Positions 1 through 64,000 of a stretch of DNA of 64,000 nucleotides are shown here, piece after piece. The translations under genes were made by a program, and so were the position numbers. The notes below the pieces were generated by a model. The model saw nothing but the letters and a program-made list of their open reading frames with translations. It ran no database searches and had not been told where the DNA came from. How positions within the stretch are numbered: the first letter of the stretch is position 1; each line of letters begins with the position of its first letter. This stretch comes from Arion vulgaris (lineage: Eukaryota; Mollusca; Gastropoda; Stylommatophora; Arionidae): assembly GCA_020796225.1 (NCBI GenBank), contig CM036755.1, positions 58,084,315 through 58,148,314 on the forward strand. Reading direction: 5' to 3'.

Positions 1-131
1 AACGTTGAAACGATAAAACGAAAATTTTCATAACAGAATGTCTACGCAGAAAGCTGGGAGTATCCAGAAGAGACCTTTTTAGAAATCAGAACATCAAGGG
101 AAAAAATAGGGTTTAACATCAGTAATTATGT
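1..131. other. unassigned sequence
   Basis: I see no gene or known repeat here. If the Oatp/SLCO gene extends upstream, this would be intronic. Confidence 0.4.
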
Positions 132-389
132 CGCCAGTGTGGTTTTGGGGCATGTAAGGGAAGCAAAGAATAGTACTACTGCGATCTACAAGGCATGTCG
201 TAAGAGGTAATGATGTAGGGCCTAAGGAAGCTTTCGTAGTAAATTAAAAGCTTCTCAGAAATCGGATGTGCTAGCCTATTTGTAGGCTCATGGCACAACG
301 TACAACTGCTCTTAGACTCAGATCACATACAACGTAATTGGTGACGTATGTATGGTAGGTAATGGATATGGAACGTTGGAAGAAGAAGT
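132..389 (+). repeat. SINE family A, diverged copy
   Basis: It shares the family A layout: a head with gggaagcaaagaatagtac, then catgtcgtaagagg, a middle with aaatcggatgtgctagcct, then gctcagatcacatac, and a gaagaagaag tail. It is more diverged than the copies at 31.8 and 50.2 kb. I found no convincing target-site duplication. Confidence 0.7.
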
Positions 390-604
390 AATCATATTTC
401 TGAAGAGATAACAAATAAAATGTTTAGACCACAGAAACAGATTACCAACAGACTATTCCTCACAGAGAAATACTATTCAGAAATATTGGTTACAAGACAA
501 AAGTTTGTCCCCGCAAAAGATGGACCACAGAAATAACAGAGGGAGATGTACATAGTAGTACTATATGTTATCAATTTCATGACGAATACATTGTAAGATG
601 GTAC

Positions 605-644
605 GTGTTTGATTGATTGGTTGTATCGATGATTGATTGATTGA

Positions 645-685
<41 letters not shown>

Positions 686-1110
686 AATGAGACCATCGCC
701 TTTATGTTTGATGAATAACCATGTTTGTTTTAATATCTTTCTTACACATGAAGATTTCTAGGCAGTGCACAAACTCCGTAGCACCGCCGTGTGTTCATTA
801 TGTACCTTTGAAGATGGTGAAAATGTGTGTAAGAAATATATTTTAATTTCAATAAATTTGCTCCGGTCACTATTTTTGCAGCCTGTTCTTGGCAATTTTT
901 GACTGCCAATGTTTCTTTTATGTGCTCATCCTGAACACGGAACCTACGTTTTATCTTCCAACTCCGATAGGACTATCAACTCGATCTCACCTACAATGAA
1001 ATAGGGGATAAAATTTCAAAATATTCCGTTTGCTCCACACGGAAACGAACCAAGTACCTTTGAAGAAAGAGCTGAGCACCTTGCATCTACGCCACATTTA
1101 ATCTTTATCA
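605..1110 (-). repeat. SINE-like family E with (TTGA)n tail
   Basis: On the minus strand the element runs from a tRNA-like start near 1110 to a tetranucleotide tail (attg repeats, 625-684). Shared landmarks with the copies at 36.9, 50.0 and 55.8 kb are gcacaaactccgtagca, gaactgccaa and cctacgttttat, in the same order. The tetranucleotide run is best read as the 3' tail of the element, not as an independent microsatellite. Confidence 0.65.
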
Positions 1111-1178
1111 TTCTTAGTAAGCGTGTTCAAATCTTCTTGCTTGTATTCACTGTTTGTTATTATTTGTCTGTTATGTAG

Positions 1179-1243
1179 ATCTGTGAAGGAAGAAGATAAA
1201 CCTTTCGCTGTTGGCTTTAGCGCCTTCGCAGGAACTTTGATTG
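1179..1243 (+). CDS. Oatp/SLCO-type transporter, penultimate coding exon
   Basis: This is a 65-bp exon preceded by the acceptor tgtctgttatgtag and followed by the donor gtgagt. Reading from the second base it encodes SVKEEDKPFAVGFSAFAGTLI plus the first base of a Gly codon. It resembles the segment of organic anion transporting polypeptides just before the conserved PGP.IFG block. Spliced to 5818, the split codon G|GC restores Gly and the reading continues as WFPGP. The phase match across 4.6 kb of repeats is the main support. Upstream exons lie outside the window or were not recognised. Confidence 0.8.
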
Positions 1244-1254
1244 GTGAGTTGTTC

Positions 1255-1375
1255 TCGATGTTTCTCTCTCTCTCTCTCTCACGATCCCGTTCTTGATGTT
1301 TCTCTCTCTCTCTCTCACGATCCCGTTCTTGATGTTTCTCTCTCTCTCTCTTACGATCCCGTTCTTGATGTTTAA
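1255..1375. repeat. minisatellite, about 40-bp unit, 3 copies
   Basis: The unit is a CT microsatellite followed by acgatcccgttcttgatg. A similar CT run with a cgatcccgtt flank occurs at 33.64-33.69 kb. The minus-strand ORF across it is only an effect of the repeat. Confidence 0.8.
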
Positions 1376-1499
1376 TTTGTTACCTTTGAGAATACTAGAC
1401 ATCATTTCATAGATATTCTTACAGTATATTCTAGAAGTTAAACACAACGAAGAACATGTGACAAAGCACCAGCAAAATACTAAAATTAAAAATATTGAG

Positions 1500-1927
1500 A
1501 GCATGCATTTTCCCAGTGGCTACTTATGGTGTGAATCATGGACTATTACACAAAAATTAAGAACGAAAATCTAGTCCTTCGAAACTAAATGCTACAGAAA
1601 GATCATACGAATACCATGGACAGAAAAAAAAAAGAACACTGATGTCCTGAAAGACCTAAATGTTAAAGAGAATTGGCTTATAAACAACATACTATACAGA
1701 ATAATTACATACTTTGGTCACATCAAGCGTCACGATGGCCTGGAAAGAACAATTCTAGAGGGCATGGTCCCAGGACGCAGAGGCAGACCAAGAAGAAGAT
1801 GGCTACAAGATATTAAAGAAACCATGAACATGACCATCGACGAAGTGGGTGAACTAGCAAGAGACAGAGTGAATTTCAGATGTGCTGCAAAGAGAGCAAC
1901 GTCCTATAAAGGATACGCACCTTGATG
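1500..1927 (+). pseudogene. RTE-like LINE 3' fragment (subfamily b)
   Basis: This is the C-terminal end of a non-LTR retrotransposon polyprotein, broken by frameshifts. Recognisable pieces are FPVATYG, then YFGHIKRHDGLERTI, PGRRGRPRRRWLQD and the end AAKRATSYKGYAP followed by a stop. The same ending is present at 60.7-61.07 kb. It lies in the Oatp/SLCO intron. Confidence 0.8.
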
Positions 1928-2081
1928 ATATTCTTGAGTCAGTAAGTTGGTATTTATTACTATAAGAGGTACAAATATTTTTAAGTTTTGAATAAATAAA
2001 AATGTATATGTGCAGACATTATGCTAGGTCTGGCTGAAAAGTTTTACCTCCCCTTACAAAGAAACAAAACGGTAAAAGATA

Positions 2082-3424
2082 CGAGGGCGCATTGAAAAGT
2101 AATGCCTCCAAGTCCATAACTTTGTTAATATACATAATTTACAAATGAAACATACATTTTCAGAAAGCTTGAGATGTCCACTACACAATAGAGTCATTAT
2201 TTTTCCACATAGTCACCTCCACGTTCCACACACACACGCCAGCGTCGAACTAGTTGTTGCATCCCGTCGAAGAAATAATCTGATGATTTTTCACGAAGCT
2301 AGGTACGCACATCTGCTGCCACATCCTCGTCAGAAGCATATATGTTTCCCTTGAGATGTTCCTTGAGCTTTGGGAACAGGAAAACGTCACAAGGTGCCAA
2401 ATCGGGGCTATATGGTGGGTGCGCTAAAATGTCGTCAAAATTGAGACGCTCTAATGCTGCCGCTGTTTGTCTATTGGTGTGTGGACGAGCATTGTCATGT
2501 TGAAGGACTGCGTGTTTTCCAGGACGAACACGTAGCAGTCTTGCCCGTAGTTTCTTCATCGTTTCCACATACCGATCTGAATTGACAGTATTGCCGAGTT
2601 CCAAAAATTCTGTGTGGATTACGTCCTGGCAGTCCCAAAAAATGGTCATCAAAACTTTTCCCGCTGACGCAACAGTTTTGAATTTTTTGGGAGTGGGTGA
2701 GTTTTGTGCCTGCATTCCATAGACTGGCGCTTGTTTTCAGGGTCGTAATGATGCACCCATGACTCATCGCCAGTGACAATTCGGCAGATAAAGTCATCGC
2801 CTTCTCGTTCATATCGCATCAGGTGTTCCTGACACGCCTGATGTCGGCGATGTTTCATTTCCGGTGTCAGCATGCGAGGGACCCATCTTGCACAAACTTT
2901 CCTATACCCTAGCAATACATGAATAATGTGATGTACTCGTTCAGTCGAAATTTCAAGCATTGTAGCGACATATTTTTGCTTGATGCGGCAATTGACATGA
3001 ATCAGTTCGTCCACGCGAGCTTGGTGTTGTTCATCCACTGCTGTAATTGGTCGTCCGCTGCTAGCCTGATCATGCAAGGTCATCGTCGCTGGATTGTCGC
3101 CTTTAACAGTCCTTGCCCATCTCCTAACAGTACTCACACCCACACAGGCGTCACCATATACCGCTCTCATTCTCCGATGCATGTCGATGGGAACACAACC
3201 TTCGGCCGTCAAGAATTCAATCACAGCTCTTTGCTTCAACCGAATTTCCATGTATGACGCCATCTTGGATAATGTTGTGCGTATGCGCAACATTCCAGAC
3301 ACTTGACACTTACTGTCCTGAAAACACACTTACATATACTTTATTCTGATATCGGTGTCAATTGCCTCCGAACACTATTAACAAAGTTATGGACTTGGAG
3401 GCATTACTTTTCAATGCACCCTGG
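2082..3424 (-). mobile_element. mariner-family DNA transposon (1343 bp)
   Basis: Near-perfect terminal inverted repeats of about 46 bp (2082-2127 and 3379-3424) flank a minus-strand transposase relic. The element sits between TA dinucleotides (2080-2081 and 3425-3426), the target duplication expected of the Tc1/mariner superfamily. Its length of about 1.3 kb is typical for mariner. The two TIRs differ at only a few outer bases, so it is not very old. Confidence 0.95.
2197..3263 (-). pseudogene. mariner transposase, inactivated
   Basis: The frame starts at 3263 (MASYMEIRLKQR), with an N-terminal helix-turn-helix region, and ends at a stop at 2197-2199, about 355 codons. Catalytic motifs are visible: the first Asp in VTGDESW, the second in LQHDNARPH and the third in YSPDLAPCD. 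Two lesions break it. One base is missing in an A run near 2703-2706, shifting the frame. A TAG near 2296-2298 stands where related transposases have Trp (VRT-stop-LREKSS). The second and third Asp are separated by 35 residues, where classic mariners have 34. Confidence 0.93.
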
Positions 3425-3476
3425 TATTTTAATAACATAAAAAATCTACGTATAATTTTTAGCATCAATACTGCAC

Positions 3477-3646
3477 AATGCATTTTTCTTCAAATTGCCA
3501 CCCTAGCCAATGCATTTTTCTTCAAATTACCACCATAGTCAATGCATTTTTCTTTAAATTGCCACGATAGTCAATGCATTTTTCTTCAAATTACCACCCT
3601 AGTCAATGCATTTTTCTTCAAATTACCACCCTAGTCAATGCATTTT
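3477..3646 (-). repeat. 32-bp tandem array, about 5 copies
   Basis: Successive units start at 3477, 3509, 3541, 3573, 3605 and 3637, each with aatgcatttttcttcaaatt then gccaccctagtc or a variant. On the minus strand the array continues directly from the transposase relic at 3647-3795 and repeats the last codons of that relic. Confidence 0.9.
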
Positions 3647-3795
3647 TGTGAACGTCGTATTAGTTTTTGAAACCCGTCTATAAAGAAATTGTTGTTTTGT
3701 TTTTTAAACCATTTCCTCACTTTAGACTTCACATTTTCATCACAACTGAAGCGCTGTTTCTCCAAGTGTTCCTTTAGTTTTAGGAACAGTTCAGA
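3647..3795 (-). pseudogene. mariner/Tc1-like transposase C-terminal relic
   Basis: On the minus strand an open stretch reads LFLKLKEHLE, then RFSCDENVKSKV, RKWF, FFIDGFQKLIRRSQKCID and a stop. This matches the usual C-terminal end of mariner transposases (F.KLKEHL...DGFQKL..R...C). The catalytic part is missing. It differs from the nearby intact-ended mariner, so it is a second, older element. Confidence 0.75.
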
Positions 3796-3887
3796 TCACT
3801 CTAAGCCATGTCTTGGTTAATACGTTGAATGTAACAGTACTGACAAGTCTAAGTGTTGAATTACATCCGTTGATACTCTTGTTGTTT

Positions 3888-4142
3888 AAAGAGGGTTTAA
3901 AAGCCAAAGGATTTACTTCATTGCACCGGGCTTTACCCCATCTGACTCGGTCCCTCTCCGCAGAAATGGCACACCACCTACCGAGAGTATTGCACTAAGC
4001 ACGAACTCCGTAGCTCCGGCAACAATCCTAGGGGTCTCTGGAAAAAACCACTCGTGAACAGAACGGCGCGGTCCGGATTTCAACCCACGACCTTCGACTA
4101 GCAAGGCAAAGGGCTTAACCACTCAGCCACAAAGACCCCCTT
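3888..4142 (-). repeat. tRNA-derived SINE, family F
   Basis: Read on the minus strand it begins with a Ser/Leu-tRNA-like head: an A-box-like tggctgagtggttaagccc followed at normal distance by a B-box-like gggttgaaatcc. The body contains agagacccctagg and gtaaagcccggtgcaatgaag. Related copies are at 43.2, 47.2, 47.5 and 51.5 kb. It is not a functional tRNA because the acceptor stem and anticodon arm do not close. Confidence 0.8.
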
Positions 4143-4194
4143 GTGAATATACTACAGTTGTGTGAGGCCTTGCGTTGCCGTAATAAGCAACAGG

Positions 4195-5029
4195 ATTAAA
4201 TATATAAACAAAAGTGACAATATATCAAAGCAATGTCCTCTGAGTTAAATATATAAACAAAAGTGACAATATATCAAAGCAATGTCCTCTGAGTTAAATA
4301 TATAAACAAAAGTGACAATATATCAAAGCAATGTCCTCTGAGTTAAATATATAAACAAAAGTGATAATATATCAAAGCAATGTCCTCTGAGTTAAATATA
4401 TAAACAAAAGTGACAATATATCAAAGCAATGTCCTCTGAGTTAAATATATAAACAAAAGTGACAATATATCAAAGCAATGTCCTCTGAGTTAAATATATA
4501 AACAAAAGTGACAATATATCAAAGCAATGTCCTCTGAGTTAAATATATAAACAAAAGTGACAATATATCAAAGCAATGTCCTCTGAGTTAAATATGTAAA
4601 CAAAAGTGACAATATATCAAAGCAATGTCCTCTGAGTTAAATATATAAACAAAAGTGACAATATGTCAAAGCAATGTCCTCTGAGTTAAATATATAAACA
4701 AAAGTTACAATATATCAAAGCAATGTCCTCTGAGTTAAATATATAAACAAAAGTGATAATATATCAAAGCAATGTCCTCTGAGTTAAATATATAAACAAA
4801 AGTTACAATATATCAAAGCAATGTCCTCTGAGTTAAATATATAAACAAAAGTGACAATATATCAAAGCAATGTCCTCTGAGTTAAATATATAAACAAAAG
4901 TGACAATATATCAAAGCAATGTCCTCTGAGTTAAATATATAAACAAAAGTGACAATATATCAAAGCAATGTCCTCTGAGTTAAATATATAAACAAAAGTG
5001 ACAATATATCAAAGCAATGTCCTCTGAGT
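4195..5029. repeat. 49-bp satellite, about 17 copies
   Basis: The unit gttaaatatataaacaaaag-tgacaatatatcaaagcaat-gtcctctga repeats every 49 bp with only scattered single-base changes. It is strongly homogenised. It lies in the Oatp/SLCO intron. Confidence 0.97.
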
Positions 5030-5072
5030 GTTATTATACAACAGTTGAGTTCTGGAAAATTAACTACAACAT

Positions 5073-5448
5073 CGCCCGAGTGGTTACCGGGGCTCAAATC
5101 TGGGGTGTAAAGAATAGAACCACTGTTACCTGCCACGCATGTCGTAAGAGGCGAGTAACGAGGTTTGGCTGAAGTCGGATGCACCTGTCCCCTAAAAGAA
5201 AATAGCAACCTGCTGCCTTGCATGTAGGCTGGTGACAGCCAAAGACTAACGGAGAGCGAACCCAGTAAACGCTGGCTAAACCGGACACATCGCCGAAGGA
5301 TACGCACCCGAGCTCCAAATGGCGCTGAAGATGTGACGAAAAACACACCGCTGCTAAAGGCTGCATCAATCAGATTTCCACATGAATACGATTTATGGAG
5401 AAATATGGTACATCAGTCTAAGCGGTGATTGCAAAGAAGAAGAAGATG
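5073..5448 (+). repeat. composite SINE: common head plus LINE-C tail
   Basis: It starts with the family B head (cgcccgagtggttaccgg, then aagaatagaaccactgttac and catgtcgtaagaggcga) and then switches to the 3' tail of LINE-C (aaaatagcaacctgctgcc through accggacacatcgccgaagg). It ends in gaagaagaag. It is flanked by aactacaacat (5062-5072) and aaccacaacat (5449-5459), a 10/11 target-site duplication, so head and tail inserted as one unit. Confidence 0.82.
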
Positions 5449-5459
5449 AACCACAACAT

Positions 5460-5817
5460 CATTTACAAGTTCGAGACATTCCAAAATAAATGTTAAAGGA
5501 GAATCATGCACATTTATTTTCTGGCCAAATACGAAAACAAATGAAAATATTTTAAAACGAACAAACGGTGCATCATCAGAGACTATGACCTGGACGTCCA
5601 GAGGAAACATGGAGAAGAACTAGGCACAGAAAGTAGAAAATTTGTGACTCAACATGGAAAGCAATGAGTAGAAAGATTGGAGAAGGACAGCAATGTAAAT
5701 CTCTTCTGGGAGCCGTATGTCTCAAACGGTACACGAAGACGATATAAATAGACATTATAATAGCAACGATCTAATAATAATAATAATATTTGCTGTCCAA
5801 TTATGTTTTGTTTTCAG
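5460..5817. other. intron remainder before the last Oatp exon
   Basis: No recognisable repeat or coding segment. It ends in a pyrimidine-rich acceptor (ttatgttttgttttcag) at 5817. Confidence 0.5.
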
Positions 5818-6161
5818 GCTGGTTTCCTGGTCCTGTCATCTTCGGGTCTCTTGTGGATTCTACTTGTATATTATGGAGATCATCGTGCGGAAGTAGTGGC
5901 GCATGCTCATTGTACAACATAGAGCTCTTCCGTTTCCGATTTCATATTCTTATCGTTGGTTTGAAGTTGATTTCTGCAATCTTCATGCTTCTGGTTGTGA
6001 TATTCGCAGTCTGTTCAAAGAAGACTGTATTCCAACCGAACACAGACGATATTTCAATAATCGTGACTGCTAATGGTAAAAAGAAAGGCATTGTCACAAA
6101 GAGTGTCGAAGCAGAATTTAAGGAACAGCATGCATTAGGAGGGACAGAAACATACATTTAG
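5818..6161 (+). CDS. Oatp/SLCO-type organic anion transporter, last coding exon
   Basis: After the acceptor ag at 5816-5817 the frame reads (G)WFPGPVIFGSLVDSTCILW, then SSCGSSGACSLY, and continues to a TAG at 6159-6161. This is the conserved block of organic anion transporting polypeptides before the last membrane helix (PGP.IFG..D..C..W...CG..G.C..Y). A hydrophobic segment follows (IVGLKLISAIFMLLVVIFAV), the expected last transmembrane helix. A hydrophilic cytoplasmic tail of about 50 residues closes the protein. Such transporters move large amphipathic anions across the plasma membrane. Neighbouring DNA is all repeats. An AUG-started reading from 5790 would run through the acceptor and is not the real start. 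Confidence 0.93.
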
Positions 6162-6199
6162 TCATAATCGGGTCATTAAAACACAGAGATAGTGTCTGA

Positions 6200-7245
6200 G
6201 ATTGAGACAATCTGATAACTATTGTCAATATATTGAGACAAGATGATAACTAATGTGAATATATTGAGCGAGACAAGCTGATAACTAATGTGGATATATT
6301 AAGACAAGCTGATAACTAATGTGAATATATTGAGAGAAGATAACTAATGTGAATATATTAAGACAATCTGATGTAAGACAAGTTGATAACTAATGTGAAT
6401 ATATTAAGACTAGCTGATAACTAATGTGAATATATTGAGACAATCCGATGTAAAACAAGTTGATAACTAATGTGAATATATTAAGACTAGCTGATAACTA
6501 ATGTGAATATATTAAGACAAGATGATAACTAATGTGAATATATTAAGACAAGATGATAACTAATGTTAATATATTAAGACAAGATGATAACTAATGTTAA
6601 TATATTAAGACAAGTTGATAACTAATGTTAATATATTAAGACAAGATGATAACTAATGTGAATATATTAAGACAAGATGATAACTAATGTGAATATATTA
6701 AGACAAGATGATAACTAATGTTAATATATTAAGACTAGCTGATAACTAATGTTAATATATTGAGATAAGATGATAACTAATGTGAATATATTAAGACAAG
6801 TTGATAACTAATGTTAATATATTAAGACAAGATGATAACTAATGTGAATATATTAAGACAAGATGATAACTAATGTTAATATATTAAGACAAGATGATAA
6901 CTAATGTTAATATATTAAGACAAGTTGATAACTAATGTGAATATATTAAGACAAGATGATAACTAATGTGAATATATTTAGACAAGTTGATAACTAATGT
7001 GAATATATTAAGACAAGATGATAACTAATGTGAATATATTAAGACAAGTTGATAACTAATGTTAATATATTAAGACAAGTTGATAACTAATGTGAATATA
7101 TTGAAACACGATGATAACTAATGTGAATATATTGAGACAAGTTGATAACTAATGTGAATATATTAAGACAAGCTAATAAATAATGTGAATATATTAAGAC
7201 AAGTTAACTAATGTGAATATGTTGAGACAAGTTGATAACCATTGT
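6200..7245. repeat. 31-bp satellite, about 34 copies
   Basis: The unit tgataactaatgtgaatata-ttaagacaaga repeats with mostly 31-bp spacing and occasional short indels. It begins about 40 bp after the Oatp stop codon, so it would lie in the 3' UTR or just past the gene end. Confidence 0.95.
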
Positions 7246-7295
7246 GGATTTATTACATCCTGCAGCTATTTCCAACTTAAATATTTGTGCATTTG

Positions 7296-7415
7296 TGTGG
7301 GTGTGTGTGTGTGTGTGTGTAAGTATGAGTGTACGAGTGTGTGTGACTGTGCAAGTGCGTTTGCGCATGTTCATATGTTTATGTGCGTGCGTGTGTGTAT
7401 GTGTGTGTGCATGTG
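7296..7415. repeat. (GT)n microsatellite, interrupted
   Basis: GT-rich tract with interspersed tgcg and tgag. Plus-strand ORFs across it (Cys/Val-rich) are low-complexity artefacts. Confidence 0.9.
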
Positions 7416-7860
7416 GACCAGCCTCGCATTCAAGAACGAAAGAACTGCTAAAACCTCAGGAGTGTCATGTAAAAACTTCAGACAGATTTTAAATGAAATC
7501 TCCATAAAGTCTACAAGTTCTTTCTATAAAACTATCACGTTTATGTTTCCGAGAAATAAGAGCTTCAGTCATTCCACAACAATAAATTATGTAGATGATA
7601 TGCTAATTTATAAGGGCATCAAGATAAAAACTAACTGCAACTTGTGTTCTACATCTTTCGTTTCACTAATCCCGTGTTTGCCTTACAGAGTCAGGACGAC
7701 ATGTTCCCGCTTCCTTCATTGTGTCTTTCACTGTAGCTGTTATTTATGTCGCGATGTACGAAAATCAACAAATCTGAGGTGATCAGGCTGGATCAGATCA
7801 GATCTGGAGAAAATCGTTAGGGTGGCTGCGGTAATACTGAGCAAATAGGCGATAGAGCAA
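7416..7860. other. unassigned sequence
   Basis: No supported gene. The plus frame passes through YVDDMLIYKG near 7590, which looks like an RT box but has no other RT motif around it. Confidence 0.4.
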
Positions 7861-8000
7861 AGACAGGTATATACAGTATTACATAAGAAGGAAAAATTAA
7901 TTATAAGATATGAAAAAAAACACTCAACGTTTCGGTGCTTAGACCTTTATCAAGAACAAAAAAACTTACAAAAAAACTAAATTAACTAAAACATAATACT
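7861..8000 (-). mobile_element. Penelope-like element 3' fragment
   Basis: On the minus strand it carries ttgataaaggtctaagcacc-gaaacgttga, the motif shared by all PLE 3' ends in this window (32.2, 43.0, 46.3, 48.1 kb). No coding part is left. Confidence 0.65.
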
Positions 8001-8680
8001 AACAAATGATGTGAATCAAAAGATACTGGCATACGTACCTGCGTGGCTCTTGGTCAGCATCTCGTGAATGATAGAAAGGACAAGAAATAGGAAGACAATA
8101 GGAAGAAATAGGTTACCGATTGGCTGGTCAATCGGAAAGGGTCAGTGGCAGGTTACGTAAGATATTGTTTGTACAGGTGGGAACAAAGACCACACGTGGG
8201 AAGAGCAGGAGAGGTAGGTGGAAGAAACGTGAGATAATGGCGTTAATTACCGACATAGCATACTGATGTGTAAACACGTACACCCCCATACAACATGAGC
8301 ACTATCGATTTGCTATCGTTTTTGTTCCGAAAATGTACAGAATTCTTCTTCAACATTTATTTCGGAATATCTCTATCTTGTGTCTGGTGATGTGTATTAT
8401 TTTCTACAACTCATTACTGTATAATAACACTCATAGGACACTACAAAGAAAATCTCTATAATTTAACAATCTAACGTGTTATCAACCAGGGGTGCCTAGA
8501 ATATGTGCATGCCCTGTCTACACCACACCGTTGCTTATCTGAGTTATTTTACTTAGGGGTTGTTATCACTCAATTAATTTGTACATAAGCAGAGACCAAA
8601 ACTATTCACTCATTTCGATTCTACCACTACAGGACCTTCATGGGCAGTTTGGAGTTTTTCTGTCTCTGTTATTTTGTGTG
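8001..8680. other. unassigned sequence
   Basis: No recognisable gene or repeat apart from AT-rich runs. Confidence 0.4.
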
Positions 8681-8689
8681 GCTTTTTCC

Positions 8690-8805
8690 TTTTAACAGTG
8701 TGGTGTCGCCGGCCACATATGCAACCCCTCCTAGCCACCTTTTACCACATGCAAGAGTAGACACTGCTCCTATTCTTCTCTTCCCCGGAAACCACGCGTG
8801 ATTAA
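8690..8805 (-). repeat. degenerate SINE core
   Basis: Contains tagccaccttttaccacatgc and cctattcttctcttcc, a diverged version of the shared SINE core agtcgcctcttacgacatgc ... ctattctt. It is closest to the copy at 39.4 kb. Confidence 0.5.
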
Positions 8806-8864
8806 TGCTCAGTGACATACGTTAACATATAGATTCATTAATATTACATAATATATACTTGTTT

Positions 8865-9035
8865 ATAGATTAGTTTTTACTCTGTAGCAGATTAGTTTTT
8901 ACTCTATAGCATATATTTATATGTGGATTAATTAATATTATGAAGCATATATGTATATGTGGATTAATTAATACGCCATGGCATATATTTATATGTAGAT
9001 TAAATAGTAGACTGTAGCATATATGTATATGCAGA
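8865..9035. repeat. degenerate AT-rich tandem repeat
   Basis: About four imperfect units of roughly 45-50 bp containing gcatatatttatatgtggatt. The last unit abuts the RTE fragment starting near 9055. Confidence 0.7.
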
Positions 9036-9054
9036 TTCATTTTTTTTAACAACG

Positions 9055-9672
9055 GAAAGAAAGAAGAAAATGTGAACAGTTTTGAATATCTTGGTTCACT
9101 GCTAACAACAAATGGAAATGGGATGAAGGAAATTAAAAGACGAACAAACATGGCTTTACCAAAAATTAAACAACTAAAAACAGTATGCAACGGAACTGAT
9201 AAGAAAACAAAGATCAGAATATTAAGAGCATACATATTCCCAGTGGCAACGTATTGGTGTGAAGCATGGACATTAATAAAGCAGTGGAAAAACAAATATG
9301 TGCTTTCGAATATAAGTGTTACTGAAAAGTCCTCCGTATATCTTGGGGAGAGAAGAGAACAAATAGATCTACTCAGAAAGAGCTCAAAATCAAAGAAAAC
9401 TGGCTGATGCTACAAATACGAAACAGAAAATTGAGATATTTTGCACAAATAAAAAAACATGAAGGACTGGAGAAGACCATCAGGGAAGGAGGCATACCGG
9501 CAAAGAGAAGAAGAGGAAGACCACGGAGAAGATGGATTCAGGATGTAACTGATAGTTTGAACATTACGGCTGCAGAGGCAGGACATCTGGCCTATGAGAG
9601 AGAGAAATTCTGGAGGATTGTTGGGGTGGCAAAGTTCTGCTCAGGACAAGCTATTTGATGATGATGATTTTA
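9055..9672 (+). pseudogene. RTE-like LINE 3' fragment (subfamily a)
   Basis: The plus strand encodes the distal part of a non-LTR retrotransposon protein: SFEYLGSLLTTNGNGMKEI, then LRAYIFPVATYWCEAWTL, and after a frameshift YFAQIKKHEGLEKTI and RRGRPRRRWIQDVTDSL. Its end is AKFCSGQAI, a stop and a (gat)n tail. The best reference copy of subfamily a in the window, it allows the broken copies at 38.1, 39.5, 52.1 and 54.1 kb to be recognised. One frameshift separates its two ORFs near 9407. Confidence 0.9.
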
Positions 9673-10575
9673 CGTAAATTTATATATAGATTAGTTAATA
9701 GTTGGTAGAAAATATTTGCAAGTAGTTTGTTCCACTTTCATGTGTACACTTTTAACTATTATTTTCATTGATTGATATGTTCGATAAAATTGTGTATTCC
9801 TTGACAGAAGATGAAATTGTATATATGATATAATAACTCTATACAACAGATATGTCCAGTTTTATTGTGTGTTTCAATACTGAGATTCTAGGAATTGGAA
9901 TCAGGACATAATCTTAGAAACGAGGAGAGATACCAGAATTCCAGGTTTTAGCCACTTTCAACCAATATTTTTTAAGATGTCTCAAAGCCGATATACTGAC
10001 TAATTCAGTATAAATTGTAATAAGCGTGCACCCGGGAGAAACATAGATTTCGGAGTGAATGTTTTAATATTTAGTTATTGTCATAGTCACCAATATAACT
10101 TTATATGCACTTTTTGGTCACCATCAATGAAGTATGTTTATGTCTTGGTTTTGTCACCTGAAGTAAATTATATTGATATGAATTTTTGTCAGAGTAAATA
10201 AAATATTGAAAAAAGACTGTAGTTACAGAAAACAAAAACAAGTTGCTCAAAACTAATAACTTGAATCGCGGATGTCCTATCGCGGAGATAGATGACGCGC
10301 AGCAGCCAAACCCGCAAGGAAGCTGATGAGCTGACGATATTTTTTCGACCGCAGACAATAAAAATAGAGGCTCCCAAGCTGATGTCGCAGAATAAGTCCA
10401 ACCGTATAGGAATTTGGATTGTGAAGACACTGCGAAAGACAGGAAGATGTGCTTTATAAGTGGTGAAAGAGATGTATCACAAGCTCACAGTGCTGGAATT
10501 ACATAAATGGAATAGTTTTAGTGAAACATGAAAGAAAATATGTTTTTATCTTAGTTTTTATCTTAGTTTTTATCG
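9673..10575. other. unassigned sequence
   Basis: AT-rich, no supported feature. Short minus-strand ORFs near 10.1-10.4 kb overlap each other in different frames and resemble nothing I know. Confidence 0.4.
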
Positions 10576-10582
10576 CAGTAAG

Positions 10583-10805
10583 TGGAGCGTCTGGCCGAAT
10601 GGATTAGAGCGTGGCTCCCATGAGGGAGACCCGGGTTCAATCCACAGTACGGTCAATTGGTTTTTTCTGTCGAGGGCATAAAGAAAACATCCTAACCGGA
10701 ACAGTTTCGCGAAGACTGCATTAGCCATGCAGCCATTGAATTCCACAGGCTCATGTGACTCCTGTCCTACATCGCCCAATAAGCTGTATTACAGACAGTA
10801 ACAAA
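10583..10805 (+). repeat. tRNA-derived SINE, family G
   Basis: A tRNA-like head is clear: A box tggccgaatggattagagcg and, at normal spacing, B box gggttcaatcc. A 150-bp tRNA-unrelated body follows, with an AT-rich end (gatttgatttaatttatt). Only one copy was noticed in the window. It is not a real tRNA gene: no matching acceptor stem. Confidence 0.75.
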
Positions 10806-11249
10806 AGTTCATGATAAATGATTTGATTTAATTTATTTCATTTGTGAGTGAACTATTTTACTTATAAATTGTGTGACGCAGAACTGAAGCATTTAGAGTA
10901 AGAATATTTATTTATCTTCTTCTTCAGCTTTCCGAGCATTTGAGGCTCATTGCTGCAGATATCAATCACCTTCATTCATCTCTGTTCTTAACCTTCTTTT
11001 CCAGTTGTTGTTTCGTTGTATTTCTAAGTCTATTTGAATGTTATCTGTCCATTGTGTTCTTCCTCTGCATCGTGGTCTCTTTCCTTTCATCAAGACTCTA
11101 TATAACCAGTGAAAATCTTCTCATAATGAACAAGTTAATCTAGTGAACATATCAAAGAGAAGTAATAGACTATTGGGATCATGTTTGAAGAAACCAATGA
11201 CATAAACACAATGACAACGGACAAATGCGCTTATATAAATAAGAATTTG

Positions 11250-11486
11250 GTAGTGGATTATCTATCTCTCGCGATTACCGCTTAGACTGATGTACAAGAT
11301 TTCCCATACATTCTGCTGTTATTAGGACTCTGTCCTCTGTACAGCTTCTCATTTAGCTCGATAGTGGATGATCTTTTCCTCTCGCGAACACCGCTTATAC
11401 TGATGTACCAGATTTTCCCTCATAAATTCTGCGGTTGTTGCTCCGTCCCTCCGTACACCTTCTCATTTAGCTCGGTAGTGGAGTAC
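11250..11486 (-). repeat. LINE-C 3' tail, tandemly duplicated
   Basis: Two successive copies of about 114 bp contain ccgcttagactgatgtacaa and agcttctcatttagctcg. The same sequence ends the LINE-C copy at 37.4 kb and, in the other orientation, the composite SINE at 5.4 kb (ggtacatcagtctaagcgg). Confidence 0.7.
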
Positions 11487-11750
11487 CTAAGTATGACTAT
11501 ATTTTCTATATCTTAGTTGACTTGGCTTTGTATGTTGTCATGGAAACTTCAGCCCTGCCACTACCACACATTTCTATTGGACTCGGGCGTTATTCGGAAA
11601 ACCTTGAAGGATTGTAGCAACCATAAATGTCCAACAACGTAGCCATCAATGTTTCGTCTCAGAATGACGCAATAGATATGCTAAATTGTCTGTCAGAAAT
11701 CGATTTAGTAGCTTGTAACAGGAGACTCTATTTTGGTGTAGTGGCTTCAG
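11487..11750. other. unassigned sequence
   Basis: Nothing recognised. Confidence 0.4.
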
Positions 11751-11756
11751 GGTAAG

Positions 11757-11955
11757 AGATGGTAATGTCTAGTAGGCGTGATGTGGTGGTAATGCCCGGT
11801 AGGCGTGATGTGATGGTAATGTCTAGTAGGCGTGATGTGATGGTAATGCCCTGTAGGCGTAATGTGATGATAATGCCCGGTAGGCGTGATGTGGTGGTAA
11901 GGCACCGTAGACGTTATGTAGTGTTAATGCCCGGTTAAAGGGTGATGTGGTGGTG
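11757..11955. repeat. 27-bp minisatellite, about 7 copies
   Basis: The unit taggcgtgatgtggtggtaa-tgcccgg repeats with point changes. It is less homogeneous than the larger arrays. Confidence 0.88.
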
Positions 11956-12990
11956 ACGATTACAACAAGAGAACTGGAATAGATTACAAACAACCTTCTA
12001 TTGTTTCAGTTTTATTAGTTAAATCATACAATACAATCAACGTACATAGTGCTACACATGTGAGTGGTCCTTTTATTTCCATACGTTAGTTGTATTCACT
12101 ACTATTATGCTGTCCCAGTGGTCTGCACGTCTGTCCACTTTAGTTGTTTATATCGGTCTCCGTATGTTGCTAATTTGTCACCTAGAGGTACGTCGTTAAC
12201 GTAAGTCAAACTATTACGTTCGTGTCCCTCCTAGCATCCGTACTATAATGTGCAATCTTGGTGTGCAATTATCTTATGTCTGCCCATCTTATTGTTCGTC
12301 TGTGTTGTCATCAGTTTGCTGTCCCTATATGGAGGGACAGTGATATCCTTCTACGGGATAGTTATATCATTCTACATGATATCTATGTCCTTCTACTGCT
12401 ACCGTAGTCGTTACTCTAGCGCTGTGAGAATGCTGTCTTAGAAGCACATCCCTGCTTGACATTGATGCCTATCATACTAGAAACTCTTCTAATTTCAAAC
12501 CACTCAACACAGGTTCTTATATGAGTATAAATATGATAACTTGATTTATCTCATTGCTGTCTGGCTCATGTTAAATCAGATCTCATCTCGACATTGAAAG
12601 CTGGCTGTAACGCATCTTCAAAATTACATGTATCTTGGCCACTCTGCAAAACCGTTCTTTTGTTCATTTTAACACATTAACTACCAAGTGACGCAGCCTA
12701 CGTCCATCTTTCTGTCCCATTTGGCTACGTTTTGCAGACTCAGTCGTGATTCGTTTCATTGTTAAATTAGCTCAAAATGTATCTTAACTTATTCGAATCG
12801 CTACCGGTGTATTTATTGTTTACGCATTCTGTTTTTATTGTAATAAAAGATTTATTTATCTACAAAAATGTGAGTGTCATTTATTAAATTTCGTTAGAAT
12901 AAAAAGCGAAAACTTATCTTGTACATGCACCTGCAGGATAAATAATTCAACAAAAATGAATTCCACTACAAAGTATTTGTCCATGTGGTA
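11956..12990. other. unassigned sequence
   Basis: No gene found. Around 12575-12625 a stretch (cgacattgaaagctggctgtaacg) weakly resembles the small insertion at 63.60-63.69 kb. Confidence 0.35.
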
Positions 12991-12995
12991 GTCAA

Positions 12996-13180
12996 TGTGG
13001 GACGGAATAGCGTAATGTATAAGTGTTCGCTTATCGACTCAGACACAAGAGGGTTGTAGGTTCAATTCCACGCTCGACGTTCCACAAGGGAGGAAAGGAA
13101 TTGGCTATCTTATCACCTGCATACTAGGGTATAGAAATGTGAAGTGACACCCTAATGTATGAAAAGGTTACGGGAAATAG
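12996..13180 (+). repeat. tRNA-derived SINE, family H
   Basis: A tRNA-like head has A-box-like tagcgtaatgtataagtg and B box ggttcaattcc. The body contains caagggaggaaaggaattgg and caccctaatgtatg. Single copy in the window. Confidence 0.65.
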
Positions 13181-13199
13181 TATTATTAGTCAATGTCTT

Positions 13200-13832
13200 A
13201 ATGTTATTTTATTAATATAAGGGAGGAGTGCAAAAGGCGGGGAGCAGGATGGGGCCTCATAAGGTGACAGCGCAAAACCCATCGGCGAATGTTCAATGCT
13301 CTGGCTGCAACCAACCCATCCCCAAGCTATGAGACAAATAGCAGTTGTCCTCTCTCTCCCTTGAGGAGGACATCCTTTTTCTTGTCTTGTCTTCTACGAA
13401 ACTTTCCCTTTCATATATGGAATTAAACTACAGTGCCCAGAGAGCACACCCTGCATAAATGTCTGGGTTGGTGAGCCCGGCAACAGAAGGCTGAAGTCAC
13501 ATAGAGTAGGATGACTCCAAACAAACCTGGAAAGACAGATCTCGTCAACAGGGGACTGCAACTGTCTAGAGAACAACCTCAAAAAAAATGTCCTCAGAAA
13601 CGGAATGTGTCAGCCATTATTGAAGGGAGGAATCGACACATGAATAACTCAATGGCCATGCGCAAATATTTATAAAACTGTGGTGCCACCACTATGGGAA
13701 ACGGCAAGGTGCTGGTGGGACCGGACCCCCTGCCTCGAAGGGGTCCACACTTAGCTACTGGCGGCCCTATTGATTCTTGCAAAGCCAGGGTATTACTACT
13801 GACAGCAAGGACAAACTTTCACCCTCACAATT
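13200..13832 (+). mobile_element. 5' region of the I-like LINE
   Basis: Moderately GC-rich sequence joined in orientation to the endonuclease frame that starts at 13833. It has no ORF1-like Cys-knuckle protein that I can see, so the copy is either 5'-truncated or this is its 5' UTR. Confidence 0.45.
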
Positions 13833-16800
13833 ATGCAATGGAATGCAGAAGGGGTAACCAACAAAAAACAAGAGCTAGAGGAACGTCTGCGAGCAGAAAA
13901 GATTGACATCTCCTGTATCCAAGAGACACCTTAATCCATGAAATAGATTCAGCATTAGAGGATTTGAAACCTTCCGTCAGGATAGAGAAAATAGACATAA
14001 GGGTGGAGTAGTAGCACTAGTTCGCAATTCCATACCGGCAGTTGAACTACACAGGTCCAATCAGATGAGCACAGAATTCATAGCTGTTCAACTCCTTATC
14101 AACAGCACTAAGATGACACTATACAATATATACTCACCACCCTCCATTCAAACTGAGATGGAAGCTATCAAAGTTCAAGATGACAACTTGCTTATAGTAG
14201 GAGACTTCAACAGCCACTCACCAAGCTGGGGCTATGACACGCTAGATCCTCGGGGTGAAAGCCTTGAAGAATGGCTGATCACCAACAGTCTCACCATTCT
14301 CAACCACTCAGATGATTCTACACATGTTACTCACGACGGTGGCGCACAACAAGCACCCCAGATCTGGCTTTTGCTACAGACGACATTCACAGGATAACCG
14401 AAAGGTAAGTCTGCGACCAGATTGGAGGTAGTGACCATAGACCGGTGAAACTCCTCATAAATAGCATTAACAAGGAGAAACTTACAAACTCTGCCCCTAG
14501 TTGGAATTACAAAAAGGCAGACTGGAAGCTATTTCAAGAACTAGCAGACAAGTACTGTAAAGAAATTAATCAATCAGGAAAAGTGGACAGAGATGCACGT
14601 TCATTCAATAAAGCCATTTTAGATGCTGCGAAAAAGGCTATACCCAGAGGGAGGAGAAAAAACTACATGCCATATTGGACACCAGAGATGGAAGTTCTCC
14701 ATAGCTCGCTTTGCAGTGTCAGAAATACAATGGAACTCGCACCAAAATGTAATGCAACACAATATAGCAAGGGCCCTTTATGTTAGAGAAATAAACCAGC
14801 AGTGTAGAAAATCCTCGAAAGAATAGACAGGCTCTTTGAACATGGAAAAAGATACTCAAAAGCTGTGGAGACTGACAAAAGTCCTGAACAATGACAACCC
14901 ATCTAGAGGGAAAATTCTCCAGCAAGGAGAACAATTTCTCACAGGAAAGCGAGCAGCCACCCTGATGGCACAGTGTTACAAGCAAGAAAGCTCATGCTCA
15001 ATAAGTCAGGAGCAAGGGAAAGAAGTCAGAAGTGAGATAAATGCTACATTCAAAAAGCAACAAGTGAACCCTGTATGGAGGTAGACATCACACTGACTGA
15101 GCTGCAGAGAGCACTGAAAAAGCTCAAACCTAAAAATGCCCTGGGACCAGATGGAGTATCAAACGACATGCTCATACAAATAGGCACAATAGCAGTCTTC
15201 TACTCCAGATATTTAACAATAGTTGGAGACTGGGGAGAATCCCAGACATCTGGAAAAATGCCACAATCCAAAAAACCCAATTTTTAAAGTGGAAAAGACA
15301 AAAAGAATTCACAGAGCTACAGACCTATAAGTCTGCTAAGTTACACCGCACAACTGCTGGAGAGGTGATAACCACTAGACTAGAGTGGTTTTAGAATCCA
15401 ACCATAAACTGGATCCAGCCCAGACAGGCTACAGGCAGCATAGAAGCACCGATGACCAAGTGACATACCTCACACAGGACATAGAAAATGGTTTTCAAGA
15501 AAAGAAGAAAACCCTCACATTATTCTTCGGCCTTTGACAAAGTCTGGAAAGATGGTTTGCTACTCAAGCTCTTACGCAGTGGAATACAGGGTAGAATGTA
15601 CTATTGGATAAAGACTTTCTTACCCATAGACAAGCATCTGTAAAATTGGATGGAGTGCACAGTCCCAGATTCAAATTAAGAGCAGGAGTCCCACAGGGCA
15701 GCGTATTGTCCCCATTGCTTTTCCTGGTATATATCAATGATCTGCCACAAGCTCTGCCCATGCATCACACTCTCTCCATGCTGATGATCTAGTGCACCTC
15801 CAAGTTTCTGGGTCCTGCCATCTTTAAACTCCAGGAAAGCCTGAACAGCATCATAATGTGGGCAAGTAAATGGGGTCTAGAAATAAACCGGAGCAAAACT
15901 ATAGCAACGCTTTTCTCATTGTCAACAAAGGAAGAACACTTCAGACTGAAATTTAACAATATCGTTCCCCGTTCCCCTACTCCAACCTTTATGGGAGTTA
16001 AACTTGACAGTCGTCTGACATGGAAACATCACATATTGGAAACAAACAGAAAGGCTATGAGGAAACAAAGCGTGATGCGGAAGCTGGCTGGAACTACCTG
16101 GGGATTTGATAGTCGAATCCTGAGTCAGGTATACACTGGCGCAGTTAAACCGACCCTGGAATATGCATCATCGTCATGGATATCAGCAGCCCATTCAAAC
16201 AAATCGATACTGGAAAAACACAAAACAGGTGTCTGCGCAGTATTTTGGGAGCCATCAAATCAACACCAATTGTAGAAATGGAAAAGGCAGCCAACATCCA
16301 GCCCTTGGAAGACAGAAGAAGGAAAAAGTGATTCTACAGACTGAAAGGATCAAAAGGATGCCTCACAATCCACTACATGAAAAAATGGCGGCTGGGACAA
16401 AAAGCAGACTAAAGCGTACAAGTCTAAAGCACAAAGAAAAAGAAATGTCATACTTGGAACTACTAAATCATAACTCCATACCAGAAGAATTACTTTTTGA
16501 TCACTGGGAACCAGACTCAGTAGCACTAAACTTCTCAACCTCTATCCCTAAACTGTTAAGCAAAGAGCCTAATCTAGTGAAGAAAGCAACTACAATGGAA
16601 CATCTCCATTACATGTTTCCAGAAGACAGCTGGATAAGAATTTACACAGAGGGATCAGCAACGGAGGCAACCATGAATGGTGAAGCAGGAGTGTACATTA
16701 GGCACCCAGATGCTACTACTGTGTCTCTAGGGCCCCTACTGGAAGAATATGTTCCAACTACAAAGCAGAACTCTTAGCCCTTCTGATGGCAGCACAGCAC

Positions 16801-17420
16801 ATGAATAAGCTGCAAGCACATGAACCTACAGGCAAGATGGTATTTCTTACAGATTCACTGTCAGCTATACAAGCCATGGAGGCTAAATCCGCTGACAGCA
16901 CAGTACAAAACCTAAAAAGAGAACTCGCTCAGCTTTCAGAAAAGGTAGAAATTCACTTGCAGTGAATTCCATCTCACTGTAGCAATGCAGGCAATGAGAG
17001 TGCCGATGTCTTAGCTAAGGAGGGCAGTGCCAAAGAGCAATTTACCAACCCTTGTCTTTTCAAGAGGTCAAAACCCTCATACAGAGAAAATCTGCAGTAG
17101 ACTGGAAGACAACTGGATATGATTATGGAAAAGACTCCCTCAAAGACCTAAGCAAAACAGACCAAGTCATTATATTTCGACTACGCACCGGACACTGCAG
17201 ACTCAACAAACACTTATATAGACTAGGAATAAGTCAAACAGCTTTCTGCCAGTGACAACAGGCGGAACAGACACCGGAACATACTGCAAGACTGCCCTCT
17301 CCTGTGTGAGCTGAGAAGCAGCATGTGGCCACACCCAGTCGACCTGAAAACTAAGCTTTGGGAAACCTGACAGACCTTAAGTTGACCGCCAGTTTGTGGT
17401 CCACAGTAAATTAAGCGCAT
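13833..17420 (+). pseudogene. I-like (RNase H-bearing) LINE polyprotein, decayed
   Basis: A non-LTR retrotransposon ORF2 broken by many stops and shifts. Domains in order: AP-endonuclease (MQWNAEG at 13833, IQET, later LLIVGDFNSHSPSWG at about 14195); reverse transcriptase (LKPKNALGPDGVSN at about 15125, SYRPISLLS, GVPQGSVLSPLLFLVYINDL at about 15690, HADDLV at about 15780, KTIATLFS); RNase H (RIYTEGSATEATMNG at about 16635, KAELLALLMAAQ, FLTDSLSAIQAME, IPSHCSNAGNESAD); and a C-terminal region with FRLRTGHCRLNKHLYRLG and a degraded Cys/His knuckle. Two catalytic positions are altered: HADD in place of F/YADD, and TEG in place of TDG in RNase H. It ends near a TAA at 17408. This is the longest element in the window. 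Confidence 0.92.
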
Positions 17421-17703
17421 GACCAGAGATCATTAACAAAGAAGATTGTATTGAGATACAGGTTTTGATCTTCGCTGTTTTTTTAAGTGACCATATTAAG
17501 TTCTCGATACCAATTTGTGATATAGATAATAACACTGTATCGTCAGCATATCTTGGTAATCCTGGTAACTCGTGACCTCTGATCACCAGAGCGTCGTATT
17601 TTTCCATCTCTGCAGATTCTCTGACATTCGTCATGATGTTTTCAGCATACATGTTAAAACCTACAGGCTGTTCAAGATAAAAGTAGCCTGTGAAGTGAAC
17701 CAA
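17421..17703 (-). pseudogene. reverse transcriptase fragment
   Basis: A minus-strand ORF reads GFNMYAENIMTNVRES, then GHELPGLPRYADDTVLLSIS and IENLIWSLKK. This covers the RT active-site box (YADD) and flanks. It directly abuts the 3' end of the I-like LINE in opposite orientation, so either the LINE inserted next to it or this copy was cut by that insertion. Confidence 0.82.
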
Positions 17704-18487
17704 TCTGGCATAGATTTATGAAAAGGAGAATGTTCAATTATGACGTATCGTGAGACTTTTTGTAATTGTAGTGTGGGAAGTGGTGATAAACCAATCTGAC
17801 GTAGGACGAGCTAGTCAGAATCGGTTTAAATAGTAAATAGACACAGCGTAATGGTTAACTTTTGATTTGTCAATCATTGGTGGGCTACTTTTATCTTGAA
17901 CACCCTGTATATACCAAACTGTAAAATATGAACACATCAAGTATGATAGATGTCTTTCCAGCTTTTATTAATATTAATCTTAATTTTATACAGCAATAGA
18001 TCAGATCAAACCCTATATAAAATTGTAACAATTAACTTGACACAATTAACTGGATATTGTAATTTTTTGGTAGAACATCCATACCTCAGAAGTCAGAGAA
18101 GGCTCAGATGAATGGCGAGGGACACTGATGACATGGAAAGCAAGCATTCATGCAAAGATCAGCCAGAAGCCCCATACTGGATGCCCTAACTACACCTGAA
18201 TTCATTGCAGTCAAATGAGAAGAAGAAGAACATCTATAAACTAACTGGATGATAGTGACCAAAAACAAGTAAAAAGTTGCTATCAACTTTCAACTGTAAC
18301 TGAAGACCAAAAGTCATTACACTACTGAAGTTATCAGTGAGAAGACCAGGATTAATGTGTTGGAAATAGTAACGCCCATCAAAAAGAAGGGAAAGACCAA
18401 GAGGAACTTAGAGTTGCAATCCCTAAGGGTTGCAATGGATAGAGGATTTGTACAGCAGATATAGGGAAACAGCTTCTATGATACTCA
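17704..18487. other. unassigned sequence
   Basis: No intact gene. At 18090-18235 a plus-strand stretch ending in gagaagaagaagaa could be a retroelement 3' end but I cannot assign it. Confidence 0.35.
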
Positions 18488-18740
18488 TCTTCTTCTTCTT
18501 TGAACATTCCACATCGACCACTTGTTAACCACTCTGTGTAATTTGTATGTGATCTGAGCCTAAGATCAATTATACTTTGTGCTAGTTATGCGCCTACAAG
18601 TAGGTCAGCACATCCGATTTCTGCGATGCTTTTATTTACTAGAGTAGCTTCCTAGGTCCTACATCAGTCACCTCTTACGACATGTCTTGTATGTCGCAGT
18701 GGTACTATTCTTTGCTTCCCTTAGGCACCGGCACCAGACA
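18488..18740 (-). repeat. SINE family A
   Basis: Nearly full length in minus orientation: tail ttcttcttctt, then tcgaccacttgttaaccact, gatctgagcctaag, cgcctacaagtaggtcagca, cctacatcagtcacctctta and the head attctttgcttcccttaggc. Confidence 0.88.
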
Positions 18741-18952
18741 GGCGGTACCTTTAGAATGACAGACGAGCAACTAACCTCTAAACCACAGAGACGATTTAGT
18801 TACTGGAAAACAATAAAATCCTGTGGAACCAACAAGTTGTCTTCAGACAGTGTGAATCAAATGATGATCAGAACACAATAATTATATAAGAGGTAGGAGA
18901 CATCTTCTAGAAGGAAAAAACAAACTATAGTGGTGTGGGCGGATATAGATAA

Positions 18953-19716
18953 ACTTTTGATCGTGTATGCAGAGACAGTTACTTGAGTTGCAACAAAGCA
19001 AAGTGAACAGACAACTTTTGATCATGTATGTAGTGACAGTCCATTACTTGAGTTGCAACAAAGCAAAGTGAACAGACAACTTTTGATCATGTATGTAGTG
19101 ACAGTCCATTACTTGAGTTGCAACAAAGCAAAGTGAACAGACAACTTTTGATCATGTATGTAGTGACAGTCCATTACTTGAGTTGCAACAAAGCAAAGTG
19201 AACAGACAACTTTTGATCATGTATGTAGTGACAGTCCATTACTTGAGTTGCAACAAAGCAAAGTGAACAGACAACTTTTGATCATGTATGTAGTGACAGT
19301 CCATTACTTGAGTTGTAACAAAGCAAAGTGAACAGACAACTTTTGATCATGTATGTAGTGACAGTCCGTTACTTGAGTTGTAACAAAGCAAAGTGAACAG
19401 ACAACTTTTGATCATGTATGTAGTGACAGTCCATTACTTGAGTTGTAACAAAGCAAAGTGAACAGACAACTTTTGATCATGTATGTAGTGACAGTCCGTT
19501 ACTTGAGTTGCAACAAAGCAAAGTGAACAGACAACTTTTGATCATGTATGTAGTGACAGTCCATTACTTGAGTTGCAACAAAGCAAAGTGAACAGACAAC
19601 TTTTGATCATGTATGTAGTGACAGTCCATTACTTGAGTTGCAACAAAGCAAAGTGAACAGACAACTTTTGATTGTGTATGTAGAGACAGTCCGTTACTTG
19701 AGTTGCAACAAAGCAA
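18953..19716. repeat. 65-bp satellite, about 12 copies
   Basis: The unit acttttgatcatgtatgtag-tgacagtccattacttgagt-tgcaacaaagcaaagtgaac-agaca repeats every 65 bp. Central copies are nearly identical. The first (gatcgtgtatgcagagacag, 61 bp) and last (gattgtgtatgtagagacag) are diverged, as expected for edge units that escape homogenisation. Confidence 0.96.
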
Positions 19717-20039
19717 ACTCAGAGCCTGCGCATGCTCTCTCTTGAGCCCACATGGAGTTGAGTTCAGCTGCAGTGGACGCACATAGGGCGAAACTCGGGC
19801 CCCCATCACAGGGATGGGGGCACAATTTTAAGCCCCAGAGTCGAACAACCCAGGCAAATGTGAGCATGGAGAAAACTGACGGTGATGATAAGGCAGGCAC
19901 CAGGGCAGAGCAAGCACACATGTGGGCGACGCAGAGTGGGCAGGCGAGCATGACACGGCATGCACAGAAAGTGAGAGGTGTGCAGAAAAACTGAAAAGCC
20001 CAGCAGAGGTGAAGCCAGTGCGTTTTTCCGCTCGCTGGA
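19717..20039. other. GC-richer unassigned sequence
   Basis: Several overlapping ORFs exist on both strands because stop codons are rare here. None resembles a known protein. Confidence 0.35.
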
Positions 20040-20365
20040 AACTACTGCTGCCTTGTAGTTTGATTGGGGACAATTAAAGGCTAGCGGATCAAACCGTACA
20101 CAAAACTGAACGAGCGGCAAACCAAGTAGTCCACAAAAAGACCGGTTAGCTGGGTAGATGATACTCATCAACCCGGGAGGGTAGGCCATCTAATGGTTGC
20201 TGCCCTAGAAGAAAATAGCAACCTGCTGCCTTGCAGGTTTGGCTGGAGAGAGCAAAAGGCCAACGGAGAGCAAACCCAGTAAATGCTGGTTGAAACCGAA
20301 CACACCACCGAAGGATAAGCAACAGAGCTCCCAAATTTGGGACTGAAGGTTGTGAATGTATACCC
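20040..20365 (+). mobile_element. LINE-C 3' end copy
   Basis: Shares with 37.4-38.0 kb the blocks gggacaattaaaggctagcg, ccgtacacaaaactgaacg, caaaccaagtagtcca, aacccgggaggg and tagcaacctgctgccttgc. In the 37.9-kb copy the upstream part encodes an RNase H-like end, so this is LINE 3' sequence rather than a SINE. Confidence 0.72.
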
Positions 20366-21436
20366 GTTCTTGGTGTTAAGCTGTTTATATATCACATTTG
20401 AATGATAAAAACGGCTTAAGAACGATCGCTAGAGAGAGACATTTAGACTCCAGTCTGGTCCGGGTACTTTGATTTCACAGTGGAACTAGTTTACCACTGT
20501 TTTATATATGTTTTTAAAATTTATTTTTATGTTTGAAATGTCAAAGATCATAATATTTCTTCGAAGTGCTTGAGGACAACCTGTGAGAACCTCATGGACA
20601 CCCTGGGGTCTGCGGACCCCAGTTTGGGAAATGCTGCATGATACCATTTCTCTGATACATGAATGCTGAACACAAATTCTTCCCCACAAAAAGTCAAAAC
20701 TGCAAGGCCAGGTAATATAAAATACTTTAGGACTTTGTCCTGGTGACAAACCTAAGAACCTAGCATGACAACTTTAACTAAACACTTCTTCTTCAAACCC
20801 CAGGAATTTTGAATTTTCACTTTTTTCCTATAGTGCAATGGAGAGAGCACCCGAGCTTTCTTTAAAACCCAGAAACCTCCAACAGCTCCAAGTGTGTAGT
20901 GCTATTCTTAGTGCTGCGGAGGCTCCTACCCAGGTAAGGTTCATTGGTCATCAATGCAGTATTCTCCCATTTCGAGTGCGGTTGGAGCTCTAAAACATCA
21001 CTTATTGATCTTGGTGGGCATGTGATTATAGTCCAGAGAGCCACCTCCACGGGTGCTCTAGAACAATCACTATTTGACCACTTTTTGTGACCTATGTGTG
21101 ATTTTTGCCAGAGAATACCGAGCAACAACCTGCACAGACGGACGCTTGCGTTCACTGGAAGTGATCAGTTTTCGGCTGTTAATTTACCATTTTTATCTGA
21201 GCCTGCGAGTGTGAGCATTTTTTTGGTGACATTCTACAATTGTAGGGCAATCGCATTCAGAAAGTGCTGGCCCGTGTCAATGTTTGGGCTTGTACAAGAA
21301 GACAAACCCTTGCATTATCGGTCTTACTTTTCTAGCCACAGTGAGTTTGCTCCGGGAGGAATATTCTCAACCGTTTCGAAACGCTAACTGAACACAGAAT
21401 AAAAATATCGCTCAGCATAACAAACAGTATACTATA
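20366..21436. other. unassigned, includes middle-repetitive sequence
   Basis: The stretch 21280-21360 (tttgggcttgtacaagaaga, then ccttgcattatcggtcttac and cagtgagtttgctcc) recurs at 24.70-24.79 kb, so at least part is repeat. A minus ORF of 97 codons at 20862-21155 is unrecognised. Confidence 0.4.
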
Positions 21437-22846
21437 CTATTTACATTGAAAAATCTTCTCTCTGTGTGTATTTCTGTGTGTTTTTAGATTACTGCACCAA
21501 GCAAATCCTACATCACAAATATCACATTTGTACGGTTTCTCTCCTGTGTGTATAATTTTGTGTCTTTTTAAATAATTGAACAGAGAAAATCCTACACCAC
21601 AAACTTCACACCTGTAAGATTTCTCTCCTGTATGTATTATTTTGTGTGATTTGAGATGACTGAGACGAGTAAATGTTGCACCACACAGATCACACTTGTG
21701 AGGTTTTTCTTTGGTGTGTATAATACTATGTCTTTTTAGGTGACTGCTCTGACCAAATCCTACACCACAAACATCACATTTTACGGTCTTTCCCTGTATG
21801 TACCATTGTGTGTTGTTTTAAATAACTATACAGTGCAAATCCAACACCACAAACATCACATTTGTGAGGCTTCTCTCCGGTATGTATAATTTTGTGTCTT
21901 TTCAGTTGACTACCCCGAAGAAATCCTACACCACAAATATCACATATGTATGGCCTCTCCCCAGCATGTATTCTTTTATGCCTTTGTAAATCACTGTAGC
22001 GAGCAAATTCTGTACTACAAATATCGCATTTATACGGCTTCTCTCCAGTATGTATAATTTTGTGTATTTTAAGATCGCTGCGGCGAGCAAATCCTACACC
22101 ACAAACATCACATTTGTAAGGTTTCTCTTCTGTATGTAACTTTTTATGCGCTTTAAGATCAACACGCTGAGTAAATTCGACACCACAAATATCACATCTG
22201 CAACACTTCAATCTTGAACGATTAATTTTACGAGGCACCTTGCCTGTATGTATTCTTTTATGTGTTGTTAGATCACAGCGCCGAACAAATCCTGTTTCAC
22301 AGACATCACATTTGTACAGTTTCTCTCCAGAATGTATTATTTTGTGCTTATTCAGTTGATTGTTTGAGGAAAATTCGATATCACAAGCATCACATTTGTA
22401 AAGTTTCCCTCCCGTATGTATACATTTGTGTTTATTCAGTTGACTGTACCTAGTAAATCCTACACCACAATCATCGCAGGTAAAAGGTTTCTCTACAGTG
22501 TGTTTGTTCTTGTATTTATAAATGTTCACATTGTTTTGTAATGTATAACAATTTTCATGTTGTAGATCGCTATGTGTCTGACAAAAATTTGTTGTCATTT
22601 CATGTTGGACACCTACATATTCAGATTTGTTGCCTTGAGTCACCTGTGAATCTATGTTATTGCCTTCTGTCATATCTGTGACAGTGGTACACCCTTCCAT
22701 GTTAATATTCTTATGCTTAGCACTATCTGGTAGTACATCCACACAATTATGTTGTTTCCATATCTTCATATATTTGTCCCTGTGCATTATTTGTAAATAT
22801 TCAACTTCTGAGATAGAAAATTGGTTCCGGATGTAGGAACATGTTC
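21437..22846 (-). CDS. gene 1 exon 5 (12 C2H2 fingers, frameshifted)
   Basis: Acceptor tctgttacag at 22847-22848. The exon begins with two bases that complete a Gly codon, then TCSYIRNQFSI and MHRDKYMKIWKQ. A linker (LQHENCYTLQNNV) leads into fingers of the form CDVCGVGFARRSDLKIHKIIH. Eight fingers are in frame. The linker between fingers 3 and 4 is longer than normal (TGKVPRKINRSRLKCCR). A run of four A where three are expected, at about 21779-21782 on the plus-strand t run, shifts the frame. After the shift four more fingers follow to a stop at 21437-21439. Finger framework residues are intact on both sides of the shift, so it is recent or a sequencing error. Confidence 0.92.
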
Positions 22847-25800
22847 CTGTAACAGAACAAACAGTAAGTGATGTGAGATGTTAATGAACAAAGACATGTA
22901 TATCACATCATGATACTGTTATTATGTTGCTAACATCTACTTGTTACATGAATACACAGGGGAGGGGGCCATTTGTAGCGCGTTTGACTAACCCTCTGTG
23001 AGTTTTACCGTGAGTCTGTGTACTATTATACCCATCTAAAAGATGGGAAACCAAAGTTGGCTGTTATAGACCCATGAACTTTACCGTGAGTCTGTGTACT
23101 ATGAAAGAAATCCTGACATTGGGCAACAACCCGGTAGCAGTATGATGACAAAGAAGATTTATTGATTCCTTCAGAATTTTCTCTGTTCATCAATATTTTG
23201 TATTCTTTTTCTTGAACACTCCATATTGACCACTTGTTAACCACTCTTTGTGGTCTGTTTGTGATCCGAGCCAAACAGCGGTTATGCGTTGTGCCAGTTA
23301 GGCGCCTACAAGTAGGCCAGCACATCCGATTTCAGAGATACTTTTTATTTACTAAGGTAGCTTACCTAGAGAATATTTTGTTTTGAATATACAGGAAAAA
23401 TGTTGAAAAAAACCAAAACACTTAAGAACTCAACTACCTTTATACTTCCCCCATACACCAGGCTGTTCCACAGTCTGTCTTATTGCAACTTGTTTATCCA
23501 TGTTGTCAATCATAGGAACACGATTGTTTAAATTTTTACTGTAATCATCACTTTGATTTACCTGTTCAAGAAAAATTAAAGATTGAGGGAACAAAATGTT
23601 TAGGAGACTCGTAGTAAACATACAGGACACTGAGAACAAATATATGATCCAACAAGTAACTACTAAAGTCACCAAGCAAATATATCATCCAACAAGTAAC
23701 TACTAAAGTCACTAAGTGAATCCGCCTAAGTGGTTACCGGGCTCAAATTTGGGGTGTAAAGAATAGAACCACTGTTACCTGTCACGCATGTCGTAAGGCG
23801 ACTAAGGAGGTTTAGCTGAAATCGGATGCATGTGTCCTAAATGTGTAGAAGTCTATGCGTTTAGGGGCCTACCAAACCAATGTGCAACGTATGCACGTTT
23901 TTGGCAAAGATCAAACATATCACAAAGAGTGATTAAAATTGGTCGTAAGAACGACACGCAAAAAAAACTAAGTGAATCACATTTAATTAGTATCTGAAAA
24001 ACGTTTGTTATGCCAAACTAGTATTCATATTTTAGCTGAATAGTCTGAGTTTTGTTTTAGTGGAGAAGGAAGGACAGCAAGGCTTGTCAGGCTTCCTAAT
24101 CCTGTCATCAATGTCCTCATTTATACCTACTGATTGGCTGATCTTCTTCTCTTCTTCTCTCGTTCGTCCGCTGTTAATTCAGGTGGAAAGTCATCACACC
24201 TGGTATTGCGTTTCTGACTGATATTTGCAGATCTATATTACCCTTTTACAGGCTGCCCTCAACCATATGGACAGCCTCACCGACTTCAGAGGTACTTGAA
24301 GCTTAGATCCTTCAAGAGTGATCGTTACAAGAAACATGTTGTCCTTGCAACTCTTTCTCGGACAGAAGTGAGTGAAGGCAGAACGGATGATTTCTCTATC
24401 GGATTTCCTGCCTTTGGTGAGGTCGTTCCGTGCGCATCGTAAGATATACATTCTTTAACGATCTTTTAGTGCCGTAAATTTGGCTTGGATCTATGCCAAA
24501 GAGTATATCTACAATATGTGCTCTTTCTGAAATATGAGTTCCTTCCGGATTAGGAACATTCTCAGTCATTGGAGACGCATATGCTTTGTCAAACAAACGA
24601 TCATATGTTGGCGGTATGCTTAGCCTTTAAGTGATCTGAGCCATGGTGTTTGGACGTTGTCTGTGTAGGATGATCAGCGTTTGAAATGTATTGCCCTTAG
24701 ACAATGTTTGGGTTTTTACCATTCAAGCCTTTGCATTATCGACCTTACTTTTCTATCCACTGTGAGTTTGTTCCTGAGTAGGGGTATGCTTGTACGTTTT
24801 GGGGCAAGTGTCGGCACTTGGCAAGGATTTACTCTGCATTTTACCTGCCCCCGAGAACCATTGGACTGGGACTGCGCACAGACATTTTAGAGTGTTGTTT
24901 CAATTGGTGCTAGCAACGCAACTGAAATTTTACGCTCGCCATCATCAACCCCCTCAGTTCTTCCAGGGATGCTAGTTGTAAATGCCACAGTACCTTGCCC
25001 GGTTGTTGCAGGGAGGGCAGTCTTGTTAGGCATCACCCACCTCAGTTCTTCCGGAGATGTTAGTCGGTAATGCAACAGTACCTTGCCCGGTTGTCCCAGG
25101 GAGGGCAGTTTCGTTAGACACTAAAACGCAACTGTAGAATTTACGCTTTGCCAACCTTACCCAGCAAATGTATTTGCGCTAAGCCTTTCATACGGAGTTT
25201 GCGCAATCTTCCATTGTGTCGACACAATCGTTACAGCGTTTTCAGAGACACTTGCCGAGACTTTTGATTCATTACGCATCGTTCTTATTGATTCTTGCCC
25301 CACAGCTGGCAATTTGCTTGCGCCCCTTCACTCCAGGGGGGAGTTGGGAATTCCTTCCCAGATGACTACTGTTTCTTAAGTTTCTGCTGTTTCTCACTGT
25401 GCACACCTTCACAATGCCTCTAACTTGTCCTGACACAGAGCTCAACTCGGGTCCCTCCTCAGAGCTCCGAATTTCACCTTATGTGGCCCCACGTGCAACT
25501 CGTTTCTGGCCCACGTTTTGCTACACCCGGGCCCATGTCACTTCCCTGGATGCCCCCCTTATCCATTCATGTTTATCCATTCATCTTTTTTCTTCGCCCA
25601 TGAGGGATGTGCATTAATAGTCACTCTGGGATTCCGCTTGTCTGCGTTGCGAGTGGATCTCATTCAACATGACTACGTCTGCAACACTACTTATACGAGA
25701 GTATCCTTCCCTTGATCTTGTCCGCTTAGCCAGACAGGAACCACTGTTTTTTTCCCAGGGTCACCATGAGGAGGTGGGGCAGGGTCTTGATTAGTGCCAG

Positions 25801-28800
25801 CTCACTAATCCTGGCGCGACGTTGTCCCCATGCGCCTGTGACCCCATTGGCTGATCTTACTTCCAAGGTTGCCAAATTCACCAACATATTCTATAGCCAT
25901 TCAATATTGGGCCTTCCTTTTATTGTTGCTTCGCAGTACTTTTGTCTATTCTTGGCTGATTTTAAGACCGCCCATTGTGTCGTTTCGAATAATAAAACTT
26001 ATTCATCCAATATAATACTGGCTAAGATCACAACTGACATATATATATATTATTGCATATCGTCTCAATATCCAATTTCTTTTGAATGTATGGTCATCCC
26101 ATTGCCAGGTTGTATTTCTATATTTGCAATAACTGCACTTACACTACTACCTTCTCTCTTGGATAGTATACCCTTCGATCCCTACCCACTTTACAGAGAC
26201 TGCATTACCGCAATCTGTTTCCAGGGTCAACATGGGGAGGTGGAATAGTTTCATGACCAGTGCCTGCTTACTGACCCTGAATCGACACCCTAAATGTGTT
26301 GCGTCTACAGTCCTAGATCGCAGCTGATACATACGTACGGAAGTCACCCAATTATCCACTACGATGGATGCACCTGGTTGATATGGTCACTTCCCTACCA
26401 GATTTTAGTTCTATATTTTACAATAAAAATTCCAAAATGATAACTTAAATATATGGTAACTATAATTGATTAGTTCTATTATAAATGTATATATTTACCT
26501 CAGCATTATCAATGTAGATAAGAGGTCCATGTTCAGGACAGCTTCCTTCATATTTCAGTTGACATTTTTCACAATCTGAACAGAGAGATTAAATATCTTT
26601 AAATTATATAAATTCGAGAAAGTTGCAGATAGATACAAAGAGAATTTCTGTGGCGTTGGATGCACATGTTAAAGCCATCACTGATGAAAACTGCAATGAA
26701 GGTGACATTGTAGTTCGCTACGAAATGTCAGCATGGGCCTTCTCTGCAAGTTCATGTGGCAGAATTGTCAAGGAAGCCAGTGGTGCATTTAGTATGATAA
26801 AAAGCAGCATGACAATGGAGGTACTGGTGGTGACTAATACACTAAGCTGGCTGGAGTCACAAAATTACTCATGCATGCATTTTGAGTGATTTATTTAGTA
26901 TGATCCAAAAGGTGGAGGCTGGTTCGATACGCAGGCAATGGACTGAATCACTACAATGGGTAAACAATTTGCAGAATCACACTTATCTTTGTTCCGTGGC
27001 ATATGGATTTTCATTTAAAGATTTTCATTTCAACTATTCCACGTCTACTAGATTGCAAGAGCTGGGATTGAAGATTGGAGTGGCAAGAAAATAATAGAAC
27101 AACATGTATATGAGTAGGCTCATCAATCAAAATTGATCTGGTGCAGTCAGTCGCTGGATGCTGTGAGAGTTATTGCGAAGGAGATCAGAACACCTATGAA
27201 CATGTCCGGAGTGCAATGAAGATATTCCAAACTGAAACTTGACATTCATATTATTATTATTTTATTCTAGCTTCAACATTAGACTCGCTGATTTCAGGAA
27301 AAAAGAACAGAAAACAACATCTTCATATGATAACAACTGTCAGGTTTTCAACACTTCATACCTTTATGGTAGTAAATGATATGGAATAGTAGACAGGCAC
27401 ATCAGACTGCAGAGCACATACTTCAAGACTGCCCTGAATATGATATACTGAGGCAAACTCACTGGTCTATAATGAAACAACACTCAAAACAGAAAACTAC
27501 AAGGGATGTCTGTGTGATCTACAAAAGACAGTGAAGTTTATACAAGAAACAACGTTGAATATATAGGCAATATTTCAAGTTCATGAAAAGAAGGAAGTTA
27601 ACATATGGTTCTCTGAATAGATCAGCAAAGATAACTAACTGAAATAAACACTGTTATCAACCAACTAAACACATTCAAATTGCTCAACAGAATATAGTAA
27701 AAGCTATGAATGTCAATTTCATTAATAACTATCACATACTTACAGAGAACATTGTCGTCATCATCAGCAAGAGAAAGTGACATGGAACTGGTTCTTTCCT
27801 TCTCTATGAGAGGAGTCATACTAGTTTCTTCTTCATCTGTTGTTTCCTTTTTCACTGTGTAATTCTGGAAATATTATTTTATACATTTAGGAAAGCAGTT
27901 TTTTCCCAGTATATGGTTCACTAATCACATACAGCTCATTAGTTTAGATCATAGGTTCCCAAAGTGGGCGCTGAAGACTTCTAGGGGGGGGTGATAGTGG
28001 GTTCAGAAGCATTTGGGCGGCGTTCATGTTATTAGGGGTCGATGGCTCTAGAAGAAATTAATCATTTATATTTAAAAGTAAATTATTTTTGTGATTTTGC
28101 GACTGAATAATCATTTAAAATTTGAATTCTGCATTTTAATTCATCTTATGCCCGTATTACATGATCCATTTTTTCATTAATTTTCTATTTCATGTATACA
28201 ATCATTTCTTCTTCTTCTTTGCATTCATTCTTTACAACCAATTTGAATCACTCTTTGTGATATGTTTGATCTTTGCCAAGAACGTGTATACGTTGCACAT
28301 TGGTTTGGTAGGCCCCCCATACGCAGACTTCTACGTGTTTAGGACACGTGCATCCGATTTCAGTCAAACCTCCTCTCAGTCGCTTCTTACGACATGCATG
28401 GCAGGTAACAGTGGTTCTATTCTTTACACCCCAAATGTGGGCCCGGTAACCACTCGGGCGATATAATCATTTGAAAATCACCATGTATAACATAAATATA
28501 TATCAATTTTCATAAATATATATCAATAGCATGTATATATTGGAGGGCGTTGGCAAACTTTATAACGGGAGGGCACTCCAAAGTTTATGTTGTGCAAAGT
28601 GGCGGTGGGCCGAAAAAGTTTGGGAATCTATGGTTTAGATCTATAACCCCCTCCCCTATAAATGCAGGCAAAGTCATGGTGCCTCTTGCTGATTTTTGTG
28701 TGACGGCTTGTTTCCATATCAGTATCCCTCATAATTCAGGCGAGTCGTACTCCAACTTCAGAGGTACTTATAATTTAGATCCCTGAGTAAAGGATCAGGG

Positions 28801-29231
28801 TCTCCTGTAGTTCAACTGTATACCATGCGCACACAGAGAATTTACATAAAATGGGATAAAATCAGAGAAATGTTTGGTCAACCCCTAGCAACAACTGATA
28901 TAAGAAAAAAAAAAGATAGAGATATATTGGGCATACTCTGAGAAGAAATGATCAAAGAATCATGAAAGTAGGCATTGAAGTGGGATACAAAGGGTTCATG
29001 CAAGAAAGGCACAAAACTGGCACAACATAGTCACTCTTAGGCTCAGATCCCATATAAATCCCACAGAGTGGTTAACAAGTGGTCGATATGAAGCGTTCAA
29101 AGAAGATTATGTTATATAATATTTTCTTTTGCTGACTACACATATTACTACAAACTAGAACTTAACAAACTCACTTCACAATCTTGCACCTCCTTCAATC
29201 TTGTACTCCACAACAGGCTTTGTATATCCAT
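21437..29231 (-). CDS. zinc-knuckle/C2H2 zinc-finger gene 1 (five coding exons)
   Basis: Deduced gene on the minus strand with coding exons 29231-29175, 27864-27744, 26575-26499, 23561-23438 and 22846-21437. All junctions have gt/ag and compatible phases (0,1,0,1). The protein starts MDIQSLLW, continues through an acidic/basic linker and a knuckle CEKCQ...SCPEHG, then a linker, then 12 C2H2 fingers. The knuckle spacing (C-x2-C-x7-C-x2-H followed by G) matches that found before the SET domain in PRDM9-type proteins, but no SET exon is present. A nuclear DNA-binding role is inferred from the fingers. One base too many at about 21779-21782 makes the current frame stop at 21774 after finger 8. 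Gene 2 at 41.0-57.3 kb has the same exon plan. Confidence 0.85.
22935..23145. repeat. short internally repeated segment in gene 1 intron 4
   Basis: The phrase ttttaccgtgagtctgtgta-ctat occurs at about 23002 and again at about 23081. The first half (gtagcgcgtttgactaaccctctgtg) resembles the tRNA-like head of SINE family I at 38.16 kb. Confidence 0.45.
23205..23366 (-). repeat. SINE family A, 3' part
   Basis: Contains gaccacttgttaaccactct, gatccgagccaaa, cgcctacaagtaggccagca and actttttatttac. The head half is missing. Lies in intron 4 of gene 1. Confidence 0.85.
23438..23561 (-). CDS. gene 1 exon 4 (linker)
   Basis: Acceptor ttcttgaacag, 41 codons starting VNQSDDYSKNLNNRVPM, donor gtagtt, ends phase 1. 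Gene 2 exon 4 starts VNQNDDYGKEFNNQVHM. No domain recognised. Confidence 0.82.
23723..23966 (+). repeat. SINE family B, full length with TSD
   Basis: Runs from cgcctaagtggttaccgggc to a short poly-A. It is flanked by a perfect 12-bp duplication actaagtgaatc (23711-23722 and 23967-23978). This sets the 5' and 3' ends of family B and its orientation, and the A tail plus duplication indicate LINE-mediated retroposition. It lies in intron 3 of gene 1. Confidence 0.94.
24145..24465 (-). repeat. SINE family D (tRNA-related), copy 1
   Basis: Shares with 28.7, 33.9, 34.6 and 44.1 kb the order cgtccgct...ttaattcagg, gactgatatttgca, cgacttcagaggtacttgaa and ttagatcc. The tRNA-like end is weak in this copy; it is clearest at 44.4 kb. 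Confidence 0.6.
24690..26460. repeat. mosaic of middle-repetitive DNA
   Basis: Contains a direct repeat of about 110 bp (24.945-25.02 and 25.04-25.12 kb: cctcagttcttcc, cagtaccttgcccggttgt, gggagggcagt). A second repeated block, cagggtcaccatgaggaggt, lies near 25.76 kb with a diverged copy near 26.22 kb. 24.70-24.79 kb matches 21.28-21.36 kb. No element class could be assigned. The 160-codon plus ORF at 25766-26248 is unrecognised. No SET-domain-like coding segment was found here. Confidence 0.45.
26499..26575 (-). CDS. gene 1 exon 3 (zinc knuckle)
   Basis: Acceptor tctctctgttcag, 77 bp, donor gtaaat. With the T carried from exon 2 it reads Y-CEKCQLKYEGSCPEHG-PLIYIDNAE. Cys, Cys, Cys, His are spaced as in the PRDM9-type pre-SET knuckle (C-x2-C-x7-C-x2-H-G). 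Gene 2 exon 3 differs at only two residues, the strongest conservation between the two genes outside the fingers. Confidence 0.88.
26625..27245 (+). pseudogene. LINE RNase H and C-terminal fragment
   Basis: The plus strand has the distal RNase H part: MEVLVVTNTLSWLES, MSDLFSMIQKVEAGSIRRQW, then TRLQELGLKIGVARK and, near the end, RRRSEHL and TCPEC. The same end occurs at 62.74-63.11 kb (MGVNIGAARK, SEHLWTCPEC after small shifts). It is full of stops and lies in intron 2 of gene 1. Confidence 0.75.
27744..27864 (-). CDS. gene 1 exon 2 (charged linker)
   Basis: Acceptor aatatttccag, 40 codons starting NYTVKKETTDEEETS and ending with an Asp-rich run (ADDDDNVL), donor gtaagt, ends phase 1. Gene 2 exon 2 is clearly homologous (SCTVKQEATDEEEIS). 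No known domain; likely disordered. Confidence 0.85.
27950..28632. mobile_element. hAT-like non-autonomous DNA element
   Basis: Ends are cataggttcccaaag and its inverted counterpart aagtttgggaatctatg (13 of 17 positions match). It is flanked by a perfect 8-bp duplication gtttagat (27942-27949 and 28633-28640), the size made by hAT transposases. Without the nested SINE (28208-28464) it would be about 0.43 kb. No transposase is encoded. Confidence 0.85.
28208..28464 (-). repeat. SINE family B nested in the hAT element
   Basis: Tail cttcttcttctttgcattc at the left, head ggtaaccactcgggcg at the right. Candidate 8-bp duplication aatcattt at 28200-28207 and 28465-28472. Confidence 0.88.
28655..28865 (-). 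repeat. SINE family D, copy 2
   Basis: Contains gcaaagtcatggtgcctctt, gctgatttttgtgtgacggc, caacttcagaggtacttata and ccctgagtaaaggatcag, collinear with 33.9 and 44.1 kb. Confidence 0.72.
28866..28990 (+). pseudogene. short retroelement C-terminal relic
   Basis: aaatcagagaaatgtttggt also occurs at 43.43 kb. The following plus-strand text reads like a degraded RTE C-terminus, but it is too short to be sure. Confidence 0.35.
28991..29113 (+). repeat. SINE family A, 3' part
   Basis: Contains ggctcagatcccatataaat, gtggttaacaagtggtcgat and gttcaaagaagatta. 5' truncated. In intron 1 of gene 1, close to exon 1. Confidence 0.82.
29175..29231 (-). CDS. gene 1 exon 1 (start codon exon)
   Basis: Nineteen codons from ATG at 29231 (MDIQSLLWSTRLKEVQDCE), then donor gtgagt, phase 0. 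The start is chosen because gene 2 has a 19-codon exon beginning MDTQS in the same place, with similar upstream sequence (gatgaagaga / gatgaagatc). A different in-frame ATG 10 bases upstream would hit a stop before the donor. Confidence 0.75.
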
Positions 29232-29284
29232 GTTTCATTAATGCAGTCTTGGAAGAAAGATTGATGGCTAATGCTCAGTGCTGG

Positions 29285-29955
29285 TAACAGAATATAATTG
29301 ATGAAGAGAGACAGTGTGTAATGTACATTTTACAGGACTTCTATTACAAAGCTAAGAAGAAAATGATGGTTTTGTCACAGATGTTATTAAAAAAAACGGT
29401 CACAGATTGTGAAAATTATAATACTCTGTGCCGGTGACCATGTGCCGTAGAAATTCGAGGATTCTAAACCAGCATGGTCACACACACACAAATAATCTAA
29501 GTCTGCAGAAGCTACATAGTTGGACTACATGGACAGTAAACAAATATTAAGGGACTCTGGAAAAAAATAAACACAGGATTCGAACAACAAACCTTTATTT
29601 CTTATGGCACCCCATTGCCTAGCCATGCAGACAAGTGGTTTTCAGAGCACAGTCAGCTAGTTCTCAAAAAAAATAAGAGTGTTGTTGAGTTGTGTCTTTT
29701 TTAACAGTGTCTACTACAGAAACTCGAGTCAGATTCAATAAAACAATGCTTGCACAAACCCATGTGATAAGCTTTTTGCATTCGTATATACCAGGTGAAA
29801 CAGCAACAGACATACCCAGGTTTGCATCCTGTGTTTAGTATATTGGTTTGTTTTTTCTAGAGGCCTTTAACAGTTTTCACGCCAATCACTGCATGCTGCA
29901 CCACAGCATATTCCGTTGAATGTCATTCACAGTGCCATTCAAGTTGTGTGTTTAT
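29285..29955. other. upstream region of gene 1, unassigned
   Basis: The first about 40 bp resemble the sequence upstream of gene 2 exon 1, so they may be 5' UTR. Beyond that I see no promoter motif I would defend. Confidence 0.4.
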
Positions 29956-29967
29956 ACAAGTCTTTCT

Positions 29968-30521
29968 TCTTCGAATGCTCCATAGTGACCACTTGTCAAC
30001 CACTGTGTGATTTGTATGTGATCTGAGCCTAAGAGCAATTTTATCAGTTATGCGCCTACAAGTAGGCCAGCACATCCGATTTCTGTGATGCTTTTTATTT
30101 ACTAGCTCTTTCCACGCTTTAAGCCGCACACTGCGCCACGGTGGAAGTCCTTTGCAGCTTTAAACCGCACACTGCGCCATAGAGTTGCTTCCCTTAGAAG
30201 AAGTCTTTCTAGTTTTACTTCTACTATTTTACTTCTACGACTTTTTAACCTTGTTATTCTATTGGGTTGTCCAGTTTTCTTCAATTTAGTATATAATAAT
30301 ATATATATGTTTATTTATTGATGAGTAGTTGGGATCGTAATTTTAAAAAAAAAAATTTTTTACTTCCTTGAATTAACTGCTTAAAAATTGAGGAAATAAA
30401 TGGGCGTGGAAAGAGCTAGGGTAACTTCCTAGGGCCTACATCAGTCGCCTCTTCGACATGCATTGTAGGTTGCAGTGGTACTATTCTTTGCTTCCCTTGC
30501 GGCTCCAGCACCACACGGGCA
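29968..30521 (-). repeat. SINE family A interrupted by a MITE
   Basis: Left half 29968-30104 (tail to ttttatttacta), right half 30417-30521 (tagggtaacttcc to the head cacacgggca). The whole is flanked by a perfect 12-bp duplication acaagtctttct (29956-29967 and 30522-30533). Confidence 0.92.
30105..30416. mobile_element. MITE with 13-bp TIRs, nested in SINE A
   Basis: 312 bp with perfect inverted ends gctctttccacgc / gcgtggaaagagc, between TA (30103-30104) and TA (30417-30418). Removing it restores the SINE reading ttactagggtaac. A 4-bp duplication ctag with 12-bp TIRs fits equally well, so the superfamily (Tc1/mariner-like versus a 4-bp-TSD type) is open. Confidence 0.88.
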
Positions 30522-30533
30522 ACAAGTCTTTCT

Positions 30534-31820
30534 GGTTTTACTTCTACTATTTGTATCCTTCCAGTTTCTCCACAATAATAGTGTCACATTTTTTGGCGAT
30601 TTCATTGTTCATTTACCTTCATTTTGATTTGATTCAAGTGTAATTGCTACAGACGCACTAATTGTAAACAGTTCAGGGTGGAACCAGGCCCTTCAGGTAA
30701 TCAGCGTCCCATGAGAGAGTAGGCGCATAATTTGTATACAAAATACATGGAGGATACGGATAGTAGTAATTTCAGATTTAGTTTATGACGAGGTGTATCA
30801 GGCAGACGATGAGGAGACTCAGTTGGAGCAACTAGTATGTTCTGAACCATCATATGTGCATCATCATAATTATGTGTCATACTTCATTTCTATTGGATAT
30901 ATGGTCATCAAATTTTGTCTGGACTTCACAAATTAAATTACAAATTGATCACTAGAAGCACAAAGGGATATATTTTGGAGATGGTATTATAATGTCAAGT
31001 AAGTGTTGCATATTATAGTAATGTCACTGACAATGTGACATGTCAATTTTAATTAAATTAATTTATGGTACCAGTGCTGTGAAGGTGAGATCGGAGAACC
31101 GTGTTCTTTTTATCATGTCATACGAACTTGTGTTCTGTTTACAAATGAGGATTATCTTATAACACTAACTCAGCTGCAGTGGCACACAGAGTGTGATGGG
31201 TGTGCTAAAGGGCAGGTGTTATCAGGGTGTTATAGACTGTGTGCAGCGTCCATCACGGTGATGATCACGTGTGCTGTGTTAACTGTCAGTGTGTGCAGAG
31301 AAAAAGTAATTGTTTCTGAAGACAGAAATTGAGATGTTACTGTAAGACTTCAGAAATATAGTAATTAATTTTATGATGTTGGCAGTCAGCATTGTTGGAC
31401 AATTCGATCAAACTCAACGTGTGTCACTGAGAGTGAGTACAGTGTGAGTGTTAGTGTACTGAGTTCAGTAAAAAAAAAAAAAATCAATAATAATAATAAT
31501 AATTTAATTATTATAAAATTATTAATAATATAAATATTATTAGTGCCAGTGGGTACTTATAAATATATAAACAAAAAATACAAGTGTAATATTTCAAACA
31601 TTTTTTAAACACACAACCATGTTTGCTTGAAAAGAATTGATATTTTCGTTACTTACACGTATAAAAACCGTGTCTAGGACTCTAGGCTAGATAGTGTATT
31701 CGTTCATGTTATCTCTATCCTATCGATATCGTACAATTACACCAAAAATAATAGTGATGTGCGAATAGTAACTATTCGTTATTCGAGTACCTAATATTGT
31801 ACAATTCTCTTGGCAACAAA
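30534..31820. other. AT-rich unassigned sequence
   Basis: No gene recognised. An A run followed by (aat)n lies at 31470-31505. A short plus-strand reading near 30.78 kb (YDEVYQADDEETQLEQL) looks acidic and exon-like but has no homology I know. Confidence 0.4.
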
Positions 31821-31832
31821 TGAACAAGATCT

Positions 31833-32098
31833 TATTTTCTTCTTCTTCGAACGCTCCACATCGACCACTTGTCAACCACTCTGTGTGACTTGTATGTGAT
31901 CTGAGCCTAAGAGCGATTGTGCATTGTGCCAGTTTTGCGCCCACAAGTAGGCCAGCACATCCGATTTCTGCGCTGCTTTTTATTTACTAGGTAGCATCCC
32001 TAGGGCCTACATCACTCGCCTCTTACGACATGCATTGTAGGTTGCAGTGAGTGGTTCTATTCTTTGCTTCCCTTGCGGGCCCCGGCACCACACGGGCG
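31833..32098 (-). repeat. SINE family A, full length with TSD
   Basis: Best complete family A copy. Ends are cgcccgtgtggt at 32098 (5') and gaagaagaagaaaataa at 31833 (3'). Perfect duplication gaacaagatct at 31822-31832 and 32099-32109. Confidence 0.95.
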
Positions 32099-32149
32099 GA
32101 ACAAGATCTACAAGACATGATAGACATATTAGTTTTATCACCATTTTAG

Positions 32150-32360
32150 CCACCGATTTTCATTTTATTACCGTTGGAATAGTCTATATGTAGTATGCTG
32201 TGAAATTCGTCACTCCTGTTGTATCGTTTGCTTGATAACGGCCTTTTGATCGAAACGTTGCTGTGTATTGTAATGCTTTTGTAAAACTACAGTACTTTGT
32301 TATTACGTGTTTGGCCATTGCTACACAGTTTTACTGCAGGCTCCACCTATATCGATAATA
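32150..32360 (+). mobile_element. Penelope-like element 3' end
   Basis: Contains gtcactcctgttgtatcg, ttgataacggccttttgatcgaaacgttg, gtaaaactacagtactttgt and the terminal cagttttactgcag. The same order is seen at 42.9-43.1 and 46.2-46.37 kb. No coding sequence. Confidence 0.75.
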
Positions 32361-32379
32361 AGACCCTGATGGTACCATC

Positions 32380-33385
32380 TCTTGGTGTTCATGTTCCAAT
32401 TATATCTCAGTCATCTTGGCTGCACTAGAGATACTCCCAGTGTAAAGATGAGATATACGCATGGCATTTTGTCACTACGCTTCCGTCATGCTATCGCTCA
32501 AACCAAAGTGTATATGAGGGTTACTGCTGACCATAAACTTCCACTTCACAAGAATACTAATGAGGTTACGGGTACGAGTATCAATTGTGTCATGTCGTGG
32601 ATGGCCCAAGCTGAAAGAATAATTAGCCAGGTGACCAGAGTTGCGGCTCTACTGAATGGGGAAGAATTGATCACAATAAATTGTAACATGGTCAACTTCC
32701 GCAATGTTGTCATTACTATTGGAAGGAAATGTTGAGATTGGAGAAACATGAAGGTTACAGGTTCCCCAGATTTACGGTGTTCGTGGCACCGAACCGAAGG
32801 GTTACGATGTCCATGGCACCGAACCGAAGAGCTGAAAAGCTCAAGTGCTTCTGGGGAAGAAAAAAAATCAGATACCGCAAGTGATGACGCTGTTGTTTAT
32901 ATTGATGGGTCTGTGCGTCATGGTGAGATGTCGTGCTGGGTTTCTTGGCTAGCGTGCATGATAGGGTCGTTGCAAAGCAAGGCAGAATATACAGGACAAC
33001 TACTTTCAGTATGAATTTAAAGATTGAGGTTACTATTGTTCTTAGGTGGTGCTCTGTGACTTTGTTTACTGGGGCCGTTGTTGTTTCTGACACTGTCAAT
33101 GCTTCGGTATATCCAGAATGGCAGGTTACGGTATGAGTGCATGTCGTCTATAGAGGTTTCCAACATCCAGAGACCCACGTGTATCTACTGTCCAGGGCAT
33201 ACGGTTGTTCGCAGCAACGAGAGAGCGGCTAGGCTTGCATTGATTGTCGGAGAGTTTAGAATGGATAAGGGCGATGTTTTTCGGTCTCTTTGCGAACCAC
33301 TGTTGGATGAGGACACTAAACTTGACGTTGAATCAATCCAGCGATTTAAGGAGTTTTGAATTCTGTGGCTCTGTCAAGAGTCCCT
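32380..33385 (+). pseudogene. LINE RT end plus RNase H, SINE inserted
   Basis: The first part (32440-32700) reads ILSLRFRHAIAQTKVYMRV, then HPL-like HKNTNEV, TSWM-like MSWMAQAERI; this resembles the RT-RNase H connection of LINEs. After SINE I (32745-32875) the RNase H begins: VVYIDGSVRHGE (first Asp), later MLRYIQNGRLRYE, IYCPGHTVVRSNERA, MDKGDVFRSL and LLDEDTKLDVESIQRF. Parts are in different frames. Other copies are at 53.7-54.0 and 54.45-55.0 kb. Confidence 0.78.
32745..32876 (+). repeat. SINE family I, 5'-truncated
   Basis: gatttacggtgttcgtggca, gttacgatgtccatggcacc and agctgaaaagctcaagtgct followed by an A run, as in the full copy at 38.16-38.36 kb. It interrupts a LINE. Confidence 0.82.
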
Positions 33386-33399
33386 GAATTCCATTTCTG

Positions 33400-33884
33400 G
33401 TGGTATAGTTACTGTTGCCTTCATAATCCAATCTATAACCTGGTAAGAACAACAAAGGTGATAGAAGGCATAAATATGATATTCTTTTTTTCAAAAGTGT
33501 CGAATTTACCTCATGAAGAACTCTACATTTCAAGTCAATATATGTTTGCCGTTACTATGTTAATAATTTTCTGTGGGATCACATAGTGTCTCATCAATTT
33601 CCAGAAAAGAAGTCTAATAAGAGGACTGTCCTAACACATGTTTTGTATCTCTTTCTCTCTCTCTCTCTCTCTCGATCCCGTTTTATATATCTGAAGCTTT
33701 GTCTTGGTGCAATAAATGTTTGATTAGATCTCCACATGTTGCAAAGCCTACATTTGCTCTTCCAATTCTTTGTTTAATTTCAACCGTAATGTTCCCTTAT
33801 GAGGAAACAGTATTGCCCAAGTAGTTATAATCGGCTACTATCTTTAGCTCGGGATCTTCTATTTGTACGTGTCCTCCGGATTTC
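33400..33884. other. unassigned, with CT microsatellite
   Basis: A (CT)n tract at 33648-33675 is followed by cgatcccgtt, as in the array at 1.26 kb. No gene. Confidence 0.5.
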
Positions 33885-34115
33885 GCGTTTATCCTCATTC
33901 CCCCATGAACTCAGGTATAGTCATGGTGCCTAATATGGCACCTCCGGCTGATTTTTACGTGAAATCTTGCTTTCCTTATCATCAGTGTCTCTCGTCATTC
34001 AAGTAATCCTTAATTCCGACTTCAGAAGTACTTGTAATTTTGATCTCCAAGTAAAGAATCAGTTTTCAAGTAGTCTATGTACCGTGTACACGCTGAGAAT
34101 TGTTTTGCCCAATCT
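33885..34115 (-). repeat. SINE family D, copy 3
   Basis: gctgatttttacgtgaaatc, catcagtgtctctcgtcatt, cgacttcagaagtacttgta and ctccaagtaaagaatcag are collinear with other D copies. Confidence 0.72.
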
Positions 34116-34600
34116 GGCAGCGGCCCCCAGAATTTCCCAAGTCATTATTGCAGCATGTTATGTTATGCGATCGACGTCATGGCACATTGGGCATTCCCAT
34201 TCATGCTCCGTCCTACGCTGCAGCAGCCATCCTAAAGTCCATTTGCTCGCCGTACCCATGAGAAGCTGATTATAGTATATCTTCTCTCTCTACCACGAAG
34301 ACGACACTGTCTGGCATGTCTAAGCTTAATGCCTAATTCTCGAACTCGTTCCAGTGTGTTATTGCAGCATGTTATCGACTTTGCTATCGCAGCACCCGTT
34401 TATCCCCATTACCTTGGTTTTATTTGTGTTGACCCTTAGTCCAATGTTTTGATATTTGATTGATCCAGATGGTTCTATGCTGGAAGTTAATCAAGTATTT
34501 CTGGAGTGAGAATCGTTCTTATAAGAAACACGGACAGAGAAATAGAGAAAGATTAACAAAAATCTAATGGAGAAGATTACTTTGGAGAAGACTACTTCTT
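34116..34600. other. unassigned sequence
   Basis: gcagcatgttatgttatgcg at about 34150 and gcagcatgttatcgac at about 34365 hint at a diverged duplication. Some of it reads like a degraded retroelement, but I cannot assign it. Confidence 0.35.
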
Positions 34601-34747
34601 CTCCTCATTCACCCGCTATGAATTAGGTGTAGTCAGGGTGTATAGTATAGAGCATTTTACTTATTTGTGTGCTAAGGCTTGCTTTCCCTATAATCAGTGT
34701 CCCTCGCCATTCATATGAACCTTCTCCGACTTTAGAGGTATGAGTAG
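34600..34747 (-). repeat. SINE family D, copy 4, truncated by the satellite
   Basis: cacccgctatgaattaggtg, gtgctaaggcttgctttcc, cagtgtccctcgccattca and cgactttagaggtatgag. Sequence past this point, present in other D copies, is replaced by the 46-bp array. Confidence 0.7.
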
Positions 34748-35680
34748 ACTACTGAAAAGTAAAGTGAATGAGAAGATAGCAAAAGTATAGCACAGGACAG
34801 AAAAGTAAAGTGATTGAGAAGATAGCAAAAGTATAGCACAGGACAGAAAAGTAAGGTGATTGAGAAGATAGCAAAAGTATAGCACAGGACAGAAAAGTAA
34901 AGTGATTGAGAAGATAGCAAAAGTATAGCACAGGACAGAAAAGTAAGGTGATTGAGAAGATAGCAAAAGTATAGCACAGGACAGAAAAGTAAAGTGATTG
35001 AGAAGATAGCAAAAGTATAGCACAGGACAGAAAAGTAAGGTGATTGAGAAGATAGCAAAAGTATAGCATAGGACAGAAAAGTAAAGTGATTGAGAAGATA
35101 GCAAAAGTATAGCATAGGACAGAAAAGTAAGGTGATTGAGAAGATAGCAAAAGTATAGCACAGGACAGAAAAGTAAAGTGATTGAGAAGATAGCAAAAGT
35201 ATAGCACAGGACAGAAAAGTAAAGTGATTGAGAAGATAGCAAAAGTATAGCATAGGACAGAAAAGTAAGGTGATTGAGAAGATAGCAAAAGTATAGCATA
35301 GGACGGAAAAGTAAAGTGATTGAGAAGATAGCAAAAGTATAGCATAGGACAGAAAAGTAAAGTGATTGAGAAGATAGCAAAAGTATAGCATAGGACAGAA
35401 AAGTAAGGTGATTGAGAAGATAGCAAAAGTATTGCATAGGACAGAAAAGTAAGGTGATTGAGAAGATAGCAAAGTATAGCATTAGATAGAAAAGTAAAGT
35501 GAATGAGAAGACAGCAAAAGTATAGCATTAGATAGAAAAGTAAAGTGTATGAGAAGATAGCAAAAGTATAGCATAGGACAGAAAAGTAAGGTGATTGAGA
35601 AGATAGCAAAAGTATAGCATTAGATAGAAAAGTAAAGTGTATGAGAAGATAGCAAAAGTATAGCATAGGACAGAAAATAA
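34748..35680. repeat. 46-bp satellite, about 20 copies
   Basis: The unit aaaagtaaagtgattgagaa-gatagcaaaagtatagcaca-ggacag repeats every 46 bp, with paired variants (taaag/taagg, cacagg/catagg). The last copies at the right edge (attagatag, gtgtatgag) are diverged. All three minus frames are open for 246-305 codons because the unit has no stop in that orientation. This is not a gene. Confidence 0.96.
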
Positions 35681-36395
35681 TGGCATATATTTGATGAGCA
35701 TCTATGGTCTAGGAGAAGCTGAAATGATTATTATTATTAATGATAAAAAGATAATAGAATATCTATTGGTTAATTCTCCTGTTGTCAGTATATGTCTTTA
35801 TGATGTACAAGTCTTCTTCTCGTTCGCTGATGTTCAATGTCTACACAATGAGTCCGACCAGCAATGGCGGAATACGAGAGGGCCATTCAGATAATCAGGA
35901 CTGTTTGATTCTGGACACGACTTTGCTAGCGCATTTCTCCATGTTTGGTCGGGTATTTTCCGGTTTCGTTTGCCGAGCTACTGAATTAGTGCTTGAGCAA
36001 TGCTGTGAGCTATGAATGTCACATGGAATGCTTTTTGCTGTGTCAACCGTGCGTTTGTTGTGATTGTGGATATTCAGAAAATGGCAGACAGCGGTTATGA
36101 CGAACCATCTGCCGTATGCAGTGTTTTGCGTGTGCTGAAAGCTGGATTTTGCCGTGATTGATGTTCCCTTTGACATGAATTGCAATTCAAGTGATGAACA
36201 GTTGTGTGTTGACACTTTAGCGACGCCATATGCATTGATGCGGTACTGGTTGCTTTGTGTGACGGTTGGCCGTTTCATTCTGGAATTAGTTCACGACACA
36301 TGAGACAGTTGTTAGCATTTCGTGTGATTTTCGTTGGCACAGGAACGGAGCAATTATGGGGTGACCGGTTGCAGTGAAGTTGGAACCGTACATAT
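35681..36395. other. unassigned, possibly retroelement 3' flank
   Basis: A minus ORF of 127 codons at 35895-36278 is unrecognised. Confidence 0.35.
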
Positions 36396-36722
36396 GAACT
36401 ATGAGTCTAGTTTTCTGGATGTATGTTATTGTGTTTGTTAGTTTATCAAGGCTTCCAAACAGCTTTATGTGGATGTCCGTCTCTGTTGGCCAGTGTTCTT
36501 TCAGTTATTTTATCAGTTGACAATCTTGCAGGATGTGTTCAGCTGTGTGTCCAAATGCAGATGATGGAACTAGTTTTAGTCTGTGTAGGTGTCTGTTTAG
36601 TCCAGTTCTGAGTCGAAAGAATATCACTAGTCTTGCTCTAACTAGATAGTAGAGGTACGAGAAAATCTTGATTATGTTGGACAGATTTTTTTCTTGACAA
36701 GATGCAATAATGAGAAACAAAA
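36396..36722 (-). pseudogene. I-like LINE C-terminal fragment
   Basis: The minus strand reads FFRLRTGLNRHLHRLKLVPSS, then HTAEHILQDC, and after a stop HWPTETDVHIKLFGSLDKL. The FRLRTG...H...L pattern plus AEHILQDC matches the C-terminal knuckle region of the I-like LINE at 17.15-17.3 kb. Confidence 0.8.
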
Positions 36723-36889
36723 TGTGTCCTAAAAGTCACAAGCAAAATAAGCACAAGAAACAGTCATTTGTAAGATTTCTCTATAGCTTTTATTCATATT
36801 TGAATCAAAAGTAGAATGGCTGATCCAGCAAAACTAAAACAACAAAATATAATATCATCTTCAGAATATGTTGACATTTTTATGTAACC

Positions 36890-37318
36890 TAGCTGGATTG
36901 AATGATAGGGCCATCATCATTGCACTTCGAAGAGTATCCATGTGTGCTAGATCTCTTTCTTATACAGTAGGATCTCAGTGCCAGTGCATGAACTCCGTAG
37001 CATCGGCGAGGGTCCCCGATGTAATTTAGTAGATTGTGAATATTTGGTAGTATAATTCTAATGAATTATGCCAGGGGAGCGGCTTTCCAGCATGCTATTC
37101 TCGACTTTGAACTGCCAAGGTTTTTTTTACATGCTCAGCTTGAACATGGGACCTATGTTTTATTATCCATCTCCAATATGACTAGGAACTCAATCTCACC
37201 TACACTGAGGTCAAGGATGTCTAGAAAAATATCTGATAGCTCCACGAGGGAGCGAAAAGAGCACCTAACCTCTACGCCACAATGTTCCTGCATAATTGAA
37301 TAACATAAACTCCAGCCA
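36890..37318 (-). repeat. SINE-like family E, full length
   Basis: From tgtggcgtagaggttaggtg (minus 5' end, near 37293) to the gattgaatga end near 36892. Shared blocks: gcatgaactccgtagcatcg, atgaattatgccagg, gaactgccaagg, gaacatgggacctatgtttt and gctccacgagggagcg. Confidence 0.8.
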
Positions 37319-37374
37319 GACTCATCCATATCACATAAATGAGAGTATACCACATTGATGACATGGGCTTTGTC

Positions 37375-38000
37375 TTCTCTCACGATCATCGCTTAGACTG
37401 ATGTACCAGATTTCCCATAAATTCTGCTGTTGTTTTTAGGGACTCCTTCCCTCCATACAGCTTCTAGATGTGGAAATCTGATTCATGCAGCCTTAACATG
37501 GGTGAGTTTCATCACATCTTTAGCATCATTTGGAGCTCTGGTGCTTATCCTTCAGCGATGTGTCTGGTTTTAGTCAGCGTTTATTGGGTTCGCTCTCCGT
37601 CAGCCTTGGGCTGTTCCCAGCCAACCTGCAAGGCAGCAGGTTGCTATTTTTTTTAGGGTAACTACCCTTAGACAACCTTCCCTCCCGGGTTGTTGAGCGT
37701 CATCTGCGCAGGTTACCAGTCTTTTTTTTTGGACTACTTGGTTTGCCTGCCATTCAGTTTTGTGTACGGTTTGTTCCGCTAGCCGTTGATTGTCCCGGCT
37801 TTGTCAATACTTCTGCCAACTTGAGTTTGGGCATTGTTGACAAGAATGTCTGTCCATTCATTGCCCTGCACCCAAGCATGTTTAGCCAAGTCAGTGTCTT
37901 GGGATGTGACCTCTGAGTGCTGTGCACCCATTCCGTACACAGATTTCTAAATTCAATCCTTTGAAGCATATTCATAGTCTGATATGATAATCATATTCGT
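37375..38000 (-). mobile_element. LINE-C 3' end (RNase H end plus 3' UTR)
   Basis: On the minus strand 37.97-37.74 kb encodes HAWVQGNEWTDILVNNAQTQ and VGRSIDKAG, the last RNase H helix region of a LINE (compare G..GNE.AD..A). It is followed by a long non-coding tail with caaaccaagtagtcc, aacccgggaggg, gcaacctgctgcc, gacacatcgctgaagg and ggtacatcagtctaagcg. The tail is shared by the copies at 11.3, 20.1, 46.9 kb and the composite SINE at 5.1 kb. Confidence 0.78.
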
Positions 38001-38074
38001 GGCCTGTTGCTCAGTCACCCACGAGAGAGCCCTGGAGGCAGTGGTGAATTTATGCTTGTATCCAGTTGAATCCC

Positions 38075-38690
38075 AGTGTATTCACTGGGTGTGCAGGGCA
38101 ACATATGGGTGTGAACCATGGACATTTCATAAAGTAGTGGAACAACTTGGACAGGCCCGTTTTCCCAGCGTGTTCGTAGCGAGTTGGACTACGGGTGACT
38201 AGCCCTCTGTGTTTGCGGGTTCAATTCCGTGGGCTGGCAGAAAAAGCCAAAGATTTCCCAGATTTACGGTGTCCGTGGCACCGAATCGAAAGGTTACGAT
38301 GTCCATGGCACCGAGCCAAGAGCTGAAAAGCTCAAGTGCTTCTGGATCAGAAAAAAAAATATCTTGGACAGAGAAGAGAACAAATAGATCTACCCAGAAA
38401 GAACTCAAAATCAAAGAAAACTGGCTGATGCTACAAATAAGAAAGAGAAAATTGAGTTATTTTAGACATATAAAGAGACATTAAGGGCTGGAGAAGACCA
38501 TCATGGAAGGAGGCATACCGGCAAAGAAAAGAAGAGGAAGACCAAGCAGAAGATGGATTCAGGATGTAACTGATAGTTTGAACATGACGGCTGCAGAGGC
38601 AGGACATCTGGCCTATGAGAGAGAGAAATTCCGGAGGACTGTTGGGGTGGCAAAGTTCTGCGCAGGACAAGCTACTTGATGATGACCCAG
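38075..38690 (+). pseudogene. RTE-like LINE fragment (a), split by SINE I
   Basis: ATYGCEPWTFHK before the SINE, and after it WTEKRTNRSTQKELKIKENW, then a frameshift, RRGRPSRRWIQDVTDSL, HLAYEREKF and KFCAGQAT with stop and gatga tail. Confidence 0.88.
38155..38362 (+). repeat. tRNA-derived SINE, family I, full length
   Basis: Head with A-box-like tagcgagttggactacggg and B box gcgggttcaattccg. The body has the repeated motif gtgtccgtggcaccg / atgtccatggcaccg and it ends in an A run. Flanked by cttggacag (38146-38154 and 38363-38371). The left copy is not where the parent RTE sequence would put it, so the host RTE also lost some bases. Confidence 0.85.
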
Positions 38691-38899
38691 TTGAAGCTGT
38701 TTCCCACCATTCTTTGTTAATCAGTTGTACTCATCATTACCAGGTATGCCATAGAGACAAGATCTACTGTTTCAATCTGGCATGATAATTGGCCTAGTTA
38801 GTTTTATTTTCTTATCAGCCCTCATTGCTCCCAAGGATGCATAAGGCAGAGAATAAAAAATGTCAACTCAATTTGATTTTCTTTCTTTTCTCCATTTCT

Positions 38900-39262
38900 G
38901 TTTTGCCTCACAGCGTCAGGATAAGAAGAGATTTCTAGAGCGAGCCCATGTGTGTGCTTCATAAATAGTGTCTTTCGTCGCCTCTGTTATCTCTGAGGTC
39001 CATCTTTTGCGTGGCGGCCTTTTGCTTTGTATCCATTGTATCGGAGCAACATCGCTCTTTGAGGTGCACTGTCTGTTGGTAATCTGCTTATGTGGCAGAA
39101 CCATTTAATGTGTAGTTTTTTTATGAAGTTCAGTATTGATGTTGTATTCATTTATTTCCTGAGGTCTTCATGTCTCAACTGGTCTCTTCTTGTTACCTCC
39201 AACATTCTGCATAGACACTTCATCTCTGTCATGACTCAACTTGATCTTGTACTTTTTCTCTC
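38900..39262 (-). pseudogene. RTE-like LINE 3' fragment (subfamily c)
   Basis: Minus strand: HKQITNRQCTSKS, IQWIQSKRPPRKRWTSEI, EATKDTIYEAHTWARSRN. The same end is found at 49.6 and 59.1 kb. Confidence 0.8.
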
Positions 39263-39360
39263 CTATCACTAAGAAATCTGAATATTCATAAGTAGTTTAC
39301 ATGCATCAAGCATAGAGAGTTGTGGAGAGACATGATCGCTTACGCCGGCAGGCACAGCAC

Positions 39361-39510
39361 TTGATTGATTGATTGAGTTATTCTGTCAGTGTTTCTGTTA
39401 ATTTTTTTACAGTGTAGCTTCATCCCCCCCTCCCTTAGTTACCTTTTATGACATGCAAGAGGAGGCATGGTTCTATTCTTCGTTTTATTGGAAACCACAC
39501 TCAGTATTTC
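39361..39510 (-). repeat. degenerate SINE with tetranucleotide tail
   Basis: ttgattgattgattgag at one end, then ccttagttaccttttatgac, atgcaagagg and ggttctattcttcg: the common SINE core with a family-E-like tail. Confidence 0.55.
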
Positions 39511-39534
39511 TGTTTGCCATCATAAAAATATCTA

Positions 39535-39990
39535 GGAAAACAAAGATCAGAATACTAAGAACATGCATATTCCTAGTGGCAACATATGGGTATGAAACAT
39601 AGACATCTATTAAGGTGGGGGGAAAAGCATATGTTACAGTAGTCCTCCGTATACCATGGACAGAGAAGGAAAAAGGACAGAGAAGGAAAAAAAAGATCTA
39701 TCCAGAAGGAACTCAAAATCAAAGAAAAATGGCTGATGTTACACATGAGAAGGTAGAAGTATTTTGGACATATAAGCGAGGTGAAGGGTTCGAAAAGACC
39801 ATTATGCAAAGAAGCATCATGGCAAAGAGGAAGACCACAGAAAAATGGATTCAGGATGTGATTGATGATTTGAGCGAGATGGTAGCAGAGGCAGGACATC
39901 TGGTTTATGAGTGAGAGAGAAATTTCAAAAGGACTGTAAGAGTGGCAAAGTTCTGATCAGGACAAGTTATTGGATGATGATAATAAAAAT
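39535..39990 (+). pseudogene. RTE-like LINE 3' fragment (a)
   Basis: LRTCIFLVATYGYET, then YPEGTQNQRKMADVT, KTTEKWIQDVIDDLSEMVAE and HLVYE, ending in ggatgatgataat. Several in-frame stops. Confidence 0.82.
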
Positions 39991-40027
39991 ATATTTTAGA
40001 ATGACAAATCATGAAATACTAATCAAC

Positions 40028-40165
40028 ATGTGTTCTAATGTGGTTTACTAGAGAAGTGATATTAGCAAAACATACACCACAATTGTAAGGCTTCTTCTGC
40101 ATGTATACTTATGTGCCTCTATAGATTATTATACACAGTAAATCCTGCACTCTCTCGTGTACTTC
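40028..40165 (-). pseudogene. C2H2 zinc-finger relic
   Basis: On the minus strand AGFTVYNNL, a stop, RHISIH, then after a small shift KPYNCGVCFANITSLVNHIRTH and VD-stop. The two finger halves keep Phe, Leu and His spacing and the KPY linker. It lies 0.86 kb downstream of gene 2 on the same strand. It may be an old tail of that array or the remains of a third paralogue. Confidence 0.72.
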
Positions 40166-40189
40166 TTGTTTTGTTGCCACACAGTTACC

Positions 40190-40955
40190 GGGTTGTCGCC
40201 CAGTGCTGAGGTTTTCTGCTTTGCACTGCTCTAGTGGCTTGGGTGATAGTTATTTTTACTTTTATACGAGATTCTACTATGCCATCTAACCATCTTCTTC
40301 ATAGTCTTTCTCTCATCTTCTTTTCTGATGTTCTGTTTAGAAGACTCTATACACAGTGGAGTTTGTTTGCATTCTTATCAAGTGGCTCAACCACTTAATG
40401 CTTTGTTCTTCAATGTAATTCAAGCAAGGTTCTGGCTCAACTTTCTTTCTTATGCTGATGTTGACAACTATCTTTTCTAATGTTGTTGGTAACTTTTTGC
40501 ATGCATCGCACTTTACATGTAGCTATTGTTTGTCATGAGTTTTGTTCATTGTCCATGTTTGGCTCTGGTAACACAAAGTAGACATGAAAATGCTGTTGAT
40601 CATCCGTTATTTATCTGTCAGTGAGATGTTTGGGTGCCTTAACAGTGGGGCTAACTAGTAGGTTACAGCATTTGCTTTTGGCACTCTAGCCTCTATCTCT
40701 CTGCCTAGTCTTCCATCTTCTGTGAATATGCTTCCTAAGTATTTGAATTCTTTCACTTGGTTTATTTTAGTGACATTGACATGGATGTTTAGTTTACTAT
40801 GTTTTCTTCCTATATTCATTACTTCTGTTTGAGTGTTGTTGATTTTCATGTCATCATTTATACAATTTTGGTTCAGGGTGTCAATATGTTGTTGTAGATC
40901 TTGTTCATTTTGGTGTATCAGGCACTGATCATCTGCAAAAACCAGCATTTATTTC
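40190..40955 (-). pseudogene. RTE-like LINE fragment (subfamily d)
   Basis: Minus strand: MLVFADDQCLIHQNEQDLQQ (RT active-site box FADD), MKINNTQTEVMNIGRKHSKL, FKYLGSIFTEDGRLGREIEA, then broken C-terminal text including QTWTMNK and ITITQATRA. Other copies: 59.7-60.1 and 63.5-64.0 kb. Confidence 0.85.
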
Positions 40956-41027
40956 ATCATTATCTGAACTGGACTCTTGAGTTATTTTATTCATATATGT
41001 GATAAAGTGGATGCTGCACTGTTTCGT

Positions 41028-42484
41028 TCATGTACATACTTTTTTATGTGTTTCTAGATGACTGGACTGAGCAAATGCCACACCACACACATCACATATG
41101 TATGACTTCTCTCTCGTATGTAATATTTGATGTTTCTTCAGATAGCTGCACAAAGCAAATTTTGCACCGCAAACTTCACAACTGTAAGGTTTCTCTCCAG
41201 TATGTAATATTTTGTGTTTTTTAAGATAACTAAGCATTGCAAATCCAACACCACAAACTTCACATTTGTACGGCTTCTCTTCTGTATGTAATATTTTGTG
41301 CTTTTTTAGATAAGTGCACAGCGCAAATTTTAGACCACATACATCACATTCGTACGGCTTCTCACCTGTATGTAGTATTTTGTGTGTGCTTAGATGACTG
41401 TGTCGAGCAAAGCCTACACAACAAATATCACAGTAGTAAGGTTTCTCTCCTGTATGTATTCTTTTATGTGCCTTTAGATCACTTCGCCGAGCGAATCCCG
41501 CCATGCAAACCTCACAATTATAAGGTTTCTCCCCTGTATGTACTTTTCTATGTTCATTTAGACCACTGCTCATAACAAATGCCATCTCACAAACATCACA
41601 TTTGAAAGGTTTCTCTCCTGTATGTATTCTTTTATGTGTTTTTAGATCCCCACTGCGAGCAAATAGTGTTCCACAAATATCGCATTTGAAAGGTTTCTCT
41701 CCTGTATGTATTCTTTTATGTGTTTCTAGGTGACCTGAACGAGCAAAGGCTATACCACAAACATCACAATTGTAAGGTTTCTCTCCAGTATGTATTACGT
41801 TATGTACTCTTAGATCATTTCGCCGAGCAAATCTGGCATTACAAATATCACATACGAATGGCTTCTCTCCTGTATGTATCACTTTGTGTCTACTCAGTTG
41901 GCTGTTCAGATAAAATTCTACATCACAAACATCACATTTAAAAGGTTTCACTCCTGTATGTATTATTTTGTGTCTATTTAGTTCACTATTCCTAATAAAC
42001 CCTGCATCACAAACATCACATTTGTAAGGCTTCACTCCTGTATGTATTATTTTATGCCTATTCAGTTCACTATTTCTAGTAAATTCTACACCACAAACAT
42101 CACAGGTAAAATGTTTCATTACAGTTTTTGTGTTCTTACGCTTTTTAACACCCACATTACTTTGTAATGTATAACAATTTTCATGTTGTAGATTGCTAAA
42201 AGTGTCAACAAGATTGATTGTCTTTTCTTGTTGGTCAACTAAATCCTCAGTTTTGATGCCTTGAGTCACTTGAGAATCTGTGTTATTGCCATCTGTCATA
42301 TCTGCGACACTGGTACACTTTTCCATGTTTATATTTTTACGTATAGAACTACCACTGTACTCATCTAGCACATCTCTTTGCTTACGTTGTTTTATAAATT
42401 CCATATAGTTGTCACTGTGCATCATACGCACGTTGTCAACTTTTGAGATAGGAAGGTTGTTCTGTGCATAGGAAGATGTTTCTC
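41028..42484 (-). CDS. gene 2 exon 5 (13 C2H2 fingers)
   Basis: Acceptor ctctgttacag; two bases complete Gly; ETSSYAQNNLPIS, MMHSDNYMEFI; conserved LQHENCYTLQSNV; then 13 tandem 28-residue units with TGEKP-type linkers. Framework residues (C..C, F, L, H...H) are constant while helix positions differ: for example RNSEL.RH in fingers 1-2, RSGHL.TH and RSGDL.TH in 5-6, and a group of three similar ALCSYLKKH-type fingers (10-12) that suggests recent internal duplication. The last finger ends HKKVCT-stop, with Cys in place of the final His. Fully open. Confidence 0.96.
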
Positions 42485-45400
42485 CTGTAACAGAGTTAAA
42501 AAAAAAATTACATATTTACGAGCTTAATACCAGCATGTTTTCTGACAATATAATACCATCATGTAAATCTAACCAAAATAATTTTTTTACGATGATGCAA
42601 TTGGGTTTTGTTTAGTGTGATGGAAGAGATCAAGTAAAACATAAATAAACAGTTGCTGTAAAGATAAACAAAAGTTAATTAATAATGAGCTCTTGTGGGC
42701 ATCATTGAGGCTGTAAACTCATTTTGAAATAGAGACTAGCAGATTTGCATATTTAATCTGCACAGAGTATCCTCATGGGTTCAACGCACTACATTCCTAT
42801 GCTTCTTAGTACTTTCTCTTCTCATGCTCCATATTCTATATGTGTATGTGTTAAATGTATATATATATATATATAATTTTTTTTTTTAATCGTTTCTCTT
42901 CTTGTTTCAACTTCTAGTTGTTTGCATGTATTTCGTTATTCGTTTTTAGTCATAGGTTTTCATTTTAGGACCGTTGGGATGTATCTGTTGCAGTTTATAT
43001 GTAGTGTGCTGTGAAATTTGTCACTCCTGTTGTTTCGTTTGCTTGATAAAGGTCTTTTGGTCGAAACATTGCTGTGTATTGTTATTGTGTTTTGTTAAAC
43101 TACATTACTTTGTTATTAGGTGTTTTGCAAATAATAATCCTACAAATTGTCAAAGCAGCATAAGCTTTTTAAATCTTAAATAAAATATGGAACTCCAAGT
43201 TATAAAGGGGTTTAAAGCTTAAGGATTGACTTCATTACACCGGGTTTTACCCCATATGGCTCGGTCCCCCAAGTTATATAGTTTTAATACTAAATTACAA
43301 ATGTAAATTCCAATGTTGTATCAATCCTAACATATGTCATGGACAATGACTAAAGATATAGAAAGTAAGTTGAAAATAGATGTCTGAAAAATAATGAACA
43401 TAACATGGGATGAATTCAGAGCAGGTTACGAAATCAGAGAAATGTTTGGTAATTTTGACTAAAAGGCATTTAAACAAATAAAGTATAACAAAAAATACTA
43501 AAGGCCAAAAACAATGTGTAGCATTTTATATTTTATATAATGGCTATTGTTTTTTTAAAATCCTAATTGTGTTTTGTTTGTTTAAGGGTTAATGCATCTT
43601 TAAGATGAGGTTTCCTTTCCTTCTAACTTTCTCACATCAAATTGACTTCTTATCTGTGTGTGACAATATGGTCTGGGACTAGATCTGTTTATTTGCGTTC
43701 ATTCTTAACAACCAAGCTTTTCACTCTTTGTGATCTGTGTAGTTTGCACCGAGAATGTGCGCTGTGCCCCCGTTAAGCCTCCACAACATGAAGGACAAGC
43801 ACATCTGAATTTTGGCCAAAGTGTATGCACATTCTCCAACAGGATGTAAATATGAACGGATGGATAACTAAGATTTTACAAGGAGAAAAAATCCCACTTT
43901 AAAGTACCACATCTGGAGTTATACTGTAGCATGATATCAGAACTGATAGATCATATGCGACTAGATCAGAAAAACTCTGTTTACATTGATGTAATATATT
44001 GTGGTGTGGAGTAAGTAGCTGATCATGTATGTGCAGTCAGTGGTGTGGTCTGTGACTAGATCTGATAAAGGGCTAACTTGTGATACATTTCTCTCTTTCT
44101 TTCTTTTCTTTCGTCCGTCCGCTTCAACTCAGACGAAGTTTCATCTCTGAAACTGATTTTTGCGTGAAAATCCGTTTTTCCAATTTCTTACAATGGCAGC
44201 AGCGTGCACATTGTAAATTACTTTACACTGGCAGCCGTGTGCTCAATGTACTCGTAATTAGTATTCCTCGCCATACAGGCAGATTTTCTCCGACTTCAGA
44301 GGTACTCACGTTATTGTCCTGAGTAAGACCAGGGACTCGAACAAATGCCGGACAGTAGGTTCGAACCCGAGCTATGAGGCGTCTCACAGCTAGCAGGCTG
44401 AGCTACTATCAACTACTCTAGGCAGTCCCCCTGTGATACATTAAACTGGCAAGTGAAGAGTGACTTGTAAATATGCCTTGAAATGTCACTGAATAGCTGT
44501 TGACGATGGAGCTGTATCTTGTCAGCATGCTTCTGCAGTTTTATTATGTGTTGTGTATTTGATAACAGCCTTTTGAGCAAATCTTCACTTTAGCCTGTTT
44601 TTGTACTTTGTAAAAACTACCTTACTTCACGTTTTGATAGCTTCGGTCTTATATTAAGCAACAAATTTATTTATAGAACAGTTATCTTTTGATCATTGAA
44701 ATCTAGTCAAATACATAACTAAGGGTTTATAACTCAAATGTTACGTCAGTCTTTATGTATGAGACTATGTGACATGATGAATGTCAAAAACAGATTTATG
44801 ACTGGCATCTAATGGTGTTATTTTAGTGCTGGGTTAAATTATTGCTACTTGCTCAGAATGAGCTAGTCTGGGGCACTTAATAAATACAGCAGCACTCTGT
44901 CAAAGACAGCTATTTCATTTCTTATTGCTGTCTGGTGTGTGTGTGTGTGTGTGTATCACTTAACACAGATGTACTTTTTTTATTTTGCTCACTTCTTGGT
45001 AGCTAATAGCGTCATTAAAAGACCTTTCATGCAGTTTAATCCTTTTGGAATGAGACTAGTGTTGCTTTGGGGTTATTCTAGACAGAGGATTAAAGGAAGG
45101 TTGACCATGTTGTCACCAAGTTGGAAACTAATGTCTTAATAGGGGAAGACTGCAGTAAAACTTGGTAAATAGTGAAACATGTACAAACAAAGTACTATAG
45201 ATTTACAAAATACAGAAACAGTGACGATAAACAGCAACGTTCGACCAACAAGGCCTTTATCAAGCAACGAACAAACAGGAGTGACAAATTAAAATGAAAC
45301 ACAAATGGACACCAAATACCAACGTATCTAAGGAAAATCTGAATAATACGAAATAAATGTAACACAAAAACACACATAAAAACTAGAAATAGAACGGAAA

Positions 45401-48400
45401 AGAAACAATGAAACATCTAGTAAATATATAACTTGAATACATGCAACATATACCATATAGATTACAAAGCATGGGAAGAGAAAGTACTAAGAAGCATAAG
45501 AATGTAATACATGCAACATATACCCATATAGATTACAAAGCATGGGAAGAGAAAGTACTAAGAAGCATAAGAATGTAATACGTTGAGCCCGAGTGGTCGC
45601 AAGGTACAATACAAAGAAATCAACCGATTCTCCAGAGCAAATCGACTACGATCATCAGAGGAACATGATCGGATGGCTGTGACCTGGACATCGCAAGCTC
45701 CTGAATGGCCAGTATCATTGAAATGGGTACTGCAAGCGGTGCAACAAGGCCTATATTGGGGAAACCGGCAGGAGACTCAGTGACCGATTCGTCCAACACT
45801 TGCGCGATATACGCCAATGCTCTGTGACCCTGTAGCTACCCATTTCAATGATACTGGCCATTCAGGAGCTTGCGATGTCCAGGTCACAGCCATCCGATCA
45901 TGTTCCTCTGATGATCGTAGTCGATTTGCTCTGGAGAATCGGTTGATTTCTTTGTATGGTACCTTGCACCACGCTGGCTCAACGTATTACATTCTTATGC
46001 TTCTAGTACTTTCTCTTCCCATGCTTTGTAATCTATATGGGTATATGTTGCATGTATTACATTCTTATGCTTCTTAGTACTTTCTCTTCCCATGCTTTGT
46101 AATCTATATGGGTATATGTTGCATGTATTCAAGTTATATATTTACTAGATGTTTCATTGTTTCTTTCCGTTCTATTTCTAGTTTTTATGTGTGTTTTTGT
46201 GTTACATTTATTTCGTTATTATTCCAGATTTTCCTTAGATACGTTGGTATTTGGTAGTCCATTTGTGTTTCATTTTAATTTGTCACTCCTGTTTGTTCGC
46301 TTGCTTGATAAAGGCCTTGTTGGTCGAAACGTGCTGTTTATCGTCACTGTTTCTGTATTTTGTAAAACTAAACTAATGTCTTCATGACCAAAATGCTAGT
46401 GTTTTAATCACTTGATCACCGGCTCCTCCTAGTAGCCAATACAAGACAGTAAAAACTATATGGGAAGCATTATAAAAATTCAAGATCTCTACCGTTTTAT
46501 TCTTTGTACATACCAGCTTGTATGTTCTGTCCTCTTGTGATTTGTGTATCCATGTTGTCATCAACCATATGAACCTGATTGTTGAACTCTTTACCATAAT
46601 CATCATTTTGATTAACCTGTTTAAGAAAAAACAGAAGAACGAGTATAATGTTAAAGGGACTTGTAGGAAACATAGTTAAAAAATGTCTACAGCTTTGATT
46701 GTCAACTTAAAAAGTGACTATCACACCAAATAATTGGAAACTAAAGTCACTCAGTTACCACCTGATGAATGATGACATGACAATCAATGAGGCAACTACA
46801 TTGGGAATGTTTACCTCTGCCGTGTGTTCCGAAGGTGGTGGGTCCTCTCTCAAGCGATCACCGTCCAGACCGATGTACCAGAATTCCCATAAATTCTATT
46901 CATGTGGAAATCTGATTCATGCAGCCTTAGCATTGGTGTGTTTTACGTCACATCTTCAGCACCATTTGGAGCTCTGGTGCTTATAATTCGACGATGTGTC
47001 CAGTTTCAGCCAGCGTTTACTCGGTCCGCTCCCGCTCTGTGGTCATCTAGTGTTTTTTACGGTGTGGGGTAGCTAGCCACACGCCCATCCTCCTTAGTCG
47101 CCTCTTACAACATGCATGGCAGGTAACCGTGGTTGTATTCTTTACATCCAATTTGGGCTCCGGTAACCACTCGGGCGGTGGTGGGTTCAAATCTCTACAA
47201 CGCTGTTCTGTTCACAAGTGCAATTTTTCCAGAGACCCTTGGATTATTGCCAAATTGTTTGTGCTATTCTCGGCAGGTGGCATGCCACCGCTGTGGAGAG
47301 GCACCAGGCTATATGGGGTAAAAATCTGGTGCAATGAGGTCAATCTTTCGGCTTTAGACACTTTGGAACCAAATACAGCATGAGTAAGATGTCACTTGAG
47401 ATGATGGTTAACTAGGAATATTTCAAAATAGATAACCATGGCACGCCACCTGCTGATAGAGATGCACAAAATCTGTAGCTTCAACAACAACAACAACCCT
47501 AGGGATCTCTGGAAAAAATGCGCTTATGAAACATATAATGAGGTCTGGATTCGAATGCTTGATCTAATGTAACATAAGTAAGCTTACTTCTGGGGATTAG
47601 ATTTGCTACTTCAATGTTGACTCTAAAAAGAGTTTCCATGTAGAAGGTGATAGTGACAAAATAACTGCTTTTACTACAAGCACAGCATCTTGCAGATTTT
47701 GTCCCTAGCTGTATGTCTCTGTAAATCCTAGACTTACAAAGAATGTATCAACAATTGAAATATTTAACACAACTTTACTGATTAATTGAATGTTAACATT
47801 TTGTTAACACCTTGATTTTTTGACAGATTTAGTTATATAATCTTCTTCAAACGATCCATATCGACCACTTGTTATACCCTTTGATCTGATCGCATGTGAT
47901 CTGAGCCTAAGAGCACTTCTACATTGCGCCAATTATGTGCCTACAAGTAGGCGAGTACATCATTTCTACTTTTTATCTACTAGGGTAGCTTCCATACGCC
48001 CCAACCTCAGTCACCTCTCACAACATGTCTTGTAGGTCGCAGTGTTAATATTCTTTGGCGAAACACGTAATCACAAAGTACTGTAGTTTTACAAATTACA
48101 AAAACAATGACAATATACGACAACATTTCGACCAACAAGGCCTTTATCAAGCAAATCAAATGATATTTCGCCAATCAAAGTTTTACTGCAGTCTCATCTA
48201 TATTGTAATATTCTTTGCTCCTCTTGCGAGCCCGGTAATATGCAGGCGAGTTCTATATTCATAACAAAACAATAAATCCAGTGTCATGTCTGCATGTTTT
48301 TTCATAACTCTCTCCCTGGTGCAGCTTATCAGTTCTGACACCAATCTTTTGTTGAACCATGATGTCAGAACATCCAACATCTTCTCCCTGCCTTCCATGA

Positions 48401-51400
48401 TCTCCCTTTCACTGTAATGTACCAGTTGGCACCAAAATATTCCAAACCTCATCTTTGCATTATGTGTTTGAAAAACATTGATTTTAGAATTCTTACTCTT
48501 GTTCAAACTTTTTTCAAATTCTTACTCTTTGGATCAGGTTTCATTGCATGCAATCCTCTTTTTAAAATATCACCATTTGGGGTTTTTTTTGCAGTCCATG
48601 TGATTTTTAGCATTCTTCTAGGAACCCACATATCTGTATCTATTAGCAATCTTATTTATTAAATGACACATAGCTATTGTGAACATTTCAATATCCGGGA
48701 AAGTAAGTGTTAGAACTCTTGTTCTTTGTGCCAGGCAGTTAAGTTTGTTATTACATCTTCAGGTTGGTGATCTTCTGGCAACTCATTTTGATGGAGTAGG
48801 TTTCCAGAGCATTGTTTCAAATCCCAGATGTGGCTGTTTCACTCAAAGTGATGGTAGGTGCAATATCACAAGATGGGCAGACTTTTACTCCAGATGTGGC
48901 TTGGCAGTGATTCTCTTACAACCTCAAGGTGTGCGGAAGATGAAAGGTTGATCAACTGCCAACTAATAAGTCTCCAGCAGGGTTTATCACAGTAGAGTTC
49001 CTGTCAGTTCTTCTTTTGTTAGTCAGACAAACCTGTATCTAGGTTGAACCATTGACACATGAAGCAAAATCTTGACCAGTATGTTTCCTAGTCTTGACTC
49101 ATCATGCAAAACATGAGCTGTCAATGCACCATTTATAACAAATAACTATAGTTGATTAGTTCTAACATAAATGTATTTATTTACCTCAGCATTATCAATG
49201 TAAATGAGAGCTCCATGTACAGGACAACTTCCTTCATACTTCAGTTGACATTTCTCACAATCTGAACAGAGAGATTGACTATTATTTAACAATGTGTTTA
49301 AAACTTGTGTTATTTTGTCAACCAAGTTCTCACATCTGTTCATTTAATGGTAAAATAAAACCACCAAACAAACTGTAATTAAAGTGTTTTGTTCAAATTT
49401 CTGAGAGTACACTGGGAGATTGTATCTATCTATCTATTCTCTAATCCTGTTTTGTCTTTCAGCGTCAGGTCGAAAAGGAGACAACTGGAGCGAGCCTCTC
49501 TATGCACTTTGTCTTTCTTTCTCTACTCCAATCCTGATTTGCCTCACAGCTTCAGGGTAAGAATAAATTTCTAGTACGGGCTTTTGTGTGTGCTTCATAG
49601 TGTCTTTCGTCGCCTCTGTTATCCCTGAGGTCCACCTTTTGCGTGATCAGCCTTTTGCTTTGTATCCACTGTATTGGAGCAACATTGCTCTCTGTGGCGC
49701 ACTGCCTGTTGGTAATCTCCTTATGTGACCAAACCATTTACTTTGTTACTTCTTGATAAAATTCAGTACTGATGTTGTACTCACTTTTTACCTGATGTCT
49801 TCCTTTGTAAACCGATCTCTTCTTGTTACTCCCAGCATTCTGCGTAGACATTTCATCTCTGTTGTGACTAGTATTCTTCTGTCATTTAATATCAGTGTCC
49901 CGATATTGTATAGGACAGAGAAATTTAAACCTGCTTGCCCAAAACTGGTGTCATGCATTGACCGATTGATTGGACCATCATCATTGCACTTTGGTGAGTA
50001 ACCATGCATGCTCTAATCTTTTTTTAAACAGGAAGATCTAAGCAGCAGTGCACAAAGTCTGCAGCACCGGTAAGGGTTTCGCAAAACTGTTGCCACGCAT
50101 GTGCAAGTCAATGGTTTTATTTTCTCTAGAACAGAAAAAAAGTGTTGACTCTACCAATGGATTGAACACGGGATGTTGCCATCAGGTGACACCATAGCAT
50201 TTAACCATTCAGACACCCGCACTGGTGCCCGCAAGGGAAGCAAAGGAAGTAAGAGGCGACTGATGTAGGCCCTAGGGATGCTAGCCTAGTAAATCATCTT
50301 CTTTGCGTTCATTCTTTACGATCAATTTTAATCACTCTTTGTGATATGTTTGATCTTTGCCAAGAACGTGTATACGTTGCACATTGGTTTGGTAGGCCCT
50401 AAACTCATAGACTTCTACACGTTTAGGACATGTGCATCCGATTTCAGCCAAACCTCCTTAGTCGCCTCTTACGACATGCGTGGCAGGTAACAGTGGTTCT
50501 ATTCTTTACACCCCAAATTTGGGCCCCGCAAAACAACTCAGGTGAGCCTAGTAAATAAAAAGCAGAGTAGAAATTGGATGTGCTGGCCTACTTGTAGGCG
50601 CATAACTGGCACAATGTACAATCGCTCTTTGGCTCAGATCACATACAAATCACACAGAGTGGTTGACAAGTGGTCAATATGGAGCGTTCGAAGAATAAGA
50701 ACCATTCAGCCACCCGCACTGGTGCTGCACTTACAAGAGATCATGGATGTCCATGGATGTGTGTGTGTGGGGGATGTAGTGGTCTTGTGTGTTTGTTTTA
50801 AGGCCCTTTGTAAGCTGCTCTTGATGCCGTCGCTCCATCTTTTGCATGGTCTTCCTCTTGCTTTGTACACGTTATACTTTTCCTGTGTGGCTCTCTGTGG
50901 TAGGTGATACCAGAGCATTCTTGTCAGGTGTCCAAACCATTTAATCTGTTGTTCTTTTATGAATTGTATGACCGGTTTCACATTCAGTCTTTTTCTGATT
51001 TCTTCATTTCTAATTTTGTCTCTTATTGCCACATCTGCAGTTCGTCCGATTTAGTAAAAAGAACAGAAGACAACATTTTCAAATGATAGTCACTGTTAGG
51101 CTTCTAACACTTCATAACTTTTGACATTAAATAATATGGGACAGAAGCTAAGTATAATTAGTTGGTTATGTACTCTGGAAAAAATAACTCAAAACTATCA
51201 AAAAGGCTGGTTACAGAAACTGCAACAACAAAAACTGATGTGTTAGTAACACTTTCATGACCATGTTTCATTAGTAACGCTGAAGTGGGAAAACTAATTT
51301 CAATGTTCAGATTTTGCAGACCTATGTTACAATGGGACTAGAAATAAATAAGAAGAAATAGATATGTGTAAATATGCTACAGTGGTACTGGTCACATGTT

Positions 51401-54400
51401 CAAAATAAATTAAAATGAATGCAACAAGCGGAAGAGAAAACTTCTCAATGAACACCTTTCTAGAAACAGCTGACGATTGACAAGTGATATATGTGTAAAC
51501 TGTGGCTAAGTGTTTACAAAGCCAAGGGCCTTTGCCTTGCATTTCAAAGGTCATGGATTCAAACCCAAACGAAGCCTGTTCTGTTCACGGGTAAAATTTT
51601 TCCAGAGACCCCTAAGATTGTTGTGGAGCTACAGAGTTTGTGTTTTGTGCAATACTCTCGGTAAGTGGTATGCCACATCTGTGGAGAGGGACTGAGCTAT
51701 ATGCTGTAAAACCAGATGCAATGGTCAATCCTTCGGCTTTAGACCATTTTTAGACTATTTATATGTGTAAACTTCCATTTGAATATTTTAGGATATTTGG
51801 TGAGAATAGGCTGTTGAGCAGCACATTGACATGGTTGCCATCATGAGTTGACCTCTTCATGTCAGATTTGTCTGATGCAAACTGGTACTGCTCACTTCAT
51901 CATCTGCAGCGTAACTCCATATGGACAGAATGCCACTCTACATGGTTTTGGTTTGGACTCTTTTTACCAGGAGGCACACTAAAGAGCGTTTTTAATTCTT
52001 AAAAACAAATGGCTTGCAAAAACATGGCTTTTCCCCTGGTCCACTAAGAGTTAATGTGAACAATCTAATTTGATTGTTTTTGTACATTTAAATCTCAAGG
52101 GCTTATCAGAATACTAAGAGCATGCATATTCCCAGTTGCAAAGTATGGGTGTGAGACAATGGGATAATTTAACAAGTAAGGAAAAAATTACTAAAAATGC
52201 TTTTGATTACAAGTGTTACAGAACAATCCTTCGTATAACATGGACAGAGATGAGATAACATGGATAGAGAAGAGAACATGGACAGAGAAAAGATAACATG
52301 GACAGAGAAGAGATAACATGAACAGACAAGAGATAACATGGACAGAGAAGAGATAACATGGACAGAGAAGAGATAACATGGACAGACAAGATATAACATG
52401 GACGGAGAAGAGATAACATGGACAGACAAGAGATAACATGGACAGACAAGATATAACATGGACAGAGAAGAGATAACATGGACAGACAAGATATAACATG
52501 GACAGACAAGATATAACATGGACAGAGAAGAGATAACATGGACAGACAAGATATAACATGGACAGAGAAGAGATAACATGGACAGAGAAGAGATAACATG
52601 GACAGAGAAGAGATAACATGGACAGAGAAGAGATAACATGGACAGAGAAGAGATAACATGGACAGAGATGAGATAACATGGACAGAGAAGAGATAACATG
52701 GACAGAGAAGAGATAACATGGACAGAGAAGAGATAACATGGACAGAGATGAGATAACATGGACAGAGAAGAGATAACATGGACAGACAAGATATAACATG
52801 GACAGACAAGATATAACATGGACAGAGAAGAGATAACATGGACAGACAAGATATAACATGGACAGAGAAGAGATAACATGGACAGACAAGATATAACATG
52901 GACAGAGAAGAGATAACATGGACAGAGAAGAGATAACATGGACAGAGAAGAGATAACATGGACAGAGATGAGATAACATGGACAGAGAAGAGATAACATG
53001 GACAGACAAGATATAACATGGACAGACAAGATATAACATGGACAGAGAAGAGATAACATGGACAGACAAGATATAACATGGACAGAGAAGAGATAACATG
53101 GACAGACAAGATATAACATGGACAGAGAAGAGATAACATGGACAGAGAAGAGATAACATGGACAGAGAAGAGATAACATGGACAGAGAAGAGATAACATG
53201 GACAGAGATGAGATAACATGGACAGAGAAGAGAACAAATACATCTATCTAGCAAGAATTCAAAATTAAAGAAAAGTGGCTAATGCTACAAATAAGAAAAT
53301 TGAAATATTTTGGACATACAAAAAACATGAAAGGCTGGAGAAGACAAGTGTGGAAGGTGGCATGCCAGCAAAGAGGAGGATCACAGAGAAGATGGATTCA
53401 AGATATGATAATGGTTTGAGCATGCCGTCAGCAAAGGTGGGACTATTTGAGAGAGGAATTCAGAAGGACTGTTAGGGTAGCAAAGCTCTGCATAACACAA
53501 GCTGTTGGATGATGATGACATACTTACATATAACATTATCCTCATCAGTAGAAGAATGTGATGCAGAACTGGTCCTTTCTTTCTTTATGACGGCAGTCGT
53601 ACTAATTTCTTCCTCATCAGTTGCTTCCTGTTTCACTGTACAACTCTGGAAATATTATTTAGAATAGAAGTTGTGTCTATGCCATAGTACATTAATTATA
53701 GGATGGTGGTTTATGGCTTGGTTATTGGTTATTAAACTGACATCATTGCACTCCAGACAGACCCATAGGTGCTCAGTCCCCACCAACAGATATCGAAGCG
53801 TATGAATACTGACGGTTCCCATGGCTCGCTGATTAAACACACTCCTAACTCTGCCACTAAGGCATCCAGTTCTACTTGTACACCGAGTAACTCCAAACTG
53901 CCTAAACTGCTGGATCGATTCAACATCTATTTTAGTGTCCTCATCCAACAGACAGTCACGAAGAGACCAAAGTACATCCCCCTTATCCATCTTCAACTCG
54001 CTACATATGGCTACATTTGTTAATTACAATAAAACCTAACCACAGCATGAAAATAAATCAATCATGATAAATGTATGACACAATGCTATAGCTGTGTATA
54101 GATAGCTCATCATCATCAAGTAGCTTGTCCTGATCAGAACTTTCCCACACTAACACTCCTGAATGTCTCTCTCTCATAGGCCAGATGTCCACTCTGCAGC
54201 CGTCATGATCAAGTCATCAGTAACATCCTGAATCAATCTTCTCCGTGGTCTTCCTCTTCTCCAGGATGCATCCTTTCATGATGGTCTTTTCCAACCCTTC
54301 GTGTCTATATGTCCAAAATATCTCAATTTTCTCATTCTTATTTGTAGCATCAGCCAGTTGTCTTTGATTTTGAGTTCTTTCTGGGTAGATCTATTTATTC

Positions 54401-57275
54401 TCCTGTCTGTCCATGATATACAGAGTCCTCTTCTGTAATACTTAGGAGCATACAGGACAACTACTTCCTGTAGGAGGATGCAGGTTGAGGCCGTTACTGC
54501 TGCCTTCCATTAGCTCTCTGGTACTCTGTTTACTGTGGCCGTTATTGTTTCTGACTCTCAGTCTATGCTTCGGAAGATCCAGAATGGCAGGTGGCGGTAT
54601 GAATGGATATCGTCTAAAGAGGTTTCCAACCTACAGAGACTCACATGGATCTACTGTCTTGATCATGCGAGTGTTCGTTGCAGCAAGAAAGTGGGCATAC
54701 TTGCATCAAAAGCATTGACTGTTGGGGAGTTTAGGATGGATACGGAGTTCTTAGGTCTCCTGGCGGCCTACTGTTGGATGAAGACACTAAAATAGATATT
54801 GAATCAATAGGGCGGCTTAGGGAGTTTGGAATTACACTTTAACAAGTAGAGCTGGTTGCTTGAGGGGTAGAGAGAGAAGTGTGTTTAACCATTGAGCCTC
54901 AGGAACCATCAGTATGCATACCCTTCAAAATCAGTTGGGGGAGACTGAGCACCTATGGGTCTGCACGGAGTGCTGTGACGTCAGTTCATTAACCAATAAC
55001 TTGTATTCAAAAGGACAAATATTTATTTTCACTGCCTTGTTAAATGTCTGTGCTTCACACAAATAATGTACCAGTGGGAATTAGTAGAATGTCAGAAATC
55101 CAGCAGGCAATCAAAGTGTCAACTGAGAAAACTGATCAAACACCAATCTCGGTTCAGAACCTGGGATATTAGTGTGCCAACTGAGAAAATAGATCAAACA
55201 CCAATCTCGGTTCAGAACCTGAGATATTAGTGTGCCAACTGAGAAAACTGATCAAACACCAATCTCGGTTCAGAACCTGGGATATTAGTGTGCCAACTGA
55301 GAAAACTGATCAAACACCAATCTCGGTTCAGAACCTGGGATATTAGTGTGCCAACTGAGAAAATAGATCAAACACTGATCTCGGTTCAGAACCTGGGATA
55401 TTAGTGTGCCAACTGAGAAAACTGATCAAACACCAATCTCGGTTCAGAACCTGGGATATTAGTGTGCCAACTGAGAAAATAGATCAAACACTGATCTCGG
55501 TTCAGAGAACCTGGGGTATTCATGACAGATGTAAGATCAGCATCCGAAGCACTTCAGTTTAAGAATTGTCATGTCTACTGTCTAACTGTGAAAAGGTCAC
55601 TATGAAGTGGATACCATCTTCCTGTGAAGTACTAAGAAATGAACAAGTAGACTGATTAACTGGCTAAAGAGGTGCTACATAGTAGCAACCAGACTTAGTT
55701 ACATGTTATTAGAAGAGACAAAGGATCACATCAATAAGAAAAGTCACCAACGTACGACGGCTAGTTGTCATTCTGCGCTTCACAACATGATACAACTGAT
55801 AGACATATATGATTGATTGATTAATAGGACCATCATCATTGCACTTCAGTGAGTAATCATGTGTGCTCCGATCTCTTTTTACACAGAAAGATCTCAGCTG
55901 CAGTGCACAAACTCCATAGCAACGGCGAGGTTACCGACATAGTTTTGAAGATGGTGAAGATATTTTGTCGGAATTTTAATTTCAATCTTTTTCTAATGAA
56001 TTATGCCAGGCAGCAGCTTTCTAGCCTGCTCTTCTCGATTTTGAACTGCCAAGGGTTCTTTTAAGGGCTCAAATTGAACACAGGACCTACGTTTTATCGC
56101 CCGTCTTCGATAGGACTTGGAACTCAATCTCACCTACGCCGAGATCAAGGGTCTCTAGAAAAATGTCCCAATGGCTCTACGAGGGAGCAAACCGGTTAGA
56201 CATATATACATAGTTCAAGATTAGAAATTCAGCCCTGTGCACATTTACCCTAGATAACAGAGAATATATTTAAACACTGTACTGACTATAGTATACAAAG
56301 GTAAATGCACTAGTCCAGTCAAAGGAAATTAAAAACCAAACAATACAGACGTCTATATAAACTACCAAGGACAGTAAAGTTTATACTTCTTCTTCTTCTT
56401 CTGCATTCTCACTAGATTGGGATTTCGGATTCTCTAATAAAGGCAGCCGTCTGTCTCAGATTATCAGCCACGCCATACAGTTTGTCTTGGACACTAGTGT
56501 AAGTGGGCCACCTCTTTCTTCTCAAGTCTGCATACTGGGGACAGTTCTGTAGGATATAATTCCTATGATTTATGCTTCCCCGTTTGTGTCGACCTCTTCC
56601 TGCAGTAAGCCCTCGCCACCCTCGTGATGATGGGTCTGACATTCTTACCGCGTGGCTAAATCTCAGAGGCAGATTGGTGACCGTAGAATCCGTTATCCCA
56701 TTCCGCATTGTGAGGGTCGTTGCACCATGTTATGCGCCTTACGGCCTGGTGCATCCGTTTTCTGCAAGCATTTGTTTCGGGTTAGCATTCCTAGCGGACA
56801 CATGCATCCGATTTCAACCAAACCTCCTTAGTCGCCTCTTACGACATGCATGGCAGGTAACAGTGGTTCTATTCTTTACGTCCCAAATTTGGGCCCGGTA
56901 ACCACTCGGGCGTAAAGTTTATACAACAAACAAATTTGTAGATATAGATAATAGACCAGTAAATGAAAGAAAAGAGACCTCTGTGTGAGCTACAAAAGAA
57001 CAGAGATATTTATACAAGAGACAACATTGAATATATAGACAATATTTCAAGCGAACGAAAGGAAGGAAAATAATTTCTTACCGCGATATAAACAATATAT
57101 TTCAGCAAAAAAAAAAAAGAAAGAAAATAACCTGGATATAAACAATATATTTCAACAAATAAAACAATTTCTTACCTCGATATAAACAATACATTATAGC
57201 AAGTTAAAGAATTTCTACCTCATAAAATGGCTCTCGCTGTCCACAATCATATGACAGATTACTTTGTGTATCCAT
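41028..57275 (-). CDS. zinc-knuckle/C2H2 zinc-finger gene 2 (five coding exons)
   Basis: Deduced gene on the minus strand: exons 57275-57219, 53645-53528, 49261-49185, 46616-46514 and 42484-41028, about 603 codons, no internal break. It has the same exon number, junction phases and conserved sequence blocks as gene 1: MDTQS start, TVKQEATDEEE linker, YCEKCQ...SCPVHG knuckle, VNQNDDYGKEFNNQ linker and a finger exon with 13 C2H2 units. Introns are swollen by transposons (16 kb total against 8 kb in gene 1). A nuclear DNA-binding role is inferred. The knuckle resembles that of PRDM9-type proteins, but no SET domain lies between it and the fingers. A separate SET-bearing isoform cannot be excluded without transcripts. 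Confidence 0.88.
42775..43135 (+). mobile_element. Penelope-like element 3' region
   Basis: ttcaacgcactacattccta and ctttctcttctcatgctcc match the PLE arms at 45.5/46.0 kb. Then a T-rich part, gtcactcctgttgtttcg, ttgataaaggtcttttggtcgaaac and gttaaactacattactttgt. Confidence 0.8.
43198..43275 (-). repeat. SINE family F, 3' fragment
   Basis: ggggtttaaagcttaaggat, cttcattacaccgggttttac and ccatatggctcggtccc, as in 3.89-3.96 kb. Confidence 0.75.
43690..43830 (-). repeat. SINE family B, 3' half, diverged
   Basis: tttgcgttcattcttaacaa, ttcactctttgtgatctgt and gcaccgagaatgtgcgctgt follow the order of the B tail. Confidence 0.65.
44085..44416 (-). repeat. tRNA-derived SINE, family D, best copy
   Basis: Minus-strand head: A box gtagctcagcctgctagctg and B box ggttcgaacctac at normal spacing; then gactcaggacaata-type sequence, gtacctctgaagtcgg, a body, and a tail cggacgaaagaaaagaaaga. 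It shows that family D is tRNA-derived. Confidence 0.85.
44500..44650 (+). mobile_element. Penelope-like element 3' fragment
   Basis: ttgataacagccttttgagca and gtaaaaactaccttacttc, a diverged version of the PLE end. Confidence 0.55.
45138..46369. mobile_element. foldback Penelope-like element with 13-bp TSD
   Basis: Two inverted arms (about 45199-45729 and 45837-46369, near-identical over about 530 bp) surround a 107-bp spacer. An extra 60 bp at the left end carries the 3' terminus (gactgcagtaaaac). Perfect duplication aaactaatgtctt flanks the whole (45125-45137 and 46370-46382), so it arose by one insertion. Each arm holds an internal tandem duplication of about 74 bp (tacattcttatgcttcttag...) and the ttgataaagg-ccttgttggtc-gaaacg motif. 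Confidence 0.93.
45730..45975 (+). pseudogene. PLE GIY-YIG endonuclease remnant
   Basis: Plus strand: YCKRCNKAYIGETGRRLSDR, FVQHLRDIRQCSVT, then in another frame THFNDTGHSGACDV and RSCSSDDRSRFALENRLISLYG. CxxC followed by the AYIGET box and the late N-E...LI..Y segment are features of the GIY-YIG nuclease that closes Penelope polyproteins. Homologous to 61.4-61.8 kb. Confidence 0.85.
46514..46616 (-). CDS. gene 2 exon 4 (linker)
   Basis: Acceptor tttcttaaacag, 34 codons VNQNDDYGKEFNNQVHM...GQNIQA plus one base, donor gtatgt (a strong consensus donor), phase 1. Confidence 0.85.
46845..47184 (-). repeat. composite SINE (common head plus LINE-C tail)
   Basis: Right end: ggtaaccactcgggcgg and ctccttagtcgcctcttac (head). 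Left part: gaccgatgtaccagaattcc, cttcagcaccatttggagct and gacgatgtgtccagtttcag (LINE-C tail). Same composite as 5.07-5.45 kb. Confidence 0.75.
47185..47378 (+). repeat. SINE family F, 5'-truncated
   Basis: Begins at the B box (gggttcaaatctc); then tccagagacccttgg, ctcggcaggtggcatgcca and tctggtgcaatgaggtcaat. Confidence 0.78.
47425..47580 (-). repeat. SINE family F, partial
   Basis: atggcacgccacctgctga, accctagggatctctggaaa and gtctggattcgaatgcttga. Confidence 0.65.
47845..48250 (-). repeat. SINE family A interrupted by a PLE fragment
   Basis: Left part to 48057 (gaccacttgttataccctt, gtgatctgagcctaag, cctcagtcacctctcacaac). Right part from 48206 (ttctttgctcctcttgcgag, ggtaatatgcaggcg). Confidence 0.88.
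48058..48205. mobile_element. 148-bp PLE insertion with internal inversion and TSD
   Basis: Inserted in SINE A with perfect 12-bp duplication taatattctttg (48046-48057 and 48206-48217). The left about 110 bp are the reverse complement of the PLE 3' region (acaaagtactgtagttttac, gaccaacaaggcctttatcaa). The right about 30 bp are the PLE 3' terminus in forward orientation (gttttactgcagtctcatct). Confidence 0.88.
48265..48650 (-). pseudogene. RTE-like LINE C-terminal fragment
   Basis: Minus strand: GREKMLDVLTSWFNKR, LVSELISCTRERVM, and upstream RVRILKSMFFKHIMQR, the usual R..FFGHVMR...REK.LD.LTSW layout of RTE C-termini. Confidence 0.72.
48651..49184. other. gene 2 intron 3, unassigned
   Basis: No feature recognised between the RTE fragment and exon 3. 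Confidence 0.4.
49185..49261 (-). CDS. gene 2 exon 3 (zinc knuckle)
   Basis: Acceptor ctctctgttcag, 77 bp, donor gtaaat. Y-CEKCQLKYEGSCPVHG-ALIYIDNAE. Same C-x2-C-x7-C-x2-H-G spacing as the PRDM9-type knuckle. A longer ORF from 49343 reads through the acceptor and is not the real exon. Confidence 0.9.
49430..49955 (-). pseudogene. RTE-like LINE 3' fragment (c)
   Basis: Minus strand: TEMKCLRRMLGVTRRDRF, SHKEITNRQCATES, IQWIQSK, YEAHTKARTRN. Same subfamily as 38.9-39.3 kb. A partial duplication of its 3' end (caatcctg...cagcttcagggtaag) lies at 49.44-49.56 kb. Confidence 0.8.
49958..50202 (-). repeat. SINE-like family E, partial
   Basis: gaccgattgattggaccatc, gcagtgcacaaagtctgcag and attgaacacgggatgttgcc. 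Confidence 0.68.
50228..50699 (+). repeat. SINE family A carrying a nested SINE B
   Basis: Left part 50228-50294, right part 50557-50699. The whole has a long duplication aaccattcag-a/c-cacccgcactggtg at 50203-50227 and 50700-50724 (24 of 25 identical). Confidence 0.93.
50295..50544 (-). repeat. SINE family B nested in SINE A
   Basis: Perfect 12-bp duplication agcctagtaaat (50283-50294 and 50545-50556). Removing the insert and one repeat restores the family A sequence ctagtaaataaaaagcag. Confidence 0.95.
50735..51050 (-). pseudogene. RTE-like LINE C-terminal fragment
   Basis: Minus strand: IRDKIRNEEIRKRLNVKP, FIKEQQIKWFGHLTRM, ARGRPCKRWSDGI. Contains the widespread WFGHL.R....RGRP..RW signature. 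Confidence 0.88.
51055..51150 (-). other. intron segment shared with gene 1
   Basis: aaaaagaacagaagacaaca, atgatagtcactgttaggct and caacacttcataac-like text matches 27.29-27.39 kb, in the corresponding intron (between exons 2 and 3) of gene 1. Paralogous intron sequence is therefore still alignable. Confidence 0.65.
51490..51765 (+). repeat. SINE family F, near full length
   Basis: tgtggctaagtgtttacaaa (A-box region), tcatggattcaaacccaa (B-box region), tccagagacccctaag, gtggtatgccac and accagatgcaatggtcaatc. Confidence 0.8.
51770..52085. other. unassigned sequence
   Basis: No feature recognised. Confidence 0.4.
52086..53520 (+). pseudogene. RTE-like LINE fragment (a), swollen by a satellite
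   Basis: Before the array: IRILRACIFPVAKYGCET. After it: the tail of the wteKRTN segment, then IRKLKYFGHTKNMKGWRRQ-like text, AKRRITEKMDSRYD, and a terminal ggatgatgatg. Confidence 0.88.
52232..53232 (+). repeat. 20-bp satellite, about 50 copies, grown inside an RTE ORF
   Basis: The unit ataacatggacagagaagag repeats with three common variants (gagaagagat, gacaagatat, gagatgagat). The single-copy precursor (atggacagagaagagaacaaata) is normal RTE coding sequence, seen unrepeated at 38.36 and 39.65 kb. The minus strand is open in all three frames (327-361 codons) only because the unit lacks stops. Confidence 0.97.
53528..53645 (-). CDS. gene 2 exon 2 (charged linker)
   Basis: Acceptor aatatttccag, 39 codons SCTVKQEATDEEEIS...STDEDNVI, donor gtaagt, phase 1. 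The lysine-glutamate KKERTSS block is shared with gene 1. Confidence 0.87.
53700..54010 (-). pseudogene. LINE RNase H C-terminal fragment
   Basis: Minus strand: MDKGDVLWSLRDCLLDEDTK, IDVESIQQFRQFGVT, CLSGRVRSVFNQRAMG, GTEHLWVCLEC. Same LINE as 32.4-33.4 kb. Confidence 0.85.
54108..54448 (-). pseudogene. RTE-like LINE 3' fragment (a), minus copy
   Basis: catcatcaagtagcttgtcc begins the inverted (gat)n tail; ataggccagatgtcc, ctgaatcaatcttctccgtg and cttgttt-type text follow. Same as 9.05-9.67 kb in the other orientation. Confidence 0.85.
54449..55015 (+). pseudogene. LINE RNase H fragment, plus copy
   Basis: VIVSDSQSMLRKIQNGRWRY (RNase H Asp box), EWISSKEVSNLQRLTWIYC, then LLDEDTK, FNH-like text and TEHLWVCTEC after shifts. 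With 53.70-54.01 kb it forms an inverted pair. Confidence 0.85.
55115..55518. repeat. 58-bp satellite, about 7 copies
   Basis: The unit gtgtgccaactgagaaaact-gatcaaacaccaatctcggt-tcagaacctgggatatta repeats every 58 bp. A two-state alternation (actgat/atagat; caccaat/cactgat) hints at multi-unit copying. Confidence 0.94.
55519..55810. other. unassigned sequence
   Basis: Nothing recognised. Gene 2 intron 1. Confidence 0.4.
55812..56205 (-). repeat. SINE-like family E
   Basis: tgattgattaataggaccat, gcacaaactccatagcaacg, gaattatgccaggcagc, gaactgccaagggttc and ctctacgagggagcaaa. Confidence 0.8.
56405..56712 (-). pseudogene. I-like LINE C-terminal fragment
   Basis: Minus strand: RGRHKRGSINHRNYILQNC, PQYADLRRKRWPTYTSVQDK, LYGVADNLRQTAAFI. 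The H.LQ.CP.Y..LR...WP pattern is the LINE C-terminal knuckle region. Confidence 0.8.
56715..56913 (-). repeat. SINE common head, partial
   Basis: gcatccgatttcaaccaaac, ctccttagtcgcctcttac, ggttctattctttacg and ggtaaccactcgggcg. The tail differs from families B and C. Confidence 0.82.
57219..57275 (-). CDS. gene 2 exon 1 (start codon exon)
   Basis: ATG at 57275; 19 codons MDTQSNLSYDCGQREPFYE; donor gtagaa; phase 0. Same length and phase as gene 1 exon 1. Confidence 0.75.
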
Positions 57276-57504
57276 GATTCATACAGTCTAAGAAAAGTCT
57301 GTAAATACTGGTAAAAGAAAATAGTTGATGAAGATCTGTTGGTTTGCATCAATTTGTGCTTCAATTCAACACAATTTTTCAGAAGATAGAACGTATATTC
57401 TGCACCAAAAAGTGACAGTATGGGTCAAATTTCTTCAATTATTTTGTACTAAAACATAATTATGTTAATGTACATAGTAGATGCATTAAATGCAACAGGT
57501 GACT

Positions 57505-57958
57505 GTCCATTCAGGTCAGAATGAGAGTTATTCAGTGCTACATAGAGACAATATTGACATATACATACATGTCATGGATGGTAACAAACAGATAGAAAAA
57601 TCGCTGGAGGCCACAGAGAAGTGGATTTACAAAAGAATGATGAGAATCCCATGGAATGATTCGAAATGATGAATGTGGAGGTGTTGAATGAAGTCAAGTC
57701 ACAGAGAAAACTCATTATCAATATAAAAAAGAGGCAGTCATCATTTTTTGGACATGTGATGAGAAGAGGAGGTTAAGAACACATTGTTACAATTGGTAAC
57801 ATCAAAAGGAGATGAGACAGAGGAAGACAGAGAGAAAATTTTGGACAGCCTGACTTCATGGAAGATCTAGGCAACCATGGATCTCCGCAAAACTTTGTCC
57901 CTGGTATTTATATCCATAGCCAACCAGCACCTGATGATGACAAAGTATATGTCTGATA
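57505..57958 (+). pseudogene. RTE-like LINE C-terminal fragment
   Basis: RVIQCYIETILTYTYMSWMV, later EVLNEVKSQRKLIINIKKRQ, SSFFGHVMRRGG and REKILDSLTSW. It lies just upstream of gene 2 exon 1, so it bounds the promoter region. Confidence 0.88.
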
Positions 57959-57989
57959 TGTGTGATAGATGAAACAACCAAACTCTCTG

Positions 57990-58625
57990 ACCCAGTCATG
58001 CTTATGAGAGGATCTCAAAGAACCATTGATGCCTATACCCAAGAATCACTACATGTCTATACAGATGTATCTGTATTTAAAGCCACCATCAAAGCAGTTT
58101 ACAGAGTATATATACAGCACCCAGACAATCATCCGAAGAGCTGTTTAGTGCGTGAGGGGAGATATGCTTCAAACATGAAGCTCAATACTGTGCATTAGAA
58201 GCAACTTTATACCATCTAGAAGACTGTTTTTGATGTCTTTAAAACAACAAATAATGAAATTTGGCTGAATAGATGGACCATAAGAGACGCGGAAAGAGAT
58301 GTTTATAGACACCTTTCCAACCCAAACGACAACATCCACCACCTTACAAGGAGAGATCAGAGAACCGATTTTTAGATTTTGAACCCAATACATAACACTT
58401 GATAATCATATAAACAGAATTCAACCACAACACACTTCAGAGTGCCAGCTGTGTGCACATCCGTATAAAACTGTTCACCACCATCTCTTCAGGTGCCAAG
58501 CGCTGGAGGATGTCAGGAAGATTTTCCTTCCTCCAAGACCAGATAAATGGAACACATTATATGGACAAAATAACAACTTACAAACACATGCAGATACAAT
58601 GACATAGCATTGGGCCAAAGGGTAA
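57990..58625 (+). pseudogene. LINE RNase H and C-terminal fragment
   Basis: TQESLHVYTDVSVFKATIKA (RNase H start, Gly after Asp replaced by Val), VYIQHPDNH, ALEATLYHLEDCF, then FRFRTQYITLDNHINRIQ, ECQLCAHPYKTVHHHLFRC. The Cys/His knuckle is complete (C-x2-C...H...C). Confidence 0.82.
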
Positions 58626-58974
58626 TAGTCAAAGTGCTGTTGGATCATTGAATAACAACAATTTTGAAATTCATAATTATAATGAAATACATAATATAAT
58701 CCATTTTAAATTTCCATTTAATTATTGCACATGCTAACATAGACAGTGTTACACATAGATAAACACTAAGTCTTAGTGTAACAGTGTTACTATACTGTAG
58801 AATATAGTATAGTCATATTCATATATATTCCGAGTACACTGATCAGTGTTATGAATGAAAAATATTGTAGTACTCATAACTTACTCATAAGTGAAAGTAA
58901 TAGTCGCCATCTAAGTAATACTAGTCAATTTCGTTATCGTCCTTTGTTGTAGTATGATTATCAGTAATCGTATC
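58626..58974. other. AT-rich unassigned sequence
   Basis: Nothing recognised. Confidence 0.4.
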
Positions 58975-59595
58975 CTTTTCTTCAATCCTGTTTTGCCAAA
59001 CACTACTAAGTGAAAGTGTCAGAATACAAAGAGATTTCTAAGACTGGCTTTTGTGTGCGCTTCATAAAGTGTTTTTTGTTACCCGTTATTTTTGAGGTCC
59101 TTCTTTTGCTTGCTATCCACTCACTGTATCGGAGAAGCACTGTTTTGAGGCGCATTGTGGTTGTGACTTTCTATTGATAATCTGCTTATGGTGGGTGCAA
59201 CCAGTTAATTTGTTGTTTATTGATCTTCTTCTTCTTCTTTGCGTTCGTTATTTACGATCAATTTTAATCACTCTTTGTGATATGTTTGATCTTTGCCAAG
59301 AACGTGGATACGTTGCATATTGGTTTGGTAGGCCCTAAACGCATAGATTTTTACACGTTTAGGACATGTGCATCCGATTTCAGCCAAACCTCCTCAGTCA
59401 CCTCTTACGACATGCGTGGCAAGCAACAGTGGTTTTATTCTTTACACCCCAAATTTGGGCCCGGTAACCACTCGGGCGGTTGTTTATTGATGAAGTTCAG
59501 TACATATATATCAGTAATCATTGATAATTATTGTGTGCTGTCAACCTCAACAGAACACGTCAGTCATTCTCAGTATTCTGTGTATACCTTTGACA
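58975..59595 (-). pseudogene. RTE-like LINE 3' fragment (c), split by SINE B
   Basis: gtgcgcttcataaagtgtt, tatccactcactgtatcgg and ctattgataatctgcttatg left of the SINE, and gatgaagttcagtacatat, cattctcagtattctgtgta right of it, collinear with 38.9 and 49.6 kb. Confidence 0.78.
59225..59478 (-). repeat. SINE family B, full length with TSD
   Basis: Inserted in the RTE(c) fragment with perfect 13-bp duplication gttgtttattgat (59212-59224 and 59479-59491). Confidence 0.95.
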
Positions 59596-59696
59596 TGCTT
59601 TGTGATGATGAATTTGTGAAGCCACTGAAACTGATCAAACTCAGAAGAGAAACTGTACTTCAAAAGCTCGATCGCTATAATAAACAACTTAATAAC

Positions 59697-60115
59697 CGAA
59701 CAATGAGCAAAGCGCAGTCACAAAAAAACAACTATATGTGAAATGTGTTGCCTGTGAAAAGTTACCAACAACACCAGAAAAGATAGAGTCACCAACATCA
59801 GCATAAGAAAGAAAGATGGCACACTGAACAGAACCTTGCAGACCCTTGCTTGAATTACATTGATTGAGAAACAAACTACAAAGAATGAAGTGGTTTGGCC
59901 ACTTAATAAGAATGCATCCATACTTCACAGTATACAGTCTTCTACAACAGAACATCGGGAAAGAGGAAGACCACGAAAAAGATGGTTAGCAGAATCATGT
60001 GAAAGAGCAAAAATAACAATCACCCAAGCCAGCAGAACAGCGCAAGACAAAAACAGAAAGTCACACTGGGCAACAACCCGGTCGGTAGCAGGTGACGACA
60101 AAAGAAGAAGAATAA
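59697..60115 (+). pseudogene. RTE-like LINE C-terminal fragment (d)
   Basis: TMSKAQSQKNN, MKWFGHL-type text, HRERGRPRKRWLAESCERAK, ITITQASRTAQDKNR and HWATTRSVAGDDKRRR. Matches 40.2-40.6 kb (minus). Confidence 0.85.
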
Positions 60116-60309
60116 CCGAACACACTTGTCCTTTTGAAACATTTTCTTATGCTAGTTACGCAAGCATGTGTAATGTTTATAAAGATTGCAAATTGTACGT
60201 TACTTACAAATGAAGATGATGTTGTAAGACTGTAGTTAAGAGTGTATCTCCGTGTAGTCAATCTGTCCTGGGTGTCCTACTTTCTTCTCAATTATACAAA
60301 CAAGGCAAG

Positions 60310-60650
60310 GCAGGGAAGACTGCAGTAAATTGAGTAAATATATCACACGTAACAAAGGCGGAACATATAAAAACGAAGCAAAGTAGCTTAATAATAACAC
60401 ACAAGATCAAGATACAGCTACCAAAAAGCCGTTACCAAAGGTTACAATAAAAAACGAAATTATATACAGACTAAAGTTCTATACAAGAAATATCATAGAT
60501 ATAACGGATAACGACTAAAATGATAATTCTCGTCTGCACTAAAATTAAAATATGTGACTAAAAACGAAAAACGAAAGAAATGTAAAAAAATAGAAATCGA
60601 AAGTAAACAAACACACCTCGCAACCAACTGAAATTCTGCTATATGAGACT
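60310..60650 (-). mobile_element. Penelope-like element 3' region, diverged
   Basis: Minus strand: ttttagtcgttatccgttat, aacggctttttggtagctgt, ggaagactgcagtaaattga at the terminus. The terminus matches 45.14 kb. Confidence 0.6.
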
Positions 60651-60689
60651 CGTTGTACTAAACCTATGTTACTCTACAATTTTAAAATA

Positions 60690-61068
60690 GTAAATATAAT
60701 AATGGACCATTACAGAAACAAGAACGAAAATCCAGTCCTTAGATATGAAATTTTACAGATAGATCCTACGAATACCATAAACAGAAAAAAGAAAGAACAC
60801 TGATGTGCTGAAAGAACTGAATGTTAAAGGCAATTGGTTGATAAACAATATACTATACATAAAAATTAGATACTTTGCTCACATCAAGCGTTATGATGAG
60901 AGAACAATATTGGTGGGCAGGGTCCCAGGACGCAGAGGCAAACCAAGAAGAAAATGGCTACAAAGAACCCATAAATATGACCATCGGCGAAGTGGGTGAA
61001 CTAGCTAGAGCGAATTTCAGATACGCTGCAAAGAGAACAACGTCCTATAAAGGACACGCACCTTGATT
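60690..61068 (+). pseudogene. RTE-like LINE 3' fragment (b)
   Basis: LKELNVKGNWLINNILYIKI, RYFAHIKRYDE, VPGRRGKPRRKWLQ, VGELARANFRYAAKRTTSYK and GHAP-stop. Confidence 0.85.
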
Positions 61069-61129
61069 ATGAAAACTAATAGTAACCTAACTACTAACAA
61101 AGATCTTTCAACTAGTGCATCCTCACCCT

Positions 61130-61362
61130 GTCTTAAGGATCATCATAGAGAGCTTAAACATCGACAGCAAAGTTGCAAAGATCTAAGAGTCATTCTGAAC
61201 ATATATTGGCAGCAAACAGCAGCTATAAGAGTAGGCAAAAAGATAGGAACTTTCCAGAAGATCAAAAACGGAGTTCGACAAGGATGCGTATTATTACCAG
61301 ACCGGTTCTCACTGTATTGTGAAAAATTTATTAGGTCTATAAAGGATTTGCTGGAATAACCT
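61130..61362 (+). pseudogene. reverse transcriptase fragment
   Basis: ILNIYWQQTAAIRVGKKIGT, FQKIKNGVRQGCVLLPDRFS, LYCEKFIRSIKDL. GVRQGCVL.P..F is the conserved RT block before the YADD box. It follows directly on the RTE(b) 3' end at 61.07 kb, an order that does not fit a single insertion. Confidence 0.85.
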
Positions 61363-61396
61363 ATATGCAATTAATGGAGCAAGAGAACAGACAGTA

Positions 61397-61804
61397 TTAA
61401 GAAGTATACGAATGTAGTGCGTTGAGTCCATGAGGTCGCAAGGTACCATATAAAGATATAAAACGATTCTCTAGAGCAAGTCGACCTCGATCATCAGATG
61501 AACATGATCGGATGGCTGTGATCTGGACATCGCGAGCTCCAAAATGGTTAGTTTCGTTGAAATGAGTGGCCACAGGGATCACAGAGCATTGACATATATC
61601 ACGTAAGTGTTGGCCGCAATGGTCACTAAGAATTTTGCCTGCTTCGCCGATATATGCATTGTCACAACGTTTACAAGTGATGGTGTAGATTATATTGCGG
61701 GACTCGCATGTGAAAGCATCCTCAGTAACAAACGTGACTTTTGGAAAAGATACAGTCAGGGTCTGTATCACATAAACACATGTAGGCATCACCAACGACC
61801 ACAA
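61397..61804 (-). pseudogene. PLE GIY-YIG endonuclease domain (open frame)
   Basis: A 135-codon open frame that keeps the whole nuclease domain: CxxC (CKRC), AYIGEAG, the Arg position replaced by His (SDHCGQHLRDI against SDRF.QHLRDI at 45.79 kb), and the late ENRFISLYG segment. It is the best-preserved coding part of any PLE here. Confidence 0.85.
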
Positions 61805-62209
61805 CGGACGGTGCCAAAAGGACTCTGGACATTGGATTTAAGACGACTGTACCAACATACCCTTAAGACTTCTGTCCCGTCTGTAAGCCACTAGAGGATA
61901 GTTTTGGAAGATTGAATGTGTCTTTGGATCCGATTTTAGAATAGACAGGTGACGGAAAACACTTTTTTCACCAGTGAACTATGTGGGTGGAAAGTCAAGA
62001 TATGTTTCACCCTGTCAAAGTTGGAATTCCTATGCTGGTTGGTAAGAACATCCTGGCGATAAATGTTTTGAACTCGAAGCATAACAGATGCAAGCACCCT
62101 TCCTTACCCTACGGTATGGCGACTGCGGAAGAAATCAAGCATCTCGCGACCTCTATCAAGAAAATCATCTTCCTCGCTACAAAGGCGACGAAGGAGCAAG
62201 AGTTGGCAG

Positions 62210-62352
62210 CAGTGGCGGCCCGTGATAATTTTTATTGGTGGGGTTGGACAAAAATCTTCGGAAAAATCATAGTTTTAGGTTAGGTTATATATTAGTATTT
62301 ACATATTAGTTATATATGATTTTTGGTGGCCCTTAATGACGAGCCGCCACTG
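62210..62352. mobile_element. hAT-like MITE (143 bp)
   Basis: Inverted ends cagtggcggcccgt / cagtggcggctcgt (reverse complement of the right end). Flanked by gttggcag (62202-62209) and gttgggag (62353-62360), 7/8 identical, fitting an 8-bp hAT duplication. Inserted in the PLE. Confidence 0.85.
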
Positions 62353-62739
62353 GTTGGGAGAATGGCAAAGAATCACGACAAGCCTGGTGATGGAAAGAGG
62401 TATAAAGGAGAAAACTATGTGCATCAGTAGGCTTATAATATACTGCTATTGTGATGGTGGATTGATTTATGGTGATAGTGATGTCAAGAAGATAACCCAT
62501 GAACAAACATAAACTAGGTTCCATTTTAGTGCCCATGGCGACTTCACTGATCTGCTCAAAGAATTTGTCACTGATCTGAAAGGAGTTAAGAGTGAGAACT
62601 ATATCGATATTACAGAAACTACAAGGATAAATAAAAAATGTCATTATTGTTGCTGTTTTCGTTCGCTTTAGAATAACCACTTATAATATGGACAAATGTT
62701 CTCAAATAAGTTTAAAACGATTTTACTATTATAGCTCAA

Positions 62740-63115
62740 ATTATCATCACCTTCATTTTTTGTTCCTGGGCACGAAAGAGTTAGGGGTAATGAACGAGCT
62801 GATAGATTGACTGGCTTGGCTACAATATCAGAGAGAGCTGCCGTGGATCGAAGTGACATTCTTCACGCATTGAGAGTCTTTCCGAACACAGGAGTTTCAG
62901 GGCTGTGAATCCCACTCGCTGACCCGATTAAAAGAGATGGGTGTCAATATTGGTGCAGCCCGAAAAGGACATACTAAATATGCAAAGAGATTGATTAATC
63001 AACATCGAACTGGCGTGTTGGGTCGCTGGACGCTGCTGGATTAGCTGAGGCGGAGATCGGAGCACCTATGGACATGTCCGGAGTGCTATGATGATAGTCC
63101 TCATATAACTGATAA
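62740..63115 (+). pseudogene. LINE RNase H end and C-terminal fragment
   Basis: CPGHERVRGNERADRLTGLA (RNase H end), DRSDILHALR, then after shifts LKEMGVNIGAARKGHTKYAK, RLINQHRTGVLGRWTLLD and SEHLWTCPECYDD. Same family as 26.6-27.2 kb. Confidence 0.88.
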
Positions 63116-63544
63116 CTGAGCTCAAATTGTATTGAGAAAGTGTCTGGTATTCGAGTAACGGAAAGTTTCTATTCGTACATCACTTAGTTACTATTCGCTC
63201 TACTATTTACTAATACAATAACAGTTGAAATGGATTAAACAAACCGGCTATGTACAACCAATGTACTGGAATCTGGTCATTGTAAGTACTCATTGACATC
63301 ATTACCAATTTTTTTCCATACAACACATGTGCTTGCGTAATTATAATAATACATTTTCGATGCATGATATTTCTCTGAATTAATTTAGGGTTAAATAAAT
63401 GAACTGCTTTTTGCAGATGGTCAGGTTGAGTTTCAGTTTGTGTTAGTGGCCGTAGGTGGCCAGCAGTGGAGTGGTCGTGGTGAGTCACTGAGTCAAACTG
63501 AGTGTACTCACAGTACTGTGAGTACAGCACTGTGACTGTGAGTC
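63116..63544. other. unassigned sequence
   Basis: A short imperfect repeat of gtgagtca/actgtgagt lies at 63480-63545. No gene. Confidence 0.4.
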
Positions 63545-64000
63545 ATGACTACACCCTGAACCAAAATTGTATAAATCATGACATGAAAATCAACAACACT
63601 CATCATCATCATCAGGTGCCGTCTCCACATCGAAGGTTGGCTGCAATGAATCTCCAGCATCCTCTGTCTTTCGCCTTGGCGTTGCACACACGTGACACTA
63701 AAACAGAAATAATGAATATGGGAAGAAAACATAATAAACTAAACATCCATGTCAATAAACCAAGTGAAAGAATTCAAATTATTCACAGGAGATGGATGAC
63801 AAGATAGAGAGATAGAGGCAAGAGTGCAAAAATTTGCAGTAACCTAACAGCTAGCCCCATTGTTAATGCATCCAAATATTTCACAGGCAGCTAAGCAACA
63901 GATGATCAACAGCATTTTTATACCTACTTTGTGTTACCAGGGCCAAACATGGACAATGAGCAAAGCGCAGTTACAAAAAATAACTACATGTGAAATGCGT
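63545..64000 (+). pseudogene. RTE-like LINE fragment (d), runs off the window
   Basis: TLNQNCINHDMKINNT, interrupted by a 94-bp insertion, then KTEIMNMGRKHNKLNIHVN, later FTGS-like text, NSIFIPTLCYQGQTWTMSKA and ITTCEMR at the edge. Homologous to 40.44-40.95 kb. Confidence 0.85.
63601..63694 (-). mobile_element. 94-bp insertion with catcatcatcatc end
   Basis: Splits the RTE(d) frame exactly between AACACT and AAAACAG; the undisturbed version is at 40.83 kb. Bounded by acact on both sides (63596-63600 and 63695-63699). The (cat)n end looks like the inverted tail of an RTE-mobilised short element. Confidence 0.7.

What the first reader, a model, noticed from the sequence alone, without database searches (positions are those of the whole stretch)
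21437..57275. Linked pair of zinc-finger genes with a PRDM9-type knuckle but no SET domain
Both genes can be built independently as five coding exons with the same phases (0,1,0,1). Four exons outside the finger array are alignable between copies. The knuckle exon (C-x2-C-x7-C-x2-H-G, preceded by Tyr from a split codon) is nearly identical in the two genes and has the spacing of the knuckle in front of the PRDM9 SET domain. Exon 3 ends and exon 4 begins in phase 0, so the knuckle joins straight to the finger part. Seen: exons, splice sites, motifs. Known: PRDM9-type order is knuckle, SET, fingers. Inferred: this family lost or never had SET and is expanding by tandem duplication.
Basis: partly seen in the sequence, partly recalled or inferred. 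Interest (0 to 1): 0.78.

Follow-up and report, generated by a model that had tools for sequence, protein, structure and literature searches.

The report
PRDM9-derived zinc-finger genes without SET
The genome of a probable land slug carries dozens of zinc-finger genes that keep a small zinc-binding piece of the recombination gene PRDM9 but lack its enzyme part, which looks like an independent parallel to the way our own largest zinc-finger family is thought to have arisen from PRDM9.

Summary
Each gene has a five-exon model on the minus strand with phases 0,1,0,1, usable splice sites and a near-identical PRDM-type knuckle exon. The right gene's finger exon is open (13 fingers); the left gene's breaks frame after 8. 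Exon 1 matches only weakly.

A SET profile finds nothing in the window (best E 5.1); held-out 35-residue SET pieces were found 25 of 25 times.

The window's own genome has 52 knuckle-exon matches. Five (four genes) have SET exons within 9 kb; 47 have no SET match within 100 kb. Of 46 SET-free loci fetched, 41 keep an open 77-nt knuckle exon (phase 1 in, 0 out) and all four zinc ligands. Three SET-bearing genes have the same exon, and their SET exon starts in phase 0; two have a weak KRAB-like match upstream.

Best reading: a clustered, dispersed family that descends from PRDM9-like genes, kept knuckle and fingers, and lost SET and the KRAB-like part. I found no report of it in eight paper searches. 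Expression and function are untested.

The parts
57219..57275 (-). Gene B exon 1 (19 codons, MDTQS..., ends phase 0)
   Evidence: ATG and GT donor read; coordinates. Inferred; the weakest exon.
53528..53645 (-). Gene B exon 2 (118 nt, phase 0 in, phase 1 out; acidic end that runs into the knuckle)
   Evidence: Aligns with A exon 2; splice to exon 3 lifts the knuckle profile score from 30.6 to 49.1 bits.
49185..49261 (-). Gene B exon 3: zinc knuckle exon, 77 nt, phase 1 in, phase 0 out
46514..46616 (-). Gene B exon 4 (103 nt, phase 0 in, phase 1 out)
   Evidence: Aligns with A exon 4 and with the third copy.
41028..42484 (-). Gene B exon 5: leader plus 13 C2H2 fingers (the last ends in Cys), open to its stop
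29175..29231 (-). Gene A exon 1 (19 codons, MDIQS..., ends phase 0)
   Evidence: weak likeness to B exon 1.
27744..27864 (-). Gene A exon 2 (121 nt)
26499..26575 (-). Gene A exon 3: zinc knuckle exon, 77 nt, phase 1 in, phase 0 out
23459..23561 (-). Gene A exon 4 (103 nt with the donor that aligns to B's; a second phase-1 donor lies downstream)
21774..22846 (-). Gene A exon 5: leader plus 8 C2H2 fingers, then an in-frame stop after a shift of frame
21437..21817 (-). Four further intact fingers of gene A in another frame

Best explanation
Genes A and B are members of a lineage-specific poly-zinc-finger family that descends from a PRDM9-like gene. The ancestor had a KRAB-like part, knuckle, SET and fingers. 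The family kept the 77-nt knuckle exon, the acidic stretch in front of it and a finger exon, and lost the SET exons and the KRAB-like part. Because the knuckle exon ends in phase 0 and the exon after it starts in phase 0, with SET or without, SET exons could drop out without breaking the frame. The family then multiplied in clusters and dispersed. Shown: exon anatomy, no SET, shared exon boundaries, copy number, purifying selection on the knuckle. Inferred: descent by loss rather than exon shuffling, splicing and expression. Inferred function: sequence-specific DNA binding by the fingers, with no methyltransferase activity of their own; the conserved knuckle serves as a small protein-binding module that recruits a partner, most likely for repression.
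For: Knuckle profile: exon 3 at 31.4 and 30.6 bits, spliced with exon 2 at 49 bits in both genes. No SET in the window: best of 2846 segments E 5.1, while 25 of 25 held-out 35-residue SET pieces were found at E 7.3e-5 or better; Pfam scans of the minus-strand introns gave no SET and neither did PDB scans of part of them. No KRAB-like piece in the window (best E 2); control pieces found at E 1.9e-4 or better. Genome: 52 knuckle matches, a lower bound by the tool's own note; 5 of 52 have a SET match within 100 kb, in fact within 9 kb. 44 of 50 loci examined have an open 77-nt exon between AG and GT with all four zinc ligands: 41 of 46 SET-free loci and 3 of 4 SET-bearing genes. In the three SET-bearing genes with that exon the first SET exon starts in phase 0. 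A KRAB-like match lies upstream of two SET-bearing genes with a knuckle match (E 0.002, 0.02) and near no SET-free knuckle. Between A and B, dN/dS is 0.07 in the knuckle exon, 0.39 to 0.76 in exons 2, 4 and the leader, 0.37 in the fingers; over 664 usable pairs of the 41 SET-free exons the median is 0.22. The third copy and copies on C3:62 and C23 also have an exon 4 starting in phase 0 and a finger exon. Zinc ligands and core residues of the fingers are nearly invariant while helix positions +1, +3 and +6 vary most.
Against: No transcript was seen, so no junction is proven. Gene A's finger frame is broken, and so is the array of one further copy (L083). 5 of 46 SET-free loci do not keep the exact exon. 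Exon 1 matches weakly. Exon 4 shows no detectable likeness to the SET exon it replaces, so it gives no direct trace of loss. The knuckle is only 26 residues, so a tree of it resolves little. KRAB-like matches are weak. The finger leader of the C2:56 copy differs. For most SET-free loci only about 700 bp were fetched, so absence of SET rests there on the genome-wide search. Nothing here tests repression or a partner of the knuckle.
Confidence: 0.72

Rival explanations
1. Exon shuffling: an unrelated poly-zinc-finger gene captured the knuckle exon (and the end of exon 2) from a PRDM9-like gene; there was no SET loss in that line.
For: Exons 1, 4 and the finger leader show no detectable likeness to PRDM9-like genes; exon 4 is not a SET remnant by shuffle test.
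Against: The pre-knuckle acidic stretch, on a separate exon, is kept as well (31 to 49 bits), so at least two neighbouring exons would have had to move. The order knuckle then fingers is the PRDM9 order.
Confidence: 0.17
2. The copies are mostly decaying duplicates without a function; gene A is a pseudogene and gene B a chance survivor.
For: Frame breaks in gene A and in the L083 array; one knuckle match with a stop and one finger leader with a stop.
Against: 41 of 46 SET-free loci keep exon length, splice dinucleotides, frame and zinc ligands; median dN/dS 0.22; open finger exons of up to 905 codons next to knuckles.
Confidence: 0.07
3. SET is present but far away or too diverged, so that the genes are ordinary PRDM9-like genes.
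For: Introns are long in this genome (SET exon 2 of the C5 gene lies about 15 kb from SET exon 1).
Against: No match in the window with a profile that finds 35-residue pieces of distant SETs; no SET match within 100 kb of 47 of 52 knuckles. In the copies where the whole stretch from knuckle to finger exon was in hand (A, B, L014, L017, L082, L083, L085) the profile reached no better than E 1.4.
Confidence: 0.03

Closest known systems
PRDM9 (invertebrate PRDM9-like proteins, e.g. Gigantopelta, Crassostrea, Argopecten, Lineus, Rhopilema)
   Same: Knuckle with the same spacing and the DDD-type stretch before it, in front of a C2H2 array; in this genome the same 77-nt exon with the same phases.
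   Different: No SET, no KRAB-like part.
KRAB zinc-finger proteins of tetrapods
   Same: Clustered, numerous poly-finger genes that keep one N-terminal module; their KRAB module has an ancestral form in PRDM9 (PMC8835667, passages; the descent proposed by Birtle and Ponting 2006 is recalled, only its reference entry was seen).
   Different: The module kept here is the knuckle, not KRAB; no KRAB by Pfam in gene B or by profile in the window.
Partial PRDM9 orthologs of vertebrates (PMC5519329, passages)
   Same: PRDM9 descendants that lost domains.
   Different: The partial forms in those passages lost N-terminal domains or fingers and were discussed for their SET; here SET itself is missing and copies are numerous.
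PRDM4 zinc knuckle (PF18445; PDB 2l9z)
   Same: Same type of knuckle; weaker match than PRDM9's (15.3 against 18.7 bits).
   Different: PRDM4 has a PR/SET domain after the knuckle (PMC3811882, passages).

Membership tests
PRDM9 / PRDM family | PR/SET domain | tested here: not met
   SET profile best E 5.1 in the window; 25 of 25 held-out 35-residue pieces found in the control; no SET match within 100 kb.
PRDM9 / PRDM family | Zinc knuckle of PRDM4/9/11 type | tested here: met
   PF18445 just below its curated cut-off in gene A.
PRDM9 / PRDM family | KRAB-like / SSXRD-like N-terminal part | tested here: not met
   Profile best E 2 in the window; held-out control pieces E 1.9e-4 or better.
PRDM9 / PRDM family | C-terminal C2H2 array | tested here: met
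   13 fingers in B; 8 plus 4 in another frame in A.
PRDM9 / PRDM family | Knuckle exon boundaries and phases as in SET-bearing genes of the same genome | tested here: met
   77 nt, phase 1 in and 0 out, in 3 of 4 SET-bearing genes and 41 of 46 SET-free loci.
KRAB zinc-finger proteins | KRAB domain | tested here: not met
   Pfam scan of gene B's whole protein at E up to 10 lists no KRAB; profile search of the window.
KRAB zinc-finger proteins | Many clustered poly-finger genes | tested here: met
   Clusters of 3 to 14 knuckle exons on C3:58, C3:62, C2:56, C6:51, C2:80.
KRAB zinc-finger proteins | Repression of transposons through a co-repressor | not testable with these tools
   No expression or binding data.

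The most novel reading that the evidence does not exclude
PRDM9 has seeded a large zinc-finger family a second time: where tetrapods kept KRAB plus fingers, this mollusc line kept the zinc knuckle plus fingers. The knuckle is then a stand-alone recruiting module, and the clusters are a fast-evolving arsenal of DNA-binding factors, perhaps against transposons or in the germ line.
Probability: 0.35. Interest if true: 0.82.

Novelty: new variant of a known kind. Interest (0 to 1): 0.62.

Why it matters
The zinc knuckle of PRDM proteins has no settled function that I know of (recalled). A family of some 41 intact copies that keep it under purifying selection without SET says that it works on its own, and gives natural material to find its partner. 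It also gives an invertebrate case for comparing how a recombination gene gives rise to a large zinc-finger family, next to still-present SET-bearing PRDM9-like genes in the same genome.

Tried and rejected
Exon 4 as a worn-down SET exon: rejected, alignment scores no better than shuffles. SET hidden in introns: Pfam and PDB scans of intron frames gave only chance-level matches. Not covered by Pfam scans of the minus strand: 52101-57275 and 30501-40999; the profile covers the whole window. Direct look for relatives of the N-terminal parts in the protein database: none at E 10 or better (230 and 3 candidates); one search shows how narrow the word filter was, since mollusc PRDM9-like proteins that should score better than E 10 by my estimate were not among its 3 candidates, so this is no proof of absence. 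The whole-protein search listed 120 of 4476 hits; 8 of those 120 hold the knuckle motif with HG, and all 8 show SET sequence after it, P0054 only its second part. A genome search with exon 2 did not complete. A tree of the 77-nt exons groups copies mostly by cluster but is too short to root.

Host: 26 large contigs (C26 20.9 Mb, C27 1.7 Mb) and 1.52 Gb fit the slug Arion vulgaris, described with 26 pseudochromosomes (PMC9392753, passages; its 1.54 Gb size is recalled).

Papers: full-text searches; passages read in PMC13218726, PMC5519329, PMC2779102, PMC9392753, PMC8835667, PMC3811882, PMC10451705. None of these showed a SET-free PRDM9-derived family; the library is open-access only.

Full report
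Anatomy. Both genes lie on the minus strand. Gene B: exons 57275-57219, 53645-53528, 49261-49185, 46616-46514, 42484-41028. Gene A: 29231-29175, 27864-27744, 26575-26499, 23561-23459, 22846-21774. Phases are 0,1,0,1 in both; the acceptors of exons 2, 3 and 5 are nearly the same in the two genes. Exon 3 (77 nt) encodes YCEKCQLKYEGSCP[VE]HG[AP]LIYIDNAE, the Tyr being split over the intron. B has 13 fingers, the last ending in Cys. A has 8 before a stop and 4 in another frame.

The knuckle is of PRDM type. In the PDB the exon's 26 residues match PRDM9 (E 0.011), PRDM4 (0.15) and PRDM11 (0.45) and no other chain up to E 10. A profile from eight invertebrate PRDM9-like proteins finds exon 3 of both genes and, at E below 0.05, nothing else in the window. 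The splice to exon 2 adds about 18 bits in both genes, because exon 2 ends in the acidic stretch that precedes the knuckle in those proteins. This supports the splice without RNA.

SET is absent. The SET profile's best window match has E 5.1. In a leave-one-out control all 25 pieces of 35 residues were found at E 7.3e-5 or better, also for the cnidarian and the nemertean protein. A KRAB-like profile finds nothing either (best E 2), with held-out pieces at E 1.9e-4 or better.

The genome. The window lies at G000:C3:58084315-58148314. A search with the knuckle exon gave 52 matches up to E 10, 39 of them below 1e-3. A search with a gastropod SET gave 28 matches. Five of the 52 knuckle matches, in four genes (C5, C11 with two matches, C16, C26), lie within 9 kb of a SET match; the other 47 have none within 100 kb, the nearest being 115 kb. 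Further SET-bearing loci without a knuckle match exist, one of them (C26:13.70 Mb) with both SET exons.

I examined 50 of these loci, covering 51 of the 52 matches (C2:80047793 was not fetched). 44 have an open 77-nt exon between AG and GT that keeps the four zinc ligands; the Gly after His is kept in 37 of 44. By class: 41 of 46 SET-free loci, 3 of 4 SET-bearing genes; the exception is C16. The six without it are L057, L062, L064, L068, L073, L079. In the C5, C26 and C11 SET-bearing genes the first SET exon starts in phase 0, and it ends in phase 0 as well. So the exon after the knuckle begins in phase 0 with or without SET.

A KRAB-like search gave six matches up to E 10. Three lie upstream of SET-bearing loci (C26:19.02 Mb, E 0.002; C5, E 0.02; C26:13.69 Mb, E 0.39); none lies within 100 kb of a SET-free knuckle.

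Family. The 41 intact SET-free exons lie in clusters: C2:79-80 Mb (14), C3:62 (6), C2:56 (4), C3:58 (3), C6:51 (3), and single copies. The third copy beside the window has knuckle, exon 4 and finger exon. Finger exons with a related leader stand 3 to 5 kb from five knuckles on C3:62, and near those on C14 and C2:58. A 7-kb locus on C6 showed a knuckle but no finger exon within reach (L084).

Selection. Between A and B the knuckle exon has dN 0.032 and dS 0.455 (ratio 0.07). Exon 2 has 0.39, exon 4 0.70, the leader 0.76, the fingers 0.37; exon 1 gives 0.13 on only 12 codons with saturated dS. All exons outside the fingers together give 0.53, bootstrap 0.35 to 0.82. Among the 41 SET-free exons, 664 of 820 pairs had usable dS (0.05 to 2); the median ratio is 0.22 and 99% are below 1. 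Pairs are not independent.

Mechanism. Fingers keep ligands and core while helix positions vary, as expected of DNA-binding arrays with diverging targets. Without SET the proteins cannot methylate histones themselves. That the knuckle is the most conserved part outside the fingers suggests that it binds a partner. Recruitment for repression is my choice by analogy with KRAB zinc-finger proteins; nothing here tests it.

Against known work. Passages of PMC2779102 report Prdm9 in the snail Lottia with concerted evolution of its fingers. Passages of PMC10451705 list one PRDM9 with one PR domain and ten fingers in a bivalve. Passages of the Arion vulgaris genome paper hold no mention of zinc finger, C2H2 or PRDM in its main text. 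I found no report of a SET-free, knuckle-bearing family in the searches named; subscription journals and preprints were not searched.

Noticed in passing
G000 C9:58-69 Mb, C7:60.7-61.0 Mb, C10:20 Mb, C21:14.9 Mb: Dozens of finger exons have a leader weakly like that of gene A (E 1e-4 to 10) where no knuckle exon was found; perhaps a larger family in which the knuckle is lost or diverged.
   Followed up: no
L083:3350-5306: The finger array of a C3:62 copy is split over two overlapping frames, like gene A's; real decay or assembly errors in repeats.
   Followed up: partly
L072 (C11:42553800-42554400): The knuckle exon of a SET-bearing PRDM9-like gene is partly duplicated in tandem.
   Followed up: no
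window 13942-16777: Broken LINE-like element: endonuclease and reverse transcriptase domains by Pfam, read with stops passed over.
   Followed up: partly
window 2299-3329: Two overlapping minus-strand frames that look mariner-like by eye (recalled); a one-frame Pfam scan gave nothing.
   Followed up: partly
window 4049-5181, 6327-7339, 18834-19848, 34613-35785, 52126-53330: Minisatellites with units of 49, 31, 65, 46 and 20 bp, some giving long spurious open frames.
   Followed up: no
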